Positions 1 to 64,000 of a DNA stretch of 64,000 nucleotides are shown one piece after another (within the stretch, counting starts at the first letter, position 1; the number at the start of each line of letters is the position of its first letter). Origin of the DNA: Alphaproteobacteria bacterium (GTDB lineage: Bacteria; Pseudomonadota; Alphaproteobacteria; Rhizobiales; Rhizobiaceae); assembly GCA_024742485.1 (NCBI GenBank), contig JANSYK010000001.1, positions 1,984,001 to 2,048,000 on the forward strand, given 5' to 3'. Both the position numbers and the translations under genes were made by a program. The notes beneath the pieces are model-generated. The model did not search any database. It saw nothing but the letters and a program-made list of their open reading frames with translations, and had not been told where the DNA came from.

Positions 1-819
1 GGCCTGACGGCCGACATCGAACCAGGAAACCGACATGGACGCCAGGATGTTGCCGTCCTCAACTCCAACTGGTGACGCATTGATCACCGGAATGTTGTCA
101 CGATTGGCCGCCGCAGCCACGGCGGGCATTGACGGCTGCAGCATACTCGACGGGATCAGATAGATGAAATCAACACCCTTGAGCGCCGCCACTCGAACCG
201 GAATATCATTGGGCGTGTCGACGCTGACGGCATTGAGCTTGATTCCCATTTCATCGGCAGCGGCCTGCGCATATTGAACATTGACGACATCATTCGCATC
301 GCCGGGATTGTAGAGCAAGCCAACTGACTCAATCTCGCCCAGCAATCGTTTTCCGAATTCGAATACGGTTTGCATGGACTGCAGATTGGATGCCCCGACA
401 AAACGTTCACTGCCCTTTTCCCAGGATGGTACGAGCCCCGCATCAATCGGATCGGTCACCGGCGCAAAGACAATCGGGGTGCTCTTGTCGCGAACCACGC
501 GTTTGGAGGCCTGGGTGATCGGCGTCGTAACGGTCAGGAACAAATCCGGATTGGTTGCTTCAAGAGCGGTGATCATCTGCGCCACAACGGACGGATCGAA
601 ATTGGCATCCTTGTATTCGAAGGTGACCTTGTCCCCCTCCTTGTAGCCTCCTGCCTCGAGGCCATTCTTGAATCCGGCCACCACGGCGTTAAGGGCGCCA
701 TGCGGGCCAAGATTGGCAATCGCCACCTTCTTGCCATCCGCCATCACACCGCTGACGGACAAAGGGCCCATCAACAAAACCAAAAGCGCCAACAAGGCTG
801 TTTTTCCAATTATTTTCAT
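1..819 (-). CDS. ABC transporter substrate-binding protein, partial (C-terminus beyond window)
   Basis: The frame is open to the first base of the window, so the C-terminus is missing; 273 codons are visible. The N-terminus (MKIIGKTALLALLVLL...VMADGKK) is a signal peptide, so the protein is probably periplasmic. The body (GPHGALNAVVAGFKNGL, PIVFAPVTDPIDAGLV, VGLLYNPGDAN) matches the ABC_sub_bind family (TrpX-like), whose ligands are amino acids or unknown small molecules. I chose the ATG at 819 because GGGAGAA lies six bases upstream; the in-frame ATG at 825 would touch that ribosome-binding site. It follows the aspartate-dehydrogenase-like gene on the same strand with a 61-base gap, so the two may be cotranscribed. 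The ligand cannot be told from sequence. Confidence 0.85.
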   Translation of the reverse strand, partial: MKIIGKTALLALLVLLMGPLSVSGVMADGKKVAIANLGPHGALNAVVAGFKNGLEAGGYKEGDKVTFEYKDANFDPSVVAQMITALEATNPDLFLTVTTPITQASKRVVRDKSTPIVFAPVTDPIDAGLVPSWEKGSERFVGASNLQSMQTVFEFGKRLLGEIESVGLLYNPGDANDVVNVQYAQAAADEMGIKLNAVSVDTPNDIPVRVAALKGVDFIYLIPSSMLQPSMPAVAAAANRDNIPVINASPVGVEDGNILASMSVSWFDVGRQA

Positions 820-880
820 CTGCATTTCTCCCGTGTGTGTTCCTCTGGTTTCATCGGCCGAATGGGCTTTTCAGACCGAT

Positions 881-1672
881 CTATCCATATTGAAGTCCGT
901 GAACGGACAGACCCGCTGCGCGCATCAGCGAGTACCAGACCGAGTCAATCATTTCAGTGCCTGAGACTCCGACGACCGGCTGCCGCTTCTCGGTTTTGAA
1001 ATATCCACCTTCGCTGTCCCACGCTTCCAGTTCTGCCACGGCACATTCCAGATCGGGATCAGCGACGAGCACGGCCTGACAATCATCAAGCCCGGTGGAC
1101 AGCAAGGCACAGGTCACCATGGTGTTCACATTGCGTGGAAAGCGCGCAGCAACGTCGCGCACACATCCATCGAATATCGTAACGGGCCCGTCCGTATTGG
1201 GCTCAAGCGGCGTTGTGTTGTCGAAGTCGATATTGCTTGGATTTTTCCGGAACGTGATCCTGACGTGCTTCCAGGGCGCCCTGCGTTTGATCAGTTCATG
1301 TCCGCCGATCAGCGCGCCCGCCGGCAGGAAAAGCCGGTTGCCGTTTTGCTTGGCAACGTCAAAAAGCCGTTCGCGAAGCCTGTCGTCCAGGAGTGCGGTT
1401 GTGGAGACCGGCATATAATCGCAAGTGGCCAATATCGCCGCGCCATGATCCCTCGTGATGTTCGGATGAGACGCTTCGATAATGAGATCCGGTGAAAAGG
1501 ATTGAAATGAATCGATATTCAGCAATCTCAGGTCTGGATCGTAATTTGACAATTTGTCGGCAGTCCGGTTGTGGACAAATGCCAGCTCAAGCGCACCGTT
1601 GGATGACGCGATGCGGTTTGCGATCCCCGCCCCAATGAATCCACATCCGATGAGCCCTACTCGCATTGGCAT
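881..1672 (-). CDS. nadX: Aspartate dehydrogenase-like protein (NadX family)
   Basis: About 263 residues, the usual length for L-aspartate dehydrogenase. The N-terminal NAD(P)-binding loop is MRVGLIGCGFIGAGIA. The second domain contains the family stretch PAGALIGGHELIKR and later LSTGLDDCQAVLVADP. Family members oxidise L-aspartate to iminoaspartate, which can feed NAD synthesis, but homologues beside ABC transporters often act in catabolism of amino compounds. The start at 1672 gives MPMRVG with GAGAA seven bases upstream; a longer frame to 1705 has no supporting signal. It is divergent from the MarR gene and upstream of an ABC solute-binding gene. The substrate is inferred from the family only. 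Confidence 0.75.
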   Translation of the reverse strand: MPMRVGLIGCGFIGAGIANRIASSNGALELAFVHNRTADKLSNYDPDLRLLNIDSFQSFSPDLIIEASHPNITRDHGAAILATCDYMPVSTTALLDDRLRERLFDVAKQNGNRLFLPAGALIGGHELIKRRAPWKHVRITFRKNPSNIDFDNTTPLEPNTDGPVTIFDGCVRDVAARFPRNVNTMVTCALLSTGLDDCQAVLVADPDLECAVAELEAWDSEGGYFKTEKRQPVVGVSGTEMIDSVWYSLMRAAGLSVHGLQYG

Positions 1673-1709
1673 TCCAGTCGTTCTCGAACTGCACTCGGCA
1701 TACACAATT

Positions 1710-1722
1710 GGATAATTGATCC
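1710..1722. promoter_or_regulatory. Candidate operator between nadX-like and marR genes
   Basis: The inverted repeat GGATAATTGATCC (GGAT-N5-ATCC) lies between two divergent genes, followed at once by GTATACG. MarR proteins usually bind such palindromes in their own divergent promoter, so this is the best candidate site for the neighbouring regulator. It is not the same element as the TATCCA-N5-TGGATA boxes further on, where the half-sites point the other way. Confidence 0.4.
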
Positions 1723-1808
1723 GTATACGTACTAATTTGACATCCCCTTGTCAAACCCCTATCCCTCCAGCCAAATGGCGCGATAAGAGACTTGGACCTG
1801 AAAACGCG

Positions 1809-2306
1809 ATGGATGATGGCGTGGTTGATGACGACAAAGACGTGAAACACAAGGATGCGCAGCCGGTCGTTGTTGGCGACACCGCTGAATTCACGGATCT
1901 GCGCTACATGCTTTCGCATCTACTGCGGCGCGCGCATTTCAATGCGGAAGCACGTTTCGCCAAAATGATGAGCAGCAATGGTCTGACGTCAAGGCAATTG
2001 GCCCTGCTGGTCGCGGTCGATCAAAATCCCGGCGCCTCGCAAAACGCCCTCGGCGATATCATCGCACTGGACCGCAATTCGGTCAGCGAGCTGGTCCTGC
2101 GCATGATCAAGAAACAGTTGCTGCGGCGCGAGACTTCAAAAAAGGACAAGCGGTCCTTTGTGCTCATGCTGACCGACAAGGGCCGGGACATCATCAAGGA
2201 AGCGGCAGACAGGAACCCGGCCTATCAGGCAGACCTCAGCGCCAACCTGTCAGATGCGGAAACGAGGCAATTGATTGATTTTCTGCGCCGCATGGTCGGT
2301 TTATAG
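1809..2306 (+). CDS. MarR family transcriptional regulator
   Basis: About 165 residues from the ATG at 1809; an upstream in-frame start at 1716 would add a low-complexity extension that overlaps the promoter. The winged helix is visible: GLTSRQLALLVAVDQNPGASQNALGDIIALDRNSVSELVLRM, followed by the wing LLRRETSKKDKRSFVLMLTDKGRDII. Members are dimeric repressors released by small phenolic or other ligands. It is divergent from the aspartate-dehydrogenase-like gene, which it probably controls together with itself. It ends six bases from the convergent DMT transporter gene. Confidence 0.85.
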   Translation: MDDGVVDDDKDVKHKDAQPVVVGDTAEFTDLRYMLSHLLRRAHFNAEARFAKMMSSNGLTSRQLALLVAVDQNPGASQNALGDIIALDRNSVSELVLRMIKKQLLRRETSKKDKRSFVLMLTDKGRDIIKEAADRNPAYQADLSANLSDAETRQLIDFLRRMVGL

Positions 2307-2312
2307 AACGCC

Positions 2313-3224
2313 TCACCCATCAGGCGCATAGACCAGCACCACCAGCCCGACGACGGTGATCAGGGCGCCGATGGCCACAAACGGGCTGGCCCAGCCATGA
2401 CCGAGCAGGCCCTCGAGGATGATCACGAAACTGGGGATCAGGTAGCCATAGGCAAAGACCTTTCCGGCCGGCAATCGCATGGACGCGTATTGCAGCAGGA
2501 AGAAACTGATCGCCGTCGCAAACAGGGCAAGATAGGCCAGGCAATACCAGACCACCGCCGGCAACGCCTGCCAATCCGTTTCCAGCAATTCCGGCGACGC
2601 GTAGAGCGTGACACAAATGGTAGCGGCGACCAGCGTCCAGCAAGTGAACTCCAGCACGCCTTCGCCCCTGTTGAGCAGCCGGACAAGCGGGCCATAGGCG
2701 GCCTGACAGACACAGCCGATAAAGAAGATCATTTCGCCGCGGCCGACGTCGAATGCCATGGCACGCGCAAGGTCGCCGCGAAAAATCACCCAGAGCGCTC
2801 CAATCGCCGCAATGATCAGGCTGAACACGACCACGGGTCGGCTGATCTGGCGCAGCAGGAAATAGCCGAATACGGCACTCATCAGGGGAATCAGGGTAAA
2901 GACCGCGCTGGTCGAAACCGGATCGGTCATCCGCAGCGCAACGAACATCAGGATGAAGAAGACACCCATCAACGATCCCAGCACCGCAAAGCGCCATGTC
3001 GATCTGGGCAAGGTAGGCACACGCCTGGTCAAGGCGATCAGAGCCGCCATCATCAGGATCGCCGCCAACAGGAAACGCATGGCTGTCAGGGACGATGCGC
3101 CAATGTGAGGAGCCGCCAACGCACCATAGGAGAATGACCCGGCAACCAGGGCTGCATAGGACAGCATGGCGATATGTCCAAGCGTCCTTTCCCGATTGGT
3201 CGGCCCTGTATCCGCTTTGTCCAC
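2313..3224 (-). CDS. EamA/DMT family transporter
   Basis: About 303 residues with roughly ten hydrophobic segments and the two-repeat EamA layout (MLSYAALVAGSFSYGALAAPHIGASSLTAMRF; later VVWYCLAYLALFATAISFFLLQYA). It is an inner-membrane drug/metabolite-superfamily permease, often an exporter of metabolites. I favour the GTG at 3224 because GAGG lies seven bases upstream; an ATG at 3275 would give 320 residues with an odd cysteine-rich N-terminus. It diverges from matB, and the shared intergenic region carries the regulon operator, so the transporter may export or import an intermediate of the same pathway. The substrate is unknown. Confidence 0.8.
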   Translation of the reverse strand: MDKADTGPTNRERTLGHIAMLSYAALVAGSFSYGALAAPHIGASSLTAMRFLLAAILMMAALIALTRRVPTLPRSTWRFAVLGSLMGVFFILMFVALRMTDPVSTSAVFTLIPLMSAVFGYFLLRQISRPVVVFSLIIAAIGALWVIFRGDLARAMAFDVGRGEMIFFIGCVCQAAYGPLVRLLNRGEGVLEFTCWTLVAATICVTLYASPELLETDWQALPAVVWYCLAYLALFATAISFFLLQYASMRLPAGKVFAYGYLIPSFVIILEGLLGHGWASPFVAIGALITVVGLVVLVYAPDG

Positions 3225-3329
3225 CCGAGTGCCTCGTCCATCGACGGAACAACACCCGCAACAGGCCGTCCCCATCCGATGGCAACTCTACAGCGGACCC
3301 GTTGCATTATGCAATCGCAATCCGTAAAT

Positions 3330-3355
3330 TGGATATGATATCCATTAAATGGATA
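3330..3355. promoter_or_regulatory. Regulon operator (TATCCA-N5-TGGATA) with extra half-site, upstream of matB
   Basis: TATCCATTAAATGGATA (3339-3355) is an inverted repeat with a five-base spacer. Just upstream TGGATATGATATCCA (3330-3344) forms a second, tighter palindrome sharing the middle half-site, giving three half-sites in a row. It lies about 90 bases before the matB start, in the space shared with the divergent DMT gene. The same 6-5-6 element recurs at 13671, 15277 and 21813, so it is probably bound by the IclR-family protein encoded from 15359. Confidence 0.65.
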
Positions 3356-3442
3356 AAATACTGCCTGACAGAATAGCGGCGCAACCAGTTCAGCTGGAAC
3401 CCACCGACATGGGGCAGCACCGACCCGGGGAGAGGAAAAGCA

Positions 3443-4957
3443 ATGTCCGGTAACCTATTCAGAACAATCGAGGACGCCATCGCCGACCGCGCCGCACCGT
3501 TTCTGGTGCTGCCGGACGGGTCGCAGACAACCTATGGCGAAATGTTTGTGCTGAGCGGTCAATTCGCCCATGCCCTGACAGCAAATGGGGTTGCAAGGGG
3601 CGACCGGGTTGCCGTCCAGACGGGAAAATGTGCCGAGTGCCTGTGGCTTTACCTCGCCTGCCTCAGAATTGGCGCGGTCTATTTGCCGCTTAATTCGGCC
3701 TATACGGCAGCCGAGATCACCTATTTTGTCGGCGACGCCGAACCGACACTCTTCGTTTGCGATGCAGCTCGCCTGGACGATATGCGCCGGACCCTGGCCG
3801 ATGGCGCGCAGACGGTGCTGGCGATCACCGGGGCTGATGCCGAGAGCCTCGCCGCGCAAGCCGGCCGCATGCCCGAACAGTTTGACACCGTCGATATATT
3901 GGCTGACGACCTTGCCGCGATCCTCTACACCTCCGGCACAACGGGCCGGTCGAAAGGGGCGATGATCACCCACGAAAACCTGCGGTCAAACGCGCTCGCA
4001 CTCGTTGACATATGGCGTTTCGGTCCGGCCGACCGTCTGCTCCACGCGCTGCCGATCTATCACACCCATGGCCTGTTCGTGGCAACCAACACCATCCTGC
4101 TGGCCGGTGCCTCCATGCTTTTCCTGCCGAAATTCGATGTCGAAGCGGTGCTGAACTGTCTCCCACAGGCAACCACGATGATGGGTGTTCCGACCTTTTA
4201 CAGCCGTCTTCTGGCGCGCCCGGACTTTACGGCGGAGACAGTCAGTAACATGCGTTTGTTCATATCGGGTTCTGCCCCCTTGTCGGCGGAGGTCCATCGC
4301 ACATTCACCGCCCGAACCGGATTGGCCATTCTCGAACGCTACGGAATGACCGAAACAAACATGATCACCTCAAATCCCCATGACGGGCCGCGAAAGCCGG
4401 GGGCAGTCGGCTTCCCCCTTCCCGGCGTAACGGCCCGGATTGCTGACCCACATTCGGGACAGCTCCTGGATCAAGGCGAAATCGGCGTGATCGAACTAAC
4501 GGGACCGAACGTGTTCAAGGGCTACTGGCGCATGCCGGAAAAGACGCGCCAGGTCTTCCGGGACGACGGCTATTTCATCACCGGGGATCTTGGCTACATT
4601 GACGATGATGGCTATTTCACCATTTCGGGTCGCGACAAGGACCTCATTATCTCCGGTGGCCTCAACGTCTATCCCGCAGAGATCGAAAACGCCCTGGACG
4701 CACTGGACGGGATCGCCGAGTCGGCCATTATCGGCTTGCCTCACGCCGATTTCGGTGAGGCCGTGACGGCTATTGTCGTGGCGTCGGACACCCATGCCGT
4801 TGAAGAGGACACCATCCGGCGGCAACTCCAGTCCGATCTGGCGAAATTCAAGGTTCCAAGACGGGTTATCACCATCGACAGCCTGCCGCGCAACACCATG
4901 GGCAAGGTACAGAAAAACCTGCTGCGGGAAGAATTCGTCGATCTTTATCGTGAATAG
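3443..4957 (+). CDS. matB: Malonyl-CoA synthetase (MatB)
   Basis: 504 residues, typical of MatB. It is an ANL-superfamily adenylate-forming enzyme: the phosphate loop is YTSGTTGRSKG (about residues 162-172), the A5 motif is ERYGMTETNMITSNP, and the C-terminal catalytic lysine lies in LPRNTMGKVQKN. The motifs HALPIYHTHGLFV and ERYGMTETNM are close to those I recall from characterised bacterial malonyl-CoA synthetases, so malonate (or methylmalonate) is the likely substrate: malonate + ATP + CoA to malonyl-CoA + AMP + PPi. AGGAGAGG-like purines (ggggagagg) precede the ATG. The operator at 3330-3355 puts it in the local regulon, which suggests that malonate is an end product of the pathway encoded downstream. 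No malonyl-CoA decarboxylase is seen in the window. Confidence 0.88.
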   Translation: MSGNLFRTIEDAIADRAAPFLVLPDGSQTTYGEMFVLSGQFAHALTANGVARGDRVAVQTGKCAECLWLYLACLRIGAVYLPLNSAYTAAEITYFVGDAEPTLFVCDAARLDDMRRTLADGAQTVLAITGADAESLAAQAGRMPEQFDTVDILADDLAAILYTSGTTGRSKGAMITHENLRSNALALVDIWRFGPADRLLHALPIYHTHGLFVATNTILLAGASMLFLPKFDVEAVLNCLPQATTMMGVPTFYSRLLARPDFTAETVSNMRLFISGSAPLSAEVHRTFTARTGLAILERYGMTETNMITSNPHDGPRKPGAVGFPLPGVTARIADPHSGQLLDQGEIGVIELTGPNVFKGYWRMPEKTRQVFRDDGYFITGDLGYIDDDGYFTISGRDKDLIISGGLNVYPAEIENALDALDGIAESAIIGLPHADFGEAVTAIVVASDTHAVEEDTIRRQLQSDLAKFKVPRRVITIDSLPRNTMGKVQKNLLREEFVDLYRE

Positions 4958-4983
4958 TGCATTTCAGGATTGGGCGGCAACGA

Positions 4984-5916
4984 TCAATGCCGTTCCTCGC
5001 GCACGAAGGGCCGGCCGAGCGCGCCGGGTTCATCCGTGGCAGGATTGCGCGACAGGCTGGTCCAGACCATCACCGCCAGGGTCACCACATAGGGCATCAT
5101 CAGAACAAAATATTGCGGCACCTGAATGCCGATGGCAGCCACTCGGGGGATCAGCGCTTCCATGCAGCCGAACAAAACGGCGCCCGCAAGCGCCCGCCAG
5201 AGCCGCCAGCGGGCAAAGATGACGAGCGCAATGGCAATCCAGCCGCGACCGCCGGTCAGACCATCCACCCAGATTTTCGACACGACAACGGTCAGATATC
5301 CGCCGGCCAGACCAAGCAGCAGCGCACCGATCAATACGGCGACAAAGCGATAGGCCGTAACGTTGATCCCGGCCGCATCGGCGGCATCCGGATTCTCACC
5401 GACCGCGCGCAACCGCAACCCGGCATTGGTTTTGTTGAGCATGTGGACGGACACGAAAAACAGAACCACCGTCAGATAGACGATCAGATCCTGGCTGAAG
5501 ACGATACGGCCGATCACCGGTATATCGGAAAGAGGCCCGAGATCGATCGATGACAGACCGGTAAATGCCTTGTTGGTCCATCCCTGTTTCAAGGCGATGA
5601 GACTTGTCAGCCCTTGCGCCAGAAAGACAATCGTCAGCCCAGAAATCACCTGATTGACGCGCAAGAGGATAACCAGCGTGGCAAAGATCAGCGACAGGGC
5701 CGCCGAAGCAAGCGCTGCGACGCCAAGCGCCACCAACGGAAAGCCACCAAAGGTCAACACCGCACCGGCGCCTGCCATCGCGCCGACCAGCAGAAACCCC
5801 TCGGCACCGAGATTGAGCACACCGGATTTTTCACAGATGATCAGCCCGAGCGCGCCCAGCGCAAACGGAACAGCAAATCCGGGAATATTGGCTAGCCAGT
5901 TGATCAGAAAATCCAT
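4984..5916 (-). CDS. ABC transporter permease, nucleoside/nucleobase type (second permease)
   Basis: 310 residues, strongly hydrophobic, with the BPD_transp_2 layout (MDFLINWLANIPGFAVPFALGALGLIICEKSGVLNLGAEG; VNQVISGLTIVFLAQGLTS; VGENPDAADAAGINV). It is the shorter permease of a BMP-type importer comparable to the YufNOPQ and NupABC systems, which carry nucleosides. It starts six bases after the stop of the longer permease gene and is the last gene of the operon. It converges on matB. Confidence 0.88.
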   Translation of the reverse strand: MDFLINWLANIPGFAVPFALGALGLIICEKSGVLNLGAEGFLLVGAMAGAGAVLTFGGFPLVALGVAALASAALSLIFATLVILLRVNQVISGLTIVFLAQGLTSLIALKQGWTNKAFTGLSSIDLGPLSDIPVIGRIVFSQDLIVYLTVVLFFVSVHMLNKTNAGLRLRAVGENPDAADAAGINVTAYRFVAVLIGALLLGLAGGYLTVVVSKIWVDGLTGGRGWIAIALVIFARWRLWRALAGAVLFGCMEALIPRVAAIGIQVPQYFVLMMPYVVTLAVMVWTSLSRNPATDEPGALGRPFVREERH

Positions 5917-5922
5917 GATCGG

Positions 5923-7002
5923 CTACTCCACCCAGCGCACACGGTGTCGAATGAAGAACTCGGATGCAGCCACGCAGATGACGATAATCGCCTGGATGAG
6001 CTGCACCATGGCAAACGGGATCTGATAGAAAACCTGCAGGCTTTGTCCGGCAATCATCAGCGTCGCAACGAGGATCGATACCGCGACGATTCCAAGAGGA
6101 TTGTTGCGCGCCAGAAACGCAATCAGAATGCCCGAAAAGCCATATCCGATGAAGAAGGACTGCGTCATGCGTGACTCGATTCCAGCACTGATCGCAAAGC
6201 CGGCAAGGCCGGACAACGCGCCCGAGATCAGGGCTGCCGTCAGGGTCAACGCGGCGACCCGAACCCCGAGGGCCTTGGCCATTTGCGCATTGGAGTGCAC
6301 GAAGTTCAACTGAAAGCCGAACCGGCTCTTGACCATGAACCAGAAACAGAAAATCACCAGCGCCACGGCAATGAGCAGGGACGTATTGAGACTTTGCCAG
6401 CCCAGCGGCGCCAGCCGCTCGAAGTCCTCGAATTGTTCGGAATGGGGAAACGAACTGACCGGATCCTGCCAGGGTCCGTAGAGCAGATGCAGCAGGAAAT
6501 TGAAGGCAATATAGTTCATCAACAGGGTTGAAATGATCTCGTTGATCCGCAGCCGCAGCTTCAAGATCGTCGGAAGCAGGATCCACATCATCCCTCCGAG
6601 CGCCGCGAAAAAGGCCATCAGCGGAAGGCGCAGCGAGGGCGGGCCGATATCGTTGATTGCGACAAGGGTCGCGCCAATTGCGCCGAAGATCACCTGGCCC
6701 TCGATGCCGATATTCCAGAACCGCGCCTTGAAGGCGATCCCCGCCGACAGGCCCACAATGATCAGCGGTCCCGCCTGCACGAGAACACCGGAAATGTTCT
6801 TTGGGCTGGTGAAAATGAAGACCACGAATTCGTTCAGCAGCGCAGCGAGCCCGACACCGGAGACCAACAGGATCACGACGGAAATGACAAGCCCGGCTGC
6901 CACACCGGCAAGAAACGCCAGCGACTGCTTCCACATCGGCATGTCATCGCGGATTTCGAGATTGATGCGACCAAAACGCCGGGCTCTGGCAATGTCAGAC
7001 AT
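5923..7002 (-). CDS. ABC transporter permease, nucleoside/nucleobase type (first permease)
   Basis: About 359 residues from ATG 7002 (MSDIARARRFGRINLEIRDD). The start overlaps the stop of the ATPase gene (ATGTCTGA), which indicates translational coupling; a longer frame to 7050 would run deep into the ATPase gene. Conserved permease stretches are FWNIGIEGQVIFGAIGA and NEIISTLLMNYIAFNFLLHLLYGPW. It forms the heteromeric membrane channel with the 4984-5916 protein. Family members carry nucleosides; the real ligand here is inferred from the surrounding catabolic genes. Confidence 0.88.
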   Translation of the reverse strand: MSDIARARRFGRINLEIRDDMPMWKQSLAFLAGVAAGLVISVVILLVSGVGLAALLNEFVVFIFTSPKNISGVLVQAGPLIIVGLSAGIAFKARFWNIGIEGQVIFGAIGATLVAINDIGPPSLRLPLMAFFAALGGMMWILLPTILKLRLRINEIISTLLMNYIAFNFLLHLLYGPWQDPVSSFPHSEQFEDFERLAPLGWQSLNTSLLIAVALVIFCFWFMVKSRFGFQLNFVHSNAQMAKALGVRVAALTLTAALISGALSGLAGFAISAGIESRMTQSFFIGYGFSGILIAFLARNNPLGIVAVSILVATLMIAGQSLQVFYQIPFAMVQLIQAIIVICVAASEFFIRHRVRWVE

Positions 7003-8557
7003 GGCCCACCATCGCCTTTCCGATATCATGCCGGTCGGCGGGCGCATCAAATTCGGAAACTATCGTGCCCGAATTCATCACGCCGATCCGGTCGGACAGA
7101 AGCAGAATCTCGTCGAGGTCTTCGCTGATCAGCACGACGGCCGCCCCCGCATCTCGGGCGGACAAAAGGTGCCCGTGAACCGCCGCCGACGCACGCACAT
7201 CCAGTCCTCGGTTGGGACTGTGGGCGATCACCACGGTCGGATCACCGGAAAACTCCCTGGCAATCACCAGTTTCTGCGCATTGCCACCCGACAGGAGTGC
7301 CGATCGCTGACCATCGCTGCGAACACCTTGCACATCATATTTCTTCACGGCCGACCGGGTCGCACGCGTCATGGTTTTTCGGTCAAGACGCATCCATGAT
7401 CCGTATTTGCCGGACAAGACCCCGCCAATGGCGTAATTGTCCGAGACGCTGAGATCGCCCGCAAGCGCATAGCCCTGGCGGTCAGCCGGAATACAGGCGA
7501 CGCCAAAGCGCCGACGCTCATCCGACCGGGCAAGGGTGATGTCGCCCGGCCCATCCAGATAAAGATGTCCTTCCGATGGCGGGAGCAGCCCCATCAGCAC
7601 TTCCACCAACTCGCTTTGACCATTTCCGCCAACCCCGGCAATGCCGTAAATCTCACCGGATCGGACGTCAAAACTCAGATCACTGAGAACAGGCAGACCG
7701 TCCGCGCGCCGTGCAGCGACCTTTCGCACCGTTAATCGCGGTTTGCCGGTTACCGTGGACAGATGGCGCTTTTCAACGATCGATTCACCGACAATCATTC
7801 GGGTCAGGTCGGGCCCGGTCACCGCATCGGGAAGCACCGTGTCGACAACCTTGCCATTGCGCATCACCGTAATACGGTCGCTGTGCATCAGGGACTCGTT
7901 GAGATTATGGGTAACCAGGGCAACGCTGCAGCCGCTTTCGGCCAGCTTGCGGATGGCCTCGAGAAGTCGCTGCCCCTCCTCGTCGGTCAGAACAGCGGTC
8001 GGTTCATCCAGAATGATGATGTTGGCACCGGCCACCAGGACTTTCAGGATTTCGACCCGTTGCTGTTCGGCGATCGACAGGGCACCCACGGGTTTGTCGA
8101 GATCGACCTCAAATCCCACCAGATCGGCCTTTTCGGAGATCAGCTCCCGGACCCGTTGCAGGGACTGGCGATAGCCACCTGCAGCATTCGCCAACAAAAT
8201 GTTCTCGACCGTGTTGAATGGCATGACCAGCTTGTAATGCTGGTGCACCATACCGATCCGAAGGGACTGTGCATCGGACGGACCGCGAATCGACACCGTC
8301 TGGCCGGCGATTTCGATGGCGCCGCGATCTGCTGCATAAAGACCGGCTGCGACATTCATCAATGATGATTTTCCGGCCCCATTTTCACCGAGAAGGGCGT
8401 GAACTTCGCCCGAACGAAGGTCGAAATCGACATCATCGAGGGCAACAAAGTCACCGAAGGATTTCGTGATGGAGCGCAGTGCCAGGGCCGGCACGGCGGG
8501 ATCATGCGCCGGGCCGCTTTCAGCGTGAGCAGAAATGCGGCCCGGCCCGGTGGTCAT
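6995..8557 (-). CDS. ABC transporter ATP-binding protein with two ATPase domains, BMP/nucleoside type
   Basis: About 520 residues and two ABC cassettes in tandem. The first has Walker A GENGAGKSS, signature LSIAEQQRVEI and Walker B IIILDEPTAVL. The second has the degenerate loop GVGGNGQSELVE, signature LSGGNAQKLVIAREF and VIAHSPNRGLDVRA, as usual for YufO and RbsA-like proteins in which one half is inactive. The ATG at 8557 overlaps the stop of the BMP gene (ATGA), so the genes are translationally coupled. It energises uptake by the two permeases that follow. Confidence 0.9.
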   Translation of the reverse strand: MTTGPGRISAHAESGPAHDPAVPALALRSITKSFGDFVALDDVDFDLRSGEVHALLGENGAGKSSLMNVAAGLYAADRGAIEIAGQTVSIRGPSDAQSLRIGMVHQHYKLVMPFNTVENILLANAAGGYRQSLQRVRELISEKADLVGFEVDLDKPVGALSIAEQQRVEILKVLVAGANIIILDEPTAVLTDEEGQRLLEAIRKLAESGCSVALVTHNLNESLMHSDRITVMRNGKVVDTVLPDAVTGPDLTRMIVGESIVEKRHLSTVTGKPRLTVRKVAARRADGLPVLSDLSFDVRSGEIYGIAGVGGNGQSELVEVLMGLLPPSEGHLYLDGPGDITLARSDERRRFGVACIPADRQGYALAGDLSVSDNYAIGGVLSGKYGSWMRLDRKTMTRATRSAVKKYDVQGVRSDGQRSALLSGGNAQKLVIAREFSGDPTVVIAHSPNRGLDVRASAAVHGHLLSARDAGAAVVLISEDLDEILLLSDRIGVMNSGTIVSEFDAPADRHDIGKAMVGHV

Positions 8558-9633
8558 TGCTGGCTGGTCACACCGTCGACAAACCAGTCCATGCCCCAAA
8601 GAGCACCATCGTCAAGAACGGCACCCGCGGCAACGCGTTCCTTGCCTTCGCGATCCTTGAGTGGTCCGGCAAAGACATGCTTGCCGCCCATGATGGCATC
8701 GCGCTCGGCCATGATCTTGCCTTTGTCTTCATCGGAGACCGCATCGCCACAACAAACGATATCGGTTCCACCCTGGGCAATTGACAGAAAGGCACCATAG
8801 GGCTGGGATTCCCATTCACCTGCGGTGATCTTCTTGATTTCCGGGATCAGGAAGCGATCCCAGACCCAGGCCGACGAACATTGGGTGGCACTGCTGAACT
8901 CGGAAAGGTCACGGTGGTGCCCCGTTCCGTAAATGCCCTTCTCCTGCGCAACGATCTGCGGTGTCGGCGTATCGACATGCTGACCGATGACGTCGATGCC
9001 CTGTTCGGCAAGAGCTTCAGCGGCAGCCCGCTCCTTGACCGGGTCATTCCATGCGCCTGTGAACACAACCGTCACAGTGGCATCGGGATTGATCTGCCGG
9101 GCACCCAGCGCATAGGCATTGACGGTCCAGTTGACGAGACCGAACGGGTTGGCGGCCACGAAACCGAGCTTGCCGGTTTTGGATGCCGCTGCTGCGGCCA
9201 TGCCGCACAGATACTGGCTTTCATAGGTCCGGCCGTAATAGGACATGAGGTTGGTCCCATTGGTCGTGCCGGCCGGATTGAGAAACACCACATCCGGGTA
9301 CTTCTCGGCCAGTTCCTTGAACGCATCCGAATATCCGAAGGCCGAACCCAGAATGATGTTGTGCCCCCGGTCGATAAACAGCTCGACAGCCGGCTTGATC
9401 GCGGTGGCATTTTCCGGAACATTCTCCACGACCGGAATGGTCATGCCCAGTTCCTTTTCGATCTTCTGGCGCGCTTCGTCGAGCGCCTGCGACCAGCCGC
9501 CGTCATTCTTCTGAGAAAAAATAACCATGGCGGGCTTTGGATCGCCCTTCAGCACGAACTCGGCGCTGGCGCCGGCAATGGACGCTGCCAGCGCCATTCC
9601 GGCAAGGCCCCAGGTAATCAGTTGCTTGTGCAT
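8554..9633 (-). CDS. BMP family ABC transporter substrate-binding protein
   Basis: 359 residues. The signal peptide is MHKQLITWGLAGMALAASIAGASA, with cleavage predicted after ASA. The mature part reads like the Bmp/Med family of periplasmic nucleoside-binding proteins (KPAMVIFSQKNDGGWSQALDEAR; HNIILGSAFGYSDAFKELAEKYPDVVFLNPAGT). AGGGAG lies about nine bases upstream of the ATG. It heads the importer genes and lies 124 bases after the molybdenum hydroxylase large subunit, so it probably belongs to the same long transcript. Ligands known for the family are nucleosides and related heterocycles. Confidence 0.88.
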   Translation of the reverse strand: MHKQLITWGLAGMALAASIAGASAEFVLKGDPKPAMVIFSQKNDGGWSQALDEARQKIEKELGMTIPVVENVPENATAIKPAVELFIDRGHNIILGSAFGYSDAFKELAEKYPDVVFLNPAGTTNGTNLMSYYGRTYESQYLCGMAAAAASKTGKLGFVAANPFGLVNWTVNAYALGARQINPDATVTVVFTGAWNDPVKERAAAEALAEQGIDVIGQHVDTPTPQIVAQEKGIYGTGHHRDLSEFSSATQCSSAWVWDRFLIPEIKKITAGEWESQPYGAFLSIAQGGTDIVCCGDAVSDEDKGKIMAERDAIMGGKHVFAGPLKDREGKERVAAGAVLDDGALWGMDWFVDGVTSQQ

Positions 9634-9757
9634 GTGTCTGTTCTCCCTTCACGGACGGCCCGACCGAGACGGGTCGCGAGTATGAGTTTGTACCATTCCA
9701 ATTCTGTTGTTGTTATGCTGGATGGCCCCGGTTGGTTTCCTTCAATTCTGAACGCAT

Positions 9758-12145
9758 TCAGCCCGTGCTGATCGCATCGTAAATCATGCTCGGTGTAATT
9801 GGCGTGTGATGGAACTTGTGGTCGCCGAACGGTTTCAGGGCATCGGCCACGCCTGACGCAACCGTTGCACCGACTGCAATGCACCCGGCTTCGCCGACAC
9901 CCTTGACGCCGAGCGGATTGAGCGGAGACGGTGTTTCCAGATGCTGGATATCCACCTCGGGAACCTCGGTCGCATAGGGGATCAGGAAGTCGACAAAATT
10001 CGCATTGGTCGGGTTGCCGTCCTGGTCATATTCGATGCGCTCCATCAGCGCGCCGCCAAATCCCTGCGCCAGCCCGCCCATCACCTGGCCGTCGACAATC
10101 ACCGGATTGATCATGTTGCCGCAGTCGTGGATGCAGACATATTTCTGAATCTCGACGCTGCAGGTATCCGGGTCGATCTCGACGATTGCAGCGTGAACAC
10201 CATAGGCCCAGGTCGCACATTCGGGGCTGTAATAGTCGGTCGCCTCCAAACCTGGATGCTGTCCTTCATCCAGCGGTGGACCATCATGCCGGCTGGCCGG
10301 TGCAAATTGGGTCGCCGCCTGCGCCGCATCATTGAAGGCGTAACGCAGCGGATTGGTCGCTGTCGCAATCGCAGCCAGCGGAACGTTGCGATTGCCGCCA
10401 ATGATCCACGCGGCACCGTCACGCAGTTCGATCTCTTCGGGATCGGCTTCCAGCATGTTGGCGGCAGCCGTGATCGTTTGCTTGCGGACCAAAAGCGCTG
10501 TCTTGTGAATGGCATTGCCGGACACGACCGCCGCACGGCTGGCAAATGTGGCCACACCCCAATCATAGGCGCCGGTATCGCCCTCCGTGAGAATGACATC
10601 CTCGACGGCGACACCCAACTGATCAGCAACAATCTGTGCAAATACGGTCTCGTGGCCCTGTCCCTGGCCGGACAGCCCAGTGTTCACATAGACCTTGCCG
10701 GTGATCGGGTGAATCTTGATATGACCACCCTCATAGGGACCAAGTCCCGTGCCTTCGACGTAATAGGCAAGTCCCAGTCCGAGATATCTGCCTTCGGCTC
10801 GCGCCGCTTCCTGCCGTGCGGCAAAATCATCGGCACCGATGGACGCGTGCACCATTTCAAGCGCCTTGTGATACTGCCCGCTGTCAAGGCTGACACGCAG
10901 CCCGTCTGCGAAGAGCAACCCTTCACGCACAAGGGGGAACTCATCCTCGGTAACAAGGTTGCGGCGCCGCACCTCAAACCGGTCAAGGCCAAGTTCTTCC
11001 GCAAGTTGATCCATCGCCCGCTCGATGGCGAAGCATGATTGCGGCCGACCGCAACCACGATAGGGCGTCACCGGCACGGTCGGGGTATAGACGGCCTGAA
11101 ACCGCACTTCGATATTCGGAATGCGGTAGGGCCCTGCGATCGATGTCGAGGCGACCTGCGCCACCGCGATTCCATAGGGAATGAAGGCCCCGGTGTCATG
11201 CAGGAAGAAATCCTTGAGCGCCACCACCTCGCCATTCTTCCGGGCGTGCAACTCGATCATATGAATCTGGGTTCGTTCCTGGGTCGAACCGATGAAGTTC
11301 TCTCGCCGGTCCTCGATGTATTTCACCGGGCTTCCCAGTTGCATGGCGGCGAATGGAACCAGCAATTCATCCGGATAGAACAGCAGCACCTTCTGGCCAA
11401 AGCCGCCGCCGACATCGGGCGCAACCACACGCACCTTGTCCTCGTCAAGTTCCAGGATCGATGCCAGGCCACCACGCACCGAAATCGGTGCCTGGGTGGT
11501 GTCCCAGACGATCAGTTCTCCCGTGATCTCATCATAACGCGCTGCAACAGCACGGCATTCCATGGCCGCGGAGGTCGAGCGATCAACCTGGATCTGTATG
11601 CGCGTGACGTGGTCTGCCTCGGCATAACCGGATTGCGGATCGCCGCAAATCTGGTTGAAATCGGCCGCAACATTGTTGGGATGTGTTGCGTGGACCAGCG
11701 GCGCGTCATCCTTGACGGCGGCTTCGAGATCAAGCTCCACATCAAGCGGCTCGTAATCGACATCGACCAGCAACGCCGCATCTTCTGCGGTGTAGCGATC
11801 CACTGCCACGATCATGGCAACGGTTTGCCCGACATAATAGACGTCGTCTCGGGCCAGCGGGCGCTGGGTCTGTGCATCCGTCATCGATTCATGCGGAATG
11901 AGCAATGGCATCTTGATGTCGAGAGGACCGATATTGTCACAGGTGTAGACCGCGATCACACCAGGATGGGCTTCTGCCTCGGATGTATCGATCCCATTGA
12001 TGCGCGCCCGGGCAAACGGGCTGCGCACAAACGCGGCGTGTCTGACACCGGGCAGCGCAATGTCATCGACATAGGCACCCTCGCCCTTGAGGAATTTCGC
12101 ATCCGCATTGCGCTTGACCGGCGCCCCGAACATCCGTGTCGACAT
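9758..12145 (-). CDS. Molybdenum hydroxylase large subunit (xanthine dehydrogenase/CoxL family)
   Basis: 795 residues, the normal length for the Mo-cofactor subunit. The start is supported by AGGAG six bases upstream. Visible motifs are RMFGAPVKRNADAKFLKGEG, DVGGGFGQK, and the catalytic glutamate in GVKGVGEAGCIAVGA. The active-site loop reads YRGCGRPQ, not the CSFR loop of true aerobic CO dehydrogenase, so this is a hydroxylase of an organic substrate such as a heterocycle or aldehyde rather than a CO dehydrogenase. It works with the FeS subunit (12155) and FAD subunit (12682). The nucleoside-type importer downstream and amide hydrolases nearby favour an N-heterocycle, which would be hydroxylated with water as oxygen source. 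Confidence 0.88.
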   Translation of the reverse strand: MSTRMFGAPVKRNADAKFLKGEGAYVDDIALPGVRHAAFVRSPFARARINGIDTSEAEAHPGVIAVYTCDNIGPLDIKMPLLIPHESMTDAQTQRPLARDDVYYVGQTVAMIVAVDRYTAEDAALLVDVDYEPLDVELDLEAAVKDDAPLVHATHPNNVAADFNQICGDPQSGYAEADHVTRIQIQVDRSTSAAMECRAVAARYDEITGELIVWDTTQAPISVRGGLASILELDEDKVRVVAPDVGGGFGQKVLLFYPDELLVPFAAMQLGSPVKYIEDRRENFIGSTQERTQIHMIELHARKNGEVVALKDFFLHDTGAFIPYGIAVAQVASTSIAGPYRIPNIEVRFQAVYTPTVPVTPYRGCGRPQSCFAIERAMDQLAEELGLDRFEVRRRNLVTEDEFPLVREGLLFADGLRVSLDSGQYHKALEMVHASIGADDFAARQEAARAEGRYLGLGLAYYVEGTGLGPYEGGHIKIHPITGKVYVNTGLSGQGQGHETVFAQIVADQLGVAVEDVILTEGDTGAYDWGVATFASRAAVVSGNAIHKTALLVRKQTITAAANMLEADPEEIELRDGAAWIIGGNRNVPLAAIATATNPLRYAFNDAAQAATQFAPASRHDGPPLDEGQHPGLEATDYYSPECATWAYGVHAAIVEIDPDTCSVEIQKYVCIHDCGNMINPVIVDGQVMGGLAQGFGGALMERIEYDQDGNPTNANFVDFLIPYATEVPEVDIQHLETPSPLNPLGVKGVGEAGCIAVGATVASGVADALKPFGDHKFHHTPITPSMIYDAISTG

Positions 12146-12154
12146 GAAATGCTC

Positions 12155-12685
12155 CTAAGCGCTGCCCCAATTGGCTTTGTCTGCCGCCTGACGGACCGCC
12201 TTCACAATGTTGGCGTATCCCGTGCAGCGGCACAAATTGCCTGACAGCAATTCCCTGATTCCCTGATCGGAAAGATCCATTTCCTCATCTGATTCCATGT
12301 GGCTCAGCACATTCATGATCATGCCCGGCGTACAGTAGCCGCATTGCAGCGCATGGCAGTCACGGAAGGCCTCCTGCAACGGATGCAGATCGCCATTTTC
12401 GTCGGCAACGGACTCGATGGTGCGGATATCCGCCCCATCGGCCTGAACCGCAAAGGTCAGACAGGACCGCCCAGAGCGGCCATTGATCATGACCGTGCAG
12501 GCGCCGCAAACGCCGTGCTCACAGCCCACATGTGTGCCGGTCAGACCCAATTCATGGCGCAGAAAGTCTGACAGCAGCATCCGTACACTGACATCACGCT
12601 CGACGGTTTCACCATTGACCGTCATCCGCGTGCGCTGTTTCGGATCTGCCGATTCCTGCTGTGTCTTCGAGAGGCTGCGTTTCAT
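12155..12685 (-). CDS. Molybdenum hydroxylase small subunit, two 2Fe-2S clusters (CoxS family)
   Basis: 176 residues. The N-terminal plant-type ferredoxin cluster is GCEHGVCGACTVMINGRSGRSC, and the second cluster is CGYCTPG with NLCRCTGY. Both cysteine sets are complete. A non-conserved N-terminal tail of about 20 residues (MKRSLSKTQQESADPKQRTRM) precedes the domain, so a later start is possible. The gene overlaps the FAD subunit by four bases (ATGA), and its stop lies inside the ribosome-binding region of the large subunit gene. It passes electrons from Mo to FAD. Confidence 0.9.
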   Translation of the reverse strand: MKRSLSKTQQESADPKQRTRMTVNGETVERDVSVRMLLSDFLRHELGLTGTHVGCEHGVCGACTVMINGRSGRSCLTFAVQADGADIRTIESVADENGDLHPLQEAFRDCHALQCGYCTPGMIMNVLSHMESDEEMDLSDQGIRELLSGNLCRCTGYANIVKAVRQAADKANWGSA

Positions 12686-13560
12686 TGAACCGGCTCCCCT
12701 GTTGCGCGCTCGGCCGCTTCCGCAAGCACCCGGCGCACAAGGCCGGAAAGCAGGTGTTTGCGGTAGCCGGTGGTTGCGTGCATATCGTCCGGCAGCGTTA
12801 CGGCGTCCCCCGCCACTTTGGCTGCATCGTCGATGGATTGTTTTGTCAAAGTCGAACCCGTTATCGCCTCTTCCACCCTGTTCAAAAGGACCGGTGTGGA
12901 AGCAATGCCGCAGGCCCCGACCCGCGCACTTGTGACGGTATTCCCACCATCGACGGATAGGATCGCACCAACCGCCGCAATCGCATAGTCCCCCTGGCGG
13001 CGGGCAAATTCGTGGAAGGCGTAACCGGCGCCCTCCGGCAGTACCGGAATATTGGCGTGAAGGATCATCTCATCCGGCGCTCTGCTGGTCGTCATGTGAA
13101 ACTGGAAGAACTCTGCCGCCGCAATGTCGCGGGTGCCGTTCGGACCAACGGCCGTCACTGTACCGCCGGCCAGCAGGAGCAGCAGCGGCATCTCCGCCGC
13201 AGCATCGGCATGGCACAGACTGCCGACCACTGTGCCCCGATTGCGAATGGGAACATGGGCAACATAGTGCATCATCTCGCGAATGAGCGGGTGTGCCGCG
13301 TGGACAGTGTCATCGAGCTCCAGATCACGGTGACGCACCATGGCGCCGACCTTGATCACGCCATCGGAAATCGAGATGTCGGAAAGATCGGCAACATTCT
13401 TGATATCCACGAGACGGGTCGGGCTGGCGAGGCGCAGATTCATCGCTGGAACGAGGCTTTGTCCACCGGCCAGGATCATTGCGCCGGGGTCTTCGCTCAA
13501 CGCCGAAACGACTTCGCTCACCGTTTGCGGCGAACAGTAATCGAACAGCGATGGTTTCAT
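12682..13560 (-). CDS. Molybdenum hydroxylase FAD-binding subunit (CoxM family)
   Basis: 292 residues. FAD contacts expected in the family are seen as ILAGGQSLVPAMNLRLASPTRLVDI, RNRGTVVGSLCHADAAAEMP and DYAIAAVGA. A strong GGGAGG ribosome-binding site lies before the ATG. It is the first gene of the operon FAD-FeS-Mo followed by the BMP importer. The upstream region carries the TATCCA-N5-TGGATA operator at 13671. Confidence 0.9.
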   Translation of the reverse strand: MKPSLFDYCSPQTVSEVVSALSEDPGAMILAGGQSLVPAMNLRLASPTRLVDIKNVADLSDISISDGVIKVGAMVRHRDLELDDTVHAAHPLIREMMHYVAHVPIRNRGTVVGSLCHADAAAEMPLLLLLAGGTVTAVGPNGTRDIAAAEFFQFHMTTSRAPDEMILHANIPVLPEGAGYAFHEFARRQGDYAIAAVGAILSVDGGNTVTSARVGACGIASTPVLLNRVEEAITGSTLTKQSIDDAAKVAGDAVTLPDDMHATTGYRKHLLSGLVRRVLAEAAERATGEPVQ

Positions 13561-13670
13561 CTGCTACCTCCCGGGTTAAGGTCTTGCCGGTTGCCGATTT
13601 GCCGGAATTGCAACCTTCCCGTCTTTCTGCGAAATTCTGGTTCGTTCGGCCTTCGGATTAGCTCCTTTTA

Positions 13671-13687
13671 TATCCACATAATGGATA
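13671..13687. promoter_or_regulatory. Regulon operator upstream of the molybdenum hydroxylase operon
   Basis: TATCCACATAATGGATA is a perfect 6-bp inverted repeat with a five-base spacer, 111 bases before the FAD-subunit start. The flank continues CTGTATCTAACAATTGAGTATAC, which contains another partial TATC half-site. It has the same spacing as the sites at 3339, 15277 and 21813. Confidence 0.7.
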
Positions 13688-13805
13688 CTGTATCTAACAA
13701 TTGAGTATACGCGCGTGGATTTGATCCTGTCAACAGGATTTGGCGGGAGACCTGCGTTCCAAGGGCCAACGAACGATCGCACCTGAGGCACCTGTCGCGA
13801 ATTGT

Positions 13806-15227
13806 TCAATCCGTGTGGGCAATCGGATCAATCGGTCGTGAAAGGCCGACTCCAAGAACCGCTTCGCACCAGGCGGCCATGCGCAGCAGGTTATGCTCGC
13901 AATGCGGCGCTGCAACGATCTGAAGCCCCACGGGAAGCCCGTCATCGGTAAAACCACAGGGAACGGAAATCGCCGGACATCCGGTAACCGTGATCGCATA
14001 GCCCAGAACCAGCCAATCCAGGTAGGTTTCCAGTTCGATACCTTCGATCGCCGAGACATAGCGCTCTTCCACCGGGTTTGGTGCGACTGGCGCAGTCGGC
14101 GTGATGAGGAAGTCATGCCGATCAAGGAACCGGTGCATTTCGTGGCGCAGCGATGAACGTTTGTTCTCGGCATCGGCCAGATCCTCGGCTGTCAACTGCA
14201 ATCCCTGCTCGATGTTCCAGACCACCTCCGGTTTCAGCCTGTCACGGGCCGTCGCCAGAACCGGATGGCGGGTCGCCGAGAACTGAAACGCCCTCAACGG
14301 CCGGAATGCATCATGGCAATCGGCAAGGTCGGGCGTCACTTCTTCAACACGAGGACCATCCTGCGCCAAACGGTCGACGGCCGAGCCGACTATTTCCCGA
14401 ACCTGCCTCGAAACGACGGCCACCCCCAGATCCGCGGAATAGGCGAACCGTGTGGGTTGCTTTGGTTGCTCTGCGGCAACGCGATAGGCTGCAGCCTCGA
14501 CCGGTCGGGTCAGCGGATCACGCGCATCGAACCCGGTCATCGCATCAAGGCCCAGCCCCACATCGGCCACGCTGCGGGCCAGCGGCCCGATGACGGAAAG
14601 GGTCTGGTATGGAACCGGGCTGGGGCCTTGCGGAATCAAACCTGGCGTGGGACGCAGGCCGACAATGCCGCAAAATGACGCCGGATAACGCAGCGAACAG
14701 GCAAAATCGGATCCTTGCGCCAAAAACGCGGCACCTGTCGCTACCGCTGCTGCGGCACCGCCGGACGACCCGGCTGCGGACCTTTTGGTGTTCCAGGGAT
14801 TCACCGTGCGTCCGAAAACCGCGTTGAATGTGTTCGCGCCGGCCTCGAACTCGGGCGTATTGGACTTGGCATAAACGACACCGCCCGCCCCTTCGATGGA
14901 CTGAACCGCATAATCGGAACGCACTGCCACATGATCCTTGAACGCGAGCGAGCCCCAGGTGGTGCGAACGCCCTCGACTTCATAGGAATCCTTGATTGGC
15001 AAAGGCAGGCCATGCAGGGGCGACTGGAAGCCTCCGCCGGAGGTTTCGACATCACCGCACACGGCGTGCGCACGGTCAAAACAAAGAGTCGGCAGGGCAT
15101 TGATGATCGGATTGACCGCGGCAATCCGTTCCGCCAGAGCACCCAGCAATTCGGCCGGGCGAAGCGTGCCGTTTTTCAGGTGATCAACCGCCGCACAGGC
15201 GGACAGGGTCCACAGTTCATCCGGCAT
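13806..15227 (-). CDS. Amidase-signature family amidohydrolase
   Basis: 473 residues, typical of the family. The Ser-cisSer-Lys triad can be placed: Lys in LPIKDSYEVEGVRTTWGS, the cis-serine in AAGSSGGAAAAVATGAA, and the nucleophile in GSDFACSLRYPASF. The last motif departs from the usual D-(I/L)-G-G-S by having Ala-Cys before the serine. The enzyme should hydrolyse a carboxamide or ureido group in the cytoplasm. Its gene lies between the Mo-hydroxylase operon and the divergent IclR gene, with the shared operator in its promoter. Ureidomalonase of oxidative pyrimidine breakdown is, as I recall, in this family, so an open-chain ureide is a reasonable candidate substrate; this is inference. Confidence 0.85.
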   Translation of the reverse strand: MPDELWTLSACAAVDHLKNGTLRPAELLGALAERIAAVNPIINALPTLCFDRAHAVCGDVETSGGGFQSPLHGLPLPIKDSYEVEGVRTTWGSLAFKDHVAVRSDYAVQSIEGAGGVVYAKSNTPEFEAGANTFNAVFGRTVNPWNTKRSAAGSSGGAAAAVATGAAFLAQGSDFACSLRYPASFCGIVGLRPTPGLIPQGPSPVPYQTLSVIGPLARSVADVGLGLDAMTGFDARDPLTRPVEAAAYRVAAEQPKQPTRFAYSADLGVAVVSRQVREIVGSAVDRLAQDGPRVEEVTPDLADCHDAFRPLRAFQFSATRHPVLATARDRLKPEVVWNIEQGLQLTAEDLADAENKRSSLRHEMHRFLDRHDFLITPTAPVAPNPVEERYVSAIEGIELETYLDWLVLGYAITVTGCPAISVPCGFTDDGLPVGLQIVAAPHCEHNLLRMAAWCEAVLGVGLSRPIDPIAHTD

Positions 15228-15276
15228 TTCCGATCGGCTCCCTCAACATTGCGGTGGCAAATTGAACCATATGCCT

Positions 15277-15295
15277 GTATCCAGTGGGTGGATAC
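15277..15295. promoter_or_regulatory. Regulon operator between the amidase and iclR-type genes
   Basis: GTATCCAGTGGGTGGATAC is a perfect 7-bp inverted repeat with a five-base spacer (position good to about one base). It lies about 50 bases before the amidase start on one side and about 65 before the IclR-type gene start on the other, as expected for an autoregulated divergent promoter. This is the most symmetrical of the four copies and argues that the adjacent regulator is the one that binds. Confidence 0.7.
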
Positions 15296-15358
15296 ACCAC
15301 CGATTGTTTTCCGGGACGATCAGCCCGAACAGGGGCTGCCCAATGGAATGTTCGCACC

Positions 15359-16159
15359 ATGAGTCTTGATACCAAAAAAGCTTCGAAATCCACACCCGGC
15401 AAGGCTTTGCCAGGCATGGAGCGGTCTTTTGCGATCCTCGAATTGATTGCCGCCCGGCCCAGTCGCGTGGTCGATGTCACCAACGAACTCAACCTTCCAT
15501 GGGCAACGGTTCACCGGACAATCAAGAAGCTGGAAGCCGCGCAGTTCATCTACCGGGATACCGAAACCAACCGGTATGAAATCGGCCCGCGCATGTGGCA
15601 TATCGGTTCGGCCTACCTGGCCAACAACAAGCCGATGAACACGGCAATTTCCTATCTCGCGAGCGAACGCAACATCAAGAATGTCGACATCCAGATTGTC
15701 GAGAGGATCGGAAATTACGCGGTCGTCACCCACGCGGAAAAACGCCAGACCCACCCGATTTACAAGGCGCAATACGGATTTCATATTCCGCTTCACGCCG
15801 GTTCGAAGGGATGGGTGTTGCTGGCCTATGCGGATCCGGATTTCATTGAGCACTATGTGGAGCAGGATCTGGAGCAGCTCACGCCATCGACAATTGTCGA
15901 CAAGGCAGAGTTGCTTGCCAAACTGGATGAAGTCCGGGAGAACGCATACGCCTTCACACTTTCCGATGTTCAGCCCTTCACCGGATCGATGTCCGCGCCG
16001 ATATTCAACGCATCCGGTGCCATGGTGGCGTGTGTCTGTTTTGTTTTCCTCAAGAAGATTGCCAGCAACACAAAGCTGATGGAAGAGCTGCGCGAGCACC
16101 TTGAATTGATGACCCACACGATCTCCATCGAGCTCGGCTGGCGTCCGGGTCACAGCTGA
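15359..16159 (+). CDS. IclR family transcriptional regulator
   Basis: About 266 residues from ATG 15359; an upstream in-frame GTG near 15284 lies inside the operator and is unlikely. The N-terminal winged helix is SFAILELIAARPSRVVDVTNELNLPWATVHRTIKKLEAAQFIYRDTETNRYEIG, and the C-terminal IclR effector domain follows (HAGSKGWVLLAYADPDFIEHY...FTGSMSAPIFNASGAMVACV). IclR proteins bind inverted repeats of about this size and respond to small organic acids. It is the only IclR gene in the window and adjoins the best copy of the repeated operator, so it is the probable regulator of matB, the Mo hydroxylase-importer operon, the amidase and the hyuAB operon. Confidence 0.88.
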   Translation: MSLDTKKASKSTPGKALPGMERSFAILELIAARPSRVVDVTNELNLPWATVHRTIKKLEAAQFIYRDTETNRYEIGPRMWHIGSAYLANNKPMNTAISYLASERNIKNVDIQIVERIGNYAVVTHAEKRQTHPIYKAQYGFHIPLHAGSKGWVLLAYADPDFIEHYVEQDLEQLTPSTIVDKAELLAKLDEVRENAYAFTLSDVQPFTGSMSAPIFNASGAMVACVCFVFLKKIASNTKLMEELREHLELMTHTISIELGWRPGHS

Positions 16160-16230
16160 GATCGGAGCGACGGGCGCTTGGATTGCATCATTCGACCGTT
16201 CAATTTTGTTTCCTGACCTCATCAATTCCA

Positions 16231-16317
16231 GGTTTTGACGGAACCGGCAAAGCCTGAATGCATCAACAAGATCAAGGGCCGACACCGTTGTTGCGTTTCT
16301 GAGAACACGTGAAACGG
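16231..16317. repeat. Dispersed two-hairpin repeat, copy A
   Basis: About 87 bases running from GGTTTTGACGGAACCGGCAA through GGCCGACACCGTTG to CACGTGAAACGG. It closely resembles the stretches at 47651 and 58824. The first half folds as GGTTTTGaCGG/CCGGCAAAGCC; the second pairs CGTTTC with GAAACG. It lies between the convergent IclR and creatininase-family genes and ends at the latter's stop codon. It may act as a bidirectional terminator or a REP-like element. Confidence 0.7.
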
Positions 16318-16318
16318 A

Positions 16319-17098
16319 CTAGTCGATCTCCTCATAGGAACCACGAAGATTCTTGAAGGTTTCCTCAAGCGCATCAACCACCGCATCAATCGAGGCCTGC
16401 CCCATCTCTGCCGTTGCCTTCGTCGGATCACCGAAAATGGCAGCGTGTCCGACATCGGGCCGCGGCCGCTTCATATAGGTTCGCGTCGGATTGGTCGGCG
16501 CAACAAGGTCCCAGCCAACGGGCCCGTAATGGGCACCGTCAAGACGGTCCATCTTGACCAGTTCCGGCCGGGTCGCCAGCTGGAATGATGTTTCGAGTTC
16601 GCCGGCATGCCCCATTCCGCCCTCAACGGATTTGCGGATCGCGTGGATTTTGTCGGCGGCCGGCTCCCAATAGCTCACCGCCGACACTTTGAAAGTGTGG
16701 GCGTGATCCAGTTCGTCGATCAGAAGCCGCGCGACCTGGTCGTTTGCCGTTCCGCTTGGCCGATTGCCGTTCAGCAGGATCAGATGCTCAAACCCCTGCC
16801 CCACCAGCGCAGCACCAATTTCGAACATCATGGTCTGATAGGTTGGAATGGACAGCGAAATGGTACCCGGAAAGTGCTCGAAGGTTTTTGAGATGCCATA
16901 GGCAATGGGCGGCGCGACCAGTGCGTCCAGTCGCTCGGCAAGCCGCAATGCGATATATTCGGCCTGGTGGGTATCGGTGTCCGTCGGCATATGCGGCCCA
17001 TGCGCTTCGGTCGCCCCGGTGGGAATGATGACGGCGCATTTTCGTTCGATCGCCTCGCCGACTTCCATCTGCGTCATTGAAGACATCCGGTGTTCCAT
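16319..17098 (-). CDS. Creatininase-family amidohydrolase with altered metal site
   Basis: 259 residues, the normal family length. The first metal-binding stretch is intact (PTGATEAHGPHMPTDTD, with Glu, His and Asp ligands), and the late motif GHAGELETS is present. The usual NGHGGN (NGHYEN in creatininase) reads NGNRPSGTAN, so the metal-binding histidine is absent. Family enzymes open cyclic amides such as creatinine or act on related C-N bonds, so a ring-opening role would suit the pathway. The changed site means that the activity could differ or use one metal. GGGAG precedes the start by seven bases. The gene is last in the hyuA-hyuB-coxG operon. Confidence 0.8.
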   Translation of the reverse strand: MEHRMSSMTQMEVGEAIERKCAVIIPTGATEAHGPHMPTDTDTHQAEYIALRLAERLDALVAPPIAYGISKTFEHFPGTISLSIPTYQTMMFEIGAALVGQGFEHLILLNGNRPSGTANDQVARLLIDELDHAHTFKVSAVSYWEPAADKIHAIRKSVEGGMGHAGELETSFQLATRPELVKMDRLDGAHYGPVGWDLVAPTNPTRTYMKRPRPDVGHAAIFGDPTKATAEMGQASIDAVVDALEETFKNLRGSYEEID

Positions 17099-17127
17099 CG
17101 CTCAGCTCCCTTTCATCTGCAGTGCAA

Positions 17128-17751
17128 TCATGGCTTCCGTGAAAACAGCCGTTTGAAATAACCGGCAATGACCATGCGCATCAGCGCCAGACCATTGACC
17201 GCATTATCGGCGCGAGGCGCAACCGCAACCGGTTCGGACGGTTTATCCGCCCCATCGTCGTCAGCAACCGGCTGAACTTCGTCCTCACCGGTGGCCGGAG
17301 AATGCGCTGACGCTAGCTTTGCCTCAAGATTGGTGACGAACTGGCCAATCAGCAATTTGGCCGTTTCCTCGATCACACCGGCCCGTCCGAATTGCGCAAT
17401 GGGTCCGGAGAGCTGGACATCGGCATCAACACTGACCTCGGTCTGTGCGCCATTGTCTTTCAACGCATAGTCCATCACCAGTTTTGACCGTGAACCGCCC
17501 CGCTTGTCGAAACCCTTGCCCTCCGCATGACCGGTCCGGGCCGTTTCGTCCACCTGAACCTTGGCTTCGCCCTCGAAGGATGCCGTAAAGGGGCCCAGCT
17601 TGATCGCCACCTGCCCCGTATAGACGCCATCGCCCTTGTCTTCATTAAGGCTGGCGCCGGGCATGCATTCGGCAAGTTCCGGAATATTCTGAAAAAAGGT
17701 CCAAACCACATCCGGCGGCTGGCTGACATTGAAGGTCTGACTGATTTTCAA
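17128..17751 (-). CDS. CoxG/SRPBCC family protein
   Basis: 207 residues beginning with a TTG codon at 17751 that has GGAG seven bases upstream. The SRPBCC fold is recognised from MKISQTFNVSQPPDVVWTFFQNIPELAECMPGASLNE and PFTASFEGEAKVQVDETARTGHAEGKG. The C-terminal tail from about residue 150 is acidic and variable, ending in a basic stretch (VIAGYFKRLFSRKP) that could touch the membrane. CoxG proteins accompany molybdenum hydroxylases and are thought to anchor or help mature them. It sits between hyuB and the creatininase-family gene, away from the Mo subunits but in the same inferred regulon. Confidence 0.85.
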   Translation of the reverse strand: MKISQTFNVSQPPDVVWTFFQNIPELAECMPGASLNEDKGDGVYTGQVAIKLGPFTASFEGEAKVQVDETARTGHAEGKGFDKRGGSRSKLVMDYALKDNGAQTEVSVDADVQLSGPIAQFGRAGVIEETAKLLIGQFVTNLEAKLASAHSPATGEDEVQPVADDDGADKPSEPVAVAPRADNAVNGLALMRMVIAGYFKRLFSRKP

Positions 17752-17832
17752 AGTCCGTCTCCGGGTTGCTTTCGTCGGCGTTGGGTGACCAGTCTCAAAT
17801 ACGCAAGGTATCAGGAACCAGCGCGCGCAACA

Positions 17833-19734
17833 TCAATCGATTTCGGCCCCGACAGCGTTCCAGTCCTGATCGGGATCTGTCCAGCCGTTCGGATAATTGA
17901 CCTTGCCGGACTGCTTCATCGCGTCAAATGCGCCGCCCCGATCGAACATCGGCAACGCGCCGCGTTCCTTTCGAATGGAGGCCCGGTGCTCTTCCGTTTT
18001 CTCCCGGTCAGCCACCCATTTGCGACCATCGAGATGGACAACGACACCATAGTCGTCACGCGCTGACTGTTCGGTGATCAGTCCGCATTGCAGATCATAG
18101 ACAACCATGTCGATCTCGCGATCCAGCGGGTCGCCCCATCCGCCGCCGCCGGTGGTCACCACCCGCACGGATGCATCGGGCGGCACGACGACCGTGTCGC
18201 ACATGCCCGGATAGACCGCTTCATTTCCGGTCTGATCGATCATCGACACCTGATAGCTCATGCCAGCCTGACCGCCATTGACGCCATAACAGCCGAGGAT
18301 CGACCGGTCCGCGTTTGATATCAGGCGGCACTCCTCCAGCGCCCGGATGCGTTTGTCGTAGCCCAGGCCGCCACGACGATAGCCGGCGCCGCCCGAATCC
18401 CGTTTCAGCGCCAGTTGCTCGACCATGATCGGATAACGGATTTCAGAAAACTCTGCCGGCAGGTTTCGTGAGTTCGGCACGATATGCACCACATCGGAAC
18501 CATCAGCCCACGGGCGGCCGGGACCGCCACCGCCGAGCACTTCTCGAAACAGGTAGAATTCTTCCTGAGTGCCGCCGCCAGTCAGACCCCATATTCGGAT
18601 GGTTTCATGGTCGGCCGGCATTTTCCCGCCTGTCGCCTTGGAAAGGCAGGCGGCGAAGATTCCAAGAGAACGCAGCATCAGGAAAAACCGCATGCCTGTC
18701 GGCTTGCTGAAGGTCGGGGTGATCAGGGTACCCTTTTCCGGGAACTTGATCTCGATGACATCGAGCACGCCCTCGTTGGAATCGATTTCCGCTGCCCGTT
18801 CCGGCGAGCTGGCAAGCGAACGCAGCACTGGCGCCAGCCATTTGCGAAAGTATCGACCTTCCACCTCGTCAAGAGACCAGTTGATCGGACCTTTGGCTTC
18901 CGGGTCCGTTCCGTTGAAATCGAGGATGATCTTCTCCGGCGTCTTCGTCATTGTCAGGCGAAGCGCATGCAATCTCGGCTCGTCGACACCGTCGGCCTCG
19001 ATATAATCCTCGTAGTGATAGGTTCCGTCCTTGATCTTCGGGAAAATTTCACGGCGGAAGATTTCCGCCGTGTTCCGGATGATCTGTTCGAAGGCGGATT
19101 CCAGCGTGTCCACACCGTACCGCTCGGCCAGGGCGACAATCCGGCGTGACCCCAGCTTGGCCGCGCCGATCTCCGCGTCCAGATCACCTGCCAGATGTTC
19201 GGACAGGCGCGAGTTTCGAACGATGATCTTGAAGGCCGCATCATTGAGCACACCGCCATCGTAGAGCTTGATGGGCGGGATCAGAACACCTTCCATCCAG
19301 CTGTCGGTGGCATGAACGGGCAGGCTGCCCGGCACGGAACCGCCGATATCGTCATGATGGCCGAACACTTGCGAAAACCCGATCAGCCGATCACCGTGGA
19401 AGATCGGCACGGTGGTGCACAAATCCGGCACATGGCCGATACCGCCACAGGAATTGTAGGGATCGTTCCAGAAAAACACGTCGCCCGGATTAATGTCGTC
19501 CTCGCCAAAATACTCGAATACCGGCTCAACGATGGCAGAGTAGGAGCGCCCGGTCAGCTTGCGTCCCTTCGCATCGAACAGGGCAACCCGATAGTCGTGC
19601 TGGTCACGGATCATGGGTGATCGGGCGGTCCGCTCGACAGCCGCCTCGATTTCCAGCTCGGCCGCGCGGATCGTCCCGTGGATGACCTCCAGCTCAATGG
19701 GGCCAAGGTCGGATGGGGATTGGTGTTTTGTCAT
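17833..19734 (-). CDS. hyuB: Hydantoinase B/oxoprolinase family protein, first copy
   Basis: About 633 residues from ATG 19734 (MTKHQSPSDLGPIELEVIHG); the start is supported by GAAGG upstream, and a longer frame to 19815 would overlap hyuA. Family motifs include TARSPMIRDQHDYRVALFD, DVFFWNDPYNSCGGIGHVPDL and VFGHHDDIGGSVPG. With HyuA it forms an ATP-dependent cyclic-amide hydrolase; related enzymes act on 5-oxoproline, N-methylhydantoin or, in the carboxylase branch, acetone and acetophenone. It follows hyuA by 13 bases. The substrate is not predictable from sequence alone. Confidence 0.88.
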   Translation of the reverse strand: MTKHQSPSDLGPIELEVIHGTIRAAELEIEAAVERTARSPMIRDQHDYRVALFDAKGRKLTGRSYSAIVEPVFEYFGEDDINPGDVFFWNDPYNSCGGIGHVPDLCTTVPIFHGDRLIGFSQVFGHHDDIGGSVPGSLPVHATDSWMEGVLIPPIKLYDGGVLNDAAFKIIVRNSRLSEHLAGDLDAEIGAAKLGSRRIVALAERYGVDTLESAFEQIIRNTAEIFRREIFPKIKDGTYHYEDYIEADGVDEPRLHALRLTMTKTPEKIILDFNGTDPEAKGPINWSLDEVEGRYFRKWLAPVLRSLASSPERAAEIDSNEGVLDVIEIKFPEKGTLITPTFSKPTGMRFFLMLRSLGIFAACLSKATGGKMPADHETIRIWGLTGGGTQEEFYLFREVLGGGGPGRPWADGSDVVHIVPNSRNLPAEFSEIRYPIMVEQLALKRDSGGAGYRRGGLGYDKRIRALEECRLISNADRSILGCYGVNGGQAGMSYQVSMIDQTGNEAVYPGMCDTVVVPPDASVRVVTTGGGGWGDPLDREIDMVVYDLQCGLITEQSARDDYGVVVHLDGRKWVADREKTEEHRASIRKERGALPMFDRGGAFDAMKQSGKVNYPNGWTDPDQDWNAVGAEID

Positions 19735-19747
19735 AGTGCCAGCACCT

Positions 19748-21799
19748 TCAACCGCTTTTGCCAAGGATAAGATTGCCATAGTCGTCACAGGCAGCCGACC
19801 ACCCTTTCGGAACAACCGTGGTGGAGCCGTATTCCTCGATGATGGCGGGGCCCGTCACTTTCTGCTCCACGGCAAGCGATTGCCGGTCGAAGATTGGACA
19901 GTCGACCCAGCCCGTCTCCTTCCAGAAGGCCTTTCGGATCTGGGCCGGCTCGGCAGCCATGCGGTCATTGGCGACGACCGCTATGTCGGGCCGGTGTTGT
20001 TCGCCGACCGCCTGCACCCTCAGATTGACCAGTTCGACATCCTGCTCGCCCTCATATTGAAAGCCGAATGTTTCATCATGTACCGTGTGGAACTGCTTCC
20101 ACATATGCGCGACGGCTTGTTCGTCACTCAGGCCCGGCGGGATCGTGACCTGAACTTCATGCCCCTCACCAAAATAGCGGACATCCGCGACATAAACGGT
20201 CTTGATCCGCTCCTCGGCAATGCCTTCGCCGCGAATATCGTCAATTCCCTCGCGCGCCAGCGCTTTCCAGGTATCGATGATTTCCTGCGTATCGGCCGTC
20301 GATTGCCGCCGCACGATGGTGCGAATGTAGTCACGCCGAACATCCGAAACATGCAGGCCGAGCGCACACAGATTGCCCGGATTCGGGGGAGAAATGATCG
20401 TTGTGATTCCCAGAAAATCTGCAACCTCGGTTGCGAAAAGTCCGCCGGCCCCGCCAAATGCGACCATGGCATATTGGCCGGGATCGCGACCCCGGGTCGT
20501 GGTGACCTGGCGAATGCCGAACACCTGATTGACTGCTGCGATTTCCAGCACCCCGGCGGCGATCTCCTCAGCCGACATGCTGTGCTGTGCACCAAGAACG
20601 CCGTAGGCCGCTCGGGCCGACTCAAGATCCAACTGGATTTCACCGCCGATCAGGGCCGTTGGCAAGCGCCCGAGAACGATGGCGGCATCGGTCACGGTGG
20701 GTTTCTTGCCGCCCTTTCCGTAGCAGATCGGACCCGGATCGGCGCCGGCGCTCTGCGGTCCGACCTTCAAATTGCCATAGGGATCGGTCCAGGCAATAGA
20801 ACCACCGCCTGATCCGACGGTCACGATGTCGAGCATCGGAGTCTTGACCGGATAGTTCTCGACCATCGAATCCGATGTGTACATCGGCGTCTGGTTCTCG
20901 ATGATCGCGACATCGGTGGATGTCCCGCCGACATCGCTGGTCAGAATATTGTCGTAACCTGCCAGCTTGGCCATGTGGATGGCGCCCAGGATCCCCGCAG
21001 CCGGGCCTGAAAGAAGCATGGTAACCGGACGTTCACTGGCGGTGGAATGGGTAACGACACCACCGTTGGACTGCATGATCAGGAACGGTATGTCGCCGGA
21101 TCGCGCCTTCAGCTCATCGGCGGCATTTTGCAGATAGGTCTTGCAATAGGGTTTCACCAGAACATCGATCAGCGTCGTCATGGCGCGTTCATATTCCCGG
21201 TACTCGGGTAGCACGACGCTGGACAGGGACACAAAAACGTCCGGAAAATGCGCCTCGATCAGCGCGCCGATCTTTTTTTCGTGATCGTCATTGGCATAGG
21301 AGTGCAGCAGGCACACGGCGATACATGTCACACCATCCTCGACCAGCTCGCGAACCGCCTGGAGCGTTTCGGCTTCGTCGATGGGGGCAAGTTCCGTGCC
21401 GTCATATTTCATGCGTCCCGGCACTTCGCGCACCAGGTCGAGCGGCACCAGACGCTTCGGCTTGACCCAGAAAAAGGAGTTCCCATAGCCATCGGGGACC
21501 GATTGCCGGGCAATTTCGATGAGATGTCTGAACCCGCTGGTCACCAAAAGGCCGAGGCCGGCGAATTTGTGCTCAAGCACCGCATTCGTTGCAACGGTCG
21601 AGCCATGCAGCAACAGATTGAGGTCTGCGGGATTGCCTCCATCGCCATCAAAGATTTTCTCGACACCGTTCAGCAAACCGATACTTGGATCCGTGGGCGT
21701 TGACGGTGTTTTCACGGCCGTCATCGCACCGGTCTGTTCGTTGATTGCCACCACATCGGTGAACGTACCGCCCGTATCGATCGCGATCCTGGTGCCCAT
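19748..21799 (-). CDS. hyuA: Hydantoinase A/oxoprolinase family protein, first copy
   Basis: About 683 residues from ATG 21799 (MGTRIAIDTGGTFTDVVAI), with GGAGG six bases upstream. The ASKHA-type ATP site is seen in IDTGGTFTDV and later MLLSGPAAGILGA and TSDVGGTSTDVAI. It provides ATP-dependent activation of the substrate for the HyuB partner. It is the first gene of the operon hyuA-hyuB-coxG-creatininase-family; the operator at 21813 lies directly upstream of its ribosome-binding site. Confidence 0.88.
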   Translation of the reverse strand: MGTRIAIDTGGTFTDVVAINEQTGAMTAVKTPSTPTDPSIGLLNGVEKIFDGDGGNPADLNLLLHGSTVATNAVLEHKFAGLGLLVTSGFRHLIEIARQSVPDGYGNSFFWVKPKRLVPLDLVREVPGRMKYDGTELAPIDEAETLQAVRELVEDGVTCIAVCLLHSYANDDHEKKIGALIEAHFPDVFVSLSSVVLPEYREYERAMTTLIDVLVKPYCKTYLQNAADELKARSGDIPFLIMQSNGGVVTHSTASERPVTMLLSGPAAGILGAIHMAKLAGYDNILTSDVGGTSTDVAIIENQTPMYTSDSMVENYPVKTPMLDIVTVGSGGGSIAWTDPYGNLKVGPQSAGADPGPICYGKGGKKPTVTDAAIVLGRLPTALIGGEIQLDLESARAAYGVLGAQHSMSAEEIAAGVLEIAAVNQVFGIRQVTTTRGRDPGQYAMVAFGGAGGLFATEVADFLGITTIISPPNPGNLCALGLHVSDVRRDYIRTIVRRQSTADTQEIIDTWKALAREGIDDIRGEGIAEERIKTVYVADVRYFGEGHEVQVTIPPGLSDEQAVAHMWKQFHTVHDETFGFQYEGEQDVELVNLRVQAVGEQHRPDIAVVANDRMAAEPAQIRKAFWKETGWVDCPIFDRQSLAVEQKVTGPAIIEEYGSTTVVPKGWSAACDDYGNLILGKSG

Positions 21800-21812
21800 A
21801 TTGTCCTCCACA

Positions 21813-21831
21813 ATATCCAAATAGCGGATAT
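21813..21831. promoter_or_regulatory. Regulon operator upstream of the first hyuAB operon
   Basis: ATATCCAAATAGCGGATAT is a 7-bp inverted repeat with a five-base spacer and one mismatch to the consensus at the A/C position. It ends only about 14 bases before the hyuA start and abuts the ribosome-binding site, so binding would block transcription start or early elongation. Same architecture as the sites at 3339, 13671 and 15277. Confidence 0.65.
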
Positions 21832-22077
21832 CTTATTCATTAGACGAATACTATTTGAGTTTCAAGTGATAACCGATTTCACACCAGCTCATCGGTGCGG
21901 GAACACGTCTATGAGACCCCGGCTGCGCTTGCGCGCACCATTCTCGCTTGCATATCGCGCCAAATTGCAAACATACTGAGCCAATGGTCGGTTCTGTTCA
22001 AATCGGCACTGGACTATGGACCATTCGGCGGCGACGCTGATCGCACCAGACGTCAAACCGAAACATGGGAAGCGACA

Positions 22078-23076
22078 TTGTCAGCCATCGATAGATTTCA
22101 GGTCGCCCGCCCCATTCACATGCTCTGCGCGGTGCTCAAGCTTTCGCCCGAGCATGTTCTGCGGCGAGCCGGGTTGCCGACAGACTACCTTGCCAATGAG
22201 ACACGCGGTGTGACCGCCGCCAAGGCGTTTGATGTCTGGAATGCGGTCGATGCCGAAGCAAAGCGTCCGGACTTGCCATTGTTCCTGGGGAAAACATTCG
22301 TCAAGGGCCCCTTCAATCCGGCGGTGTTTTCCTTTTCGTGCAGCCCCAACACGGAAATCGGGCTGACGCGCCTGGCCATTTTCAAGCCGCTCGTTGCGCC
22401 GATCATCCTATCCGTCAAGCGACAGAAAGAGGCGCTCTGGATCACCTTGCGGTCGTCCGACGACAAGATCCGGATGCCTGCGACCATGGCCGCTTTTGAA
22501 TTGGTCTATTTCATCGAACTGGTCCGGCTTTGTACGTGCGAGCACATCATTCCGCTGTCCGTCGGAATTCCGGCCGAATGTGGCAATCAGCATGATCTGG
22601 AAACAGATTTCGGCGTTCACCTGGATGAGGCGGAGATACCGACCATCGTTCTGTCACTGGAGGATGCGAGACGGCCGCTGATATCGGAAAATGAAGCCCT
22701 TTGGGCCGATCTGGAGAGAGGCTTGAACCGCGAATTGATGGAGCGGAACCGGTCCGCGCCAACGCATGAACGGGTCAAGAGTGCTCTTCTCGAGATGTTG
22801 CCCAGCGGGCGCTCAACGGCCGATGATGTCTGTCTGCATCTGAATATGAGCAAACGCAGCCTGCACCGGTATCTGAAATCCGAGGGGTATTCGTTCCAGG
22901 CTTTGTTGGACGAAACCCGATCGGAACTGTCTCTGTATTATCTTTCCAGGGATGATGTCAGCGTCGAGGAGATCTCTTACCTGCTGGCCTATCGCGACCC
23001 GAATTCCTTTTACCGGGCGTTTCGCGGATGGACCGGCCTGACGCCATTGCAAGCGCGCGAAAACCGCATCCAATAG
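22078..23076 (+). CDS. AraC family transcriptional regulator
   Basis: About 332 residues if it starts at the TTG at 22078 (LSAIDRFQVARPIHMLCAVLKL), which has GGGAAG upstream. The open frame extends back to a GTG at 21895, but no in-frame ATG exists and the extension is not family-like. The N-terminal part resembles the Arabinose_bd domain found in OruR/ArgR-like members; the C-terminal AraC domain is SGRSTADDVCLHLNMSKRSLHRYLKSEGYSFQALLDETR and VEEISYLLAYRDPNSFYRAFRGWTGLTPLQ. It is divergent from hyuA, so it may co-regulate that operon beside the IclR protein. Confidence 0.82.
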   Translation: MSAIDRFQVARPIHMLCAVLKLSPEHVLRRAGLPTDYLANETRGVTAAKAFDVWNAVDAEAKRPDLPLFLGKTFVKGPFNPAVFSFSCSPNTEIGLTRLAIFKPLVAPIILSVKRQKEALWITLRSSDDKIRMPATMAAFELVYFIELVRLCTCEHIIPLSVGIPAECGNQHDLETDFGVHLDEAEIPTIVLSLEDARRPLISENEALWADLERGLNRELMERNRSAPTHERVKSALLEMLPSGRSTADDVCLHLNMSKRSLHRYLKSEGYSFQALLDETRSELSLYYLSRDDVSVEEISYLLAYRDPNSFYRAFRGWTGLTPLQARENRIQ

Positions 23077-23102
23077 GTCAATGCGCCAGGCGGCGCGTGT
23101 CG

Positions 23103-23822
23103 TCATTCCACCCGGACATCGGTGTTTACCTGAAAGCGTTCCGGATCGAATGTCGCCGAAGAGACCTCAAACAGCCGATCATCCTGATCGTAGAGCCTGG
23201 CAACGATCTGGAGAACCGGATCACCTTCGGCAAGTCCCATCGCCTTCGCCGCCCGGTCCGGGCAAGCGATCGCGAGAACTTTCTGGCTGACCCTGGAAAC
23301 CTTGGTTCCAAAAGCATCCTCGATCACTTCAAAGACGGATGTAACACCTTTCCCAAGCGCCGGTGCGATACCCGCATAGCGACCTGTGACGTAGATCTGT
23401 GACCAGTTGAAAGGCGGCTCGTTCTCGTCGATCTTTCGGGTGCCCGTGATTTCGAGCCAGTGACCGGTTTCACTTTCCAGCCCGCTCAAAACAGCGACGG
23501 AATCATCCGCAACACTGCGGGTGGAGGAGATATCAAAGCGGGTATCTCGCCCGAGACTCAATACTTCGCTAATTCCGCCGGTGACCATGCTGAACCGTGA
23601 CGTCGGTCGATCCGAAATAATACGGGTTCCGGCCCGTTTCTTTCGCTGCAGGACACCTTTGCGCTCGAGACTGGCGAAGGCAATGCGCAAGGTGGAGCGA
23701 CTGACTCCGAGTTGCGCGGCAAGATCCTCCTCCTTCGGCAACCGGTCGCCGACATGCCAGTCACCGCTTTGAATGCGGTTCAGAATATCATCTTCAACCC
23801 GGCTATGGAGCGTGGTGGTCAT
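23103..23822 (-). CDS. GntR family regulator, HutC/UTRA type
   Basis: About 239 residues from ATG 23822, which overlaps the dctM stop (ATGA), so it is translated as the last gene of the hyuAB-TRAP operon. N-terminal winged helix: SRVEDDILNRIQSGDWHVGDRLPKEEDLAAQLGVSRSTLRIAFASLERKGVLQRKKRAGTRI. The C-terminal UTRA ligand domain includes WLEITGTRKIDENEPPFNWSQIYV and VLQIVARLYDQDDRLFEVSSATFDP. It is the likely repressor of its own operon, and the palindrome AAGTACGTACTT in the hyuA promoter is its candidate operator. Confidence 0.87.
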   Translation of the reverse strand: MTTTLHSRVEDDILNRIQSGDWHVGDRLPKEEDLAAQLGVSRSTLRIAFASLERKGVLQRKKRAGTRIISDRPTSRFSMVTGGISEVLSLGRDTRFDISSTRSVADDSVAVLSGLESETGHWLEITGTRKIDENEPPFNWSQIYVTGRYAGIAPALGKGVTSVFEVIEDAFGTKVSRVSQKVLAIACPDRAAKAMGLAEGDPVLQIVARLYDQDDRLFEVSSATFDPERFQVNTDVRVE

Positions 23823-25108
23823 TGCATGGTTCCCGGAAGCCAAAGGGCCAATCCAGGAACTAGCGTCAGGAGCAGGGCAAAGGCAAGCAGGATGGCAAAA
23901 AACGGCAGGGCGGCACGCGCAATGGCACCGATTGTCTCACCGGTCTGCGACTGGATGACAAACAGGTTGAATCCGATCGGCGGCGTGATCTGCGAGATCT
24001 CCACCGCAACGACGACAAAAACGCCGAACCAGATCGGATCATATCCGGCAGCGGTGATCAAAGGCAGGGTGATGGGCAGGGTCATGACGATTATCGATGT
24101 ACCGTCGAGGAACATTCCTATGATCACGTAGAAAACAAGCAGCACAGCAATCAGCGCGAAAGGAGCCAGTTCCAGCGCGGCGATCTGCGAAGCGATCGCC
24201 TTGGGGATTCCGAGAAAACCGAATGCGGAGTTCAACAACGCGGCGCCGATGATGATCAATCCAATCATCGCGCTGGTGCGCGCCGCGCGCCGACCCGCCG
24301 CCACCATTCCTGAGAGTGAAAACTGCCCCGTCAGGCCGGCGATCAGCATGGCACCGAGAACACCGACGGCCGCCAGCTCGGTCGGGCTGGCAAGACCAAG
24401 ATAGAGCGACCCCATGATGCCGATGATCAGTGCCGCGATCGGGCTGATAAGGCGCAGCCCCTCCAGCCTTTCGGCCCAGCTCGGCGCCTCGCCGGTCGGT
24501 TGCGATTTCGTCAGCAACTGATGGGCGGCGATATAGCCCGCATAGAGCATGGCGAGGCAAATGCCTGGAAGGACACCGGCAACGAAGAGTTCCAGGATCG
24601 ACTGTTCGGCGACCACCCCGTAGATGATCATGATGATCGAAGGTGGGATCAGAAATCCGAGGGTTCCGGCTCCGGCCAGCGACCCCATGGCCAGCCGCCG
24701 GTCATATCCCCGCGCCGCCAGTTCGGGCAATGTCACACGACCAACAATCGCCGTGGTAGCCGCCGATGAGCCTGAAACAGCGGCAAACAGCGTTGAACCG
24801 GCCACATTGACATGCAGCAATCCGCCCGGCAGCCGGCGAACCCAGGGCGCCAGTCCCGAAAACAGCGATCGGCCCAGGCGTGCCGACACAAGAATTTCAC
24901 TCATCAGGATGAACAGCGGCAAGGAGACCAGCTCAAGTGACGTGGTTGAACCCCAGATCACCTTGCCGGCAAAGATGTCCATCGGAATGTTGGGCTTGAA
25001 GATCGACAGCATCAGGTAGCCGGTGGCAAACAGCGACAGGCCGATCCACACCGAGGACCCTAAAAGCCCGGCAAACAACAGGACGGCGACGAGCCCGATT
25101 TCAAACAT
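23819..25108 (-). CDS. dctM: TRAP transporter large permease subunit (DctM)
   Basis: 429 residues with about twelve hydrophobic segments, matching the DctM subunit of tripartite ATP-independent periplasmic importers. Recognisable stretches are AVSGSSAATTAIVGRVTLPELAARGYD, GTLGFLIPPSIIMIIYGVVAEQSI and ITPPIGFNLFVIQ. It uses a sodium or proton gradient to import the ligand delivered by DctP. The start overlaps the end of dctQ by eight bases. Confidence 0.93.
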   Translation of the reverse strand: MFEIGLVAVLLFAGLLGSSVWIGLSLFATGYLMLSIFKPNIPMDIFAGKVIWGSTTSLELVSLPLFILMSEILVSARLGRSLFSGLAPWVRRLPGGLLHVNVAGSTLFAAVSGSSAATTAIVGRVTLPELAARGYDRRLAMGSLAGAGTLGFLIPPSIIMIIYGVVAEQSILELFVAGVLPGICLAMLYAGYIAAHQLLTKSQPTGEAPSWAERLEGLRLISPIAALIIGIMGSLYLGLASPTELAAVGVLGAMLIAGLTGQFSLSGMVAAGRRAARTSAMIGLIIIGAALLNSAFGFLGIPKAIASQIAALELAPFALIAVLLVFYVIIGMFLDGTSIIVMTLPITLPLITAAGYDPIWFGVFVVVAVEISQITPPIGFNLFVIQSQTGETIGAIARAALPFFAILLAFALLLTLVPGLALWLPGTMQ

Positions 25109-25643
25109 CCAATGGCTCCTCGGACACCGCGTCGGCGCCGCGGTCTTCGGCTGGTCGATCTGACATCAACCGGATCAGTCGGGCCAGCAGATCGAACCAC
25201 AATTGCACGGCGCCGATGAGGATGATTCCCTGGGGGATAGCCAGCGGCGTTGCAACAATCGTTGCCGAAACCAGTCCCCGAGCCAAGGATGTGGAGAACG
25301 CATTGTAAAGCGCCGCCACAAGGACGGCGACAATGATCAAACCTGCAATATTGGCCAGGATATCCACGACGCGGGCAACGGACGCGGGCGCCGCCTCCAG
25401 CACCAGTGAGACGCGGACATGTGTCGCCGTACGAATGGCCCGTCCCGAGGCCAGCAGGAAAACGCCGGCCATCGCGAATGTGCTGTACTCCCAGGAGAAG
25501 GGCAGGCTCTGGGAGAGCAATCCCCGCGCGAAAACTTCCCCCAGCATGAGCGCACCGAAGCCGAAAAGCATGAACACAGCCACGCCTTCCAGAAGGCGTG
25601 AACTGCGATCGATCAGATTGAGAAAGGCGTCCATGGATGACAT
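25101..25643 (-). CDS. dctQ: TRAP transporter small permease subunit (DctQ)
   Basis: About 180 residues with four predicted transmembrane helices, as usual for DctQ. I place the start at ATG 25643 (MSSMDAFLNLIDRSSRLLEGV); a TTG at 25667 would extend it by eight residues through the GC stem-loop that lies between dctP and dctQ. The end overlaps dctM by eight bases. Confidence 0.85.
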   Translation of the reverse strand: MSSMDAFLNLIDRSSRLLEGVAVFMLFGFGALMLGEVFARGLLSQSLPFSWEYSTFAMAGVFLLASGRAIRTATHVRVSLVLEAAPASVARVVDILANIAGLIIVAVLVAALYNAFSTSLARGLVSATIVATPLAIPQGIILIGAVQLWFDLLARLIRLMSDRPAEDRGADAVSEEPLDV

Positions 25644-25665
25644 GGCCGGGCCCAAGGACCCGGCC
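25644..25665 (-). promoter_or_regulatory. Intercistronic stem-loop between dctP and dctQ
   Basis: GGCCGGG (25644-25650) pairs with CCCGGCC (25659-25665) around an eight-base loop, a pure GC stem directly after the dctP stop. Such hairpins commonly protect the binding-protein message from 3' decay and reduce downstream translation, giving more DctP than membrane subunits. There is no U-tract, so complete termination is not expected. Confidence 0.55.
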
Positions 25666-25673
25666 AAAGGCCC

Positions 25674-26660
25674 CTATTTTCCAAGCTTTGCCGAATAGGC
25701 ATCGATGATCGGCTTGGCGTCCGGGTTCTTGGCAATGTAGGCACCCCACATGGCTTTGCCGGCTTCCGCCATCTTGGCCTGAAGCGATGCATCGGCGGCG
25801 CTGACAGTCATGCCATTTTCCTCAAGGATTGCAACTTTGCCATTGTCCTCGGCGGCTGAAACGGCCCAGAACTCCGCTTCCATCTTGTTGGCCAGATCTT
25901 CAATGGTCTTGCGCTCGTCATCGCTCAACGCATTCCAGGCATCCAGGTTGACGGTGACCGCATCGGTCGACGTGCTCCAGTTCAGCGGATTGAAATGATC
26001 GGTGAACTGCCAAAGCTTGCCATCGACGCCCGATGACGATGATGTGGCCGCGCCGTCGATTGTACCGGCTGCGGCGGCCGCGGCCACATCACCCCAGGGC
26101 ATTTCAAGCGGCGCCGCACCGAGTTTTTCCAGAAACTCGAAACTGGCGGCGTTGAAGGCACGGATGCGCTGGCCCGACATGTCGTCGGCACTGACGATGG
26201 CCTGCTTGCTGTAGACACCGGGGCTTGGCCACGGAACATAATAGAGGATTTTCTGATTGTGCTTGGCTGCAATTTCATCAAACACCGGAGAAGCGACTTC
26301 CAGGAACGCTTTCATCTCATCCTGTCCCTGGATGAGATAGGGTAAGGTGTCCATGGACAGCAACGGTTCTTCGCCGGCCTGCAGAAACAGCAACATATCC
26401 GCCATCTGGACGATGCCCGTTTCAACTGCCGACAGTTTCTCTGTGATCTTGACACCGATTTCTCCGCTGACATGCACGGTGATGTCGACCGATCCGTAGG
26501 TGGCCTCACGAACGGCATCGGCAAATGCCATGGCATTCTTGGCGTGAAAATTCGATGCCGGCCACGCGGTGCTCAGATCCCATTTGGTTTGCGCCACGGC
26601 ACCGCCGGTGCCGATCGCCAGGCAAACGCCCGCGGCAACAATGTGTTTCATCAAAGTCAT
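25674..26660 (-). CDS. dctP: TRAP transporter solute-binding protein (DctP)
   Basis: 328 residues with signal peptide MTLMKHIVAAGVCLAIGTGGAVAQ. Family stretches are LSTAWPASNFHAKNAMAFADAV, GQRIRAFNAASFEFLEKLGAAPLEMPWGDVAAAAAAGTIDGA and FNPLNWSTSTDAVTVNLDAWNALS. A strong AGGAGG lies nine bases before the ATG and overlaps the hyuB stop. It binds an organic acid or amide outside the membrane; its operon with hyuAB suggests that the ligand is the hyuAB substrate. Confidence 0.92.
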   Translation of the reverse strand: MTLMKHIVAAGVCLAIGTGGAVAQTKWDLSTAWPASNFHAKNAMAFADAVREATYGSVDITVHVSGEIGVKITEKLSAVETGIVQMADMLLFLQAGEEPLLSMDTLPYLIQGQDEMKAFLEVASPVFDEIAAKHNQKILYYVPWPSPGVYSKQAIVSADDMSGQRIRAFNAASFEFLEKLGAAPLEMPWGDVAAAAAAGTIDGAATSSSSGVDGKLWQFTDHFNPLNWSTSTDAVTVNLDAWNALSDDERKTIEDLANKMEAEFWAVSAAEDNGKVAILEENGMTVSAADASLQAKMAEAGKAMWGAYIAKNPDAKPIIDAYSAKLGK

Positions 26661-26664
26661 GGTT

Positions 26665-28341
26665 CTATTCCTCCTGTTGAGTTTCGCTGTAACCGTATTC
26701 AGATTTGGCCTGTTCCCTCGTCACGAGGCCCTGGGAAACGTCACGCGCCAGCGCATCCGGATCCCTTTCATTCGGGTTGCCAAACCCGCCTCCACCCGGT
26801 GTGGTCAGAATCAACCGCTCACCGGGTGGTATTTCGTAATTCCCCTTGTCCTGAACGACGGTGCCGTCGGTCATCTCGACCCGACCCTTGCCGCCTGCTG
26901 ATCCCCCTTCCCGCCCTGCCGGTCCGACCTTCAATCGCTCGAAGGCCGCCGCCGACAGTGCCAGGGGCTCATCTTCCACCGCACCGATTTCGATGCGTTG
27001 CCCAAGTCCGCCGCGAAATTGACCTGCCCCGCCTGAATCGGGTGCAAATTCCTTGCTGTGATAAATGACCGGCGCAGCCGCCTCCGCGATCTCGACAGGA
27101 ACGGAACCGACGCCGGATGGAAAGGCCGTGGTCGACAGGCCATCCTTGTTGGGTCGCGCGCCCATTCCGCCAAGTGCCACATTGAGCGACGAAAAGGGTC
27201 GCGGTCCGGTTCCCGTCAGCGACATGGTCCACAGCGCACCTGAACTCTCCGCCAGAACATTGGCCGGGAGGGCCTTGGCCAGGCACCCCAGGACCAGGTC
27301 CGGCAGGGCCTGTCCGACCACGTGGCGGGCAGTGACCGGCGCCGGCCGTTCGGCACTGACGATCAATCCTGGCGGCGCCGAGACAGTGATCGATTCAAGC
27401 GATGCGGCATTGTTGGGAATATGGCCGGCAAGCAGTGCGCGAATACCGAATGAAGCATAGGCCCTGGTATAGTTCAGCGGGCAGTTAATGCCGCGGGACG
27501 CCTCTGGAGAGGACCCGCTCAGATCCACATGGATGGCAAAGTCCCCAATCTCCAATTTCGCACACAGGATGATGGGGCTGTCATAACCGTCAAGCGTCAG
27601 GGTGTTGGTGTATGTTCCGTTCGCAACACCGGCAATGGCGGCGGCAGCGCCGGTACGAGACCGTTGAAATATGAACTCGCTCACCCGCTCCAGAGAGCGA
27701 AACTCGAACTCCTCCATGAGATCAATCAACCGCGCAGCGCCCGTATCGTTGCAGCTCAGCAGTGACAGAATGTCTCCGCGCGCTTCCTTCGGGATACGGG
27801 AATTCGTTGTGATGATGGAGAGGATGTCTTCATTCAGCTCTCCCGACCGGCGCAGCCTGGAGACCGGAATGACCACCCCCTCCTCGAAGATCGAACGCCC
27901 GACAGCGGACCAGCCAATGCCACCGACATCGACAATATGGCTTGTCGACGCCAGGTAGCCGACAATCGTGCCGTCAAGAAACACCGGCGTGACAACCACG
28001 AAATCAAAGACATGACCGGCTCCCAGCCAGGGGTCGTTGGTCACCAGCGCATCGCCGGGTTGGAGCGTATCGGGCGGCACATGTGCGAGCATGGCCCCGA
28101 CCGACTCTGCCATTGTATTGACATGGCCCGGCGTCCCGGTCACCGCCTGCGCCAGCATTCTGCCGTCGGCATTGAACACGCCCGCCGATAGATCGCCGGC
28201 CTCCCGAACGATTGTGCCGAAGCCGACACGCATCAGGACATTGGCCTGCTCTTCGCACACTGAAATCAGCCGGTTCCACACAACGTTCAGGGCGATATTG
28301 TCCCGGTCGGAGAGAGACGACGCCGATTCAATAACGGTCAT
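26665..28341 (-). CDS. hyuB: Hydantoinase B/oxoprolinase family protein, second copy
   Basis: About 558 residues from ATG 28341, which overlaps the hyuA stop (ATGA). Motifs are RDNIALNVVWNRLISVCEEQANVLMRVGF, DALVTNDPWLGAGHVFDFVVVTPVF and a C-terminal glycine-rich segment (GGSAGGKGRV, LTTPGGGGFGNP). It is shorter and clearly different from the 17833-19734 paralogue. It pairs with the adjacent HyuA and is followed by the TRAP binding protein, whose ribosome-binding site includes the end of this gene. Confidence 0.88.
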   Translation of the reverse strand: MTVIESASSLSDRDNIALNVVWNRLISVCEEQANVLMRVGFGTIVREAGDLSAGVFNADGRMLAQAVTGTPGHVNTMAESVGAMLAHVPPDTLQPGDALVTNDPWLGAGHVFDFVVVTPVFLDGTIVGYLASTSHIVDVGGIGWSAVGRSIFEEGVVIPVSRLRRSGELNEDILSIITTNSRIPKEARGDILSLLSCNDTGAARLIDLMEEFEFRSLERVSEFIFQRSRTGAAAAIAGVANGTYTNTLTLDGYDSPIILCAKLEIGDFAIHVDLSGSSPEASRGINCPLNYTRAYASFGIRALLAGHIPNNAASLESITVSAPPGLIVSAERPAPVTARHVVGQALPDLVLGCLAKALPANVLAESSGALWTMSLTGTGPRPFSSLNVALGGMGARPNKDGLSTTAFPSGVGSVPVEIAEAAAPVIYHSKEFAPDSGGAGQFRGGLGQRIEIGAVEDEPLALSAAAFERLKVGPAGREGGSAGGKGRVEMTDGTVVQDKGNYEIPPGERLILTTPGGGGFGNPNERDPDALARDVSQGLVTREQAKSEYGYSETQQEE

Positions 28342-30413
28342 GGCGCCACCCGTTCGAGAAGCAGGTGCCCACAGTCCAGTTTCGTTCCGCACCAGCCTTC
28401 GCGGATAATCGTCGTGGTTTGCGCCTCGGTCACGATGGCCGGGCCGGATAACGGTTTTCCGGGAACCCAGGACGCACGCTCGATCGTGTCGAACGAAACG
28501 ACCCCATCCCGTATCAGGTCATAGACCTGCCGCTCCGTGTGGCTTCGGTCAACGGTATCATCCACCGCATTGACCGGATTTGTCGCCATCGGCAGATGCG
28601 CAGAACCGGACAAAGAAAAGCTGAAAAGCTCCACATCCATTTCCGGCATGATGAACCCATAGAGGTTTCGATAGGCCTCATGGAATCGGGTTTCCAACCT
28701 GGCGATTTCCGACGCAATGGTGGCATCAGGGTCGAATTCGAGACGAAGATCTTGACCTTGCCCGACATACCGCAACTCGGCATGGGCCGTGATGTCGATG
28801 TCGAGGTCTGGCGAGACTGCGCCGATCACGGTGAGAACGTCGTCCCTGGTGGTCCTGATATTGGTGGCCAACGCATCCGGGTCCAGTTTCGAAAGGGGCC
28901 GCATGACGGACTTCGCCAGTTCAAAGGAGACCGGGGCGTGCAGAAAGCCGACGGCCGAACCCACACCGGCATTTTCCGGAACAAAAATTCTGTCGATCGA
29001 CAGTTTTTCCGCGATGCGGGTTGCGTGCAGCGCCCCTCCCCCACCCGAAACGATCAGATCGAATTCGGAAATGTCCTTTCCGAGTTCGAGACCGTGAACA
29101 CGGGCCGCATTGGCCATGATTTCATCGGCCATCTCGATCACCCCGGCCGCAGCCGCGTGAACCGACCGCATATTCATGGGTTGGGCAATTTGCGCCTCAA
29201 TGGCCTCATTCGCCTTTTCGGTGTCGAGAGCGATGCTGCCGCCGGCAAATCCCTCCGCGACGATGTTTCCAAGCGCTATGTGTGAATCCGTCAGTGTCAC
29301 GTCGGAACCGCCCCGCCCATATGCGCACGGTCCCGGTGATGCACCCGCGCTTTCGGGACCAACGCTCAATCGCGAAAGCGTATCGACGCGGGCAATCGAC
29401 CCGCCGCCGGCGCCGATTTCAACCAGTTCGATCGTTGGCACCCGAACCGGCAGGCCACTGCCCTTGATGTCGCGCCATGCGCGGGCCACTTCAAACTTTC
29501 GCGTTGTCTGCGGCGTGCTGTCTTCCAGAAAACAGATTTTCGCGGTTGTACCGCCCAGATCCAGGGCCAGAGTGCGGCTCGAGCCGACCGCTCCGGCAAC
29601 ATGTGCAGCTAGCGCCACGCCGCCGGCAGGTCCTGATTCCACCACCCGGATGGGCGTTTTCATCGCCTGTTCGAGCGTTGTCACTCCGCCACCCGACAAC
29701 ATCATTAGAAAGGAGCCGGCAAAACCTTCAGCCTTGAGGGCGTTCCTGAATTGGCCAAGATATCGCGACATCAATGGACGCACATAGGCATTGGCGCAAA
29801 CGGTCGAAAACCGGTCATATTCACGCGCCTCGGGCGACACGTCGGAACTAAGGCAAATTGTCAGTTGAGGATCGAGCAACCGCCGCAAACGGTCACCGAC
29901 CTGCTGCTCGTGCGCAGCATTCACATAGGAATGCATGAGGCCGATCGCGACCGCCTCGACCGCGTTGGCCTTGAGAACCTGTGCCACATGATCGATTTCC
30001 TCCGGATCGGGCGACTGCAGCACCGATCCGTCGGCGAGCGTTCGCTCCCGAAGCGGGATTCGCAATTCCCGTGGCACCAGAGGTTTGGGCAGTTCAATAT
30101 CGAGATTGTATTGATCGAACCGTTTTTCATTTCGCATTTCCAGGACATCGCGGAAGCCTGCCGTCGTGACAAAGCCTACCCGCGCGCCCTTGCGTTCGAT
30201 GAGTGCATTGGTCGCCAATGTGGTTCCGTGGATCAACGATTGAACATCCCGAAGGTTCAGCCCCTGCGACGCCACCAGTTCCGTGATCCCCTGCATGGCG
30301 CCAACTTCCGGGTGATCCGGCGTGCTGAGGACTTTGTGCGTGGCACGGTTCCCCTTTCCCTCCAGCACGACATCCGTAAACGTGCCGCCAATATCCACAG
30401 AAAGTCTGATCAT
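28338..30413 (-). CDS. hyuA: Hydantoinase A/oxoprolinase family protein, second copy
   Basis: 691 residues starting MIRLSVDIGGTFTDVVLEGKG, the ATP-binding ASKHA motif; later VVESGPAGGVALAAHVAG and LALDLGGTTAKICFLED complete the fold. It is the first gene of the six-gene operon. No good Shine-Dalgarno sequence precedes the ATG; the region is AT-rich and may give a leaderless or very short-leader transcript. The likely reaction is ATP-dependent ring opening of a cyclic amide taken up by the TRAP system. Confidence 0.88.
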   Translation of the reverse strand: MIRLSVDIGGTFTDVVLEGKGNRATHKVLSTPDHPEVGAMQGITELVASQGLNLRDVQSLIHGTTLATNALIERKGARVGFVTTAGFRDVLEMRNEKRFDQYNLDIELPKPLVPRELRIPLRERTLADGSVLQSPDPEEIDHVAQVLKANAVEAVAIGLMHSYVNAAHEQQVGDRLRRLLDPQLTICLSSDVSPEAREYDRFSTVCANAYVRPLMSRYLGQFRNALKAEGFAGSFLMMLSGGGVTTLEQAMKTPIRVVESGPAGGVALAAHVAGAVGSSRTLALDLGGTTAKICFLEDSTPQTTRKFEVARAWRDIKGSGLPVRVPTIELVEIGAGGGSIARVDTLSRLSVGPESAGASPGPCAYGRGGSDVTLTDSHIALGNIVAEGFAGGSIALDTEKANEAIEAQIAQPMNMRSVHAAAAGVIEMADEIMANAARVHGLELGKDISEFDLIVSGGGGALHATRIAEKLSIDRIFVPENAGVGSAVGFLHAPVSFELAKSVMRPLSKLDPDALATNIRTTRDDVLTVIGAVSPDLDIDITAHAELRYVGQGQDLRLEFDPDATIASEIARLETRFHEAYRNLYGFIMPEMDVELFSFSLSGSAHLPMATNPVNAVDDTVDRSHTERQVYDLIRDGVVSFDTIERASWVPGKPLSGPAIVTEAQTTTIIREGWCGTKLDCGHLLLERVAP

Positions 30414-30847
30414 AAATTAAAAGTACGTACTTATTGAGTGGAGTCAATACGCCCTCTGACAATCAGTGATGCTCGGCCCTGATGACCCGAATGGAAAACC
30501 GGACATCGCACCCCACACGGTGCGCCCGCAAGAACCGTGGCCAAATCGGCATACTTTTTGGCACGATTTGCAATTGTTGCCGCTATCGGACGTTCCTATC
30601 TTGAAAACGGCGGATAAACGGCACAGTTGTCAGCCGATACAGCGGCAATGGTGTTCGAGCGGCGGAGTACTCAACCGGATCCCAACCGACAGGAGCCTGA
30701 GGCCCCTGTTGAGATGGCGATTGGGCTTTGTCGCAACGTTTGATTGTTTTCGCGACGTTCGTGCCCGTCAGATGATCACCTCTCTTGATGGGTGAAAAAC
30801 CATCGACCGGCTTGAGCGCCCAATGTGTTGAACCGAAAGGAACCTCA
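30414..30847. other. Intergenic region between the hyuAB-TRAP operon and a reductase gene
   Basis: 434 bases without a supportable gene. The left end holds the hyuA promoter and palindrome (30421-30432). On the minus strand TTGACTCCACTCAA sits about 16 bases before that operator's centre and could serve as a -35 element. The middle contains an imperfect hairpin around 30729-30757 (GTCGC paired with GCGAC). Short open frames here have no recognisable similarity. Confidence 0.5.
30421..30432. promoter_or_regulatory. Palindromic operator AAGTACGTACTT in the hyuAB-TRAP promoter
   Basis: A perfect 12-bp palindrome ending eight bases before the hyuA start codon. HutC-type GntR proteins bind short GT...AC palindromes, so this fits the gntR gene at the end of the operon. 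Its position over the presumed -10 region would make the protein a repressor. Confidence 0.6.
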
Positions 30848-31918
30848 GTGCCCACACCAACCCATGACACAAGCAAACCCGTCCTCGTGACAGGCGCAAC
30901 CGGATTTCTTGCCGGCTGGCTGGTCAAGCGCCTCCTGGAAGAGGGCTTCACCGTCCATGCAGCGGTTCGCGACCCGGCAAATGAGGCAAAGATTGCCCAT
31001 CTGAAAAAGCTTGCTGATGAGCTGCCGGGCACAATCCGGTTTTTTGAAGCCGATCTCCTGAATGATGGTAGCTACGGCGATGCAATGAAAGACTGCTCAA
31101 TCGTCTTTCATACAGCATCTCCATTCATAACCTCCGTCGAAGACCCGCAACGTGACCTGGTCGATCCCGCCGTCAACGGCACCCGCAATGTTCTTGCATC
31201 AGCAAATCAAACGGACAGCGTCGAGCGTGTTGTCGTGACCAGCTCCTGCGCCGCCATGTTCGGCGATGTCGTTGATGTGACCCGGGAACCAGGCGGCATT
31301 CTGACCGAAAACGTATGGAACACCACATCCTCGCTCGGCCACCAGCCCTATTCCTATTCCAAAACGCAGGCCGAACGCGCCGCCTGGGAAATGGCAAACA
31401 ACCAGGACCGTTGGAAACTGGTGACAATCAACCCCGCCTTCATCCTGGGTCCTTCCATCTCCGGGACTTCGACATCGGAATCGCATAATCTGATGCGCCA
31501 GCTCGGAGACGGCACGATGAAGTCAGGTGTGCCGCCGTTCCAAATCGGAATGGTCGATGTCCGCGATGTTGCGGAAGCCCATATGAGAGCGGCGTTCCTT
31601 GAGGACGCCGAGGGCCGCTATATCGTGTTTGGTGATTCCCATTCCCTTTTGGAGGTCGCGCAGATGCTCCAATCCGGTATCGGCGGAACCTGGCCGTTCC
31701 CCTCCCGGTCGATGCCGAAATGGCTGGTATGGCTGATCGGTCCGATGGTCGACAAGCAGATTACCCGGCCGATGGTCGCCAAGAACATGGGCTATCCGTG
31801 GCATGCGGACAATTCCAGATCAAAGCGCGAACTCGGCATCGAATATGGCCCGGTCAGCACGGCGGTCACCGATATGTTCCAGCAGATGGTCGACACGGGC
31901 GCGGTCAAGACCAGCTAG
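30848..31918 (+). CDS. NAD(P)-dependent aldehyde/flavonol-type reductase, extended SDR
   Basis: About 356 residues from GTG 30848, chosen because AAAGGA lies seven bases upstream; an in-frame ATG at 30785 is possible. Dinucleotide loop LVTGATGFLAGWLVKRLLEEGF, with SSCAAMFG and the active-site YSYSKTQAERAAW (YxxxK). This is the dihydroflavonol-reductase/aldehyde-reductase branch, which reduces aldehydes and ketones in the cytoplasm. It is not in an obvious operon and converges on the SDR gene at 31998. Confidence 0.82.
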   Translation: MPTPTHDTSKPVLVTGATGFLAGWLVKRLLEEGFTVHAAVRDPANEAKIAHLKKLADELPGTIRFFEADLLNDGSYGDAMKDCSIVFHTASPFITSVEDPQRDLVDPAVNGTRNVLASANQTDSVERVVVTSSCAAMFGDVVDVTREPGGILTENVWNTTSSLGHQPYSYSKTQAERAAWEMANNQDRWKLVTINPAFILGPSISGTSTSESHNLMRQLGDGTMKSGVPPFQIGMVDVRDVAEAHMRAAFLEDAEGRYIVFGDSHSLLEVAQMLQSGIGGTWPFPSRSMPKWLVWLIGPMVDKQITRPMVAKNMGYPWHADNSRSKRELGIEYGPVSTAVTDMFQQMVDTGAVKTS

Positions 31919-31929
31919 AGCAGTTCAGC

Positions 31930-31949
31930 TTTTGCCGGAACCGGCAAAA
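31930..31949. terminator. Perfect hairpin between convergent genes
   Basis: TTTTGCCGGAACCGGCAAAA pairs perfectly 9 by 9 around AA. It lies 11 bases after the reductase stop and before the convergent SDR stop. The A- and T-rich stem ends allow it to work in both directions. Its core resembles the first hairpin of the dispersed repeat at 16231, 47651 and 58824. Confidence 0.55.
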
Positions 31950-31997
31950 CCGCCCCGGTTGAATGAAGGTGACACCCGATGCCGCGGATCGCGTCGG

Positions 31998-32744
31998 TCA
32001 ATAGATCGACGCACCACCATCAAGCCGCATCACCGCTCCGGTGACTTTGCGTGATTCGTCGCTCGCCAGGTAAAGCGCGAGATTGGCGACATCAATCGGA
32101 TCGGAGGGCCCAAGAAGCGATTTCTGGTAGACCGGATTGTCTTTCTTGATGAAGGCCGACACCCGCTCCGTCAGCACCACCCCCGGCGCCATGACATTGG
32201 CGCGAATGCCGTTTTCGGCCCATTGCATCGCAATCGCTCGGGTCATGGCCAGGACGCCACCCTTCGATGCGGTGTAGGCATCCGCGCCCTGCGTCCCGAT
32301 GACCGCCCGCAGCGACGATATGTTGATGATGGAACCGCCGCCGCTCTTCACCATCTCCGGAATCACCATGCGGCAGCACAGGAGCGTTCCATAGAGGTCG
32401 ACCCGAATGGTGCGCCAGAATTCATCCAGCTCCAGATCGGTCACGGCACCGTCCCTGGTCGAGCCGCCACCGGCACTGTTCAACAGGACATCGATTTTGC
32501 CAAAGGCCGCGATGCCGACATCCACCATCTGCCTAACGCTGCTTTCGTCTCCCACATCGCCAGATACAGCTTTGGCCTCGCCGCCCAACCGCCTGATTTC
32601 CTGCGCAACATCCTCACCGGCATCGAGGTTAAAATCCGCAACGATAATCTGCGATCCCTCCGCGGCAAAGCGAATGGCGGCGGCCTTGCCGATACCGTTT
32701 CCACCACCGGTGATGAGTGCTGTCTTTCCCTCCAGACGGGCCAT
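31998..32744 (-). CDS. Short-chain dehydrogenase/reductase (SDR)
   Basis: 248 residues, classical SDR. Cofactor motif ALITGGGNGIGKAAA, NSAGGGS, and active-site YTASKGGV; C-terminal APGVVLTERV and RKVTGAVMRLDGG. The acidic residue in VADFNLDAG favours NAD. GAGGG precedes the ATG by six bases. It starts nine bases after the upstream SDR and is probably the last gene of a gntR-SDR-SDR operon. Its substrate is unknown. Confidence 0.88.
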   Translation of the reverse strand: MARLEGKTALITGGGNGIGKAAAIRFAAEGSQIIVADFNLDAGEDVAQEIRRLGGEAKAVSGDVGDESSVRQMVDVGIAAFGKIDVLLNSAGGGSTRDGAVTDLELDEFWRTIRVDLYGTLLCCRMVIPEMVKSGGGSIINISSLRAVIGTQGADAYTASKGGVLAMTRAIAMQWAENGIRANVMAPGVVLTERVSAFIKKDNPVYQKSLLGPSDPIDVANLALYLASDESRKVTGAVMRLDGGASIY

Positions 32745-32753
32745 TGGTTTCCC

Positions 32754-33506
32754 TCAGCTCTTTGCTTCCACCGGCGTCGCGTGAACACCACCGACCGCCT
32801 GCTCGGTTGGCAGAATTTCGATTGTCGCAACATTCACATGGGCCGGAGCGTTGACGGCAAACAAAATGGCGGCCGCAATATCGTCGGGTAGCAATTCGCG
32901 TATGCCGGATTGACCCATCTGGTCCAGCCTGTCGCGATCTCCGCTTGCGGCCTGATAAAACTCTGTCGAAACCCGTCCAGGGCATAGCTCGGTTACCCTG
33001 ATCCCGGAACCACGCAGTTCGACCCGCAAATTCTGGCTGAATCGATGCACTGCCGATTTGGTTCCGCCATAGACCGCCGAGACCAGCGTATGCAGCCCTG
33101 CGATCGAGCCGATATTGACAATATGCCCCCGTGCTCGAGCCCGCATGCCGGCAAGCGCCAGCGCGGTAATCTGGATCGGAGCCACGACGTTGATATCGAT
33201 CGCCTCCTGAATCATTGCTGCGTCAAGATCTTCCAACCCCGATGAACCATGTCCCACGCCGGCATTGTTGACGACAATGTCCGGGGCAAAGGCCTCGATC
33301 CCGTCGGCCAGTTTTTCCGTTTCGCGCACATCGGCTGCCATCCAGGAACACCCCGTCTCGGACGCCAGTGCTTCCAGCCTGTCCTGGCGGCGCGCAACGG
33401 CGAGCACCGTGCGACCGGAGGCGACCAGCGCCCGCACGGTTGCCTCGCCGATACCGCTTGTTGCACCGGTGACAAGCGCATGATTGAGGCCCAACTCGGA
33501 TGTCAT
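32754..33506 (-). CDS. Short-chain dehydrogenase/reductase (SDR)
   Basis: 250 residues. Cofactor motif ALVTGATSGIGEATVR, NNAGVGHGSSG, and active-site YGGTKSAVHRFSQNLRVEL. The sequence around VARRQDRLEAL places it in the NADP-preferring YdfG-like branch (serine/3-hydroxy acid dehydrogenase type). AAGGAG lies before the ATG. It sits between the FadR-type regulator and a second SDR. Confidence 0.88.
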   Translation of the reverse strand: MTSELGLNHALVTGATSGIGEATVRALVASGRTVLAVARRQDRLEALASETGCSWMAADVRETEKLADGIEAFAPDIVVNNAGVGHGSSGLEDLDAAMIQEAIDINVVAPIQITALALAGMRARARGHIVNIGSIAGLHTLVSAVYGGTKSAVHRFSQNLRVELRGSGIRVTELCPGRVSTEFYQAASGDRDRLDQMGQSGIRELLPDDIAAAILFAVNAPAHVNVATIEILPTEQAVGGVHATPVEAKS

Positions 33507-33619
33507 GGTTTGCTCTCCTTGATGTTACGGAGTTTTTCGGCAGGACAGGGCGTTTCCACTGCATCCGGAACCGCCAATGTCCGTTGTCGCGTCAATGAAC
33601 CGGCGTGGGGCACCGACCT

Positions 33620-34333
33620 TCAGCTGCCCGGCATGCCGGAAGCGCTGTAGCCCACGACTTCCAGGGTGAATTTCTCGATGTAATCGACAAGGCGGGAAAC
33701 CGCCTGATCGGCCTCATCGACATCGCCCTCGGCAATGGCGGCGGCGACATCGGCATGGCCGATCGCCATTTGCACCGGATCGCCATGACTGTAGCGGTGT
33801 AAAATCCAGAATCGGCGCGACAATCCTTTGACCGACCGCAGGGCGCGCGCGGCGAACGGATTGTCCGCCGCTTCCAGCATCAGTGCAAAATTGCCTGAAT
33901 CCAGTTCGGTCATCGCCTTCTGATCGACCGTTTTCGCAGCCTCTCGAAAACCCTTCTCGAATTCCGCAAAGGCTTCTCTTTGAACAGCGGTGGCCCGTTT
34001 GGCCGCTGACCGCGCGACAAGCCGCTCCACCACCCGGCGAAGCTCCAGTGCCCGAAACTGCTTGGTAAAGTCGATGGGACAAATCTGTGCGCCACGGCGC
34101 GGCGAAATGCTGACAAGCTCCTGATCCGCAAGCTTTTGTATCGCGGAACGAACGGACGCACGCGTATGCCCTGACGCTTCGATGAGGTCCGTTTCCGACA
34201 CCCACTGACCCGGTGCCAGTGTGCCGTTCACGATCATGCGCTCCAGTGCAATGAACGCCTCATCCCTGAGTTTGAGCGGACGGGCATCACCCTGTTCTGG
34301 AAGTGTGTGAGCGGGACTCGTTTTCACCGGCAT
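33620..34333 (-). CDS. GntR family regulator, FadR/FCD type
   Basis: About 237 residues from ATG 34333 (MPVKTSPAHTLPEQGDARPLKLRDEAF). Winged helix: ALERMIVNGTLAPGQWVSETDLIEASGHTRASVRSAIQKLADQELVSISPRRG. The all-helical FCD domain follows (RALELRRVVERLVARSAAKRA...GHADVAAAIAEGDVDEA). It is divergent from the betaine-type importer operon and upstream of two SDRs; the paired palindromes in the intergenic space are its likely operators. Confidence 0.88.
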   Translation of the reverse strand: MPVKTSPAHTLPEQGDARPLKLRDEAFIALERMIVNGTLAPGQWVSETDLIEASGHTRASVRSAIQKLADQELVSISPRRGAQICPIDFTKQFRALELRRVVERLVARSAAKRATAVQREAFAEFEKGFREAAKTVDQKAMTELDSGNFALMLEAADNPFAARALRSVKGLSRRFWILHRYSHGDPVQMAIGHADVAAAIAEGDVDEADQAVSRLVDYIEKFTLEVVGYSASGMPGS

Positions 34334-34381
34334 GCGTTTTCTTGCCCCCAACCCGTCGCGATTGTCAAACCCGAATTCAAA

Positions 34382-34414
34382 TTGACATGTCATTTTATTA
34401 TTATAACATGTCAA
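34382..34414. promoter_or_regulatory. Tandem palindromic operators between gntR and proX-type operon
   Basis: TTGACATGT (34382-34390) and ACATGTCAA (34406-34414) are inverted copies 15 bases apart. Each lies within a local palindrome, TGACATGTCA at 34383 and TAACATGTCA at 34404. The two palindrome centres are 21 bases apart, two helical turns, so two dimers could bind on the same face of DNA. The spacer is pure A/T apart from its first base. The region is the divergent promoter. Confidence 0.65.
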
Positions 34415-34449
34415 CGCTCAGATCCGAAATGGAGCAAGGGAGAAATCGA

Positions 34450-35415
34450 ATGAAGACGTGGAAATTAGTGGCGCTTTCGGCAGCGATGGCCGTGTCGGGC
34501 GCAACCGCAGGCTTTGCGCAGGAAGTCGTCAAGATCGGCGAGCCCAACTGGGCCAGCGGACGGGCAATGGCAGGATTGCTCAAGGTCATCATCGAAGACA
34601 GGCTGGGCGGAAAGGCCGAACTCGTTCCCGGGACCAACGCCGTGATTTTCAAGGCCATGGACCGTGGCAAGGGCGAGATCGACGTCCATCCGGACGTCTG
34701 GATGCCCAATCAATCCAACTTTACATCCGAATATGTCGACAAGAACAACACGGTTGCGTTGAGCAAGAACAGCTATAGCGGCTTTTCAGCCTTTTGCGCG
34801 CCGCGGGAATTTTCGGAAAAGCACAACATCAAAACGGTTTTTGATCTTGCGACGCCGGAGGTCGCCAAATTGATGGACCGGGATGGCGACGGCATGGGTG
34901 ACATCTGGGTCGGCGCGCCAGGATGGACCTCGACCAAGCAAAACGAGGTCAAGGTTCGCGACTATGGCATTGGCAATTTCTTCAAACCGGTCATTGTCGA
35001 GGAAGAAGCGGCGACCGCCTCCATCTCGGACGCCTTCAACAAGGGCGAAGGATATGCGTTCTATTGTTATGCGCCGCACTATAACTGGTCGCTGTTCGAC
35101 ATGATTCGCCTGGAAGAACCGGAATTCGACGAGGCCAAATACAAGATGGTGAACCCGTCTGAAGACGCTGACTGGTTCGAGAAGTCAAAAATCACCACGG
35201 CCGACAAGGAAAAGAACATCCATGTCGGATATTCGAAATCCCTGGAAACCCGTGTTCCGGCGGTGGCCGAACTCATGGCGAATATTGCGATGGATACCGA
35301 GACCGTCAACGCCTTTACAAACGAGATCGTCGTCAAGAAACGCGATAGCCAGGAAGTCGCCCGCGAATGGGTTGCCGCGAATTCCGACCGCGTCGATGGC
35401 TGGCTCGGACTTTGA
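34450..35415 (+). CDS. proX: Glycine betaine/proline-type ABC substrate-binding protein
   Basis: About 321 residues from ATG 34450 with AGGGAGAA upstream. Signal peptide MKTWKLVALSAAMAVSGATAGFAQ. The OpuAC domain is recognised from VVKIGEPNWASGRAMAGLLKVIIEDRLGG, GEIDVHPDVWMPNQSNF and GAPGWTSTKQNEVKVRDYG. The ligand should be a quaternary amine or related zwitterion, but the catabolic genes downstream point to a nutrient rather than an osmoprotectant. It heads a six-gene operon. Confidence 0.87.
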   Translation: MKTWKLVALSAAMAVSGATAGFAQEVVKIGEPNWASGRAMAGLLKVIIEDRLGGKAELVPGTNAVIFKAMDRGKGEIDVHPDVWMPNQSNFTSEYVDKNNTVALSKNSYSGFSAFCAPREFSEKHNIKTVFDLATPEVAKLMDRDGDGMGDIWVGAPGWTSTKQNEVKVRDYGIGNFFKPVIVEEEAATASISDAFNKGEGYAFYCYAPHYNWSLFDMIRLEEPEFDEAKYKMVNPSEDADWFEKSKITTADKEKNIHVGYSKSLETRVPAVAELMANIAMDTETVNAFTNEIVVKKRDSQEVAREWVAANSDRVDGWLGL

Positions 35416-35431
35416 GTACAGCATGACAATC

Positions 35432-35459
35432 GCGGTGGCGCGATCTGGTGCGCCGCCGC
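35432..35459 (+). promoter_or_regulatory. Intercistronic stem-loop between proX- and proV-type genes
   Basis: GCGGTGGCGC (35432-35441) can pair with GCGCCGCCGC (35450-35459), ten pairs including one G-U, around an eight-base loop. It follows the proX stop and has no U-tract. It probably stabilises the upstream message and lowers expression of the membrane components. Confidence 0.5.
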
Positions 35460-35509
35460 ACGCGTCCTCCCGGGACATTCAGTGAGTCTTCGACGAACAG
35501 GGGGAGCCT

Positions 35510-36592
35510 GTGTCCGCTGAAAATGCACATCCGGCCGATGGCCGGTTCATGATCGAAGCCGAAGGCGTTTGGAAGATATTCGGCGCACGGGCGCACGAAG
35601 CGCTGAAGGCCGTTCGCGACGAGGGTCTGGCAAAAGCCGAAATTCTTGAACAGTATAATTGCGTGGTCGGTGTCGCGGACGCCAACTTCAAGGTCCGGCG
35701 GGGGGAAATCTTCTGCATCATGGGCCTGTCCGGCAGTGGCAAGTCCACATTGGTGCGCCACATCAACCGATTGCTGACCCCGACCGCGGGCCGGATCGTT
35801 GTCAACGGCCAGGACATCATGGCCCTCAGCGAAGCACAGCTGTTGGACGTGCGCAACCGGCAGATCGCCATGGTCTTCCAGGATTTCGGCCTGATGCCCC
35901 ACCGCTCCGTGCGGGACAATGTCGCCATGCCGTTGGAGATTCGCGGACAGTCGCAGAACAAGAGATGGGCGGCGGCAAAGGACGCCTTGGCCATGGTGGA
36001 ATTGTCGGAATGGGGCGACAAATTCGCCCATGAGCTTTCGGGTGGAATGCAGCAGCGTGTCGGATTGGCGCGGGCCATCGCCGCCGATGCGGATGTCCTG
36101 CTGATGGATGAGCCTTTCAGCGCCCTCGACCCTCTCATCCGCCGCCAGCTTCAGGATGAGTTTTCCAGCCTCGCGCAGAAAATGAACAAGACCACGATTT
36201 TCATCACCCATGATCTGGACGAGGCCGCGCGGATCGGCGATCGGATCGCCATCATGCGTGATGGCGTGATTGTCCAGACGGGCACGCCCGAAGATATCAT
36301 CATGCAACCAGCCGATTCCTACGTTTCGGACTTTGTTGCCGGCATTTCTCGGATCAACCTGATCCGGGCCCACAGCCTGATGACCCCGCTCGATCAATTC
36401 GTGTCCCAAGGTGGGGACGTCCCGACAAACGCGATGCAGATGGATGAAAGCGCCACCCTCAAGGACATGATCGACGCGGCAACCCACCAGAACGGACCGA
36501 TCGTCATCAAATCGGATGACGGGACCGCAATGGGCGTCATCACCAAGGACGACCTGCTCAATGGCGTCATCCAGGGGACGGAAGCATCATGA
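35510..36592 (+). CDS. proV: Glycine betaine/proline-type ABC ATP-binding protein
   Basis: 360 residues from GTG 35510 with GGGGGAG upstream. The ATPase motifs are GLSGSGKSTLVRHINRL (Walker A), LSGGMQQRVGLARA (signature) and LLMDEPFSALDPL (Walker B). The insert IFGARAHEALKAVRDEGLAKAEILEQYNCVVGVADANF is characteristic of the ProV branch. The C-terminal CBS-like region (about 290-360) would sense ionic strength or nucleotides. It overlaps the permease gene by four bases. Confidence 0.9.
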   Translation: MSAENAHPADGRFMIEAEGVWKIFGARAHEALKAVRDEGLAKAEILEQYNCVVGVADANFKVRRGEIFCIMGLSGSGKSTLVRHINRLLTPTAGRIVVNGQDIMALSEAQLLDVRNRQIAMVFQDFGLMPHRSVRDNVAMPLEIRGQSQNKRWAAAKDALAMVELSEWGDKFAHELSGGMQQRVGLARAIAADADVLLMDEPFSALDPLIRRQLQDEFSSLAQKMNKTTIFITHDLDEAARIGDRIAIMRDGVIVQTGTPEDIIMQPADSYVSDFVAGISRINLIRAHSLMTPLDQFVSQGGDVPTNAMQMDESATLKDMIDAATHQNGPIVIKSDDGTAMGVITKDDLLNGVIQGTEAS

Positions 36593-38115
36593 CCATGACA
36601 GCGGATTTCTCACCCACAGAACGGCCCTCCGATCAGGCGGAATCATCGGCATCCGTGGACGCATTCGTTGGCGTCAACGGCAGTTACTACCATCGGCAGT
36701 TTCAGAAGATCGGAGACCAGCGCGGTTTCACTTTCACGTTCAACTGGGCTGCCTGTGTGCTGGGATCGATCTGGTTCGGCATGCGCAATCTGTGGTCCTA
36801 TTTCCTGCCATTTGTCGCCATTGAAACGCTGGCGATTGTCCAGATGGCCCGTGGAATCTGGGGTGACCTGGGCGCTCCCATGCGATTGAGGCTGGAGGGA
36901 ATTGAAAAAACCCTCACCTTCCGCCGGGAGCAATTGGCCGATGCCCAAACCAACGCACCTGAAAAGGTGGCGGCCTTCGAGGACGCCATCGCATCGCTGG
37001 AACGGGCCGTCGAGGGCATCAGGCTGGAGGCCGAAGCAGCGCAGGGAGCGGCCATGAGCCTGATCCTGCTCGGCCTTGGTTTGCTGGTTGCGATAAGGAT
37101 TGTCGAGGGCATCATTGCCAACACCGCATTGCAAAGCCGCTACACCAAATGGCGCTCCGACCGCACGATGGCTGCCGGTTTCGGCTGGCCACAGGCAAGC
37201 CTGGCAGTCGCACTGGCGTTTTTGACCTATACCACCTGTGCTTTGAAATTCGGCTTCCCCTCGCAGATTGAAGCACTACAGAGTTTCCCGACCGATCAAA
37301 GCGTTCAATCCGACGTGGCAGCCGCCATCAAATCCTGGATGAACAGCGCTGCGGTCAACACGGAGTGGTTCTTTGACAGCCTGACATTCGCAATCAGAAC
37401 CATCCTGGATGCGCTGGAAACATTGTTTGTCGAGACACCCTGGCCCGTCATGGGCGGGTTCATCATTCTTCTGACGGGCCTTTCGGCGGGCTGGCGCGCC
37501 GCGATCTTTTCCGGTGCTGCACTGGCCTATCTCGGTTATCTGGGATTTTGGGACAAGAGCATGAAAACCATGGCGCTGCTCGGCACAGCGGCCTGTATCA
37601 GCATCTCGTTGGGCATCCCGCTCGGCATCATCTGCGCCCGGCGCCCGAAGCTCTACGCTGTGGTCCGGCCGATACTGGATTTCATGCAGACCATGCCGGC
37701 CTTTGTCTACCTCATCCCGGTCATCGCTTTTTTTGGGACCGGAAAGCCGGCCGCAATCATCGCAACCATGATATTTGGCGGGTCGCCTGTGGTCAGGCTG
37801 ACCGTGCTTGGCCTGAGGGGCGTGCCGTCATCGGTCCGCGAAGCGGCAATGGCGTTCGGAGCAAACAAGCGATACTTGCTCTGGAAAGTCGACCTGCCGC
37901 TGGCGGCACCATCCATCATGGCCGGCATCAACCAGACCATATTGCTCAGTCTGGCGATGGTCGTCATCGCATCGCTGATCGGCGCAAAGGGGCTGGGTGA
38001 GGATGTCCTTCAGGCACTACAATATGCCTCCGAGGGACTGGGAATTCTCGCGGGTCTGGCAATCCTGTGTTGCGCCATGATCCTCGATCGCATCATCCAG
38101 GGAAAACGGAGATAG
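36589..38115 (+). CDS. proW: Betaine/proline-type ABC permease fused to an N-terminal DUF2628-like membrane domain
   Basis: 508 residues, longer than the roughly 280-350 of usual ProW permeases. Residues from about 230 hold the permease (WPVMGGFIILLTGLSAGW, LDFMQTMPAFVYLIPVIAFFG, the EAA-type loop REAAMAFGANKRYLLWKVDLPLA). The first approximately 220 residues are a separate module: SYYHRQFQKIGDQRGFTFTFNWAACVLGSIWFGMRNLW resembles DUF2628, then a charged, probably coiled-coil stretch (LEGIEKTLTFRREQLADAQTN...LERAVEGIRLEAEAAQ), then more helices. Such a module could sense membrane state or hold the complex together. It overlaps proV by four bases. Confidence 0.85.
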   Translation: MTMTADFSPTERPSDQAESSASVDAFVGVNGSYYHRQFQKIGDQRGFTFTFNWAACVLGSIWFGMRNLWSYFLPFVAIETLAIVQMARGIWGDLGAPMRLRLEGIEKTLTFRREQLADAQTNAPEKVAAFEDAIASLERAVEGIRLEAEAAQGAAMSLILLGLGLLVAIRIVEGIIANTALQSRYTKWRSDRTMAAGFGWPQASLAVALAFLTYTTCALKFGFPSQIEALQSFPTDQSVQSDVAAAIKSWMNSAAVNTEWFFDSLTFAIRTILDALETLFVETPWPVMGGFIILLTGLSAGWRAAIFSGAALAYLGYLGFWDKSMKTMALLGTAACISISLGIPLGIICARRPKLYAVVRPILDFMQTMPAFVYLIPVIAFFGTGKPAAIIATMIFGGSPVVRLTVLGLRGVPSSVREAAMAFGANKRYLLWKVDLPLAAPSIMAGINQTILLSLAMVVIASLIGAKGLGEDVLQALQYASEGLGILAGLAILCCAMILDRIIQGKRR

Positions 38116-38119
38116 GATT

Positions 38120-38458
38120 TTGACCGTTACAGTTGCGCTGTTGATCAAATACGAAAACGACAAGAAGGCCGAAATGCTCGACACGCCGAGTGACCGGGCC
38201 GCCGTCTCCCGCAAAGCCGTCGCGGCGATGGGTGGCAAGCTTCTCCACGCCTACGGCACCTGTGGTGAATATGACATGTTGTTCATCTATGAGATGCCCG
38301 ACATGGCGACCGTGGCCGCCAATATGCATCTTGCAGAGGCGACCGGCATGTCGAGATATCACAAGATCATTCCGCTGTTTGACAATCAGGACTTTCTTGC
38401 CTCGCAGGAAAAGGCCGGTGCTTTTCGAGACAGTTATGCAGCCGTGGCGGCAAAATGA
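38120..38458 (+). CDS. GYD domain protein
   Basis: 112 residues starting with TTG 38120, supported by GGAGATAGG upstream. The sequence MTVTVALLIKYENDKKAEMLDTPSDRAAVSRKAVAAMGGKLLHAYGTCGEYDMLFIYEMPD is a GYD domain, a small ferredoxin-like fold protein of unknown function, probably oligomeric. It begins four bases after the permease stop and overlaps the amidohydrolase start by four bases, so it is firmly part of this operon. Confidence 0.8.
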   Translation: MTVTVALLIKYENDKKAEMLDTPSDRAAVSRKAVAAMGGKLLHAYGTCGEYDMLFIYEMPDMATVAANMHLAEATGMSRYHKIIPLFDNQDFLASQEKAGAFRDSYAAVAAK

Positions 38459-40077
38459 CTGAGACGCTGTTTTTTGGTGGATCGATCGTCACGGTCGACG
38501 ACGCCTTTCAGGCACCGGAAGCTGTAGCGGTTCGCGATGGCGCCATCGTACTTGTCGGAACCCTTTCCGATGCAGGCGCCGCGTTGTCGGATGACTGTGA
38601 CCGGGTGGACCTCGCAGGCCGGGTTTTGCTACCCGGATTTATCGAGCCGCATTCCCACCCGCTATGGGCCGCCAAGACGCGCGGTGCTCCCGTGGTTGAT
38701 GTGCGCGCCGAAACCGTTCCGACCTATGCAGCGATCCTTGCCAAGATCCGCCGCAGGGTGCGTGTTGCCAGGCCCGGTGAGCATTTGCTGTTCTTCGGCC
38801 TTGATGCCCAGTTGCATCCGGACATGGAAGCACCGACACGAACCCTCCTGGATGAGATCGCACCCGACAATCCGGTGGGCATCCAGACCTCCAACTGCCA
38901 CGCCCTGTTCATGAATTCCGCCGGATTTGACGCCTGTGGCATCGACGAGAATTTCCCCACCCCGACCGGCAGTGTCATCGAACGGGACGACAGGGGCCGC
39001 CCCACCGGAATGATCGGTGAAGCCATCACATGGAAGGCGCTGGAAACATTCTACCAGGCCTGGGGGGACGACCGTCTGAACGATGAGTTCAGGGCATCCA
39101 TCGAAGAACTCGTGTCAAACGGCATCACCACGGTCACCGAGCATCTCTATCTTCCCTTCTACAAGGCCTATTATCTGAGCGCCCTCAAACAGGGATTGCC
39201 ATTGCCGCGCATTGCCGCTTACCAGCAGGCAACGACCGACGATATGCAGGTTGAAAAGATGGTCGTCGGCGATGACAGATTGTGGATGGCCGGGGTCAAG
39301 ATCCATGCGGACGGCTCGCCCTTTGTTGGCAATATCTGGCTGACCAAGCCCTATCTCGACACTGAAATCACCCGGCAGCGCATGCAATTGAAACCAGGGC
39401 ACACCGGTGGCCCCAATTATCCGCAGGCCTATTTCGACCGCATGGTGCGGACCTATTTCGGCCAGGGGTGGCAGATGAGTGTTCACACCCAGGGTGACGC
39501 CACCATCGACATGGTTCTGGACCTGATCGAGACAATCCTGTCCGAGACGCCGCGCGCGGATCACCGGTTCCGGCTGGAACATTGTGCGCTGATGCGTCAG
39601 GACCAGATCGAACGCGCCCACCGGCTTGGCGTCTTGTGCAGCTTCTTCATCAATCACATCACCCATTGGGGAGCGCCGATCGAAGACGCATTGTTCGGAC
39701 CGGAACGAGCGGCGCACTACATGCCTGCCGGTTCCGCTGCCAAACAGGGAATGCGCATCAGCCTGCACGCGGACACGCCGATGACCGATCCCTCCGCTCT
39801 CCAATTGATGCAGGCGGCAACGACCAGAATTGCCGGTGACGGCCGGTGTCTGGGCCCGGAAGAAAGAATTGATGCCGAAACCGCGCTGCGCGCCGTCACC
39901 ATTGATGCCGCCTATCAGATTGCCATGGAAGACCGGCTGGGATCGATCACGCCGGGAAAGCACGCTGATTTTGTCGTGCTTGACGCCAATCCGCTGGAAA
40001 CCGGTGCGACAAAGCTAGCCGACATTGGCGTCCGGGAAACATGGCTGGCCGGCCAGCGGGTCTGGTCCGATGCCTGA
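38455..40077 (+). CDS. YtcJ-type metal-dependent amidohydrolase
   Basis: 540 residues, matching the Amidohydro_3 family. The first metal site is GRVLLPGFIEPHSHPLWA (HxH); later VKIHADGSPFVGNIW, SVHTQGDATIDMVLDLIE, RLEHCALM and SLHADTPMTDPSALQLM supply the remaining metal ligands. Members hydrolyse N-acyl or N-formyl bonds, often with zinc. ATG 38455 overlaps the GYD stop, and its own stop overlaps the CobW start (ATGCCTGA). Uptake by the betaine-type system followed by amide hydrolysis is the simplest reading. Confidence 0.87.
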   Translation: MTETLFFGGSIVTVDDAFQAPEAVAVRDGAIVLVGTLSDAGAALSDDCDRVDLAGRVLLPGFIEPHSHPLWAAKTRGAPVVDVRAETVPTYAAILAKIRRRVRVARPGEHLLFFGLDAQLHPDMEAPTRTLLDEIAPDNPVGIQTSNCHALFMNSAGFDACGIDENFPTPTGSVIERDDRGRPTGMIGEAITWKALETFYQAWGDDRLNDEFRASIEELVSNGITTVTEHLYLPFYKAYYLSALKQGLPLPRIAAYQQATTDDMQVEKMVVGDDRLWMAGVKIHADGSPFVGNIWLTKPYLDTEITRQRMQLKPGHTGGPNYPQAYFDRMVRTYFGQGWQMSVHTQGDATIDMVLDLIETILSETPRADHRFRLEHCALMRQDQIERAHRLGVLCSFFINHITHWGAPIEDALFGPERAAHYMPAGSAAKQGMRISLHADTPMTDPSALQLMQAATTRIAGDGRCLGPEERIDAETALRAVTIDAAYQIAMEDRLGSITPGKHADFVVLDANPLETGATKLADIGVRETWLAGQRVWSDA

Positions 40078-41209
40078 GCGGCCGCAATGCGCCCTGCCCG
40101 TCGTGACGATTGGCGGGTTCCTTGGTGCCGGTAAGACCACGCTCGTCAATGCAATATTGCGCCGTGCCGATGGCCGGCGCATCGTCGTTTTTGTCAATGA
40201 TTTCGGAGCCATCAACATCGATCACGCATTGGTCGAGACGGTGGAACAGGATCGCATATCTTTGAAGAACGGATGTGTTTGCTGCTCGCTCAACGATGAT
40301 CTCGTGGCTGGCGTGGCGCAATTCGCCCGATCGGATGCGGCACCGGACGCCGTGGTCATCGAATGCAGCGGCGTGGCCGATCCGCGCGCCCTTGATGCCT
40401 CGCTCGACGCCCTCGAAGCCGCAGGATTGGCCCGTCTTTGCACACGTCTCTATTTGCTTGATGTGGCGTGTTTCGACTCATTGCCCTTCGAGGATTCCGA
40501 ACACATTATCGACCACGCGGCAGCCAGCGATGTACTGCTTCTCAACAAGACCGACCTGGCATCGGCTGAACAGGTTGCCGCAATCCGGCAGACGCTTGAG
40601 GTGGCCGCACCCTACTCCGCCATTTTGGAGACGCAACAGGCGGCCATTCCACCCGACATCATTTTTGACGACCATTCCCGCGATCATCGACCGACGGATT
40701 TCCCGTCAACTGATGATCGCCGAGACAATCATTGGGGCGAAAGATATGTCCAGTGGAGCGGACAGACCGAGGAGCCGCTTGACCGCCGGCGTTTCGAGGA
40801 GTTTGCCAGATCGCTGCCGAAGCAATGTGTTCGTGCCAAGGGCCTGTTACGGTTTTCCGATGATCCGCAATCGACGGTTCTTTTCAATCTGGTGGGTCAT
40901 CGGGCAACGCTTGATATGTCGAACGGCCCCTCGACACAATCAGCATCCTTGATTGTGGCCATCGGAGAGAAGGGAATGCTTGACGCTGCGCATATGGAGG
41001 CGAGCTTTCTTGCGCTGCTGAGCCCGGAACTTACCACCGAACTCAAACATTGCCGTAAGCCGGATATCCGAAGTGCGCCACGCACGAACCATCAGTTGTC
41101 GCGCGACCAGGGGCGCTCCAACAGCGCCTCCGACGGCACGTCTCCGAAATTGGATTCGATCAGCCGGTCGATGGCCTTTCGCGTCACCCGGCTATGTTGG
41201 CGCGAATAG
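40070..41209 (+). CDS. CobW/COG0523 family GTP-binding metallochaperone
   Basis: About 379 residues from ATG 40070. Walker A is GGFLGAGKTTLVN, the metal-binding CxCC lies in NGCVCCSLNDDL, and the guanine-specificity motif is LLNKTDL. The C-terminal CobW_C domain covers roughly 240-325 (VRAKGLLRFSDDPQSTVLFNLVGHRATL). The last about 50 residues (HCRKPDIRSAPRTNHQLSRD onward) are polar and unlike the family, which suggests that the normal 3' end was replaced. Overlap with the amidohydrolase suggests that it delivers zinc or another metal to that enzyme. Confidence 0.85.
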   Translation: MPERPQCALPVVTIGGFLGAGKTTLVNAILRRADGRRIVVFVNDFGAINIDHALVETVEQDRISLKNGCVCCSLNDDLVAGVAQFARSDAAPDAVVIECSGVADPRALDASLDALEAAGLARLCTRLYLLDVACFDSLPFEDSEHIIDHAAASDVLLLNKTDLASAEQVAAIRQTLEVAAPYSAILETQQAAIPPDIIFDDHSRDHRPTDFPSTDDRRDNHWGERYVQWSGQTEEPLDRRRFEEFARSLPKQCVRAKGLLRFSDDPQSTVLFNLVGHRATLDMSNGPSTQSASLIVAIGEKGMLDAAHMEASFLALLSPELTTELKHCRKPDIRSAPRTNHQLSRDQGRSNSASDGTSPKLDSISRSMAFRVTRLCWRE

Positions 41210-41560
41210 CCAAGGCTCGCCACAATACTCCAAATGGGCATGCATCATTGAGACAAACAGGAAAGACAACTCTTCGCAGGCAGGACCACAAAGTTACGGA
41301 CGGGCAATGGCCGGTTCGTGGATCATGACCTGATCGAGCGTCTTGTCGTGATCACACATAAGGTTCTTCAAAGGCGCCGAATAAGTGGAGTTGGAAATCG
41401 GGGCCAATTCGGCATTAGGAATGGTCGCCTTTCGAGCCCGAAGTTGCCGTTCAATGACTATAGTCCGTGTTTACATCATCCAGCACCATGGCCATATTGA
41501 CGAGTGTTTCGCTGTGACCAAAGCACTGAGAATTTGGCCGCGCCTCAGGCAGAAGACAGT
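41210..41560. other. Gene-free spacer after cobW-type gene, possible insertion scar
   Basis: 351 bases with no supportable gene. A 49-codon minus-strand frame (41092-41241), starting MPIWSIVASLGYSRQHSRVTR, runs antisense to the odd cobW tail; its first part vaguely recalls IS21-type transposases (VA-LGYSR), but this is weak. Together with the abnormal cobW end and the unrelated phosphotransferase that follows, it suggests past insertion and deletion. Confidence 0.35.
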
Positions 41561-42397
41561 ATGAACCGCGATCGCCTCCATCAGCTTGGCTTTGAGCTCG
41601 TCCGTGACCTTGGCGGCAGGTCCCAGGGCGCCTGGCTCGCAACTGCGTCCAACGGTTCACCTGTCATCCTCAAGTGGTCTCCTTTCAAAACCATGGCCAA
41701 TCGGTATGCGACGCTTCTGCCTGGGCTCAATGAGCTCAGAGCACGCGGCGTACCGGTGCCGGAGTACCTGCATGTGATCCCGTTCGACGGCGGGACGCTC
41801 TCCGTGCAACACTTCCTGCCCGGGAAGTCACAGGACAATCCATCACAGGCTGTTGTTGAAGCCACGGTCGACAGCATCGCGGCCAAGGCCGGCATCCCGG
41901 GACCGTTACCCGCCGGCAACCAGCCCACATGGGGCGCATTTGTCGTCGGCTCCCTGACGGACAGTCTGGACGGGCGACAGATGCAAGCACCGTTGCGCAG
42001 CGGGGACAAGCGCACAGCAGCGGTCCTCGACCGTATTAGGGCAGTTGGTGCCGACGCCGACCCGGACAGGTTCCCCGACAACGGGCTCGTCCACCTCGAC
42101 TTACACACTGACAATATCCTCATTGATGACGATGCACTCTCCGGCATCATCGACTGGGAAGAGGCCTGCGCCGGTGACCACCTGTATGACCTGGTCCAAT
42201 TTGCGTTCGATCTTGATGGTCACGGCCCTCCGGTCTGGGATATCGTTGATGCCGCCGGCTTCGAACCGCAAGTCTTGCGTGCCTACATCGCCTATCTCGT
42301 GCTGAAATGCGCCTCATCGGCGATCCTGCACCACCCCGAGGATATGGCGCGACAGCTCGCCCGGGCGAAGCGGGTCCTTGATCGCTACGAAATCTGA
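41561..42397 (+). CDS. Aminoglycoside phosphotransferase (APH) family kinase
   Basis: About 278 residues from ATG 41561. The kinase-like APH fold is shown by the catalytic loop GLVHLDLHTDNILIDDDALSG and the metal-binding IIDWEEACAGDHLYDLVQFAFD. The substrate could be an aminoglycoside, a sugar or another metabolite; many family members are not resistance enzymes. The gene is alone, between a possibly scarred region and the convergent LacI gene. Confidence 0.75.
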   Translation: MNRDRLHQLGFELVRDLGGRSQGAWLATASNGSPVILKWSPFKTMANRYATLLPGLNELRARGVPVPEYLHVIPFDGGTLSVQHFLPGKSQDNPSQAVVEATVDSIAAKAGIPGPLPAGNQPTWGAFVVGSLTDSLDGRQMQAPLRSGDKRTAAVLDRIRAVGADADPDRFPDNGLVHLDLHTDNILIDDDALSGIIDWEEACAGDHLYDLVQFAFDLDGHGPPVWDIVDAAGFEPQVLRAYIAYLVLKCASSAILHHPEDMARQLARAKRVLDRYEI

Positions 42398-42548
42398 AGC
42401 ACGCATTCTTGCACTGTTGAACAGGCCCCTGCCCACCAACAGGAAGCCACAATTACCGCGGATCGCACTGGCGGCTTGATCGTCTGTCGAGATCACGGGC
42501 AATGAATGGGACAGCGATCAATTCGAATCCAAATCCGCCGCACCGGTC

Positions 42549-43556
42549 TCACCGGGATGGTGCGGCGGCGCTTTTTCGGACCACCAATTCGGGATCCCGG
42601 GTGTCGATGGTGGTTGTGCCTTCAAATCCGGTGGACTTGTCGCTGACGAGTTCGACGGCGCGCGCGCCCATTTCGAAAAGCGGCATGGCAACAGTTGTCA
42701 GCGGAACGCTGAGATGATCGGCCAGGTCGATATCATGAATTGCGACGATGGAAAGATCGTCAGGAACCCGCAGCCCTCTGTCCTGAACCGCCTGCAACGC
42801 GCCGATCGCCGCCACCACATTGAAACACAGCAATGCGGTCATGGATGGATTGGCTTCGATCAACTGCGTCGCACTGGCGCGTCCGTCCTCGATGGAAGGG
42901 TGACCATAGACAATGCTGCCCGCGTCAACGGACTGTCCGGCCAGCTCCATCGCCTGCCGCCATCCGCGCTCGCGGTTGCGGGTAAAGGTCAGTTCCCTGC
43001 CGGTTGCAAGGCAGCCGATCCGGGTGTGACCGAGAGACAGAAGATAGTCCGTCGCGATTTGTGTCGCCCGTGAATCGGGGAGGCAGACCAGATGGGCATT
43101 GGTATCAAGGGCGGCTTGAAGAAGCACGGTCGGAACGCTCTTGCGGCCGGCCCGCGCCAGCACCAGGTCTGAATTCACCCCACCGGCCTGCAGGATCAGC
43201 CCGTCGACGCCGTTGCCGCCGATCAGCTCGAGCAACCGGGATGCCCGGTCGTCCAGATGCGATCCGTCGCTGACAATGATCGCCTTTCCGAGCGCTCCGG
43301 CGGTTTGCTGGGCGCCCCGAAGGATCTCGCCATAGACCGGGTTGGTGACATCATGCACCACCATGGCAATCAGGCCGCTGCTGGCCGAGCGCAGCGAGCG
43401 GGCTGCCGCATTGGGGGCATAATCCAGCTCGTCAATCGCCTTTTGCACCCGCGCACGGGTTTCCTTGCCGATGCGAAGTGTCTTGTCCCGGTTGACGACA
43501 CGCGACACAACAGCGGGCGAAACACCGGCCGCTTTTGCGATATCCGAAATGGTCAT
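42549..43556 (-). CDS. LacI family transcriptional regulator
   Basis: 335 residues from ATG 43556. The N-terminal headpiece is MTISDIAKAAGVSPAVVSRVVNRDKTLRIGKETRARVQKAIDELDYAPNAAARSLRS; the periplasmic-binding-protein-like effector domain follows (MVVHDVTNPVYGEILRGAQ, ADGLILQAGG-like VDGLILQAGG, TALLCFNVVAAIGAL). The frame is open upstream to 44342, but the HTH fixes the start. It is divergent from the CoA-transferase operon. The operator at 43630 has the central CG expected for LacI proteins, and a second copy lies at 50710. Confidence 0.92.
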   Translation of the reverse strand: MTISDIAKAAGVSPAVVSRVVNRDKTLRIGKETRARVQKAIDELDYAPNAAARSLRSASSGLIAMVVHDVTNPVYGEILRGAQQTAGALGKAIIVSDGSHLDDRASRLLELIGGNGVDGLILQAGGVNSDLVLARAGRKSVPTVLLQAALDTNAHLVCLPDSRATQIATDYLLSLGHTRIGCLATGRELTFTRNRERGWRQAMELAGQSVDAGSIVYGHPSIEDGRASATQLIEANPSMTALLCFNVVAAIGALQAVQDRGLRVPDDLSIVAIHDIDLADHLSVPLTTVAMPLFEMGARAVELVSDKSTGFEGTTTIDTRDPELVVRKSAAAPSR

Positions 43557-43629
43557 CGGTTGGTTGCCCTGTTTTCCATTTGACAAAATGTACCATCGCC
43601 TTGACAAAACAAGCAAACCTAGTATCCAA

Positions 43630-43649
43630 TTGGTATAACGATTTACCAA
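43630..43649. promoter_or_regulatory. LacI-type operator, site 1
   Basis: TTGGTATAACGATTTACCAA, with outer arms TTGGTA/TACCAA and a central CG. It lies 74 bases before the lacI-type start and 85 before the CoA-transferase start, just downstream of a TTGACA (43601) that could be the -35 of the plus-strand promoter. It is nearly the same as the site at 50710. Confidence 0.7.
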
Positions 43650-43733
43650 CAGGTTTTCAAGCATTCTCGATATTGCGGGAAAGCCGAAGACTGCCGACCG
43701 GGACCTGCCCCGGTCGCCGCACGGAGCAAGATA

Positions 43734-44924
43734 ATGAGCCAGCAGAACCACCCGCAAGCACTGGACGGCGTTCGGATTCTCGACTTCACGCAAATGATGC
43801 TTGGACCGCTTTGTACCCAGACACTGGCAGATCTGGGCGCTGATGTTCTCAAGGTGGAGCGCCCCGGAAAGGGCGAATGGATGCGCTCCATGCCGATGAT
43901 CGGTCAGTTCGTCGGCGGCGACAGTGCCGCCTTTCATTCCTTCAACAGAAACAAGCGATCGGTGACGGTCGATCTGAAAAGTGACGAAGGCAAGGCTGCA
44001 TTGATGGACATGGCCAAGCAATGCGATGTCGTCGTCGAGAATTTCCGGTCCGGTGTCATGGACCGCCTCGGTCTTGGCTATGAGGATTTCAAGAAAGCCA
44101 ACCCGAAGATCATCTATGCATCGGGCTCGGGCTGGGGTTCGGGCAGCTACATGGCCAAGAAGGGTTGGCCCGGCCAGGACCTGCTCATTCAGGCGATGAG
44201 CGGTGTCATGTTCAACACAGGCCGCGCGGTTGATCCGCCCACGCCCTGCGGCACACCCGTCGCCGATTTCGCCGCCAGTCAGGCGCTTGCCATTGGCATC
44301 CTCGGCGCATTGCTGGCGCGCGACAGGCACGGTGTCGGCCAACGGGTCGAGACCAACCTCTATTCAGCGACCCTTAACCTGATGGGGCAAGAGAACTTCG
44401 CCGTGCTGAACCAGGGCATCGATCTGCACCGGTCGGAAGCCGGCGTCGCTTCCTGCTGGAACGATGCGCCCTATGGCGCCCACCCGACAGCCGATGGCTG
44501 GGTGGCCATCGCCATGTGCCCGCTGGAAAAACTCGGTGGCCTTCTGGGGGATGAAACCCTGCATGAGATGGATGCCTGGGCCCAGCGCGACGAAACGAAA
44601 TTGCGCATCGACAAGAGCACGAAAAAGAAAACGACGGCGGAAATCATGGCGATTTTCGAGGAAGCCGATGTCTGGGCCGCCCCGATCCGGACATCACGCG
44701 AGGCGATGGACGAACTCGTCGAACTGGATTCGCCCCGCCTGGTCGAAATGGACCATCCAAAGGCAGGAAAAATCAAGGCAATCGCCAACCCGATTTCCAT
44801 GAGCGAAACACCAACCGCACTGCGCCATGTCCCGCCACAGGTTGGTGAACACACTGATGAAGTTCTCACAGAAATGCTGGGCGCAGATCGTGTGGCGGCG
44901 TTGCGCGCGGCCGGAGCGATCTGA
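43734..44924 (+). CDS. CaiB/BaiF (family III) CoA-transferase
   Basis: 396 residues, typical length. Family stretches are GVRILDFTQMMLGPLCTQTLADLGADVLKVERPGKGEWMR, NRNKRSVTVDLKSDEGKAALMDMAKQCDVVVENFRSG and GTPVADFAASQALAIGILGALLARD, with the catalytic Asp in the ENFRSG-region/YGHPTADG context. It moves CoA from an acyl-CoA donor to a free carboxylic acid, activating the pathway substrate. It is the first gene of the LacI-controlled plus-strand operon; its stop overlaps the next start (TGATG). Confidence 0.9.
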   Translation: MSQQNHPQALDGVRILDFTQMMLGPLCTQTLADLGADVLKVERPGKGEWMRSMPMIGQFVGGDSAAFHSFNRNKRSVTVDLKSDEGKAALMDMAKQCDVVVENFRSGVMDRLGLGYEDFKKANPKIIYASGSGWGSGSYMAKKGWPGQDLLIQAMSGVMFNTGRAVDPPTPCGTPVADFAASQALAIGILGALLARDRHGVGQRVETNLYSATLNLMGQENFAVLNQGIDLHRSEAGVASCWNDAPYGAHPTADGWVAIAMCPLEKLGGLLGDETLHEMDAWAQRDETKLRIDKSTKKKTTAEIMAIFEEADVWAAPIRTSREAMDELVELDSPRLVEMDHPKAGKIKAIANPISMSETPTALRHVPPQVGEHTDEVLTEMLGADRVAALRAAGAI

Positions 44925-45718
44925 TGTCGGAGGAACGCCTTCACCCCAATCTGGTTCTCCAGCGCGAGGAAGGGATCGAGATTTTGCGGATCGACCGGGA
45001 GGAATCCCTTGGTGCGCTGAATTTCGAAATCATGGAGCATCTGGCGGACTACGCGGCGGATGTCGCATCCCGCCGGGACAAGGTGCGGGTCATTATCATC
45101 ACCGGTACGGGAAGAGGTTTTGTCGCCGGCGCTGACATTGCCGGCTATCACGGCGCCGAGCAAACCGAATTTGACGGATTTCAAAGGCGATCCCGCGCGA
45201 CCTTCGACGCCATCGCCACCCTGCCCCAGATCACCATTTGTGCGGTCAATGGCTACGCGCTCGGCGGTGGATTTGAACTGGCCATGTGTTGCGATTTCAT
45301 TCTCGTCAACGCCAAGACCAAGATGGGCCTGCCGGAAATCAAGCTCGGTCTGCTGCCAGGCGGTGGTGGAACGCAGCGCCTGCCGCGGCTCGTCGGTCCG
45401 ATGCGCGCCAAGGAAATGCTGCTGACCGGCCGCATGATCACGGCGAACGAAGCCGTAGAGTATGGCGCGGCCCTTGAGGCCTGCGAGCCCGATGCCCTGA
45501 TGCCCCGGGCGTTGGAGCTGGCCGAAGAGCTGGCCGCGCAGGCACCGGTGGCACTGGCCGAGGGCAAGCGGGTGATTGATGACGGACTCGATTCGGCCCT
45601 TTCGGCAGGACTTACATTTGAACAAAGGGTATTGGGAGCGCTTTTTGCCACGGCGGATGGTAAAGAAGGCATCGCAGCGTTCATGGAAAAACGCGACCCG
45701 AAATTTCTTGGGCGGTAG
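44924..45718 (+). CDS. Enoyl-CoA hydratase/isomerase family protein
   Basis: 264 residues. The crotonase oxyanion-hole segments are [17 protein letters not shown] and [24 protein letters not shown], and the catalytic glutamate region is [25 protein letters not shown]. It probably hydrates the enoyl-CoA made downstream of the CoA-transferase. The start overlaps the preceding stop. Confidence 0.9.
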
Positions 45719-45728
45719 AGCAGGACAA

Positions 45729-46685
45729 ATGAATATGAGTAAATCAGTGATCAGCTATCAGTCAGGTCCGTTTTCAACGGTGTCGATGGGCCTGCCCGGT
45801 GACCATGAAGGCAAAACCGCAACCCGTGTCTTTTTCGTTCGCGGAGCCGACAAGATCGCCCTGATCGACAGCGGTCTTTATGGTGGGCTACCAGCCCTTG
45901 AACAAGCCTTCGAGGAGCTTGGCATTGCGCGCAAGGACCTTGATCTGTTGCTGTTGACCCACGAACATATGGACCATGTCGGCAACAATGGCTGGCTCAA
46001 GGCAGAAACCGGGTGCCAAATCCTCGGCCATCCCGCCAGGGCAGACCGTGTCGCGGACAATATGCTCAACGCAAAGACCATTGTTCACGCCTTCCCCGAA
46101 GGCCAGGATTTCGATCTGAATTCCGAATATCTTGACTGGATGGGCCCGACCGAAGGACCGATTGAATCCTTCATCACGGACGGCGATCTGATCGATCTGG
46201 GAGGCGGGGTCGTGCTCGAAACCGTCGAGGTTCTCGGCCACTCCATGGCCGAAATCGGATTTTTCGAACGCTCCACCAGAACCCTGATCATTGCCGATCC
46301 GCTGCTGCCGCCCTTCAATCCGGTTCTTTATCTTTACGAAGACCCGAACGTCATGCGGGCCACTTTCGACAAGATCGAGAAGTTCCTCGTGGAACGCGAC
46401 GTTCAGGCGGTCCTGTTTGCCCATGACGACGTCAAAACCGCTGCCGAGGCGCAGGAGCTGGTCGACGATTGCCGCAGGCGGGTCGACAAGGTGGAGGCCT
46501 CCATGGTCACCCACATGAAGGCCAATCCTGGAATTACTTTTGCCGAACTGCGCGACAAATGCTGTGACGACCAGAACATGGTGCGCGAGTGGCGCGCCCT
46601 GGTCTCGATCAATGCGAGCCTCAAGGATTTTTCCGAAAAGGGTCTTGCCAGGAAAGACGGCGATGGCTGGCACTATGTCGGATAG
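45729..46685 (+). CDS. Metallo-beta-lactamase fold hydrolase
   Basis: About 318 residues from ATG 45729 with AGGA upstream. Metal-binding motif [14 protein letters not shown] (HxHxDH), later [17 protein letters not shown] and LFAHDD supply other ligands. A C-terminal winged-helix-like tail ([41 protein letters not shown]) follows, as in lactonase/thioesterase-like members. In an acyl-CoA operon it may be a thioesterase or lactonase; the sequence does not decide. Confidence 0.83.
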
Positions 46686-47640
46686 CCCGCTGCCGCGCTG
46701 CACGGTTCTCGGAAACGGCACCATGGGCGCACAGATCGCGCTGTCCCTCGCGCTGGGCGGTGCGCAGACCGTGCTGTGGGGTCGTCGCCCCGAAAGCCTT
46801 GACCCTTCTTTGGCGCGTGTCAGCGATGCCTTTGATTTTCTGGTGGATGCGGGCCTGGCAAAGGCTGACGCCAAACCGACCGTTCTGGCTCGGATCAGCA
46901 CGAGTTCGGATCTCGCCTCCGCCGTTCAGGGCGCCGCCTTTGTCATTGAAGCCGTTGCCGAAGACATTTCAATCAAGCAGACCATTCTCAAGGCAGCCGA
47001 GAAGGCCGTTGCAGGCACCACCATGCTGTCTTCAACGACGTCTGCGCTCAGTGCAACGGACATTCAGTCCGCGCTTGAGCGGCCCGAAATGTTCTGTGTC
47101 GCCCACTACGCTCAGCCGGCCCATCTCGTCAGACTCGTCGAAATCGTCCCTGGCGCCAGAACCGATGAAGCAACGACTGACGCCACGACACAATTGATGG
47201 CCGATACCGACAAGACGCCCGTTCTGTGCCCGGATATTCCAGGTTTTTTGTGGGCTCGCATCCAGCATGCGGTGCTGCGCGAATTCGCGACACTGGTCGG
47301 CAAGGGGCTGGTCACGCCGGAAGCCTGCGACACCATCCTCAAACAGGGATACGCTTCGCGGCTTCCTGCCATGGGTGCGTTCGAACATGCGGATCTGGCC
47401 GGCCTGGATCTTCTCAATGGAGAGGCCGCCAAGGCCGTATGGGCGGACCTGTCCAACGTCACGAGCCCCGCGGAGACACCCGTTGGCGCCATCCACGCAC
47501 AGGGCAATACCGGCATGCGCAGCGGCAAGGGCTTCTACGACTGGACCACCGACCGTGATCCAGACGAGTTCAAGCGGCAGCGAGACGAGGAAATCGTCCG
47601 CCGGGTCAAGATTCAAAAAGGTGCGAAGGTCGAGCTTTAG
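46663..47640 (+). CDS. 3-hydroxyacyl-CoA dehydrogenase family protein
   Basis: About 325 residues. I chose ATG 46663 because AGGAAAG lies six bases upstream; ATG 46675 is also possible and both overlap the previous gene. The NAD loop is CTVLGNGTMGAQIALSLALGG; the catalytic-region motif reads VAHYAQPAHLVRLVEIVPG where most members have H-(F/W)-x-P. The C-terminal domain follows (GKGFYDWT). It should oxidise a 3-hydroxyacyl-CoA or a 3-hydroxy acid such as carnitine with NAD. It is the last gene of the operon, followed by repeat copy B. Confidence 0.85.
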   Translation: MAGTMSDSPLPRCTVLGNGTMGAQIALSLALGGAQTVLWGRRPESLDPSLARVSDAFDFLVDAGLAKADAKPTVLARISTSSDLASAVQGAAFVIEAVAEDISIKQTILKAAEKAVAGTTMLSSTTSALSATDIQSALERPEMFCVAHYAQPAHLVRLVEIVPGARTDEATTDATTQLMADTDKTPVLCPDIPGFLWARIQHAVLREFATLVGKGLVTPEACDTILKQGYASRLPAMGAFEHADLAGLDLLNGEAAKAVWADLSNVTSPAETPVGAIHAQGNTGMRSGKGFYDWTTDRDPDEFKRQRDEEIVRRVKIQKGAKVEL

Positions 47641-47650
47641 GGCAAGTCTC

Positions 47651-47734
47651 GTTTTGACGGGATCGGCAAAACCTGAATGCATCGGCAATATCGACGGATG
47701 TTACCGTTGTCCCGTTTCTGACAAGACGTGAAAC
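47651..47734. repeat. Dispersed two-hairpin repeat, copy B
   Basis: About 84 bases from GTTTTGACGGGATCGGCAAA to GACGTGAAACTG, in the same orientation as copies A and C. The first hairpin pairs GTTTTG with CAAAAC; the second pairs GTTTC with GAAAC. It lies between the convergent hydroxyacyl-CoA dehydrogenase and zinc dehydrogenase genes. Confidence 0.7.
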
Positions 47735-47764
47735 TGTCCAGGGCGACCGCCGATCAAGCCTGAC

Positions 47765-48793
47765 CTATACCGGCGGTTTGATCAGAACCTTGCCGACGGC
47801 CTCTCCGCTGGCCATAAAGGCACAGGCGGCCTGCGTTTCCGATACCGGATAGCGGCCGGCAATCAATGCATCGAAATCCACCGTGCCGGATTCGATCAGC
47901 GAGACGGCCTCATCGAATTCGCTGGTAAACAGCACCGAGCCGATCGAGTTGATCTCTTTCAGCGTGTTGATGTGCAGGTTGATCGGAACCTCGGTCGGCT
48001 GGATCAGCGACAGCACCGCGACAACACCCTGCTTTCGGACACAATCCAGCGCCTGGTTATACCCATGCGGTGATCCGCTGGCCTCGATGACCACGTCATA
48101 GATGCCCGAAAGGGATGTCATGTCATCCTGACCGATGACGAATCCCTGTGTGGCGCCGACCGCCCGGGCCGCGTCGATCGCGCCCTGCTTCAGATCCGTG
48201 ACATGGACCTCGGCACCCTTGGCCACGGCGCCGACGGTCGCCAGCAGACCCATCGGTCCGCAGCCGGTCACCAGAACCTTGGATCCCGGACCGATTCCGG
48301 CACGGTTGACGGAATGCATCGAACAGGCCAGCGGCTCGGCAAAAGTCAGATGGTCCGGATCGACGCCCTCCTTGACGGTGCGCAGGCATTTTGCGGGAAA
48401 ATCGAAATACTCCCGGAAGAACCCATCAATATGGGGCACGGTCGTGGCGGACCCGGGAAACCTCTTGGTCGGACACATATTGATGTCGCCGCTCAGGCAT
48501 TTGTCGCAGGTGCCGCATTCGATGACCGGATTGATCGCCACCAACTGCCCCTTTTCGAAAGGAAAGCCATTGGGGTCATCCACGATCCCGCAGGCTTCAT
48601 GGCCCAGAGAAACGGGGTAGTGAAGCTGGAACCCGGCATTGGCGAAATGTCGATAGTAATGCATGTCCGTGCCGCAGATGCTGGCCGTTGCCAGACGCAA
48701 TCGCACGTGATCGGCCTCAATGGTCTCAGGCATCTCGTCGGTGATGATTTCCACCGATTGCGCAGCGGTCAAACGTGATTTCATGTAACCCAT
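47765..48793 (-). CDS. Zinc-dependent alcohol/polyol dehydrogenase (L-idonate dehydrogenase-like)
   Basis: 342 residues. Catalytic zinc site CGTDMHYYRHFANAGFQLHYPVSLGHEACG, and structural zinc cysteines in CGTCDKCLSGDINMC. The NAD fold contains VLVTGCGPMGLLATVGAVAKGA. The HYYRHF segment resembles L-idonate 5-dehydrogenase and related polyol enzymes. GAGGTG precedes the ATG by five bases. It is the last gene of the second LacI-box operon, after an SDR. Confidence 0.85.
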   Translation of the reverse strand: MGYMKSRLTAAQSVEIITDEMPETIEADHVRLRLATASICGTDMHYYRHFANAGFQLHYPVSLGHEACGIVDDPNGFPFEKGQLVAINPVIECGTCDKCLSGDINMCPTKRFPGSATTVPHIDGFFREYFDFPAKCLRTVKEGVDPDHLTFAEPLACSMHSVNRAGIGPGSKVLVTGCGPMGLLATVGAVAKGAEVHVTDLKQGAIDAARAVGATQGFVIGQDDMTSLSGIYDVVIEASGSPHGYNQALDCVRKQGVVAVLSLIQPTEVPINLHINTLKEINSIGSVLFTSEFDEAVSLIESGTVDFDALIAGRYPVSETQAACAFMASGEAVGKVLIKPPV

Positions 48794-48802
48794 GTCAGCA
48801 CC

Positions 48803-49519
48803 TCAAAATCCGATGGAATAGCCGCCATCGACAGGCAAGGCGACGCCATTGACATAGCCGGCCTGTGGGCTCGACAGATAATGCACCGCATCGGCCACAT
48901 CGCCGGCCGTGCCGAATGCATGTGATGGAATGCGGCCTTCGATCTTGTCGCGACGCGCGGGATCCTTGGCCAGAACCGCCCGCGTCATATCCGTGTCGAT
49001 AAAGCCGGGACAGACCGCATTGCAGCGAATTCCGAAGGGTGCCGCATCAACCGCAACCGAACGGGTTACACCGATGACCGAGGTCTTCGCCGTGACATAG
49101 GCGGCAGCCGACGGCAGAGCCATCAGCCCGCCCATCGACGAGATATTGACGATCGCGCCGCCCTTCTCCTTCTGCAGGTCGACAAACCGGCCACAGGACA
49201 AAAACAGCGCCTTGACGTTCAGGTTCAACACGTGGTCGAGCTCATCGGGTGCCACGTCCCAGACCGGCTTTTTCAGATGAACGCCCGCATTGTTGACCAG
49301 TACATCCACATTGCCGGCCTTGCGGTGAATGTCGTCGAGGAAACCGACATCCTGCCACTGGGAAAGGTCGTGCTTCACATAATGCACGCCCTCACCGAGC
49401 TCGGACAGGTTCACATCCGTTCGCGCAACGACATAGACCGTGTAGCCTTCGGCCAGAAATTTTTGCGTCTGCGCCAATCCCAATCCCTTGTTCCCGCCGG
49501 TGATGATTGCGGTCTTCAT
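48803..49519 (-). CDS. Short-chain dehydrogenase/reductase (SDR)
   Basis: 238 residues. Cofactor motif AIITGGNKGLGLAQT, NNAGVH, active-site YVTAKTSV, and C-terminal GYVNGVALPVDGG. It overlaps the preceding solute-binding-like gene by four bases and is followed after nine bases by the zinc dehydrogenase, so the two oxidoreductases probably act in sequence on the same compound. Confidence 0.88.
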   Translation of the reverse strand: MKTAIITGGNKGLGLAQTQKFLAEGYTVYVVARTDVNLSELGEGVHYVKHDLSQWQDVGFLDDIHRKAGNVDVLVNNAGVHLKKPVWDVAPDELDHVLNLNVKALFLSCGRFVDLQKEKGGAIVNISSMGGLMALPSAAAYVTAKTSVIGVTRSVAVDAAPFGIRCNAVCPGFIDTDMTRAVLAKDPARRDKIEGRIPSHAFGTAGDVADAVHYLSSPQAGYVNGVALPVDGGYSIGF

Positions 49520-50649
49520 TGCGCGTCTCCCCGTTTTGAGTGATGTCGATAGAGCGAGTTCAGACTGTCGAGAAAATCGTCCTCGTCGAGATCCCGGACA
49601 AAGAAATCGGGCAGGATCGCACAGACTTCATCGATGAAGCCCAGGAACCAGACATCGCGCGGACGCGTCCAGGCCTGGTCCATTGTCCCGCGGGACCCTT
49701 TCAGGAACCCGCGATACAGCGGATTCTCCTGCTCTTTGGTCCAGGTTCGCGGGTGTGCGGGCTGCCCGTCATTGTCCAGATAGACGCCCGATTGCACCGG
49801 TTCGGATGCAACCCAAGAAGCAAAGTTCATGGCCTCCTGCCGTTGCTCGGACAGTGCTGACACACCGATCCCGGCACCGCCGAGGATTCCCCTTTTGACG
49901 GTGCTCCCCCGAAAGGTCGGAAGGTCCACATAGTCGAGCCGGTGGGTGCGAAATCCCGGTCGCGCGTAATTGATGTAACTGAAGAGACAGGGCGAATAGG
50001 CAAATTCATCGGTTGTCGCCATCGCTTCAAGCACGGTGATGGGGTTCCAGCGAACAGCCTCCTCGGGTCCTAGACGGTACAACGCTTTCAGGATCCTCAG
50101 TGCCAACGTCCCATTTTCCCGTGACATGAACTCCGTGGTCGAAATGGGTAGCGTGTCCTCGCCGCGCCCCGCCACCAATGTCATCATCATGTCCACGGCA
50201 TCGACGGGCATCAATGGCGTGACAATCTGGAAGTCACCCGGGCGCGCATCCAGAACGGCTTCCCAATCAGCCGGAACCGCCCTGCAGATATCGCTGCGTT
50301 TGACGGCCACCTGGCAGGCCGCATCCACTGGATAGGCCCACAGTTGATCCTGCCACACATAGCTCTCAAGACTGCCGCCCAGGGAACCGGCGGCTCCGTT
50401 CTTTGGTATTGGCAGCGGAGCGAGACACTTCGACTCCGCGATCAGGCCCACATGCGGATGATCCAGTATGATCAGATCATACGCTTCGGCCAATTCCCCA
50501 ATCGGTGCATCCGCGAAGGCTTGCAGGCTGCGCCTCGACCAGTTGATCGTTACTCCCGTTTGCGCGGCATACAGATCCGAGGCCGCCTCCAGGCATCGGT
50601 ACCCTCTCGGATGATCCCAGGTCATTCCGGACAGTGTCGGCTTCGCCAA
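49516..50649 (-). CDS. Solute-binding-protein-like protein without signal peptide
   Basis: About 377 residues from TTG 50649 (LAKPTLSGMTWDHPRGYRCLEAA). The TTG has GGAG seven bases upstream, and the duplicated copy at 57022 has ATG at the same codon, which confirms the start; a longer frame to 50814 would read through the operator. The fold is that of family 1 extracellular solute-binding proteins (GESLDLY-like YDLIILDHPHVGLIAE; later FASWVASEPVQSGVYLDNDGQPAHP). There is no signal peptide and no permease gene nearby, so it may be a cytoplasmic ligand-binding protein. It is first in the operon with an SDR and a zinc dehydrogenase. Confidence 0.75.
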   Translation of the reverse strand: MAKPTLSGMTWDHPRGYRCLEAASDLYAAQTGVTINWSRRSLQAFADAPIGELAEAYDLIILDHPHVGLIAESKCLAPLPIPKNGAAGSLGGSLESYVWQDQLWAYPVDAACQVAVKRSDICRAVPADWEAVLDARPGDFQIVTPLMPVDAVDMMMTLVAGRGEDTLPISTTEFMSRENGTLALRILKALYRLGPEEAVRWNPITVLEAMATTDEFAYSPCLFSYINYARPGFRTHRLDYVDLPTFRGSTVKRGILGGAGIGVSALSEQRQEAMNFASWVASEPVQSGVYLDNDGQPAHPRTWTKEQENPLYRGFLKGSRGTMDQAWTRPRDVWFLGFIDEVCAILPDFFVRDLDEDDFLDSLNSLYRHHSKRGDAQ

Positions 50650-50709
50650 AACCAGGCTCCAAATCAATTCGACATTGCTTTTCGCATCCTCATACAGCTT
50701 GTGAGCCGG

Positions 50710-50729
50710 TTGGTAAAGCGTTTTACCAA
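50710..50729. promoter_or_regulatory. LacI-type operator, site 2
   Basis: TTGGTAAAGCGTTTTACCAA is a 20-bp palindrome matching in nine of ten pairs, with central GCG. It lies 61 bases before the TTG start of the solute-binding-like gene. Its close match to the site at 43630 puts this minus-strand operon under the same LacI protein. Confidence 0.72.
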
Positions 50730-50826
50730 ATTGTTTTGAACAATCCATCTCGATCCGTCGACATCTGCACGATCCGTGCCCCGTCGCGGTGCCGGTTGTT
50801 TCCCTTTCATTCAAACGAGGTCGTGA

Positions 50827-52527
50827 TCAGGCTTGCAGCAAATCGGCAGACGGCGCCAGTTTTCTGTCTTCGACCAGAAGGCGTGCCGCCTGATCGGCTG
50901 CATCCCGGAAGGGCTGCAGGATCAAATCCGCACCATCGTCCGAAAGCCGTCCGGCATCCGATGCATGATGGGCAGTCACGGCAATGCGTCCCGAAAACCC
51001 GGCGGCCCGAAGTGCTTCGATCAATCCGGAGCGAGCGTCCTCATGCGTGACCCCCGTATCATGTTCCGGAACAGCGGAAACCGCCCATTTCACGCCGGCC
51101 GTCGGCAGACTTGCAACGAGTTCGGGATCGGTGGCGTCGCCGTATACGGCATCAAACCCCTCATTTTGCCATTCCTTGACGACATTGGGATTGAAGTCGA
51201 TTCCGAGCACCGTGACACCGTGTTCCGCAAGGCGATGGGCAATGGCGCTGCCGTAACGGCCGAGCCCGAACAACAACACATCGTAGCGGTCGTCCGCATG
51301 ATCCGGATCGCCGACGACTTCCCGCAACGGATCACGGCGCTCGAACAGTCCGAGCAAGGGCTCAAGCCAACTGAACAACGTGTGGGAATAGGTGATCATG
51401 TAGGTCGACAATGAAATGGTTATGAGGCCGACAAGCGTCACCAGACCAAGTGAATCGGCACCAACATGTCCGAGCGAAACACCCATCGCCATGAAGATCA
51501 GGGAAAACTCGCTGATCTGGGCAACGGTCAACCCGGCGAGGAAGCCGGTCCGTTTGCGATACCCCATCGCTCCCATGATGATCAGCACGATAAGCGGATT
51601 ACCGACAAGCACGAACAGTGAAAACAGCACTGCCGACGGCACCTGTTCTCCCACCAGTGAAAGGTCAAGATGGGTCCCGAGTGCGATGAAAAAGAAGAGC
51701 AGCAGGAAATCCCGCAGCGGGGCCAACCGAGCCGCCATTGCTTCCCGCAATCGGGTTGACGCCAGGGAGACGCCGGACAAAAGGCCGCCCAGTTCCATGC
51801 TCAGGCCCAGCAGATCGCCGGCTGCGGCAAAAAGGGCCGCCCAGCCGATCGCAAAACACACCAGGAGCTCCGGTGCTCGCGCCAGACGGTCGACCAGCGG
51901 CTCGGCAACATAGCGAATAAACAGCCCGACAAAGGCGAGCATCGCAATACCCGCCGCGAAGATAAACGCGATGTCGCCCAATGCGCCATCGGCGGCCGTT
52001 CCGACCCCGACAGCAGACAGGATGATCATCGCCAACACCACCACGAGGTCCTGGACGATGAGAAATCCGAGTGCAATCCGACCGTGAAGGGAATCGATTT
52101 CACGCTTGTCCGACAGCAATTTGACAATGATGATCGTACTGGAAAAGGTCAGGGCCACGGCGACGTAAAGACTGGTGATCACACCGAATCCAAGCGCAAT
52201 CCCCATTCCAAATCCGATAACCGAGGTAAAGAGCACTTGACCAAGTCCCGTCATCAACGCCACCGGTCCGAGTGTCCGCACCAGTTTGATATCGAGTTTC
52301 AGGCCGACAAGGAACAGCAGCACGGCAATGCCGAGTTCTGCGAGCAGGTTGATATGCTCGTCCGATTGCGCAAGGCCGAGAACCGACGGACCGGCAAGGA
52401 TGCCGACCGCGATAAAACTGACGATGAGCGGCTGGCGCAGCAAAACACCAACAAGGCCGACCGCGGCGGCCAGAACCAGCAAAGCTGCGACCTCGTAGAA
52501 TACGGAGGCAGAGACAACTTCCAGCAT
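50827..52527 (-). CDS. CPA2 cation:proton antiporter with TrkA-N domain (KefB/YbaL type)
   Basis: About 566 residues from ATG 52527, which overlaps the ATPase stop (TGATG). Residues 1 to about 390 form the Na+/H+ exchanger membrane domain (LLVLAAAVGLVGVLLRQPLIVSF, AELGIAVLLFLVGLKLDI, LGFLIVQDLVVVLAMIIL). The C-terminal Rossmann regulatory domain begins DVLLFGLGRYGSAIAHRLAEHGVTVLGID. It probably exchanges potassium or sodium for protons. Coupling to the P-type ATPase suggests joint control of ion balance. Confidence 0.88.
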   Translation of the reverse strand: MLEVVSASVFYEVAALLVLAAAVGLVGVLLRQPLIVSFIAVGILAGPSVLGLAQSDEHINLLAELGIAVLLFLVGLKLDIKLVRTLGPVALMTGLGQVLFTSVIGFGMGIALGFGVITSLYVAVALTFSSTIIIVKLLSDKREIDSLHGRIALGFLIVQDLVVVLAMIILSAVGVGTAADGALGDIAFIFAAGIAMLAFVGLFIRYVAEPLVDRLARAPELLVCFAIGWAALFAAAGDLLGLSMELGGLLSGVSLASTRLREAMAARLAPLRDFLLLFFFIALGTHLDLSLVGEQVPSAVLFSLFVLVGNPLIVLIIMGAMGYRKRTGFLAGLTVAQISEFSLIFMAMGVSLGHVGADSLGLVTLVGLITISLSTYMITYSHTLFSWLEPLLGLFERRDPLREVVGDPDHADDRYDVLLFGLGRYGSAIAHRLAEHGVTVLGIDFNPNVVKEWQNEGFDAVYGDATDPELVASLPTAGVKWAVSAVPEHDTGVTHEDARSGLIEALRAAGFSGRIAVTAHHASDAGRLSDDGADLILQPFRDAADQAARLLVEDRKLAPSADLLQA

Positions 52528-55313
52528 CAGCGGCTCCTCCAGTTCGTTGGCATCGTCATCTCGTCGGCGACCGAATGATTGCGGCCGGCAATCCGGATCC
52601 GCAGCCATTTTTCAATCTCGAGGACAATGAACAGCCCAATCCCAATGCCGATGATCTCCAAGCCGTGGACAAAATCAACCGGACGCGTATCGAAAAACGC
52701 TTCCATGAAAGGCGCATAGGTGAAGACGAGTTGCAAGGACACCACAACAGCGACCGCGAGCAGGACAGGGTGTGTGCCCACGATGCCTTCCAGCGTCAGC
52801 GAGGGCGCACGCAAATACCGAACGCTGAACAGATAGAATACCTCCATCACCACCAGCGTGTTAACGGCATACGTGCGTGATTCCTCCAGGCTGGCTCCCT
52901 GGGCACGGGTCCACGCGAAAATACCGAAGATACCGGTGACAAAAAGCGCCGAAACGAAAATGATCCGCCACACAAGGAAAGCAGACAACATTGGTGCCCG
53001 CGCCGGCCTGGGCGGCCGTTTCATGACATCGGGCTCTGTTGGCTCAAAGGCAAGTGCGATGGCCAGTCCGACGGAGCTCACCATATTGACCCACAGAATC
53101 TGCAGCGGCGTAATTGGCAGTGTATACCCAAGGGCGATGGCAGCGATGATCGCAAAGGACTCCCCGCCATTGACCGGGAGAAGGAAGACGATGGCCTTTT
53201 TCAGATTGTCATAGACCGTCCGCCCTTCCCTGATCGCGGTCGCAATGGAAGAGAAATTGTCGTCCGTAAGCACCATTTCGGCCGATTCCTTGGCCGCTTC
53301 CGTGCCATTTCCGCCCATTGCAATGCCAATATCCGCGCGCTTGAGAGCAGGCGCGTCGTTTACGCCATCTCCGGTCATGGCCACCACATGATTGCGGCTC
53401 TGCAAAGCCTCGACAAGGCGCAGTTTGTGCGCCGGACTGGTGCGGGCAAAGACATCGATCGGGACAGCACGCTCCATCAGCGCTTCGTCGCTCAAGGCAT
53501 CAATGTCCGTACCCGTCAGAACCTCATGAAAATTGTCGAGGCCAAGTTGTTCGGCGATGGCCTTGGCCGTGCCCTTGTGATCGCCGGTGATCATCTTGAT
53601 CCGTATGCCCGCTGATTGGCATTCAGCAACGGCTCTTACCGCCTCTTGTCTTGGAGGATCGATCAGTCCAAAAAGCCCAAGCAATGTGAGGTCGTTTTCG
53701 ACATCATCGAACGAAAGATCCACGCAAAGGCCGTCGGTCTGTTTGCAGGCGACAGCCAAGACCCGTTGTCCTTGCGAAGCCATCTGCTCGATTTGTTCAT
53801 GCCAGTATGCTTCGACAATCGGTTGGTAGTCATCGTTCTTTCGCTGGCGGCTGCACATTGCAATAACCTGCTCGGGAGCCCCTTTCACGAAGATGAGACC
53901 CTCTCCCTGCTGATCGTGATGCAGGGTCGCCATGAATCGATGCGCCGCATCAAAGGGAATGAAATCGACGCGCGGAAATGCGCTGATCTCGACCGCCGAA
54001 TCACATCCAGCCTTCTGACCGGCCGCCAGCAAAGCCCCTTCCATCGGGTCCCCCTCGACGGTCCATTTGCCATCGATCTGGCGCAATTCCGAATCGTTGC
54101 ACAGAACCGCAGGTCGAATGACCTCGGAAAGGTCCATGATGTCATTCTGTCTGATTTCATGCCCGTTCAGGCTTATGTCTCCGCTGGGTTCGTAGCCGAC
54201 ACCCGAGACCTGGAATACCTGCGAAGCGGTCGCGATGGTTCGCACCGTCATCTCGTTTCGCGTCAGCGTGCCGGTCTTGTCTGAACAGATGATTGACACC
54301 GATCCAAGCGTTTCGACCGCCGGCAATCGACGGATAATCGCATTTCTCGAAACCATCCTTTGAACGCCGATCGCCAAGGTAACCGTCAGGATGGCCGGCA
54401 AACCTTCGGGAATGGCAGCAACGGCGAGGCCAACAACCACCATGAACATCTCGGCCGGCTCAAAGCCGCGCAACACAACTCCGAAACCAAAAACAAGGCC
54501 GGCGAGCAGAACAATCGTGAGGGTCAACCAGCGAGCAAAGACGTTCATCTGTCGCAGCAGCGGGGTCGACAGATGCTGCACCTCCTTCAGCATGCCGCTG
54601 ATGCGGCCAACCTCTGTACTGACCCCGGTTGCCACAACCACGCCGGAACCCTGTCCCGCAGCAACCAGCGTGCCGGCATAGGCCATTGAGGTCCGGTCCC
54701 CGAGCGGCGCGCTGGGTTCGACGGCATCGGTCGACTTATCGACCGGGACCGACTCGCCTGTCAGGGCAGCTTCCTGAATTGTCAGCCCCTTGACCCTGAC
54801 CAGGCGCATGTCCGCGGGAACCCGGTCGCCCGGTTCAAGAACGGCGATATCGCCCGGCACGAGTTCTTCTGCCGGGACCGTAACCCTGAGCCCCTGACGA
54901 AGAACCGTCGCGCGCGGTGACAACATCTGTCGAATGGCCTGCAGGGCCCGTTCAGCTTTGCCTTCCTGCAGAAAACCGATGGTTGCGTTGACCAAAGCAA
55001 CCGCAAGAATGACATAGCAGTCCACCCAATGGCCAAGCGCCGCCGTTAAGAGTGCGGCACCCAAAAGGACATAGATCAGGAGATTGTTGAAATGGGACAG
55101 GAATCGTATGACAGGACCGCGCGCCTTCGGTGCCGGTAATCGATTGGCACCATGCTGTGCCAACCGTTTCGTGGCTTCCTGCTGGCTGAGCCCGGATGAG
55201 GTCCCGGCAACGATGTCCAGTACGGATTCACTCGCCAGTGAATGCCAGTGCCTGTTCTCGGCTGGCTGAGAGACCTGCCGCACCGGGGCGCCCGGTCGCA
55301 CATAAGCTGTCAT
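52527..55313 (-). CDS. P-type cation-transporting ATPase (type IIA-like)
   Basis: 928 residues. Phosphorylation site ICSDKTGTLTRNEM, actuator motif LTGESVPV, nucleotide/hinge motif MTGDGVNDAPALKRADIGIAMG, and the transport-site motif AIPEGLPAILTVTLAIGVQRM typical of calcium- and sodium-type pumps. About ten membrane helices are expected; the N-terminal cation_ATPase_N domain is present (HSLASESVLDIVAGTSSGLSQQEATKRLAQHGANRLP). The ion is uncertain (calcium, sodium or manganese). Its stop overlaps the antiporter start. Confidence 0.9.
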   Translation of the reverse strand: MTAYVRPGAPVRQVSQPAENRHWHSLASESVLDIVAGTSSGLSQQEATKRLAQHGANRLPAPKARGPVIRFLSHFNNLLIYVLLGAALLTAALGHWVDCYVILAVALVNATIGFLQEGKAERALQAIRQMLSPRATVLRQGLRVTVPAEELVPGDIAVLEPGDRVPADMRLVRVKGLTIQEAALTGESVPVDKSTDAVEPSAPLGDRTSMAYAGTLVAAGQGSGVVVATGVSTEVGRISGMLKEVQHLSTPLLRQMNVFARWLTLTIVLLAGLVFGFGVVLRGFEPAEMFMVVVGLAVAAIPEGLPAILTVTLAIGVQRMVSRNAIIRRLPAVETLGSVSIICSDKTGTLTRNEMTVRTIATASQVFQVSGVGYEPSGDISLNGHEIRQNDIMDLSEVIRPAVLCNDSELRQIDGKWTVEGDPMEGALLAAGQKAGCDSAVEISAFPRVDFIPFDAAHRFMATLHHDQQGEGLIFVKGAPEQVIAMCSRQRKNDDYQPIVEAYWHEQIEQMASQGQRVLAVACKQTDGLCVDLSFDDVENDLTLLGLFGLIDPPRQEAVRAVAECQSAGIRIKMITGDHKGTAKAIAEQLGLDNFHEVLTGTDIDALSDEALMERAVPIDVFARTSPAHKLRLVEALQSRNHVVAMTGDGVNDAPALKRADIGIAMGGNGTEAAKESAEMVLTDDNFSSIATAIREGRTVYDNLKKAIVFLLPVNGGESFAIIAAIALGYTLPITPLQILWVNMVSSVGLAIALAFEPTEPDVMKRPPRPARAPMLSAFLVWRIIFVSALFVTGIFGIFAWTRAQGASLEESRTYAVNTLVVMEVFYLFSVRYLRAPSLTLEGIVGTHPVLLAVAVVVSLQLVFTYAPFMEAFFDTRPVDFVHGLEIIGIGIGLFIVLEIEKWLRIRIAGRNHSVADEMTMPTNWRSR

Positions 55314-55384
55314 TTGTCCGCACCCTCATGAGCTTGCGAATGAAAGTCCGGCTGTTCGCCGGTTCTCTATAAATGTCAGCTTCG

Positions 55385-55579
55385 TTATTCGTTTTGCTCT
55401 GGCGGCCGTGTGGCATGTGCCTCGACAAAAGCCTCAAGATCCTTGGCAGCCACTCGGAATTCACGGCCAAAACGGACTGCCCGCAAATCCCCGTCGTGAA
55501 TCCTGTTGCGAACCGTTGCTTCACTGATCTTGAAAAGCTCCGCAATCTCATGCGTTGTAAAATACGGTCTGCTCAGCAT
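55385..55579 (-). CDS. Small helix-turn-helix (excisionase/AlpA-like) DNA-binding protein
   Basis: 64 residues, complete as MLSRPYFTTHEIAELFKISEATVRNRIHDGDLRAVRFGREFRVAAKDLEAFVEAHA, the HTH_17 fold found in phage excisionases and small chromosomal regulators. No integrase or att-like repeat is nearby, so it is more likely a regulator of the ATPase-antiporter operon that begins 71 bases downstream. The FNR-type box at 55642 lies upstream. Confidence 0.75.
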   Translation of the reverse strand: MLSRPYFTTHEIAELFKISEATVRNRIHDGDLRAVRFGREFRVAAKDLEAFVEAHATRPPEQNE

Positions 55580-55641
55580 CGCTCAGTGCCTTTAAGTGCA
55601 AACTGACGTCAATAGACATAGTTTACTGTCGTTGAGCCACT

Positions 55642-55655
55642 TTGACCTAAATCAA
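55642..55655. promoter_or_regulatory. FNR/FixK-type box, divergent promoter
   Basis: TTGACCTAAATCAA is an exact TTGA-N6-TCAA element. It is centred about 181 bases before the universal-stress gene at 55830 and about 70 before the helix-turn-helix gene start on the other strand. Such sites are bound by FNR, Anr, Dnr or FixK proteins under low oxygen or with nitric oxide. The regulator itself is not in this window. Confidence 0.65.
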
Positions 55656-55829
55656 AACGGGTTGGCAATAATAAGCGCAAACAGGTTCGGTTATCAAATT
55701 CCTGGGGCGGACGGTGCGCATGGCCGAGTTTTCGACAGGCCTTGAACGCGCCGCAATTCAGCGCAAGGACTGGCTCAATTTAAGCATTCCTGCGGGAAAT
55801 CACATGGCGATCTGGGCGGAGTTGCGTGC

Positions 55830-56675
55830 GTGAAAAACATTCTTTTGGCAACCGATCTCTCGGCTCGTGCTGACCGGGCACTGGAACGAGCTGTAAGTCT
55901 CGCGCATGCACATGGCGCGCAATTGACCATTGTTCATGCCATCGATGGTGACCTGCCGGCCTCCCTTGCAGACAGCCAGGCGGCCGCGGCGCGAGAGTCT
56001 ATTGCACGGCACGTCGATGAACTGTCGGCAAACGAACGATCCGGCATCGTGATCACGATCGTCTTTGGTCGTCCGCATGTCGAGATTCTTGCCATGTCAG
56101 ACAAATTGGATGCCGATCTGATTGTGGTGGGCGCCCACAGGAGGGATGTGTTTATGGACCTGTTTCGCGGCACGACAGCCGAACGGGTTATTCGCGCCGC
56201 CCGCATCCCGGTGCTGCTGGTCAAGGACCGCAAGAGCAAACCCTATCAGCGCGTGATCGTTGGAGTAGACTTTTCCGTCTACTCCAAACAGGCCATTATT
56301 TTTGCCAATGACCTCGTACCCCAGGGCGTGTTTCATCTCGTACACGCCTATGACGTGCCCTTCAGTGGTTTTTTTTATGGTCAAAAGTCTCAAAGCGAGA
56401 TTCGCAAACGCGATCAGGTCGGCTTCGAAAACAAGATCGAAAGGGAGATGGAGGCATTTCTGATTGACCTGCAAGCAAAGCCGCCGAAGTTCGTCAATGT
56501 CCTGGAGGAAGGGCATGCCCAGCATGTCATCCTCCGGCAGATTGAACGATTGAAACCTGATTTGCTCGTTATCGGAACGCATGGATTGACCGGCATAGCT
56601 CATGCGTTCCTGGGAAGTGTCGCGGAAGACATGCTGAAGGAAGCTCCATGTGACGTCTTGGCCGTCAAGGCGTGA
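55830..56675 (+). CDS. Universal stress protein, two Usp domains
   Basis: 281 residues from GTG 55830 with GGAG upstream. Two tandem UspA domains: residues 1-145 (MKNILLATDLSARADRALERAVSLAHAHGAQLTIVHAI; ATP-loop region VVGAHRRDVFMDLFRGTTAERVIRAA) and 150-281 (RVIVGVDFSVYSKQAI; VIGTHGLTGIAHAFLGSVAEDMLKEAPCDVLAV). The second domain has the full GxHG-x9-GS nucleotide motif; the first is altered. The FNR-type box upstream suggests induction when oxygen is low. Confidence 0.88.
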   Translation: MKNILLATDLSARADRALERAVSLAHAHGAQLTIVHAIDGDLPASLADSQAAAARESIARHVDELSANERSGIVITIVFGRPHVEILAMSDKLDADLIVVGAHRRDVFMDLFRGTTAERVIRAARIPVLLVKDRKSKPYQRVIVGVDFSVYSKQAIIFANDLVPQGVFHLVHAYDVPFSGFFYGQKSQSEIRKRDQVGFENKIEREMEAFLIDLQAKPPKFVNVLEEGHAQHVILRQIERLKPDLLVIGTHGLTGIAHAFLGSVAEDMLKEAPCDVLAVKA

Positions 56676-56701
56676 GCACCAAGCGCCCGATCCGCAATAG
56701 C

Positions 56702-57022
56702 CGGATAAGCCCATAGCTGTTCTTGCCACACATAGCTTTCCAGGCCGCCGCCCAGGGAACCGGCCGCTCCATTCTCCGGTATCGGCAATGGGGCCTGACA
56801 TTGTGATTCTGCGATCAGACCCACATGCGGATGATCCAGAATGATCAGATCATGCGATTTGGCCAAATCGCCGATCGGCGCATCCGCGAACGCCTGCAGG
56901 CTGCGCCTCGTCCGGTTGATCGTCACTCCCGTTTGCGCGGCATGGAGATCCGACGCGGCCTCCAGGCATCGGTATCCTCTCGGATGATCCCAGGTCATCC
57001 CGGACAATTTAGGCTTCGCCAT
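56702..57022 (-). pseudogene. Truncated duplicate of the 49516-50649 solute-binding-like gene
   Basis: The frame from ATG 57022 (MAKPKLSGMTWDHPRGYRCLEAASDLHAAQTG) matches the first 107 residues of the intact gene at all but 14 positions, counted by eye, then similarity stops abruptly after LWAYP at about 56702, 27 bases past the universal-stress stop. The DNA match also includes the ribosome-binding region. Downstream codons to 56600 are unrelated read-through. It is therefore a 5' fragment without the rest of the gene, and it lacks the LacI-type operator in its upstream region. Confidence 0.8.
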
Positions 57023-57342
57023 AACCAGGCTCCAAGAACAATTCCATTACGCCTATTGCATGTTCAAACGGCCACTGAACCCGCCGAAACACAATGAGAA
57101 CACATGCTCTGCACGCTGTCCGGATGGCGCCGGGCGCGTTACACTGCATCCAAGGCCCCCGCTAGGCCTTATGTCATGGCGTGCGCTTGCTTCCCGTCAT
57201 ACGGATCATGCTGACCAGGGGTAATTGGCATGATATGTATCGACCCCGGCTCTCGATTGGCCAGGGTGGAGATCACTTCTTCTGGGAGGCGCGGCACATT
57301 ATGGGCTTTGATCAAATTCATTGAAGCTGGAAGGAAAAACCA
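57023..57342. other. Intergenic region upstream of a putative glycosyltransferase gene
   Basis: 320 bases without a supportable gene. The first few tens of bases still resemble the leader of the duplicated solute-binding-like gene. A small hairpin AAGGCC/GGCCTT (57152-57170) is visible. The right end holds the ribosome-binding site GGAAGGAAAAA of the next gene. Confidence 0.4.
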
Positions 57343-58113
57343 ATGGCTGGTTCCCAAAGCCTTGCGGGATTGCCGACAGTAACCATCGCAACTTCGGTTT
57401 GGGAACGCGATTGGAAAGTCATCCTGGGTGCGAATGACTACCTGAAGACAAAACAGATCCAAAACCACGGATTTCGATTCGCTGAACGACTGCTTGTGAT
57501 CAACAACGTTTCCAATCCGGCCGATGTCTTGCACGCAGCACAAACTGGAATTGAAGATGGTGTCCTGAGCAGAACAATTGTCGCCGATGATGTCGCTGGA
57601 GAGGTATTGCGGTGCTTTGCCCTGACACGATCCGATTTCAATCAAGACGGCAGACCAAATGACTGGCTCTATTACAACGCACTCGCCCCACTGACCGCGA
57701 TATACACGGCGCAGTCTGACTATATATTGTACATGACGGGCGACTGCCGCCTCGCCCAACCGGTCAGTTGGATACCGCAGGCACTTCGGAAAATGGAGGC
57801 AACAAGTGCCTACAAGGTGGCGAATCTTACCTGGAACGGAAAATTCACGGAGGCTCTGCATGAGGCCGATTCACAGGATGAAGATTTCTATATCGCCAGC
57901 CACGGCTTCTCGGATCAGATGTTTCTGGCAAAGGTCGCGGATCTCAGACAGCCCATTTACGGAGAAATTCGCCCGGATGCCGCCCATTTTCCGCATGGGG
58001 ACACATTTAAAAAACGTTGTTTCAGCTACATGAAGAACCATGGCTGGATCAGGCTGACCTACAAACATGGCGCCTACACCCATCGCAATATCGAAACCGG
58101 GCAGGAGCATTGA
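57343..58113 (+). CDS. Hypothetical protein, glycosyltransferase-like
   Basis: 256 residues with a strong GGAAGG ribosome-binding site. I do not recognise it firmly. The pattern LPTVTIATSVWERDWKVIL, LLVINNVSNP and YILYMTGDCRLAQPVSWIPQAL resembles a GT-A glycosyltransferase fold, with an early beta-alpha nucleotide site and an acidic residue in a D-x-R/DxD-like position. There is no signal peptide or membrane helix. The C-terminal part is rich in aromatic and basic residues. It stands alone between the pseudogene and the cold-shock gene. Confidence 0.5.
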   Translation: MAGSQSLAGLPTVTIATSVWERDWKVILGANDYLKTKQIQNHGFRFAERLLVINNVSNPADVLHAAQTGIEDGVLSRTIVADDVAGEVLRCFALTRSDFNQDGRPNDWLYYNALAPLTAIYTAQSDYILYMTGDCRLAQPVSWIPQALRKMEATSAYKVANLTWNGKFTEALHEADSQDEDFYIASHGFSDQMFLAKVADLRQPIYGEIRPDAAHFPHGDTFKKRCFSYMKNHGWIRLTYKHGAYTHRNIETGQEH

Positions 58114-58426
58114 TCCCGGTCAATTGCACAAGGATGCCGTGTGCTACAATTCCCGAAAATACAGGCGCAAGCATACCGTTGGATAGCGGCCACCGCATTA
58201 AGGCAGCAAGAGAACCGGAAGGAGGCAGGAAATCTGTTGATTTAATTTAGCTATTGCATTTTACGGAAACATCCCCACATAATCCCCGTACGTTACCTTG
58301 TCTGGCACTGCCAACTATGCGGCACACTGATTAATCAGGATTTTCCCACACAATGTGAACGGCTTAAAGACCCAGCACGATGTGCTTTCGTGCAGGGACA
58401 AACATCTCTCTTATGGAAAATGAACA
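58114..58426. promoter_or_regulatory. Promoter and long 5' leader region of the cold-shock gene
   Basis: 313 bases, more AT-rich than the surroundings, with no gene. TTGATTTAATTTAGCTATTG (near 58238) is promoter-like. The stretch from about 58260 to the ATG would form a leader of up to 165 bases, typical of cold-shock genes whose leader changes fold with temperature. TTTCCCACACAATGTG near 58343 may contribute to the fold. Confidence 0.4.
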
Positions 58427-58639
58427 ATGATTACAGGCACGGTGAAATTTTTTAATACGGACAAGGGTTATGGGTTTATTGAACCGGAAGATGGTTCGAA
58501 AGACGCATTTGTCCATATATCGGCTGTCGAGCGCTCCGGATTGAGCACCCTGAGCGAAGGTCAGAAGGTCAGCTACGAACTCGTCAGCGATGAGCGCAGC
58601 GGCAAGATGTCTGCCGATAACCTGAAAGTTGTGGGCTAA
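58427..58639 (+). CDS. cspA: Cold-shock domain protein (CspA family)
   Basis: 70 residues, a single cold-shock domain: [23 protein letters not shown] with RNA-binding motif KGYGFI (RNP1) and DAFVHI (RNP2), ending DNLKVVG. It binds single-stranded RNA and DNA and acts as an RNA chaperone. It is monocistronic, with a long leader and a strong terminator downstream. Confidence 0.95.
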
Positions 58640-58754
58640 TTGCACAATCGGCGCTAGCGGATTTTCCGAGCCGCCGACATCAGCATCGCACAATGAGACC
58701 GACCACGGATGTACTGGCGATTCTCTTGTGAGATGCGATGGCAGAACGCCCAAA

Positions 58755-58812
58755 GAGGCATGAGATAATGCCTCGAAGCCCCGCGCCTGAACACGGCTGC
58801 GGGGCTTTTTTT
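58755..58812 (+). terminator. Tandem hairpins ending in an intrinsic terminator after the cold-shock gene
   Basis: A first hairpin pairs GAGGCAT (58755-58761) with ATGCCTC (58768-58774). The second pairs AGCCCCGC (58777-58784) with GCGGGGCT (58799-58806) and is followed by seven T residues, a classical rho-independent terminator. It lies about 115-170 bases past the cspA stop, so the transcript carries a long structured 3' end. Confidence 0.85.
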
Positions 58813-58823
58813 GGTGCAATTCG

Positions 58824-58912
58824 GGTTTTGACGGCATCGGCAAGACCTGAATGCCTCAACAAAATCAAAGGCCGGCACCGTTGCCCCGTATCTGACAAAA
58901 CGTGAAACGGTC
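58824..58912. repeat. Dispersed two-hairpin repeat, copy C
   Basis: About 89 bases from GGTTTTGACGGCATCGGCAA through GGCCGGCACCGTTGCCC to AACGTGAAACGGTC, nearly matching copy A (16231) base for base in several blocks. It sits between the cspA terminator and the convergent universal-stress gene. Confidence 0.72.
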
Positions 58913-58941
58913 TGGTTGGCCTGCCCGGCCCGCGATGCGCA

Positions 58942-59925
58942 TCAATCGTCCAGCGTGACGGTTGAAACAAATCCTTCCGGTTTGACGGCAAGCACTGAGC
59001 AACTGACGCGATCCAGTATTTCTTCGGCGGTGTTGCCGATGACAAGACCTGCAACACCGGTTCGCGCCACCGTTCCCATGACCAACAGATCGGATCGCAT
59101 ATCTGAAATGAGTCTGGGGATTTCCTCACCTGCCAGGCCCTGCCGCAAATGGGTGCGCAGGCGAACACGCTGCGCGACATCATTTCCCGCCCATTTGGCA
59201 GCGCGCCGCATCAGCCGCTTGAGCCAATTGGCATGCTCACGTTTGACCGTGTCCATATAGGCATTGATTTCCTTCTTGGCGATATAGGCCCTGCCATGGC
59301 TGTTCATCGACAGGAATGGCGGATGCCAGACATGGCCGACATGCAGAACGGCGTTGCTCAGGGCAGACAGCGAGAAGCTCAGTTCGAGAATCTGCCTGTT
59401 GAGCGTATCGGAGATCTCCAGATCCTTGGCCGAGCTTCTCCCATAGTTCATGTTCTGTGCATCGACCGCTGCCAGGATGTTGTCGAAGTCACGATAGTCC
59501 TCACCCTTTGACAGCCAGACCGGACATGGACAGTGGCGCAGCAGCCGCATATCCAGCCGTCCGAGAAGCCTGTCGATGAACCCGCTGGAACCGATCGGCT
59601 TGATGACCAGATCATATCCATGACGCAGAACGTCACGGATGATTTCGATATGAGGGCGCCCGACCAGAACAGTCGTCTCGGGGGTATTTTCTCGAACGGC
59701 TGCGCGGGCAAACGCCGCAAGAGTTTCTTCGGCCTCTTTCAGCCAGTTGGCACGCAACATGGTCGATGTGCCGGAAGCCACGGTCACGGGGGGTGGGGTA
59801 AGAACCTGTACCACATCGACCGTTCCGCCGGTGGTGTCCGCCAGACCCATGGCAAGCCTGAGTGTCTCTGCGGAGACCTTCGATTCCTCGTCATACACAT
59901 AGAGTATTTTCCTGAAACGCTGCAT
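58942..59925 (-). CDS. Universal stress protein, two Usp domains
   Basis: About 327 residues from ATG 59925 (MQRFRKILYVYDEESKVSAE) with GGAG five bases upstream; an ATG at 59949 is less likely. Residues 1-145 form a Usp domain related to UspE (TVLVGRPHIEIIRDVLRHGYDLVIKPIG...LLRHCPCPVWLSKG); the second domain ends LLVMGTVARTGVAGLVIGNTAEEILDRVSCSVLAVKPEG with a complete nucleotide motif. It is divergent in origin from the 55830 copy. An FNR/FixK-type box lies upstream. Confidence 0.87.
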   Translation of the reverse strand: MQRFRKILYVYDEESKVSAETLRLAMGLADTTGGTVDVVQVLTPPPVTVASGTSTMLRANWLKEAEETLAAFARAAVRENTPETTVLVGRPHIEIIRDVLRHGYDLVIKPIGSSGFIDRLLGRLDMRLLRHCPCPVWLSKGEDYRDFDNILAAVDAQNMNYGRSSAKDLEISDTLNRQILELSFSLSALSNAVLHVGHVWHPPFLSMNSHGRAYIAKKEINAYMDTVKREHANWLKRLMRRAAKWAGNDVAQRVRLRTHLRQGLAGEEIPRLISDMRSDLLVMGTVARTGVAGLVIGNTAEEILDRVSCSVLAVKPEGFVSTVTLDD

Positions 59926-59991
59926 TGCTGTCTCCGTGAAAATCCGCACCGATCCTTTTCACGGATTGTAATTCCAGGTGGTTCTGGTGAA

Positions 59992-60005
59992 TTGATCCGT
60001 ATCAA
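59992..60005. promoter_or_regulatory. FNR/FixK-type box upstream of the second universal-stress gene
   Basis: TTGATCCGTATCAA matches the TTGAT-N4-ATCAA consensus exactly. It is centred 73 bases before the start codon at 59925, compatible with an activator site at about -40 and a leader of some 30 bases. Together with 55642 it suggests that both Usp proteins are made under low oxygen. Confidence 0.75.
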
Positions 60006-60041
60006 CAACCATCCAAGCAGAATTGTACGGGGAACAGGGTC

Positions 60042-60512
60042 TTACTGATCCGTGGGTGTGATATCGAAATGCAGAACGTCTTCGCGGATACCCAGTTTCG
60101 TGTAGAGCGCAATGGCCGGTTCATCGCCGAGATCCGCCTGGACATAAATCACATAGGCACCACGCCGGGATGCGGTCTGCTTCAGATGTTCGATGAGACC
60201 GGTGGCAATGCCGCGTCGACGATGCTCTTCATCGACCGCGAGATCGTAGATGTAAATCTCGCTGCGCTCCCGCTCGAATTTCCTCAGCTCATAGGCTGCC
60301 AATCCGCCGACAACGGACTCGCCTATCAGGGCCGCAACAGCAATGAACGAATCTCCGCCAAGCAGTCCTTCGAGATAGGCATCTGCAGGCTGCTCTTCGA
60401 CGTAGGTATTCACCTCTTCGAACGCGCGGCCAAACATGGCAAGCATCTGCCGAAAGGTGCTGATGTCACATGCGGTGAGCTGCCGGATGGTCGGTGGAGT
60501 CTCCTTGGCCAT
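60042..60512 (-). CDS. AAC(3)-I family aminoglycoside N-acetyltransferase-like GNAT protein
   Basis: About 156 residues from ATG 60512 ([24 protein letters not shown]), the size of AAC(3)-I enzymes. The stretches [54 protein letters not shown] and [34 protein letters not shown] follow AAC(3)-Ia closely, including the acetyl-CoA loop RRRGIA. These enzymes acetylate the 3-amino group of gentamicin-type drugs. It is chromosomal and not near an integron signature, so it may be an ancestral or housekeeping version. Confidence 0.82.
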
Positions 60513-60775
60513 GCGCCAATCTGATGGGTCCGGCCTTGGTTCGTCAAGCCGGTATGAACGACCACACCGGTGGAACGCTGTGCTTCCGGATCGACGACGG
60601 GAGCTGATCGATGACCGACCAGGAGACGACTTAAAGCAACAGACGAGAAACATGAATCAATTGTTGAACAGCGTGAATCATCGCATCAACCAACCAGCAC
60701 AAACACTTGAATTGAATCACTGAATCAACGCCGCTGAAATCGGTCAATTGACGGCCGCTCGGCTCTGCCGATCTG

Positions 60776-62632
60776 TTAGAACACCACAGGGTGGGTTTCG
60801 CCGGTTGCAACATGCACCAGCCCTTGCGGGGCATGGGCGCTCGGCGCAACGAGGTTCCATCGCCAGGGCGAGCACGTCAAAGTCGCAACCGCCAGCCGTT
60901 CCGGGAAGCCCGGTTGCCAGCGCGGATGGAAGCTTGGTTCGTACATCCAGTCGACTTTGTCGGCCGCCGCATAAAGCGCTTGCATCTCGGCATCGTTGTC
61001 TTCAGCCGGTCGGGCGGTCATCAATCCCGCAACCTCGTAACGGACCCGCGCCACGACTGCGCCGCGATGCACCAGGACCCAGCCGCCCCCCATCTGCGCC
61101 AGCGCATTGACGCATTGGGCCATGGCTGAATCCGACGAACCCACACACCAGACATTGTGTTTGTCGTGACCCATTGAACAGGCCAGCGCACTGTCCGGGT
61201 CACGTGGTCCGCAACCGATCCAGAACATTTTGGACACCGCACCCTTGCCCGTAAATCGATCCACGATCGAGAACTTGGTAATGTTCCGGTCCGCATCCCG
61301 CTGGACCAGTCCGTCGCGAACCGGCAACTCCATCGTCAGAAAATCATCTGTCCAGTGGAACGGCCGGAGGATTGCGGCCTGCATCGTCTGGCGGCCGGCC
61401 TCAGCCGGGATCGCAAAATCATCGGATGTCAGCGCACGTCCAATATTGATCGTCCGGGTCGCCCATTCCGGCCAGTCGATTTTTGGAACATCAACAAGAT
61501 ACTCGGTCCCACGCGACACCTGCCGGCCATCGGCCCACACTTCCTCGATTGCAAAGCGTTCCACATCCGACAACAGAACCATATCGGCAAATCGCCCGGG
61601 CGCCAGTGAACCGACCCACGGCGTCAGCCGCATGTGACGTGCCGGATTGATGGTCGCAAGCTGGATGGCGGTTTCAGGCGGCAGCCCCGCCTCGATCGCC
61701 ATGCGGACATTGTGATCCGATGCACCAAGGCGCAAGGTATCCGATGCGCTGCGGTCATCGGTGGTCACGGCAACCTGCGACCAGTCTTCCAGGCCCCGTT
61801 CGAGCAATCCGCCAATGATGTCGGCCATGGTGTGCACCCGAATTTCGAGGAACAGCCCGCGTCGCAATTTGTCCCAGGCTTCTTCGGCGGTCCACGCCTC
61901 GTGATCAGAAGCAATGCCGGACGCGGCAAAGGCATTGATCCCTGGCAGGTCCCGAATGCCCGCGGCATGCCCCTCAACCACGCCGCGCGCCGCGAAAGTC
62001 GCCTCGATCATCGACCACAGGCGATCATGGGCGGGGTTGTCGGCATCGGTCACGGCCGGCCAATCCATCACTTCATCGAGGCCCGTGGTCATCAGGCTTT
62101 CGTTCAGGAACCGCTTCTGGTCGCCGCCGTCGAGATGCGCGCCATGCTCCCACGCAGTTGGCGGGACGGCTGATCCCGGCAACGGAAAGATTTTCAGCGG
62201 TGAACCTGCGCGGCGCGCTGCAAGCCAGAATTCAAGTGTGTGCTGCGGCACAACATTGGAAAACTCATGGCTGGCCTCGCATGTCCAGGTGTTGCCGCGC
62301 GGCAGAACAAGCGCAGCTTCCCATTCGGGCGTGATATGCGAACTCTCGATATGCTTGTGGACCTCGCCCAGTCCGGGAATCGCGCTGAATTGCTTTCGAT
62401 CAACCACATCGCGGGCGGCACCGGCAAAGCTGCCTGCTGGACCCAGAAAGGCAACGCGCCCGCAGCACAGGGCAATCTCTGCATTGTCGATCCAGCTGCG
62501 CGTACCCGTATCAAACACACGGCCAAGCCGAATGAGTGTATCGGCCGGTCTGCGGCCGAGTGCCACATCAATCAGGGTCTTTCGGACAGCCGCCTCACCA
62601 CTGGCCGTAATGGTCAACTCCGGATCGATCAA
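60776..62632 (-). CDS. ade: Adenine deaminase
   Basis: About 618 residues from TTG 62632, chosen because AGGAG lies six bases upstream; a frame to ATG 62749 adds a non-family N-terminus. Amidohydrolase-superfamily enzyme that converts adenine to hypoxanthine. Seen: IPGLGEVHKHIESSHITPEWEAAL (HxH with Lys between where most have a hydrophobic residue), GVVEGHAAG, IASDHEAWTAEEAWDKLRRGLFLEIR, and TTDDRSASDTL. The C-terminal half (about 400-618) carries the adenine-deaminase extension. It is divergent from an ABC solute-binding gene, which may import a purine or a related amine. Confidence 0.85.
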   Translation of the reverse strand: MIDPELTITASGEAAVRKTLIDVALGRRPADTLIRLGRVFDTGTRSWIDNAEIALCCGRVAFLGPAGSFAGAARDVVDRKQFSAIPGLGEVHKHIESSHITPEWEAALVLPRGNTWTCEASHEFSNVVPQHTLEFWLAARRAGSPLKIFPLPGSAVPPTAWEHGAHLDGGDQKRFLNESLMTTGLDEVMDWPAVTDADNPAHDRLWSMIEATFAARGVVEGHAAGIRDLPGINAFAASGIASDHEAWTAEEAWDKLRRGLFLEIRVHTMADIIGGLLERGLEDWSQVAVTTDDRSASDTLRLGASDHNVRMAIEAGLPPETAIQLATINPARHMRLTPWVGSLAPGRFADMVLLSDVERFAIEEVWADGRQVSRGTEYLVDVPKIDWPEWATRTINIGRALTSDDFAIPAEAGRQTMQAAILRPFHWTDDFLTMELPVRDGLVQRDADRNITKFSIVDRFTGKGAVSKMFWIGCGPRDPDSALACSMGHDKHNVWCVGSSDSAMAQCVNALAQMGGGWVLVHRGAVVARVRYEVAGLMTARPAEDNDAEMQALYAAADKVDWMYEPSFHPRWQPGFPERLAVATLTCSPWRWNLVAPSAHAPQGLVHVATGETHPVVF

Positions 62633-62928
62633 CAAATGCTCCTGTCTCTTCGGTCGAGAAAACTGATGAAAAAATAGACAATTGGCACGGTTTCTGCCCA
62701 TTTCCAACCGGTTGTTGCGCCCACCGAAACCCGGGACGCAGTTTCCCAAAAAATAGCGCCGGTTACCGGGTTAATCTATCTGTGCCGCCTTGACGAGCCA
62801 TTGCAAGCATCGCTAGGTTTTCGACTTCGGCGATCCCCCGCTCAAAAGTCAGACCCATCTGCGACAAGGGTCCATCGAAACCACAGGTCCATGTAATCAC
62901 GGGCCTGTTCAAAACACAGGATCGAGTT
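62633..62928. promoter_or_regulatory. Divergent promoter region with two CCGG palindromes
   Basis: 296 bases between the adenine deaminase and the solute-binding gene. CAACCGGTTG (62705-62714) and CCGGTTACCGG (62759-62769) are both palindromic and share ACCGGT. They may be operators of a regulator that lies outside the window. No gene is seen. Confidence 0.4.
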
Positions 62929-63948
62929 ATGAAATCAATTCTTGCTACCAGTGTGCTGTTTTTCGCTCTGTCGACCGGCCTTTCCCATGCCAAGGACACC
63001 TTCACCATTTCGTGGTGGGGCTACAATGGCGACAAGCTGAACGCCAATATCATCGAACCGTTCAAGAAGATGTGCGACTGCGACATCGTGTTCGAAACCG
63101 GTAACAATGCGGACCGGCTGAACAAGCTCGCCGTACGCAACGGCAAGGGTGTCGATGTCGTGTTTCTAACCGACAGCTATTCCCAGATCGGCATCGAAAA
63201 GGATCTGTTCCAGAAAATCGATCGCTCGAAAATACCCAACGTGAACAAGCTCTGGGACCTGGCGCAGGCACCGCAGGGTGACTACGGACCGGCCTACTCC
63301 GTCGGCCGCGTATCCATCGTCTACGATTCAGACAAGGTCGAGCCGATTACCAGTTGGAATGATCTGTGGCGCAAGGACCTGGCCAACTCCGTATCCCTGC
63401 CCGGCATCACGACAACGGCCGGCCCGATGATGGTGCTGCGCGCCGGCGCCCATGCGGGTGTCGATGCCTATGCCGATCCTGATGCTGCCTTTGCGGCGCT
63501 TGAGGAGATGAAACCCAACATCGTCAAGAACTACAAGACCGGTTCAGAAATGGTCAATCTGTTCTCGACCGGCGAAGTCACCGTAGCGGTGGCACAGGAC
63601 TTCACCTTCGCTTCGCTGAAGGAAGCCGTGCCGAGCATGGTCAATGCCGAACTGACGGACGGTGACATCGCCACGCTGAACACGATCAACATCCCGAAAG
63701 GGGCCGAACATGTGGAACTGGCGCATGAGTTCATCAATTTCGTGCTGTCGACACCTGTTCAGGAAATCGAAGCCAAACAGGGTGTCGATGCGCCGGTTAA
63801 CAAGGAGGTCGTACTGACACCGGAAGAGGCTGCGAACTGGACCTATGGCGAGGAAGAAATTTCCAGCCTGAACCGGATCGATTACGGCAAGCTGAATGCC
63901 GCCAAGGTCGATTGGATCGATCGCTGGAACGAGATTTTCGGCTCCTGA
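62929..63948 (+). CDS. ABC transporter substrate-binding protein, polyamine/iron type
   Basis: 339 residues. Signal peptide MKSILATSVLFFALSTGLSHA. The SBP_bac_8-type body (TFTISWWGYNGDKLNANIIEPFKKMCDCDIVFETGNNADRLNKLA; YGPAYSVGRVSIVYDSDKV; IPKGAEHVELAHEFINFVLSTPVQ) resembles spermidine/putrescine PotD and related binding proteins. An unusual CDC pair sits at about residues 48-50. Permease and ATPase genes are expected after the window's end. Its divergence from adenine deaminase hints at a purine or an amine ligand. Confidence 0.87.
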   Translation: MKSILATSVLFFALSTGLSHAKDTFTISWWGYNGDKLNANIIEPFKKMCDCDIVFETGNNADRLNKLAVRNGKGVDVVFLTDSYSQIGIEKDLFQKIDRSKIPNVNKLWDLAQAPQGDYGPAYSVGRVSIVYDSDKVEPITSWNDLWRKDLANSVSLPGITTTAGPMMVLRAGAHAGVDAYADPDAAFAALEEMKPNIVKNYKTGSEMVNLFSTGEVTVAVAQDFTFASLKEAVPSMVNAELTDGDIATLNTINIPKGAEHVELAHEFINFVLSTPVQEIEAKQGVDAPVNKEVVLTPEEAANWTYGEEEISSLNRIDYGKLNAAKVDWIDRWNEIFGS

Positions 63949-64000
63949 TCCTGCTCTGACTGAAGAGCACTTCACGACTTCAAGGGGGTGGTCAGGCGCC
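63949..64000. other. Start of the spacer after the solute-binding gene
   Basis: 52 bases; GAAGAGCACTTC-type symmetry near 63963 may be a hairpin, and GGGGGTG near the end could be a ribosome-binding site or start for the next gene. Too short to judge. Confidence 0.25.

Follow-up and report, generated by a model that had tools for sequence, protein, structure and literature searches.

A recurrent palindromic operator very probably joins fourteen uptake and breakdown genes into one switch under a neighbouring IclR-family repressor

Described IclR-family operators and the repeat found here

The closest described systems are operators of IclR-family regulators. Group 1 of these carries the motif GKTYCRYW3-4RYGRAMC, tandem sites lie 18-22 bp apart in 94 of 181 groups, and the site centre is most often found at -22 from the gene start, as described by Suvorova and Gelfand (2021, PMC8222616). 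The window analysed here, a stretch of 64,000 nucleotides, contains a repeated palindrome, TATCCA-N5-TGGATA, which shares with group 1 the core TYCRYW3RYGRA, the tandem spacing (20 bp here) and the position: in 9 of 13 loci the main site has its centre 22-26 bp ahead of the hyuA start codon. Over 25 sites the core is represented by T 1.0, C 1.0, C 0.98, R 0.96, Y 0.74 and W 0.90/0.96/0.90, followed by the mirror; because these sites were preselected for at most one mismatch to TATCCA-N5-TGGATA, this agreement is independent at the five central positions only. The outer bases differ, with TA...TA in place of the consensus GK...MC (T 0.98 and A 1.0 at positions 1-2, 25 sites), and the nearest subgroup, WTT-11-AAW, differs from the present operator at its second base.

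Two individual regulators are also comparable. BlcR of Agrobacterium tumefaciens (3mq0) is a repressor that, as a tetramer, occupies DNA upstream of a catabolic operon (PMC6402643); it belongs to the same family and is a sequence relative of the regulator discussed below, P0001 (E 2.8e-10), but it controls other genes, those of a gamma-butyrolactone pathway. The best match of P0001 in the same comparison is 2g7u, an unnamed regulator. GenR of Corynebacterium glutamicum recognises ATTCC-N7(5)-GGAAT (PMC8222616, Table 1), with 5-bp arms around a 7-bp centre like the TATCC-N7-GGATA found here, but with other arm letters and at 3-hydroxybenzoate/gentisate genes. The terms HyuA, CoxL, xanthine, malon, COG0145 and COG0146 are all absent from the main text of PMC8222616. 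A search of non-subscription literature by title and abstract beginning gave among the matches listed none on the operator or the gene set, and a search of the same scope found none linking barbiturase with hydantoinase, or hydantoinase with IclR and pyrimidine. Within that scope the regulon appears to be new, and it belongs to a known kind, the IclR-family regulons.

Operator copies, genome-wide occurrence and 20-bp phasing

A motif scan of the window located three exact copies of the repeat (Table 1). The initial annotation had assigned the same repeat to four intergenic regions; the fourth copy, TATCCAAATAGCGGATA, is one arm base off, with the TATCC-N7-GGATA core intact. The copy between iclR and the amidase gene, formerly placed at 15277-15295, is exact and occupies 15278-15294. 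It had been taken for the most symmetrical one, which is not clearly so: it reaches 8-bp arms if extended outwards, and the 3339 copy has 8-bp arms flanking one central base. The statement that the window holds no further site is correct for exact matches; at one mismatch, the site at 9934-9950 fits the repeat as well as the 21814 copy does. This site was set aside as coding; it is kept with two mismatches in coxL of the relative G003 and gives no sign of function.

Table 1. Genes, operator sites and predicted promoter of the proposed regulon, with the three further sites of the genome that lie in open frames (coordinates in the window unless a contig is given)
Feature	Position	Strand	Remarks
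DMT/EamA transporter	2313..3275	-	
Malonyl-CoA synthetase (MatB)	3443..4957	+	NF005702, 764.7 bits vs cut-off 558
BMP-type ABC importer: two permeases, ATPase, binding protein	4984..9633	-	nearest solved structure AtzT 6pi5
Molybdenum hydroxylase large, small and medium subunits (coxLSM-like)	9758..13560	-	
Amidase-signature hydrolase	13806..15227	-	
IclR-family regulator P0001, 266 aa, proposed repressor	15359..16159	+	Pfam HTH_IclR, IclR_C; orthologs
Creatininase-family amidohydrolase	16319..17098	-	
CoxG-like protein	17128..17751	-	
HyuB and HyuA, ATP-dependent cyclic-amide hydrolase family	17833..21799	-	N-methylhydantoinase/caprolactamase relatives
Tandem partner operator, 2 mismatches	3319..3335	.	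20 bp from 3339; same pair in G003
Operator, exact	3339..3355	.	separates divergent DMT and matB genes
Site, one mismatch	9934..9950		within coxL-like gene; genome scan
Operator, exact	13671..13687	.	proximal half, tandem operator of Mo-hydroxylase/importer operon
Tandem partner operator, 3 mismatches	13691..13707	.	overlaps -10 hexamer
Sigma-70-like promoter, Mo-hydroxylase operon	13704..13733	-	TTGACA-18-TATACT, near consensus
Operator, exact	15278..15294	.	separates divergent amidase and iclR genes
Operator, 1 mismatch	21814..21830	.	centre 23 bp ahead of hyuA start
Tandem partner operator, 3 mismatches	21834..21850	.	pairs with 21814
Site, at most one mismatch	C102:451035		within 673-aa open frame
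Site, at most one mismatch	C154:421306		within 1175-aa open frame

In the whole genome (6,867,895 bases) the exact repeat occurs three times, always inside this window and within 12 kb. When up to one mismatch was allowed, seven sites were obtained, four of which are the named intergenic sites and three of which lie in open frames. The window by itself is weak evidence, because in 12 of 200 simulated windows some family of repeats with 6-bp arms attains three copies, which would favour reading the repeats as chance AT-rich palindromes. They might also be DnaA-box-like sequences, since the 13671 copy contains TATCCACA, close to a DnaA box; this was rejected because TATCCACA is present in that exact copy only and missing from the other two. 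Against chance stand the absence of exact operator matches from 500 order-3 simulations of the window, the uniqueness of the repeat in the genome and the fact that relatives retain it upstream of the same genes. An origin of either sort is exceedingly improbable, and genome-wide uniqueness together with conservation settles the matter: the operator is real.

At three of the four sites a second, weaker copy lies exactly 20 bp away and forms a tandem pair (3319 with 3339, 13671 with 13691 and 21814 with 21834), which had been overlooked. When the 26 sites with at most one mismatch were used as anchors and a partner was defined by at least 8 of 12 matches, 13 anchors had a partner at +20 and 5 at -20, and the remaining offsets between 8 and 60 gave two partners combined. 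Thus, a second palindrome within the 18-22 bp range accompanies 18 of the 26 anchors. Tandem pairing is a published trait of IclR-family operators (PMC8222616).

The IclR regulator, its conservation with the operator and the probable mode of control

P0001 exceeds the curated cut-offs of both family domains (HTH_IclR, 28.0 vs 22 bits; IclR_C, 71.1 vs 24 bits). Orthologs were found in 14 other loci with 38-88% identity, and the recognition helix WATxHRT is conserved in all 14 sequences that cover it (the window and 13 orthologs). Among these 15 loci, window included, 13 contain hyuA with its start, and in 12 of the 13 a site with at most two mismatches is centred within 60 bp of that start, the rate expected from this genome being about 0.003 sites per 160-bp promoter. 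The thirteenth, G586, has the same arms with one base wider spacing and no site of standard spacing. Sites are also retained ahead of coxM (8/11 loci), the amidase gene (7/8) and matB (3/5, namely this genome, G000, and G003 and G114), although locus counts of this kind are not independent, many loci being related by descent. Ahead of matB, L019 and L020 have a frame for malonyl-CoA decarboxylase, and the sites are upstream of that frame. L018, from Mesorhizobium sp. Root552, combines sites with hyuA, hyuB and the creatininase and amidase genes. G793 has no site within two mismatches in its 6.8 kb of sequence, and plasmid records gave no relative at 1e-30. The same site and the same regulator occur in other orders of the class. 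The initial proposal of one regulon under IclR is therefore supported by relatives, which carry sites in front of the same genes.

The operator also follows the regulator from genome to genome. Across 397 genomes of the order, at least two refined sites within 20 kb were found in 3 of the 6 with an IclR ortholog versus none of the 391 without it, and a refined site was present in 5 of the 6 carriers versus 23 of the 391 non-carriers (p = 7e-6). Among 61 relatives, at least two exact sites occur in G000 and G003 only, which are the two with the ortholog; single exact sites were found in 9 of the 59 that lack it, and the reversed control was found in 3 of the 61 genomes. The site between iclR and the amidase gene is single, and it is weaker in relatives (L017-L020 and G390 have two or three mismatches there). 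Control of hyuA and coxM is therefore better supported than autoregulation.

An AraC-type gene (21895-23076), divergent from hyuA, adjoins the 21814/21834 operator, and its product, that of the GntR-type gene (23103-23843) or a protein encoded elsewhere could be what recognises the repeat. This is judged very unlikely because neither gene has a tblastn match (1e-12) in the sequence retrieved around the 14 other loci, each of which contains IclR by selection and some of which end soon past hyuA (G003 reaches 2.4 kb and L017 1.7 kb beyond the hyuA start). Further, the 17-bp palindrome and its 20-bp phasing fit the usual pattern of IclR.

At the Mo-hydroxylase promoter the -10 sits under the distal site of the tandem operator, which argues for repression as the most likely mode of action. 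A similar promoter-like pair, scoring 10-11 out of 12, is located upstream of the site in all eight loci that have a site ahead of coxM (counted without a shuffled control), and its -10 begins 20-22 bases ahead of the site. Predicted hyuA promoters are weaker, the window's best score being 8/12. An activator normally sits upstream of the -35. Both the arrangement at coxM and the placement of the main hyuA site close to the start codon speak against the same IclR protein binding these sites as an activator or dual regulator, which is unlikely even though the family includes regulators of both types (PMC8222616).

We consider it highly likely that P0001 is a local repressor that holds a catabolic regulon through tandem and single operators until an inducer releases it. 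IclR dimers would bind the 17-bp site TATCCRYWWWRYGGATA. At the tandem pairs with 20-bp spacing, which precede matB/DMT, the Mo-hydroxylase/importer operon and hyuAB-coxG-creatininase, two dimers would lie adjacent on the same face of the helix, and a single dimer would sit between the promoter of iclR itself and that of the amidase gene. At the Mo-hydroxylase promoter, the dimer pair would cover the -10 hexamer and the transcription start, blocking RNA polymerase. An inducing metabolite would free the repressor, and uptake, ring hydroxylation, ring opening, amide hydrolysis and malonate activation would be turned on together.

Candidate substrate and meaning of the regulon

The large molybdenum subunit scores 974 vs 950 with NF040766, named aerobic CO dehydrogenase in the database. 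Form I CO dehydrogenase has the active-site loop AYxCSFR; the subunit reads PYRGCGR instead, and CO oxidation was judged unlikely because of this difference. HyuAB matched caprolactamase models below their cut-offs. A guanine-type ligand of the importer also appears unlikely, Ser97, Glu165, Asn218 and Asn220 of AtzT being replaced by Ala, Leu, His and Asp; the alignment does retain the aromatic sandwich (Trp in place of Tyr45, and Trp194 unchanged), with residue numbers mapped by hand from PMC6834077. Uracil and barbituric acid are poor ligands of AtzT itself (1600 and >8000 micromolar; PMC6834077).

In some relatives the neighbours are malonyl-CoA decarboxylase, uridine phosphorylase, a cytosine-deaminase-like gene and ribokinase, which suggest a malonate-forming pyrimidine pathway. 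The scan covered 18 of 105 frames, chosen partly after reading the sequences, and most contigs are short; the last three genes were found at one locus each, and ten of the 18 frames are no pathway gene (acyl-CoA dehydrogenase, stress protein, caspase-lectin, Rieske, two luciferase-like, FMN dehydrogenase, EamA and others). A malonate-using enzyme, MatB, stands behind the same operator where noted above, matB being present in only 5 of the 15 loci. Malonyl-CoA decarboxylase is common (13/15 genomes), and G000 and G003 have a single copy elsewhere in the genome. PreA of the reductive pathway is over its cut-off in 7 of the 15 genomes, this one included. Like the few loci with matB, the general occurrence of malonyl-CoA decarboxylase and the neighbours found at one locus each, this counts against a pyrimidine substrate; RutA is over its cut-off in none of the 15, which is neutral.

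Oxidative (barbiturate) pyrimidine catabolism is known in actinobacteria, and its ring hydroxylation, two amide cleavages and malonate product would fit the present gene set. Unlike that route, the barbiturase family PF09663 is unmatched in 12 of the 15 genomes, the window's included (some genomes are incomplete), and HyuAB would need to open the ring. The substrate is possibly a pyrimidine-like ring compound ending as malonate. More specifically, and as a tentative proposal with somewhat less than even chances, an undescribed alphaproteobacterial pathway may lead from an imported pyrimidine (nucleo)base through Mo-dependent hydroxylation to a barbiturate-type ring, which ATP-dependent HyuAB would open in place of barbiturase, with malonate passing on to MatB and malonyl-CoA decarboxylase and one IclR repressor sensing an intermediate.

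In conclusion, the operator yields a testable list of co-acting genes whose family names (CO dehydrogenase, N-methylhydantoinase, creatininase, importer, amidase, malonyl-CoA synthetase) hint at disparate functions. Recurring together in further orders of the class, site and regulator delimit a conserved unit of catabolism, and vague annotation is narrowed to one question, that of the inducing ring compound. If the pyrimidine reading is true, these would be candidate genes for malonate-forming pyrimidine breakdown outside actinobacteria.

Copies of the operator in the window and the genome

The initial annotation had claimed that four promoters share the inverted repeat TATCCA-N5-TGGATA. A pattern scan of the window bore this out for three of them, where the repeat is exact, and found one mismatch in the copy ahead of hyuA. 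The whole assembly, of 6,867,895 bases, contains three exact copies, every one inside the window, and four more with one mismatch. Four of these seven sites are intergenic and are those already named, and the other three fall in open frames. When up to two mismatches were allowed, the genome yielded 153 sites versus 79 for the reversed control (the operator pattern reversed), so that weak single matches carry little meaning. Some repeat family with three exact copies was present in 12 of 200 order-3 simulated windows, and TATCCA-N5-TGGATA itself occurred in none of 500. A repeat family of such size is not overwhelming evidence when the window is judged by itself.

Features of the regulon and its surroundings (window positions unless a contig or locus is named)
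Feature	Position	Strand	Detail
Operator, DMT/matB	3339 (tandem partner 3319)		exact
Operator, Mo hydroxylase/importer	13671 (tandem partner 13691)		exact
Operator, amidase/iclR	15278		exact
Operator, hyuA	21814 (tandem partner 21834)		one mismatch
Site in coxL-like gene	9934		open frame
Site elsewhere in genome	C102:451035		open frame
Site elsewhere in genome	C154:421306		open frame
iclR	15359-16159		266 aa
Best sigma-70-like promoter in 2300-22000	13733-13704	minus	TTGACA-18-TATACT
Mo hydroxylase, large subunit	9758-12145		loop PYRGCGR
Aspartate-dehydrogenase-like gene	881-1705		adjoins DMT gene
Second HyuAB region	23103-30413		HyuAB pair, TRAP-type transporter genes (by eye), HutC-like GntR regulator
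Variant hyuA site, G586	L074 11131-11148		TATCC-N8-GGATA
Pieces of hyuA, hyuB, BMP and coxL matches, G392	C29 6084-9859 and 16614-20232 (L070, L071)

Conservation of the sites and of the IclR protein

Orthologs of the IclR protein were found at five loci in a search of assembled contigs (one on the same contig as in the relative G003), in G003 among 61 relatives, with weaker paralogs left out, and, at E 1e-40, in five of 397 genomes of the order and four of 385 of the class, the window's own not counted. A sample of 398 genomes of the phylum held no ortholog beyond the window's own. The resulting 15 loci, window included, all contain the iclR gene by selection. The recognition helix WATxHRT is present in 14 of the 14 sequences that cover that region, the cut G793 sequence not being among them. 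Searched at 1e-12, the stretches for the 14 other loci gave no match to the window's AraC and GntR regulators; some of these stretches stop shortly past hyuA.

The sites are kept ahead of the same genes. hyuA is present with its start in 13 of the 15 loci. Twelve of these have a site, matching to within two mismatches, whose centre falls 16-59 bp ahead of the start codon (22-26 bp in nine of the 12). The exception, G586, carries a variant one base longer, with eight bases between the arms versus seven, which was spotted post hoc. The start of coxM is clear in 11 loci, a count that excludes G114, where the coxM match is just 26% identical, and a site precedes it in 8 of them; in the remaining three (G624, G586 and G510) coxM follows immediately on hyuB, with the same orientation, and therefore needs no site of its own. 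Amidase promoters have a site in seven of eight loci, five of the seven with 2-3 mismatches, and matB promoters in three of five. In L019 and L020, where a malonyl-CoA decarboxylase frame comes ahead of matB, it is the gap between this frame and the DMT gene that carries the sites.

Site and regulator also occur together across genomes. The exact pattern was present in 11 of the 61 relatives, with at least two copies only in the window's genome (G000) and in G003, which are also the only two to carry the ortholog; single copies occurred in 9 of the 59 without it, and the reversed control matched 3 of 61. A refined motif, TATCC-R-Y-WWW-R-Y-GGATA, was built from 25 sites with both orientations pooled, coding site 9934 being dropped from the 26 that the 15 loci contain when up to one mismatch is allowed. 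The corresponding pattern, TATCCRNWWWNYGGATA, was searched in 397 genomes of the order, a sample of the same size as that of the ortholog search and containing all six carriers. It was found in five of the six carriers versus 23 of 391 non-carriers (one-sided Fisher p 7e-6), p values here being guides only because the genomes are related by descent and the pattern was refined partly on the carriers' own sites. At least two refined sites within 20 kb were found in three of six carriers versus none of 391 non-carriers; G291 and G385 have several copies, spread over different contigs. All nine refined sites in carriers lie inside the IclR locus.

The regulon proposed initially is thus real, with its three exact genomic sites all in the window and its sites kept ahead of the same genes in relatives, and the IclR protein is very probably its regulator and putative binder. 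The regulon is new; the family is known and the IclR architecture is ordinary.

Tandem operators and mode of control

Three of the four operators are palindrome pairs with a distance of exactly 20 bp from start to start, a feature that the initial annotation had overlooked. Around all 26 sites, coding site 9934 included, a partner palindrome (at least 8 of 12 matches) occurred 13 times at +20, five times at -20 and, over the rest of the 8-60 range of offsets, twice in total. According to Suvorova and Gelfand (PMC8222616), the IclR group 1 core is TYCRYW3RYGRA, tandem sites 18-22 bp apart occur in 94 of 181 groups, consistent with tetramers on one DNA face, and site centres are commonest at -22 relative to the start codon. 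In core, tandem spacing and position the sites found here resemble group 1, but they lack its outer GK...MC bases.

The distal operator and the -10 element of the best predicted promoter overlap. The proximal operator would span approximately +10 to +26 if transcription started seven bases downstream. All eight loci with a coxM site have a promoter-like pair that matches at 10-11 of 12 positions and stands 42-46 bases ahead of where the site begins; its first hexamer is TTGACG in G392 and TTGACA in the other seven. Each pair is the top-scoring placement within 240 bp, taken without a shuffled control. For hyuA the highest-scoring pairs reach 8-11 of 12, the window's own reaching 8. The overall promoter scan gave no excess over shuffles (8 versus 7.9), so only the conserved coxM promoter carries weight. 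Operators over a near-consensus promoter are the usual picture of repression. The IclR protein would then repress the regulon, and a metabolite of the pathway may relieve this repression.

A candidate catabolic pathway

The genes under the operator sites encode a BMP-type ABC importer (nearest solved structure AtzT), a Mo hydroxylase (nearest structures 8uem CoxL and 1t3q quinoline oxidoreductase), HyuAB (HyuA nearest to N-methylhydantoinase, with caprolactamase models matched below cut-off), a creatininase-family hydrolase, an amidase, CoxG, MatB and a DMT transporter. The large subunit of the Mo hydroxylase passes the NCBIfam aerobic CO dehydrogenase model (974 versus 950 bits); given its loop, that name is probably misleading. 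In G392 the matches to hyuA, hyuB, BMP and coxL are split, through either assembly errors or real decay. The second HyuAB region of the window has no operator copy within two mismatches, and there is none within three upstream of the aspartate-dehydrogenase-like gene.

Malonyl-CoA decarboxylase, present in 13 of the 15 genomes, adjoins matB in L019 and G114 (by Pfam) and in L020 (by position of its match). These three genomes have their sole copy within the locus, G000 and G003 theirs elsewhere. Among 18 of 105 neighbouring frames scanned, ten contributed nothing to the pathway. Others encode a uridine phosphorylase (L017 only, slightly under the family cut-off), a ribokinase (G624 only), a biuret-hydrolase-like isochorismatase (G510 only, below cut-off) and, in G114 only, XdhC and a cytosine-deaminase-like protein (below cut-off). 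Genes of PF09663, the barbiturase/cyanuric acid hydrolase family, occur in G624, G586 and G392 on contigs outside the locus (L077, L078, L079, L080).

Together, neighbours and regulon genes suggest uptake of a base or nucleoside, ring hydroxylation, ring opening and use of malonate. Against this reading, G000 also encodes PreA, of the reductive route, elsewhere, the importer pocket is unlike that of AtzT, and the telling genes are each found in few loci. Malonate is the likely endpoint, and a pyrimidine is a possible substrate. The interest of the regulon lies in what it tells about a catabolic pathway still to be assigned.
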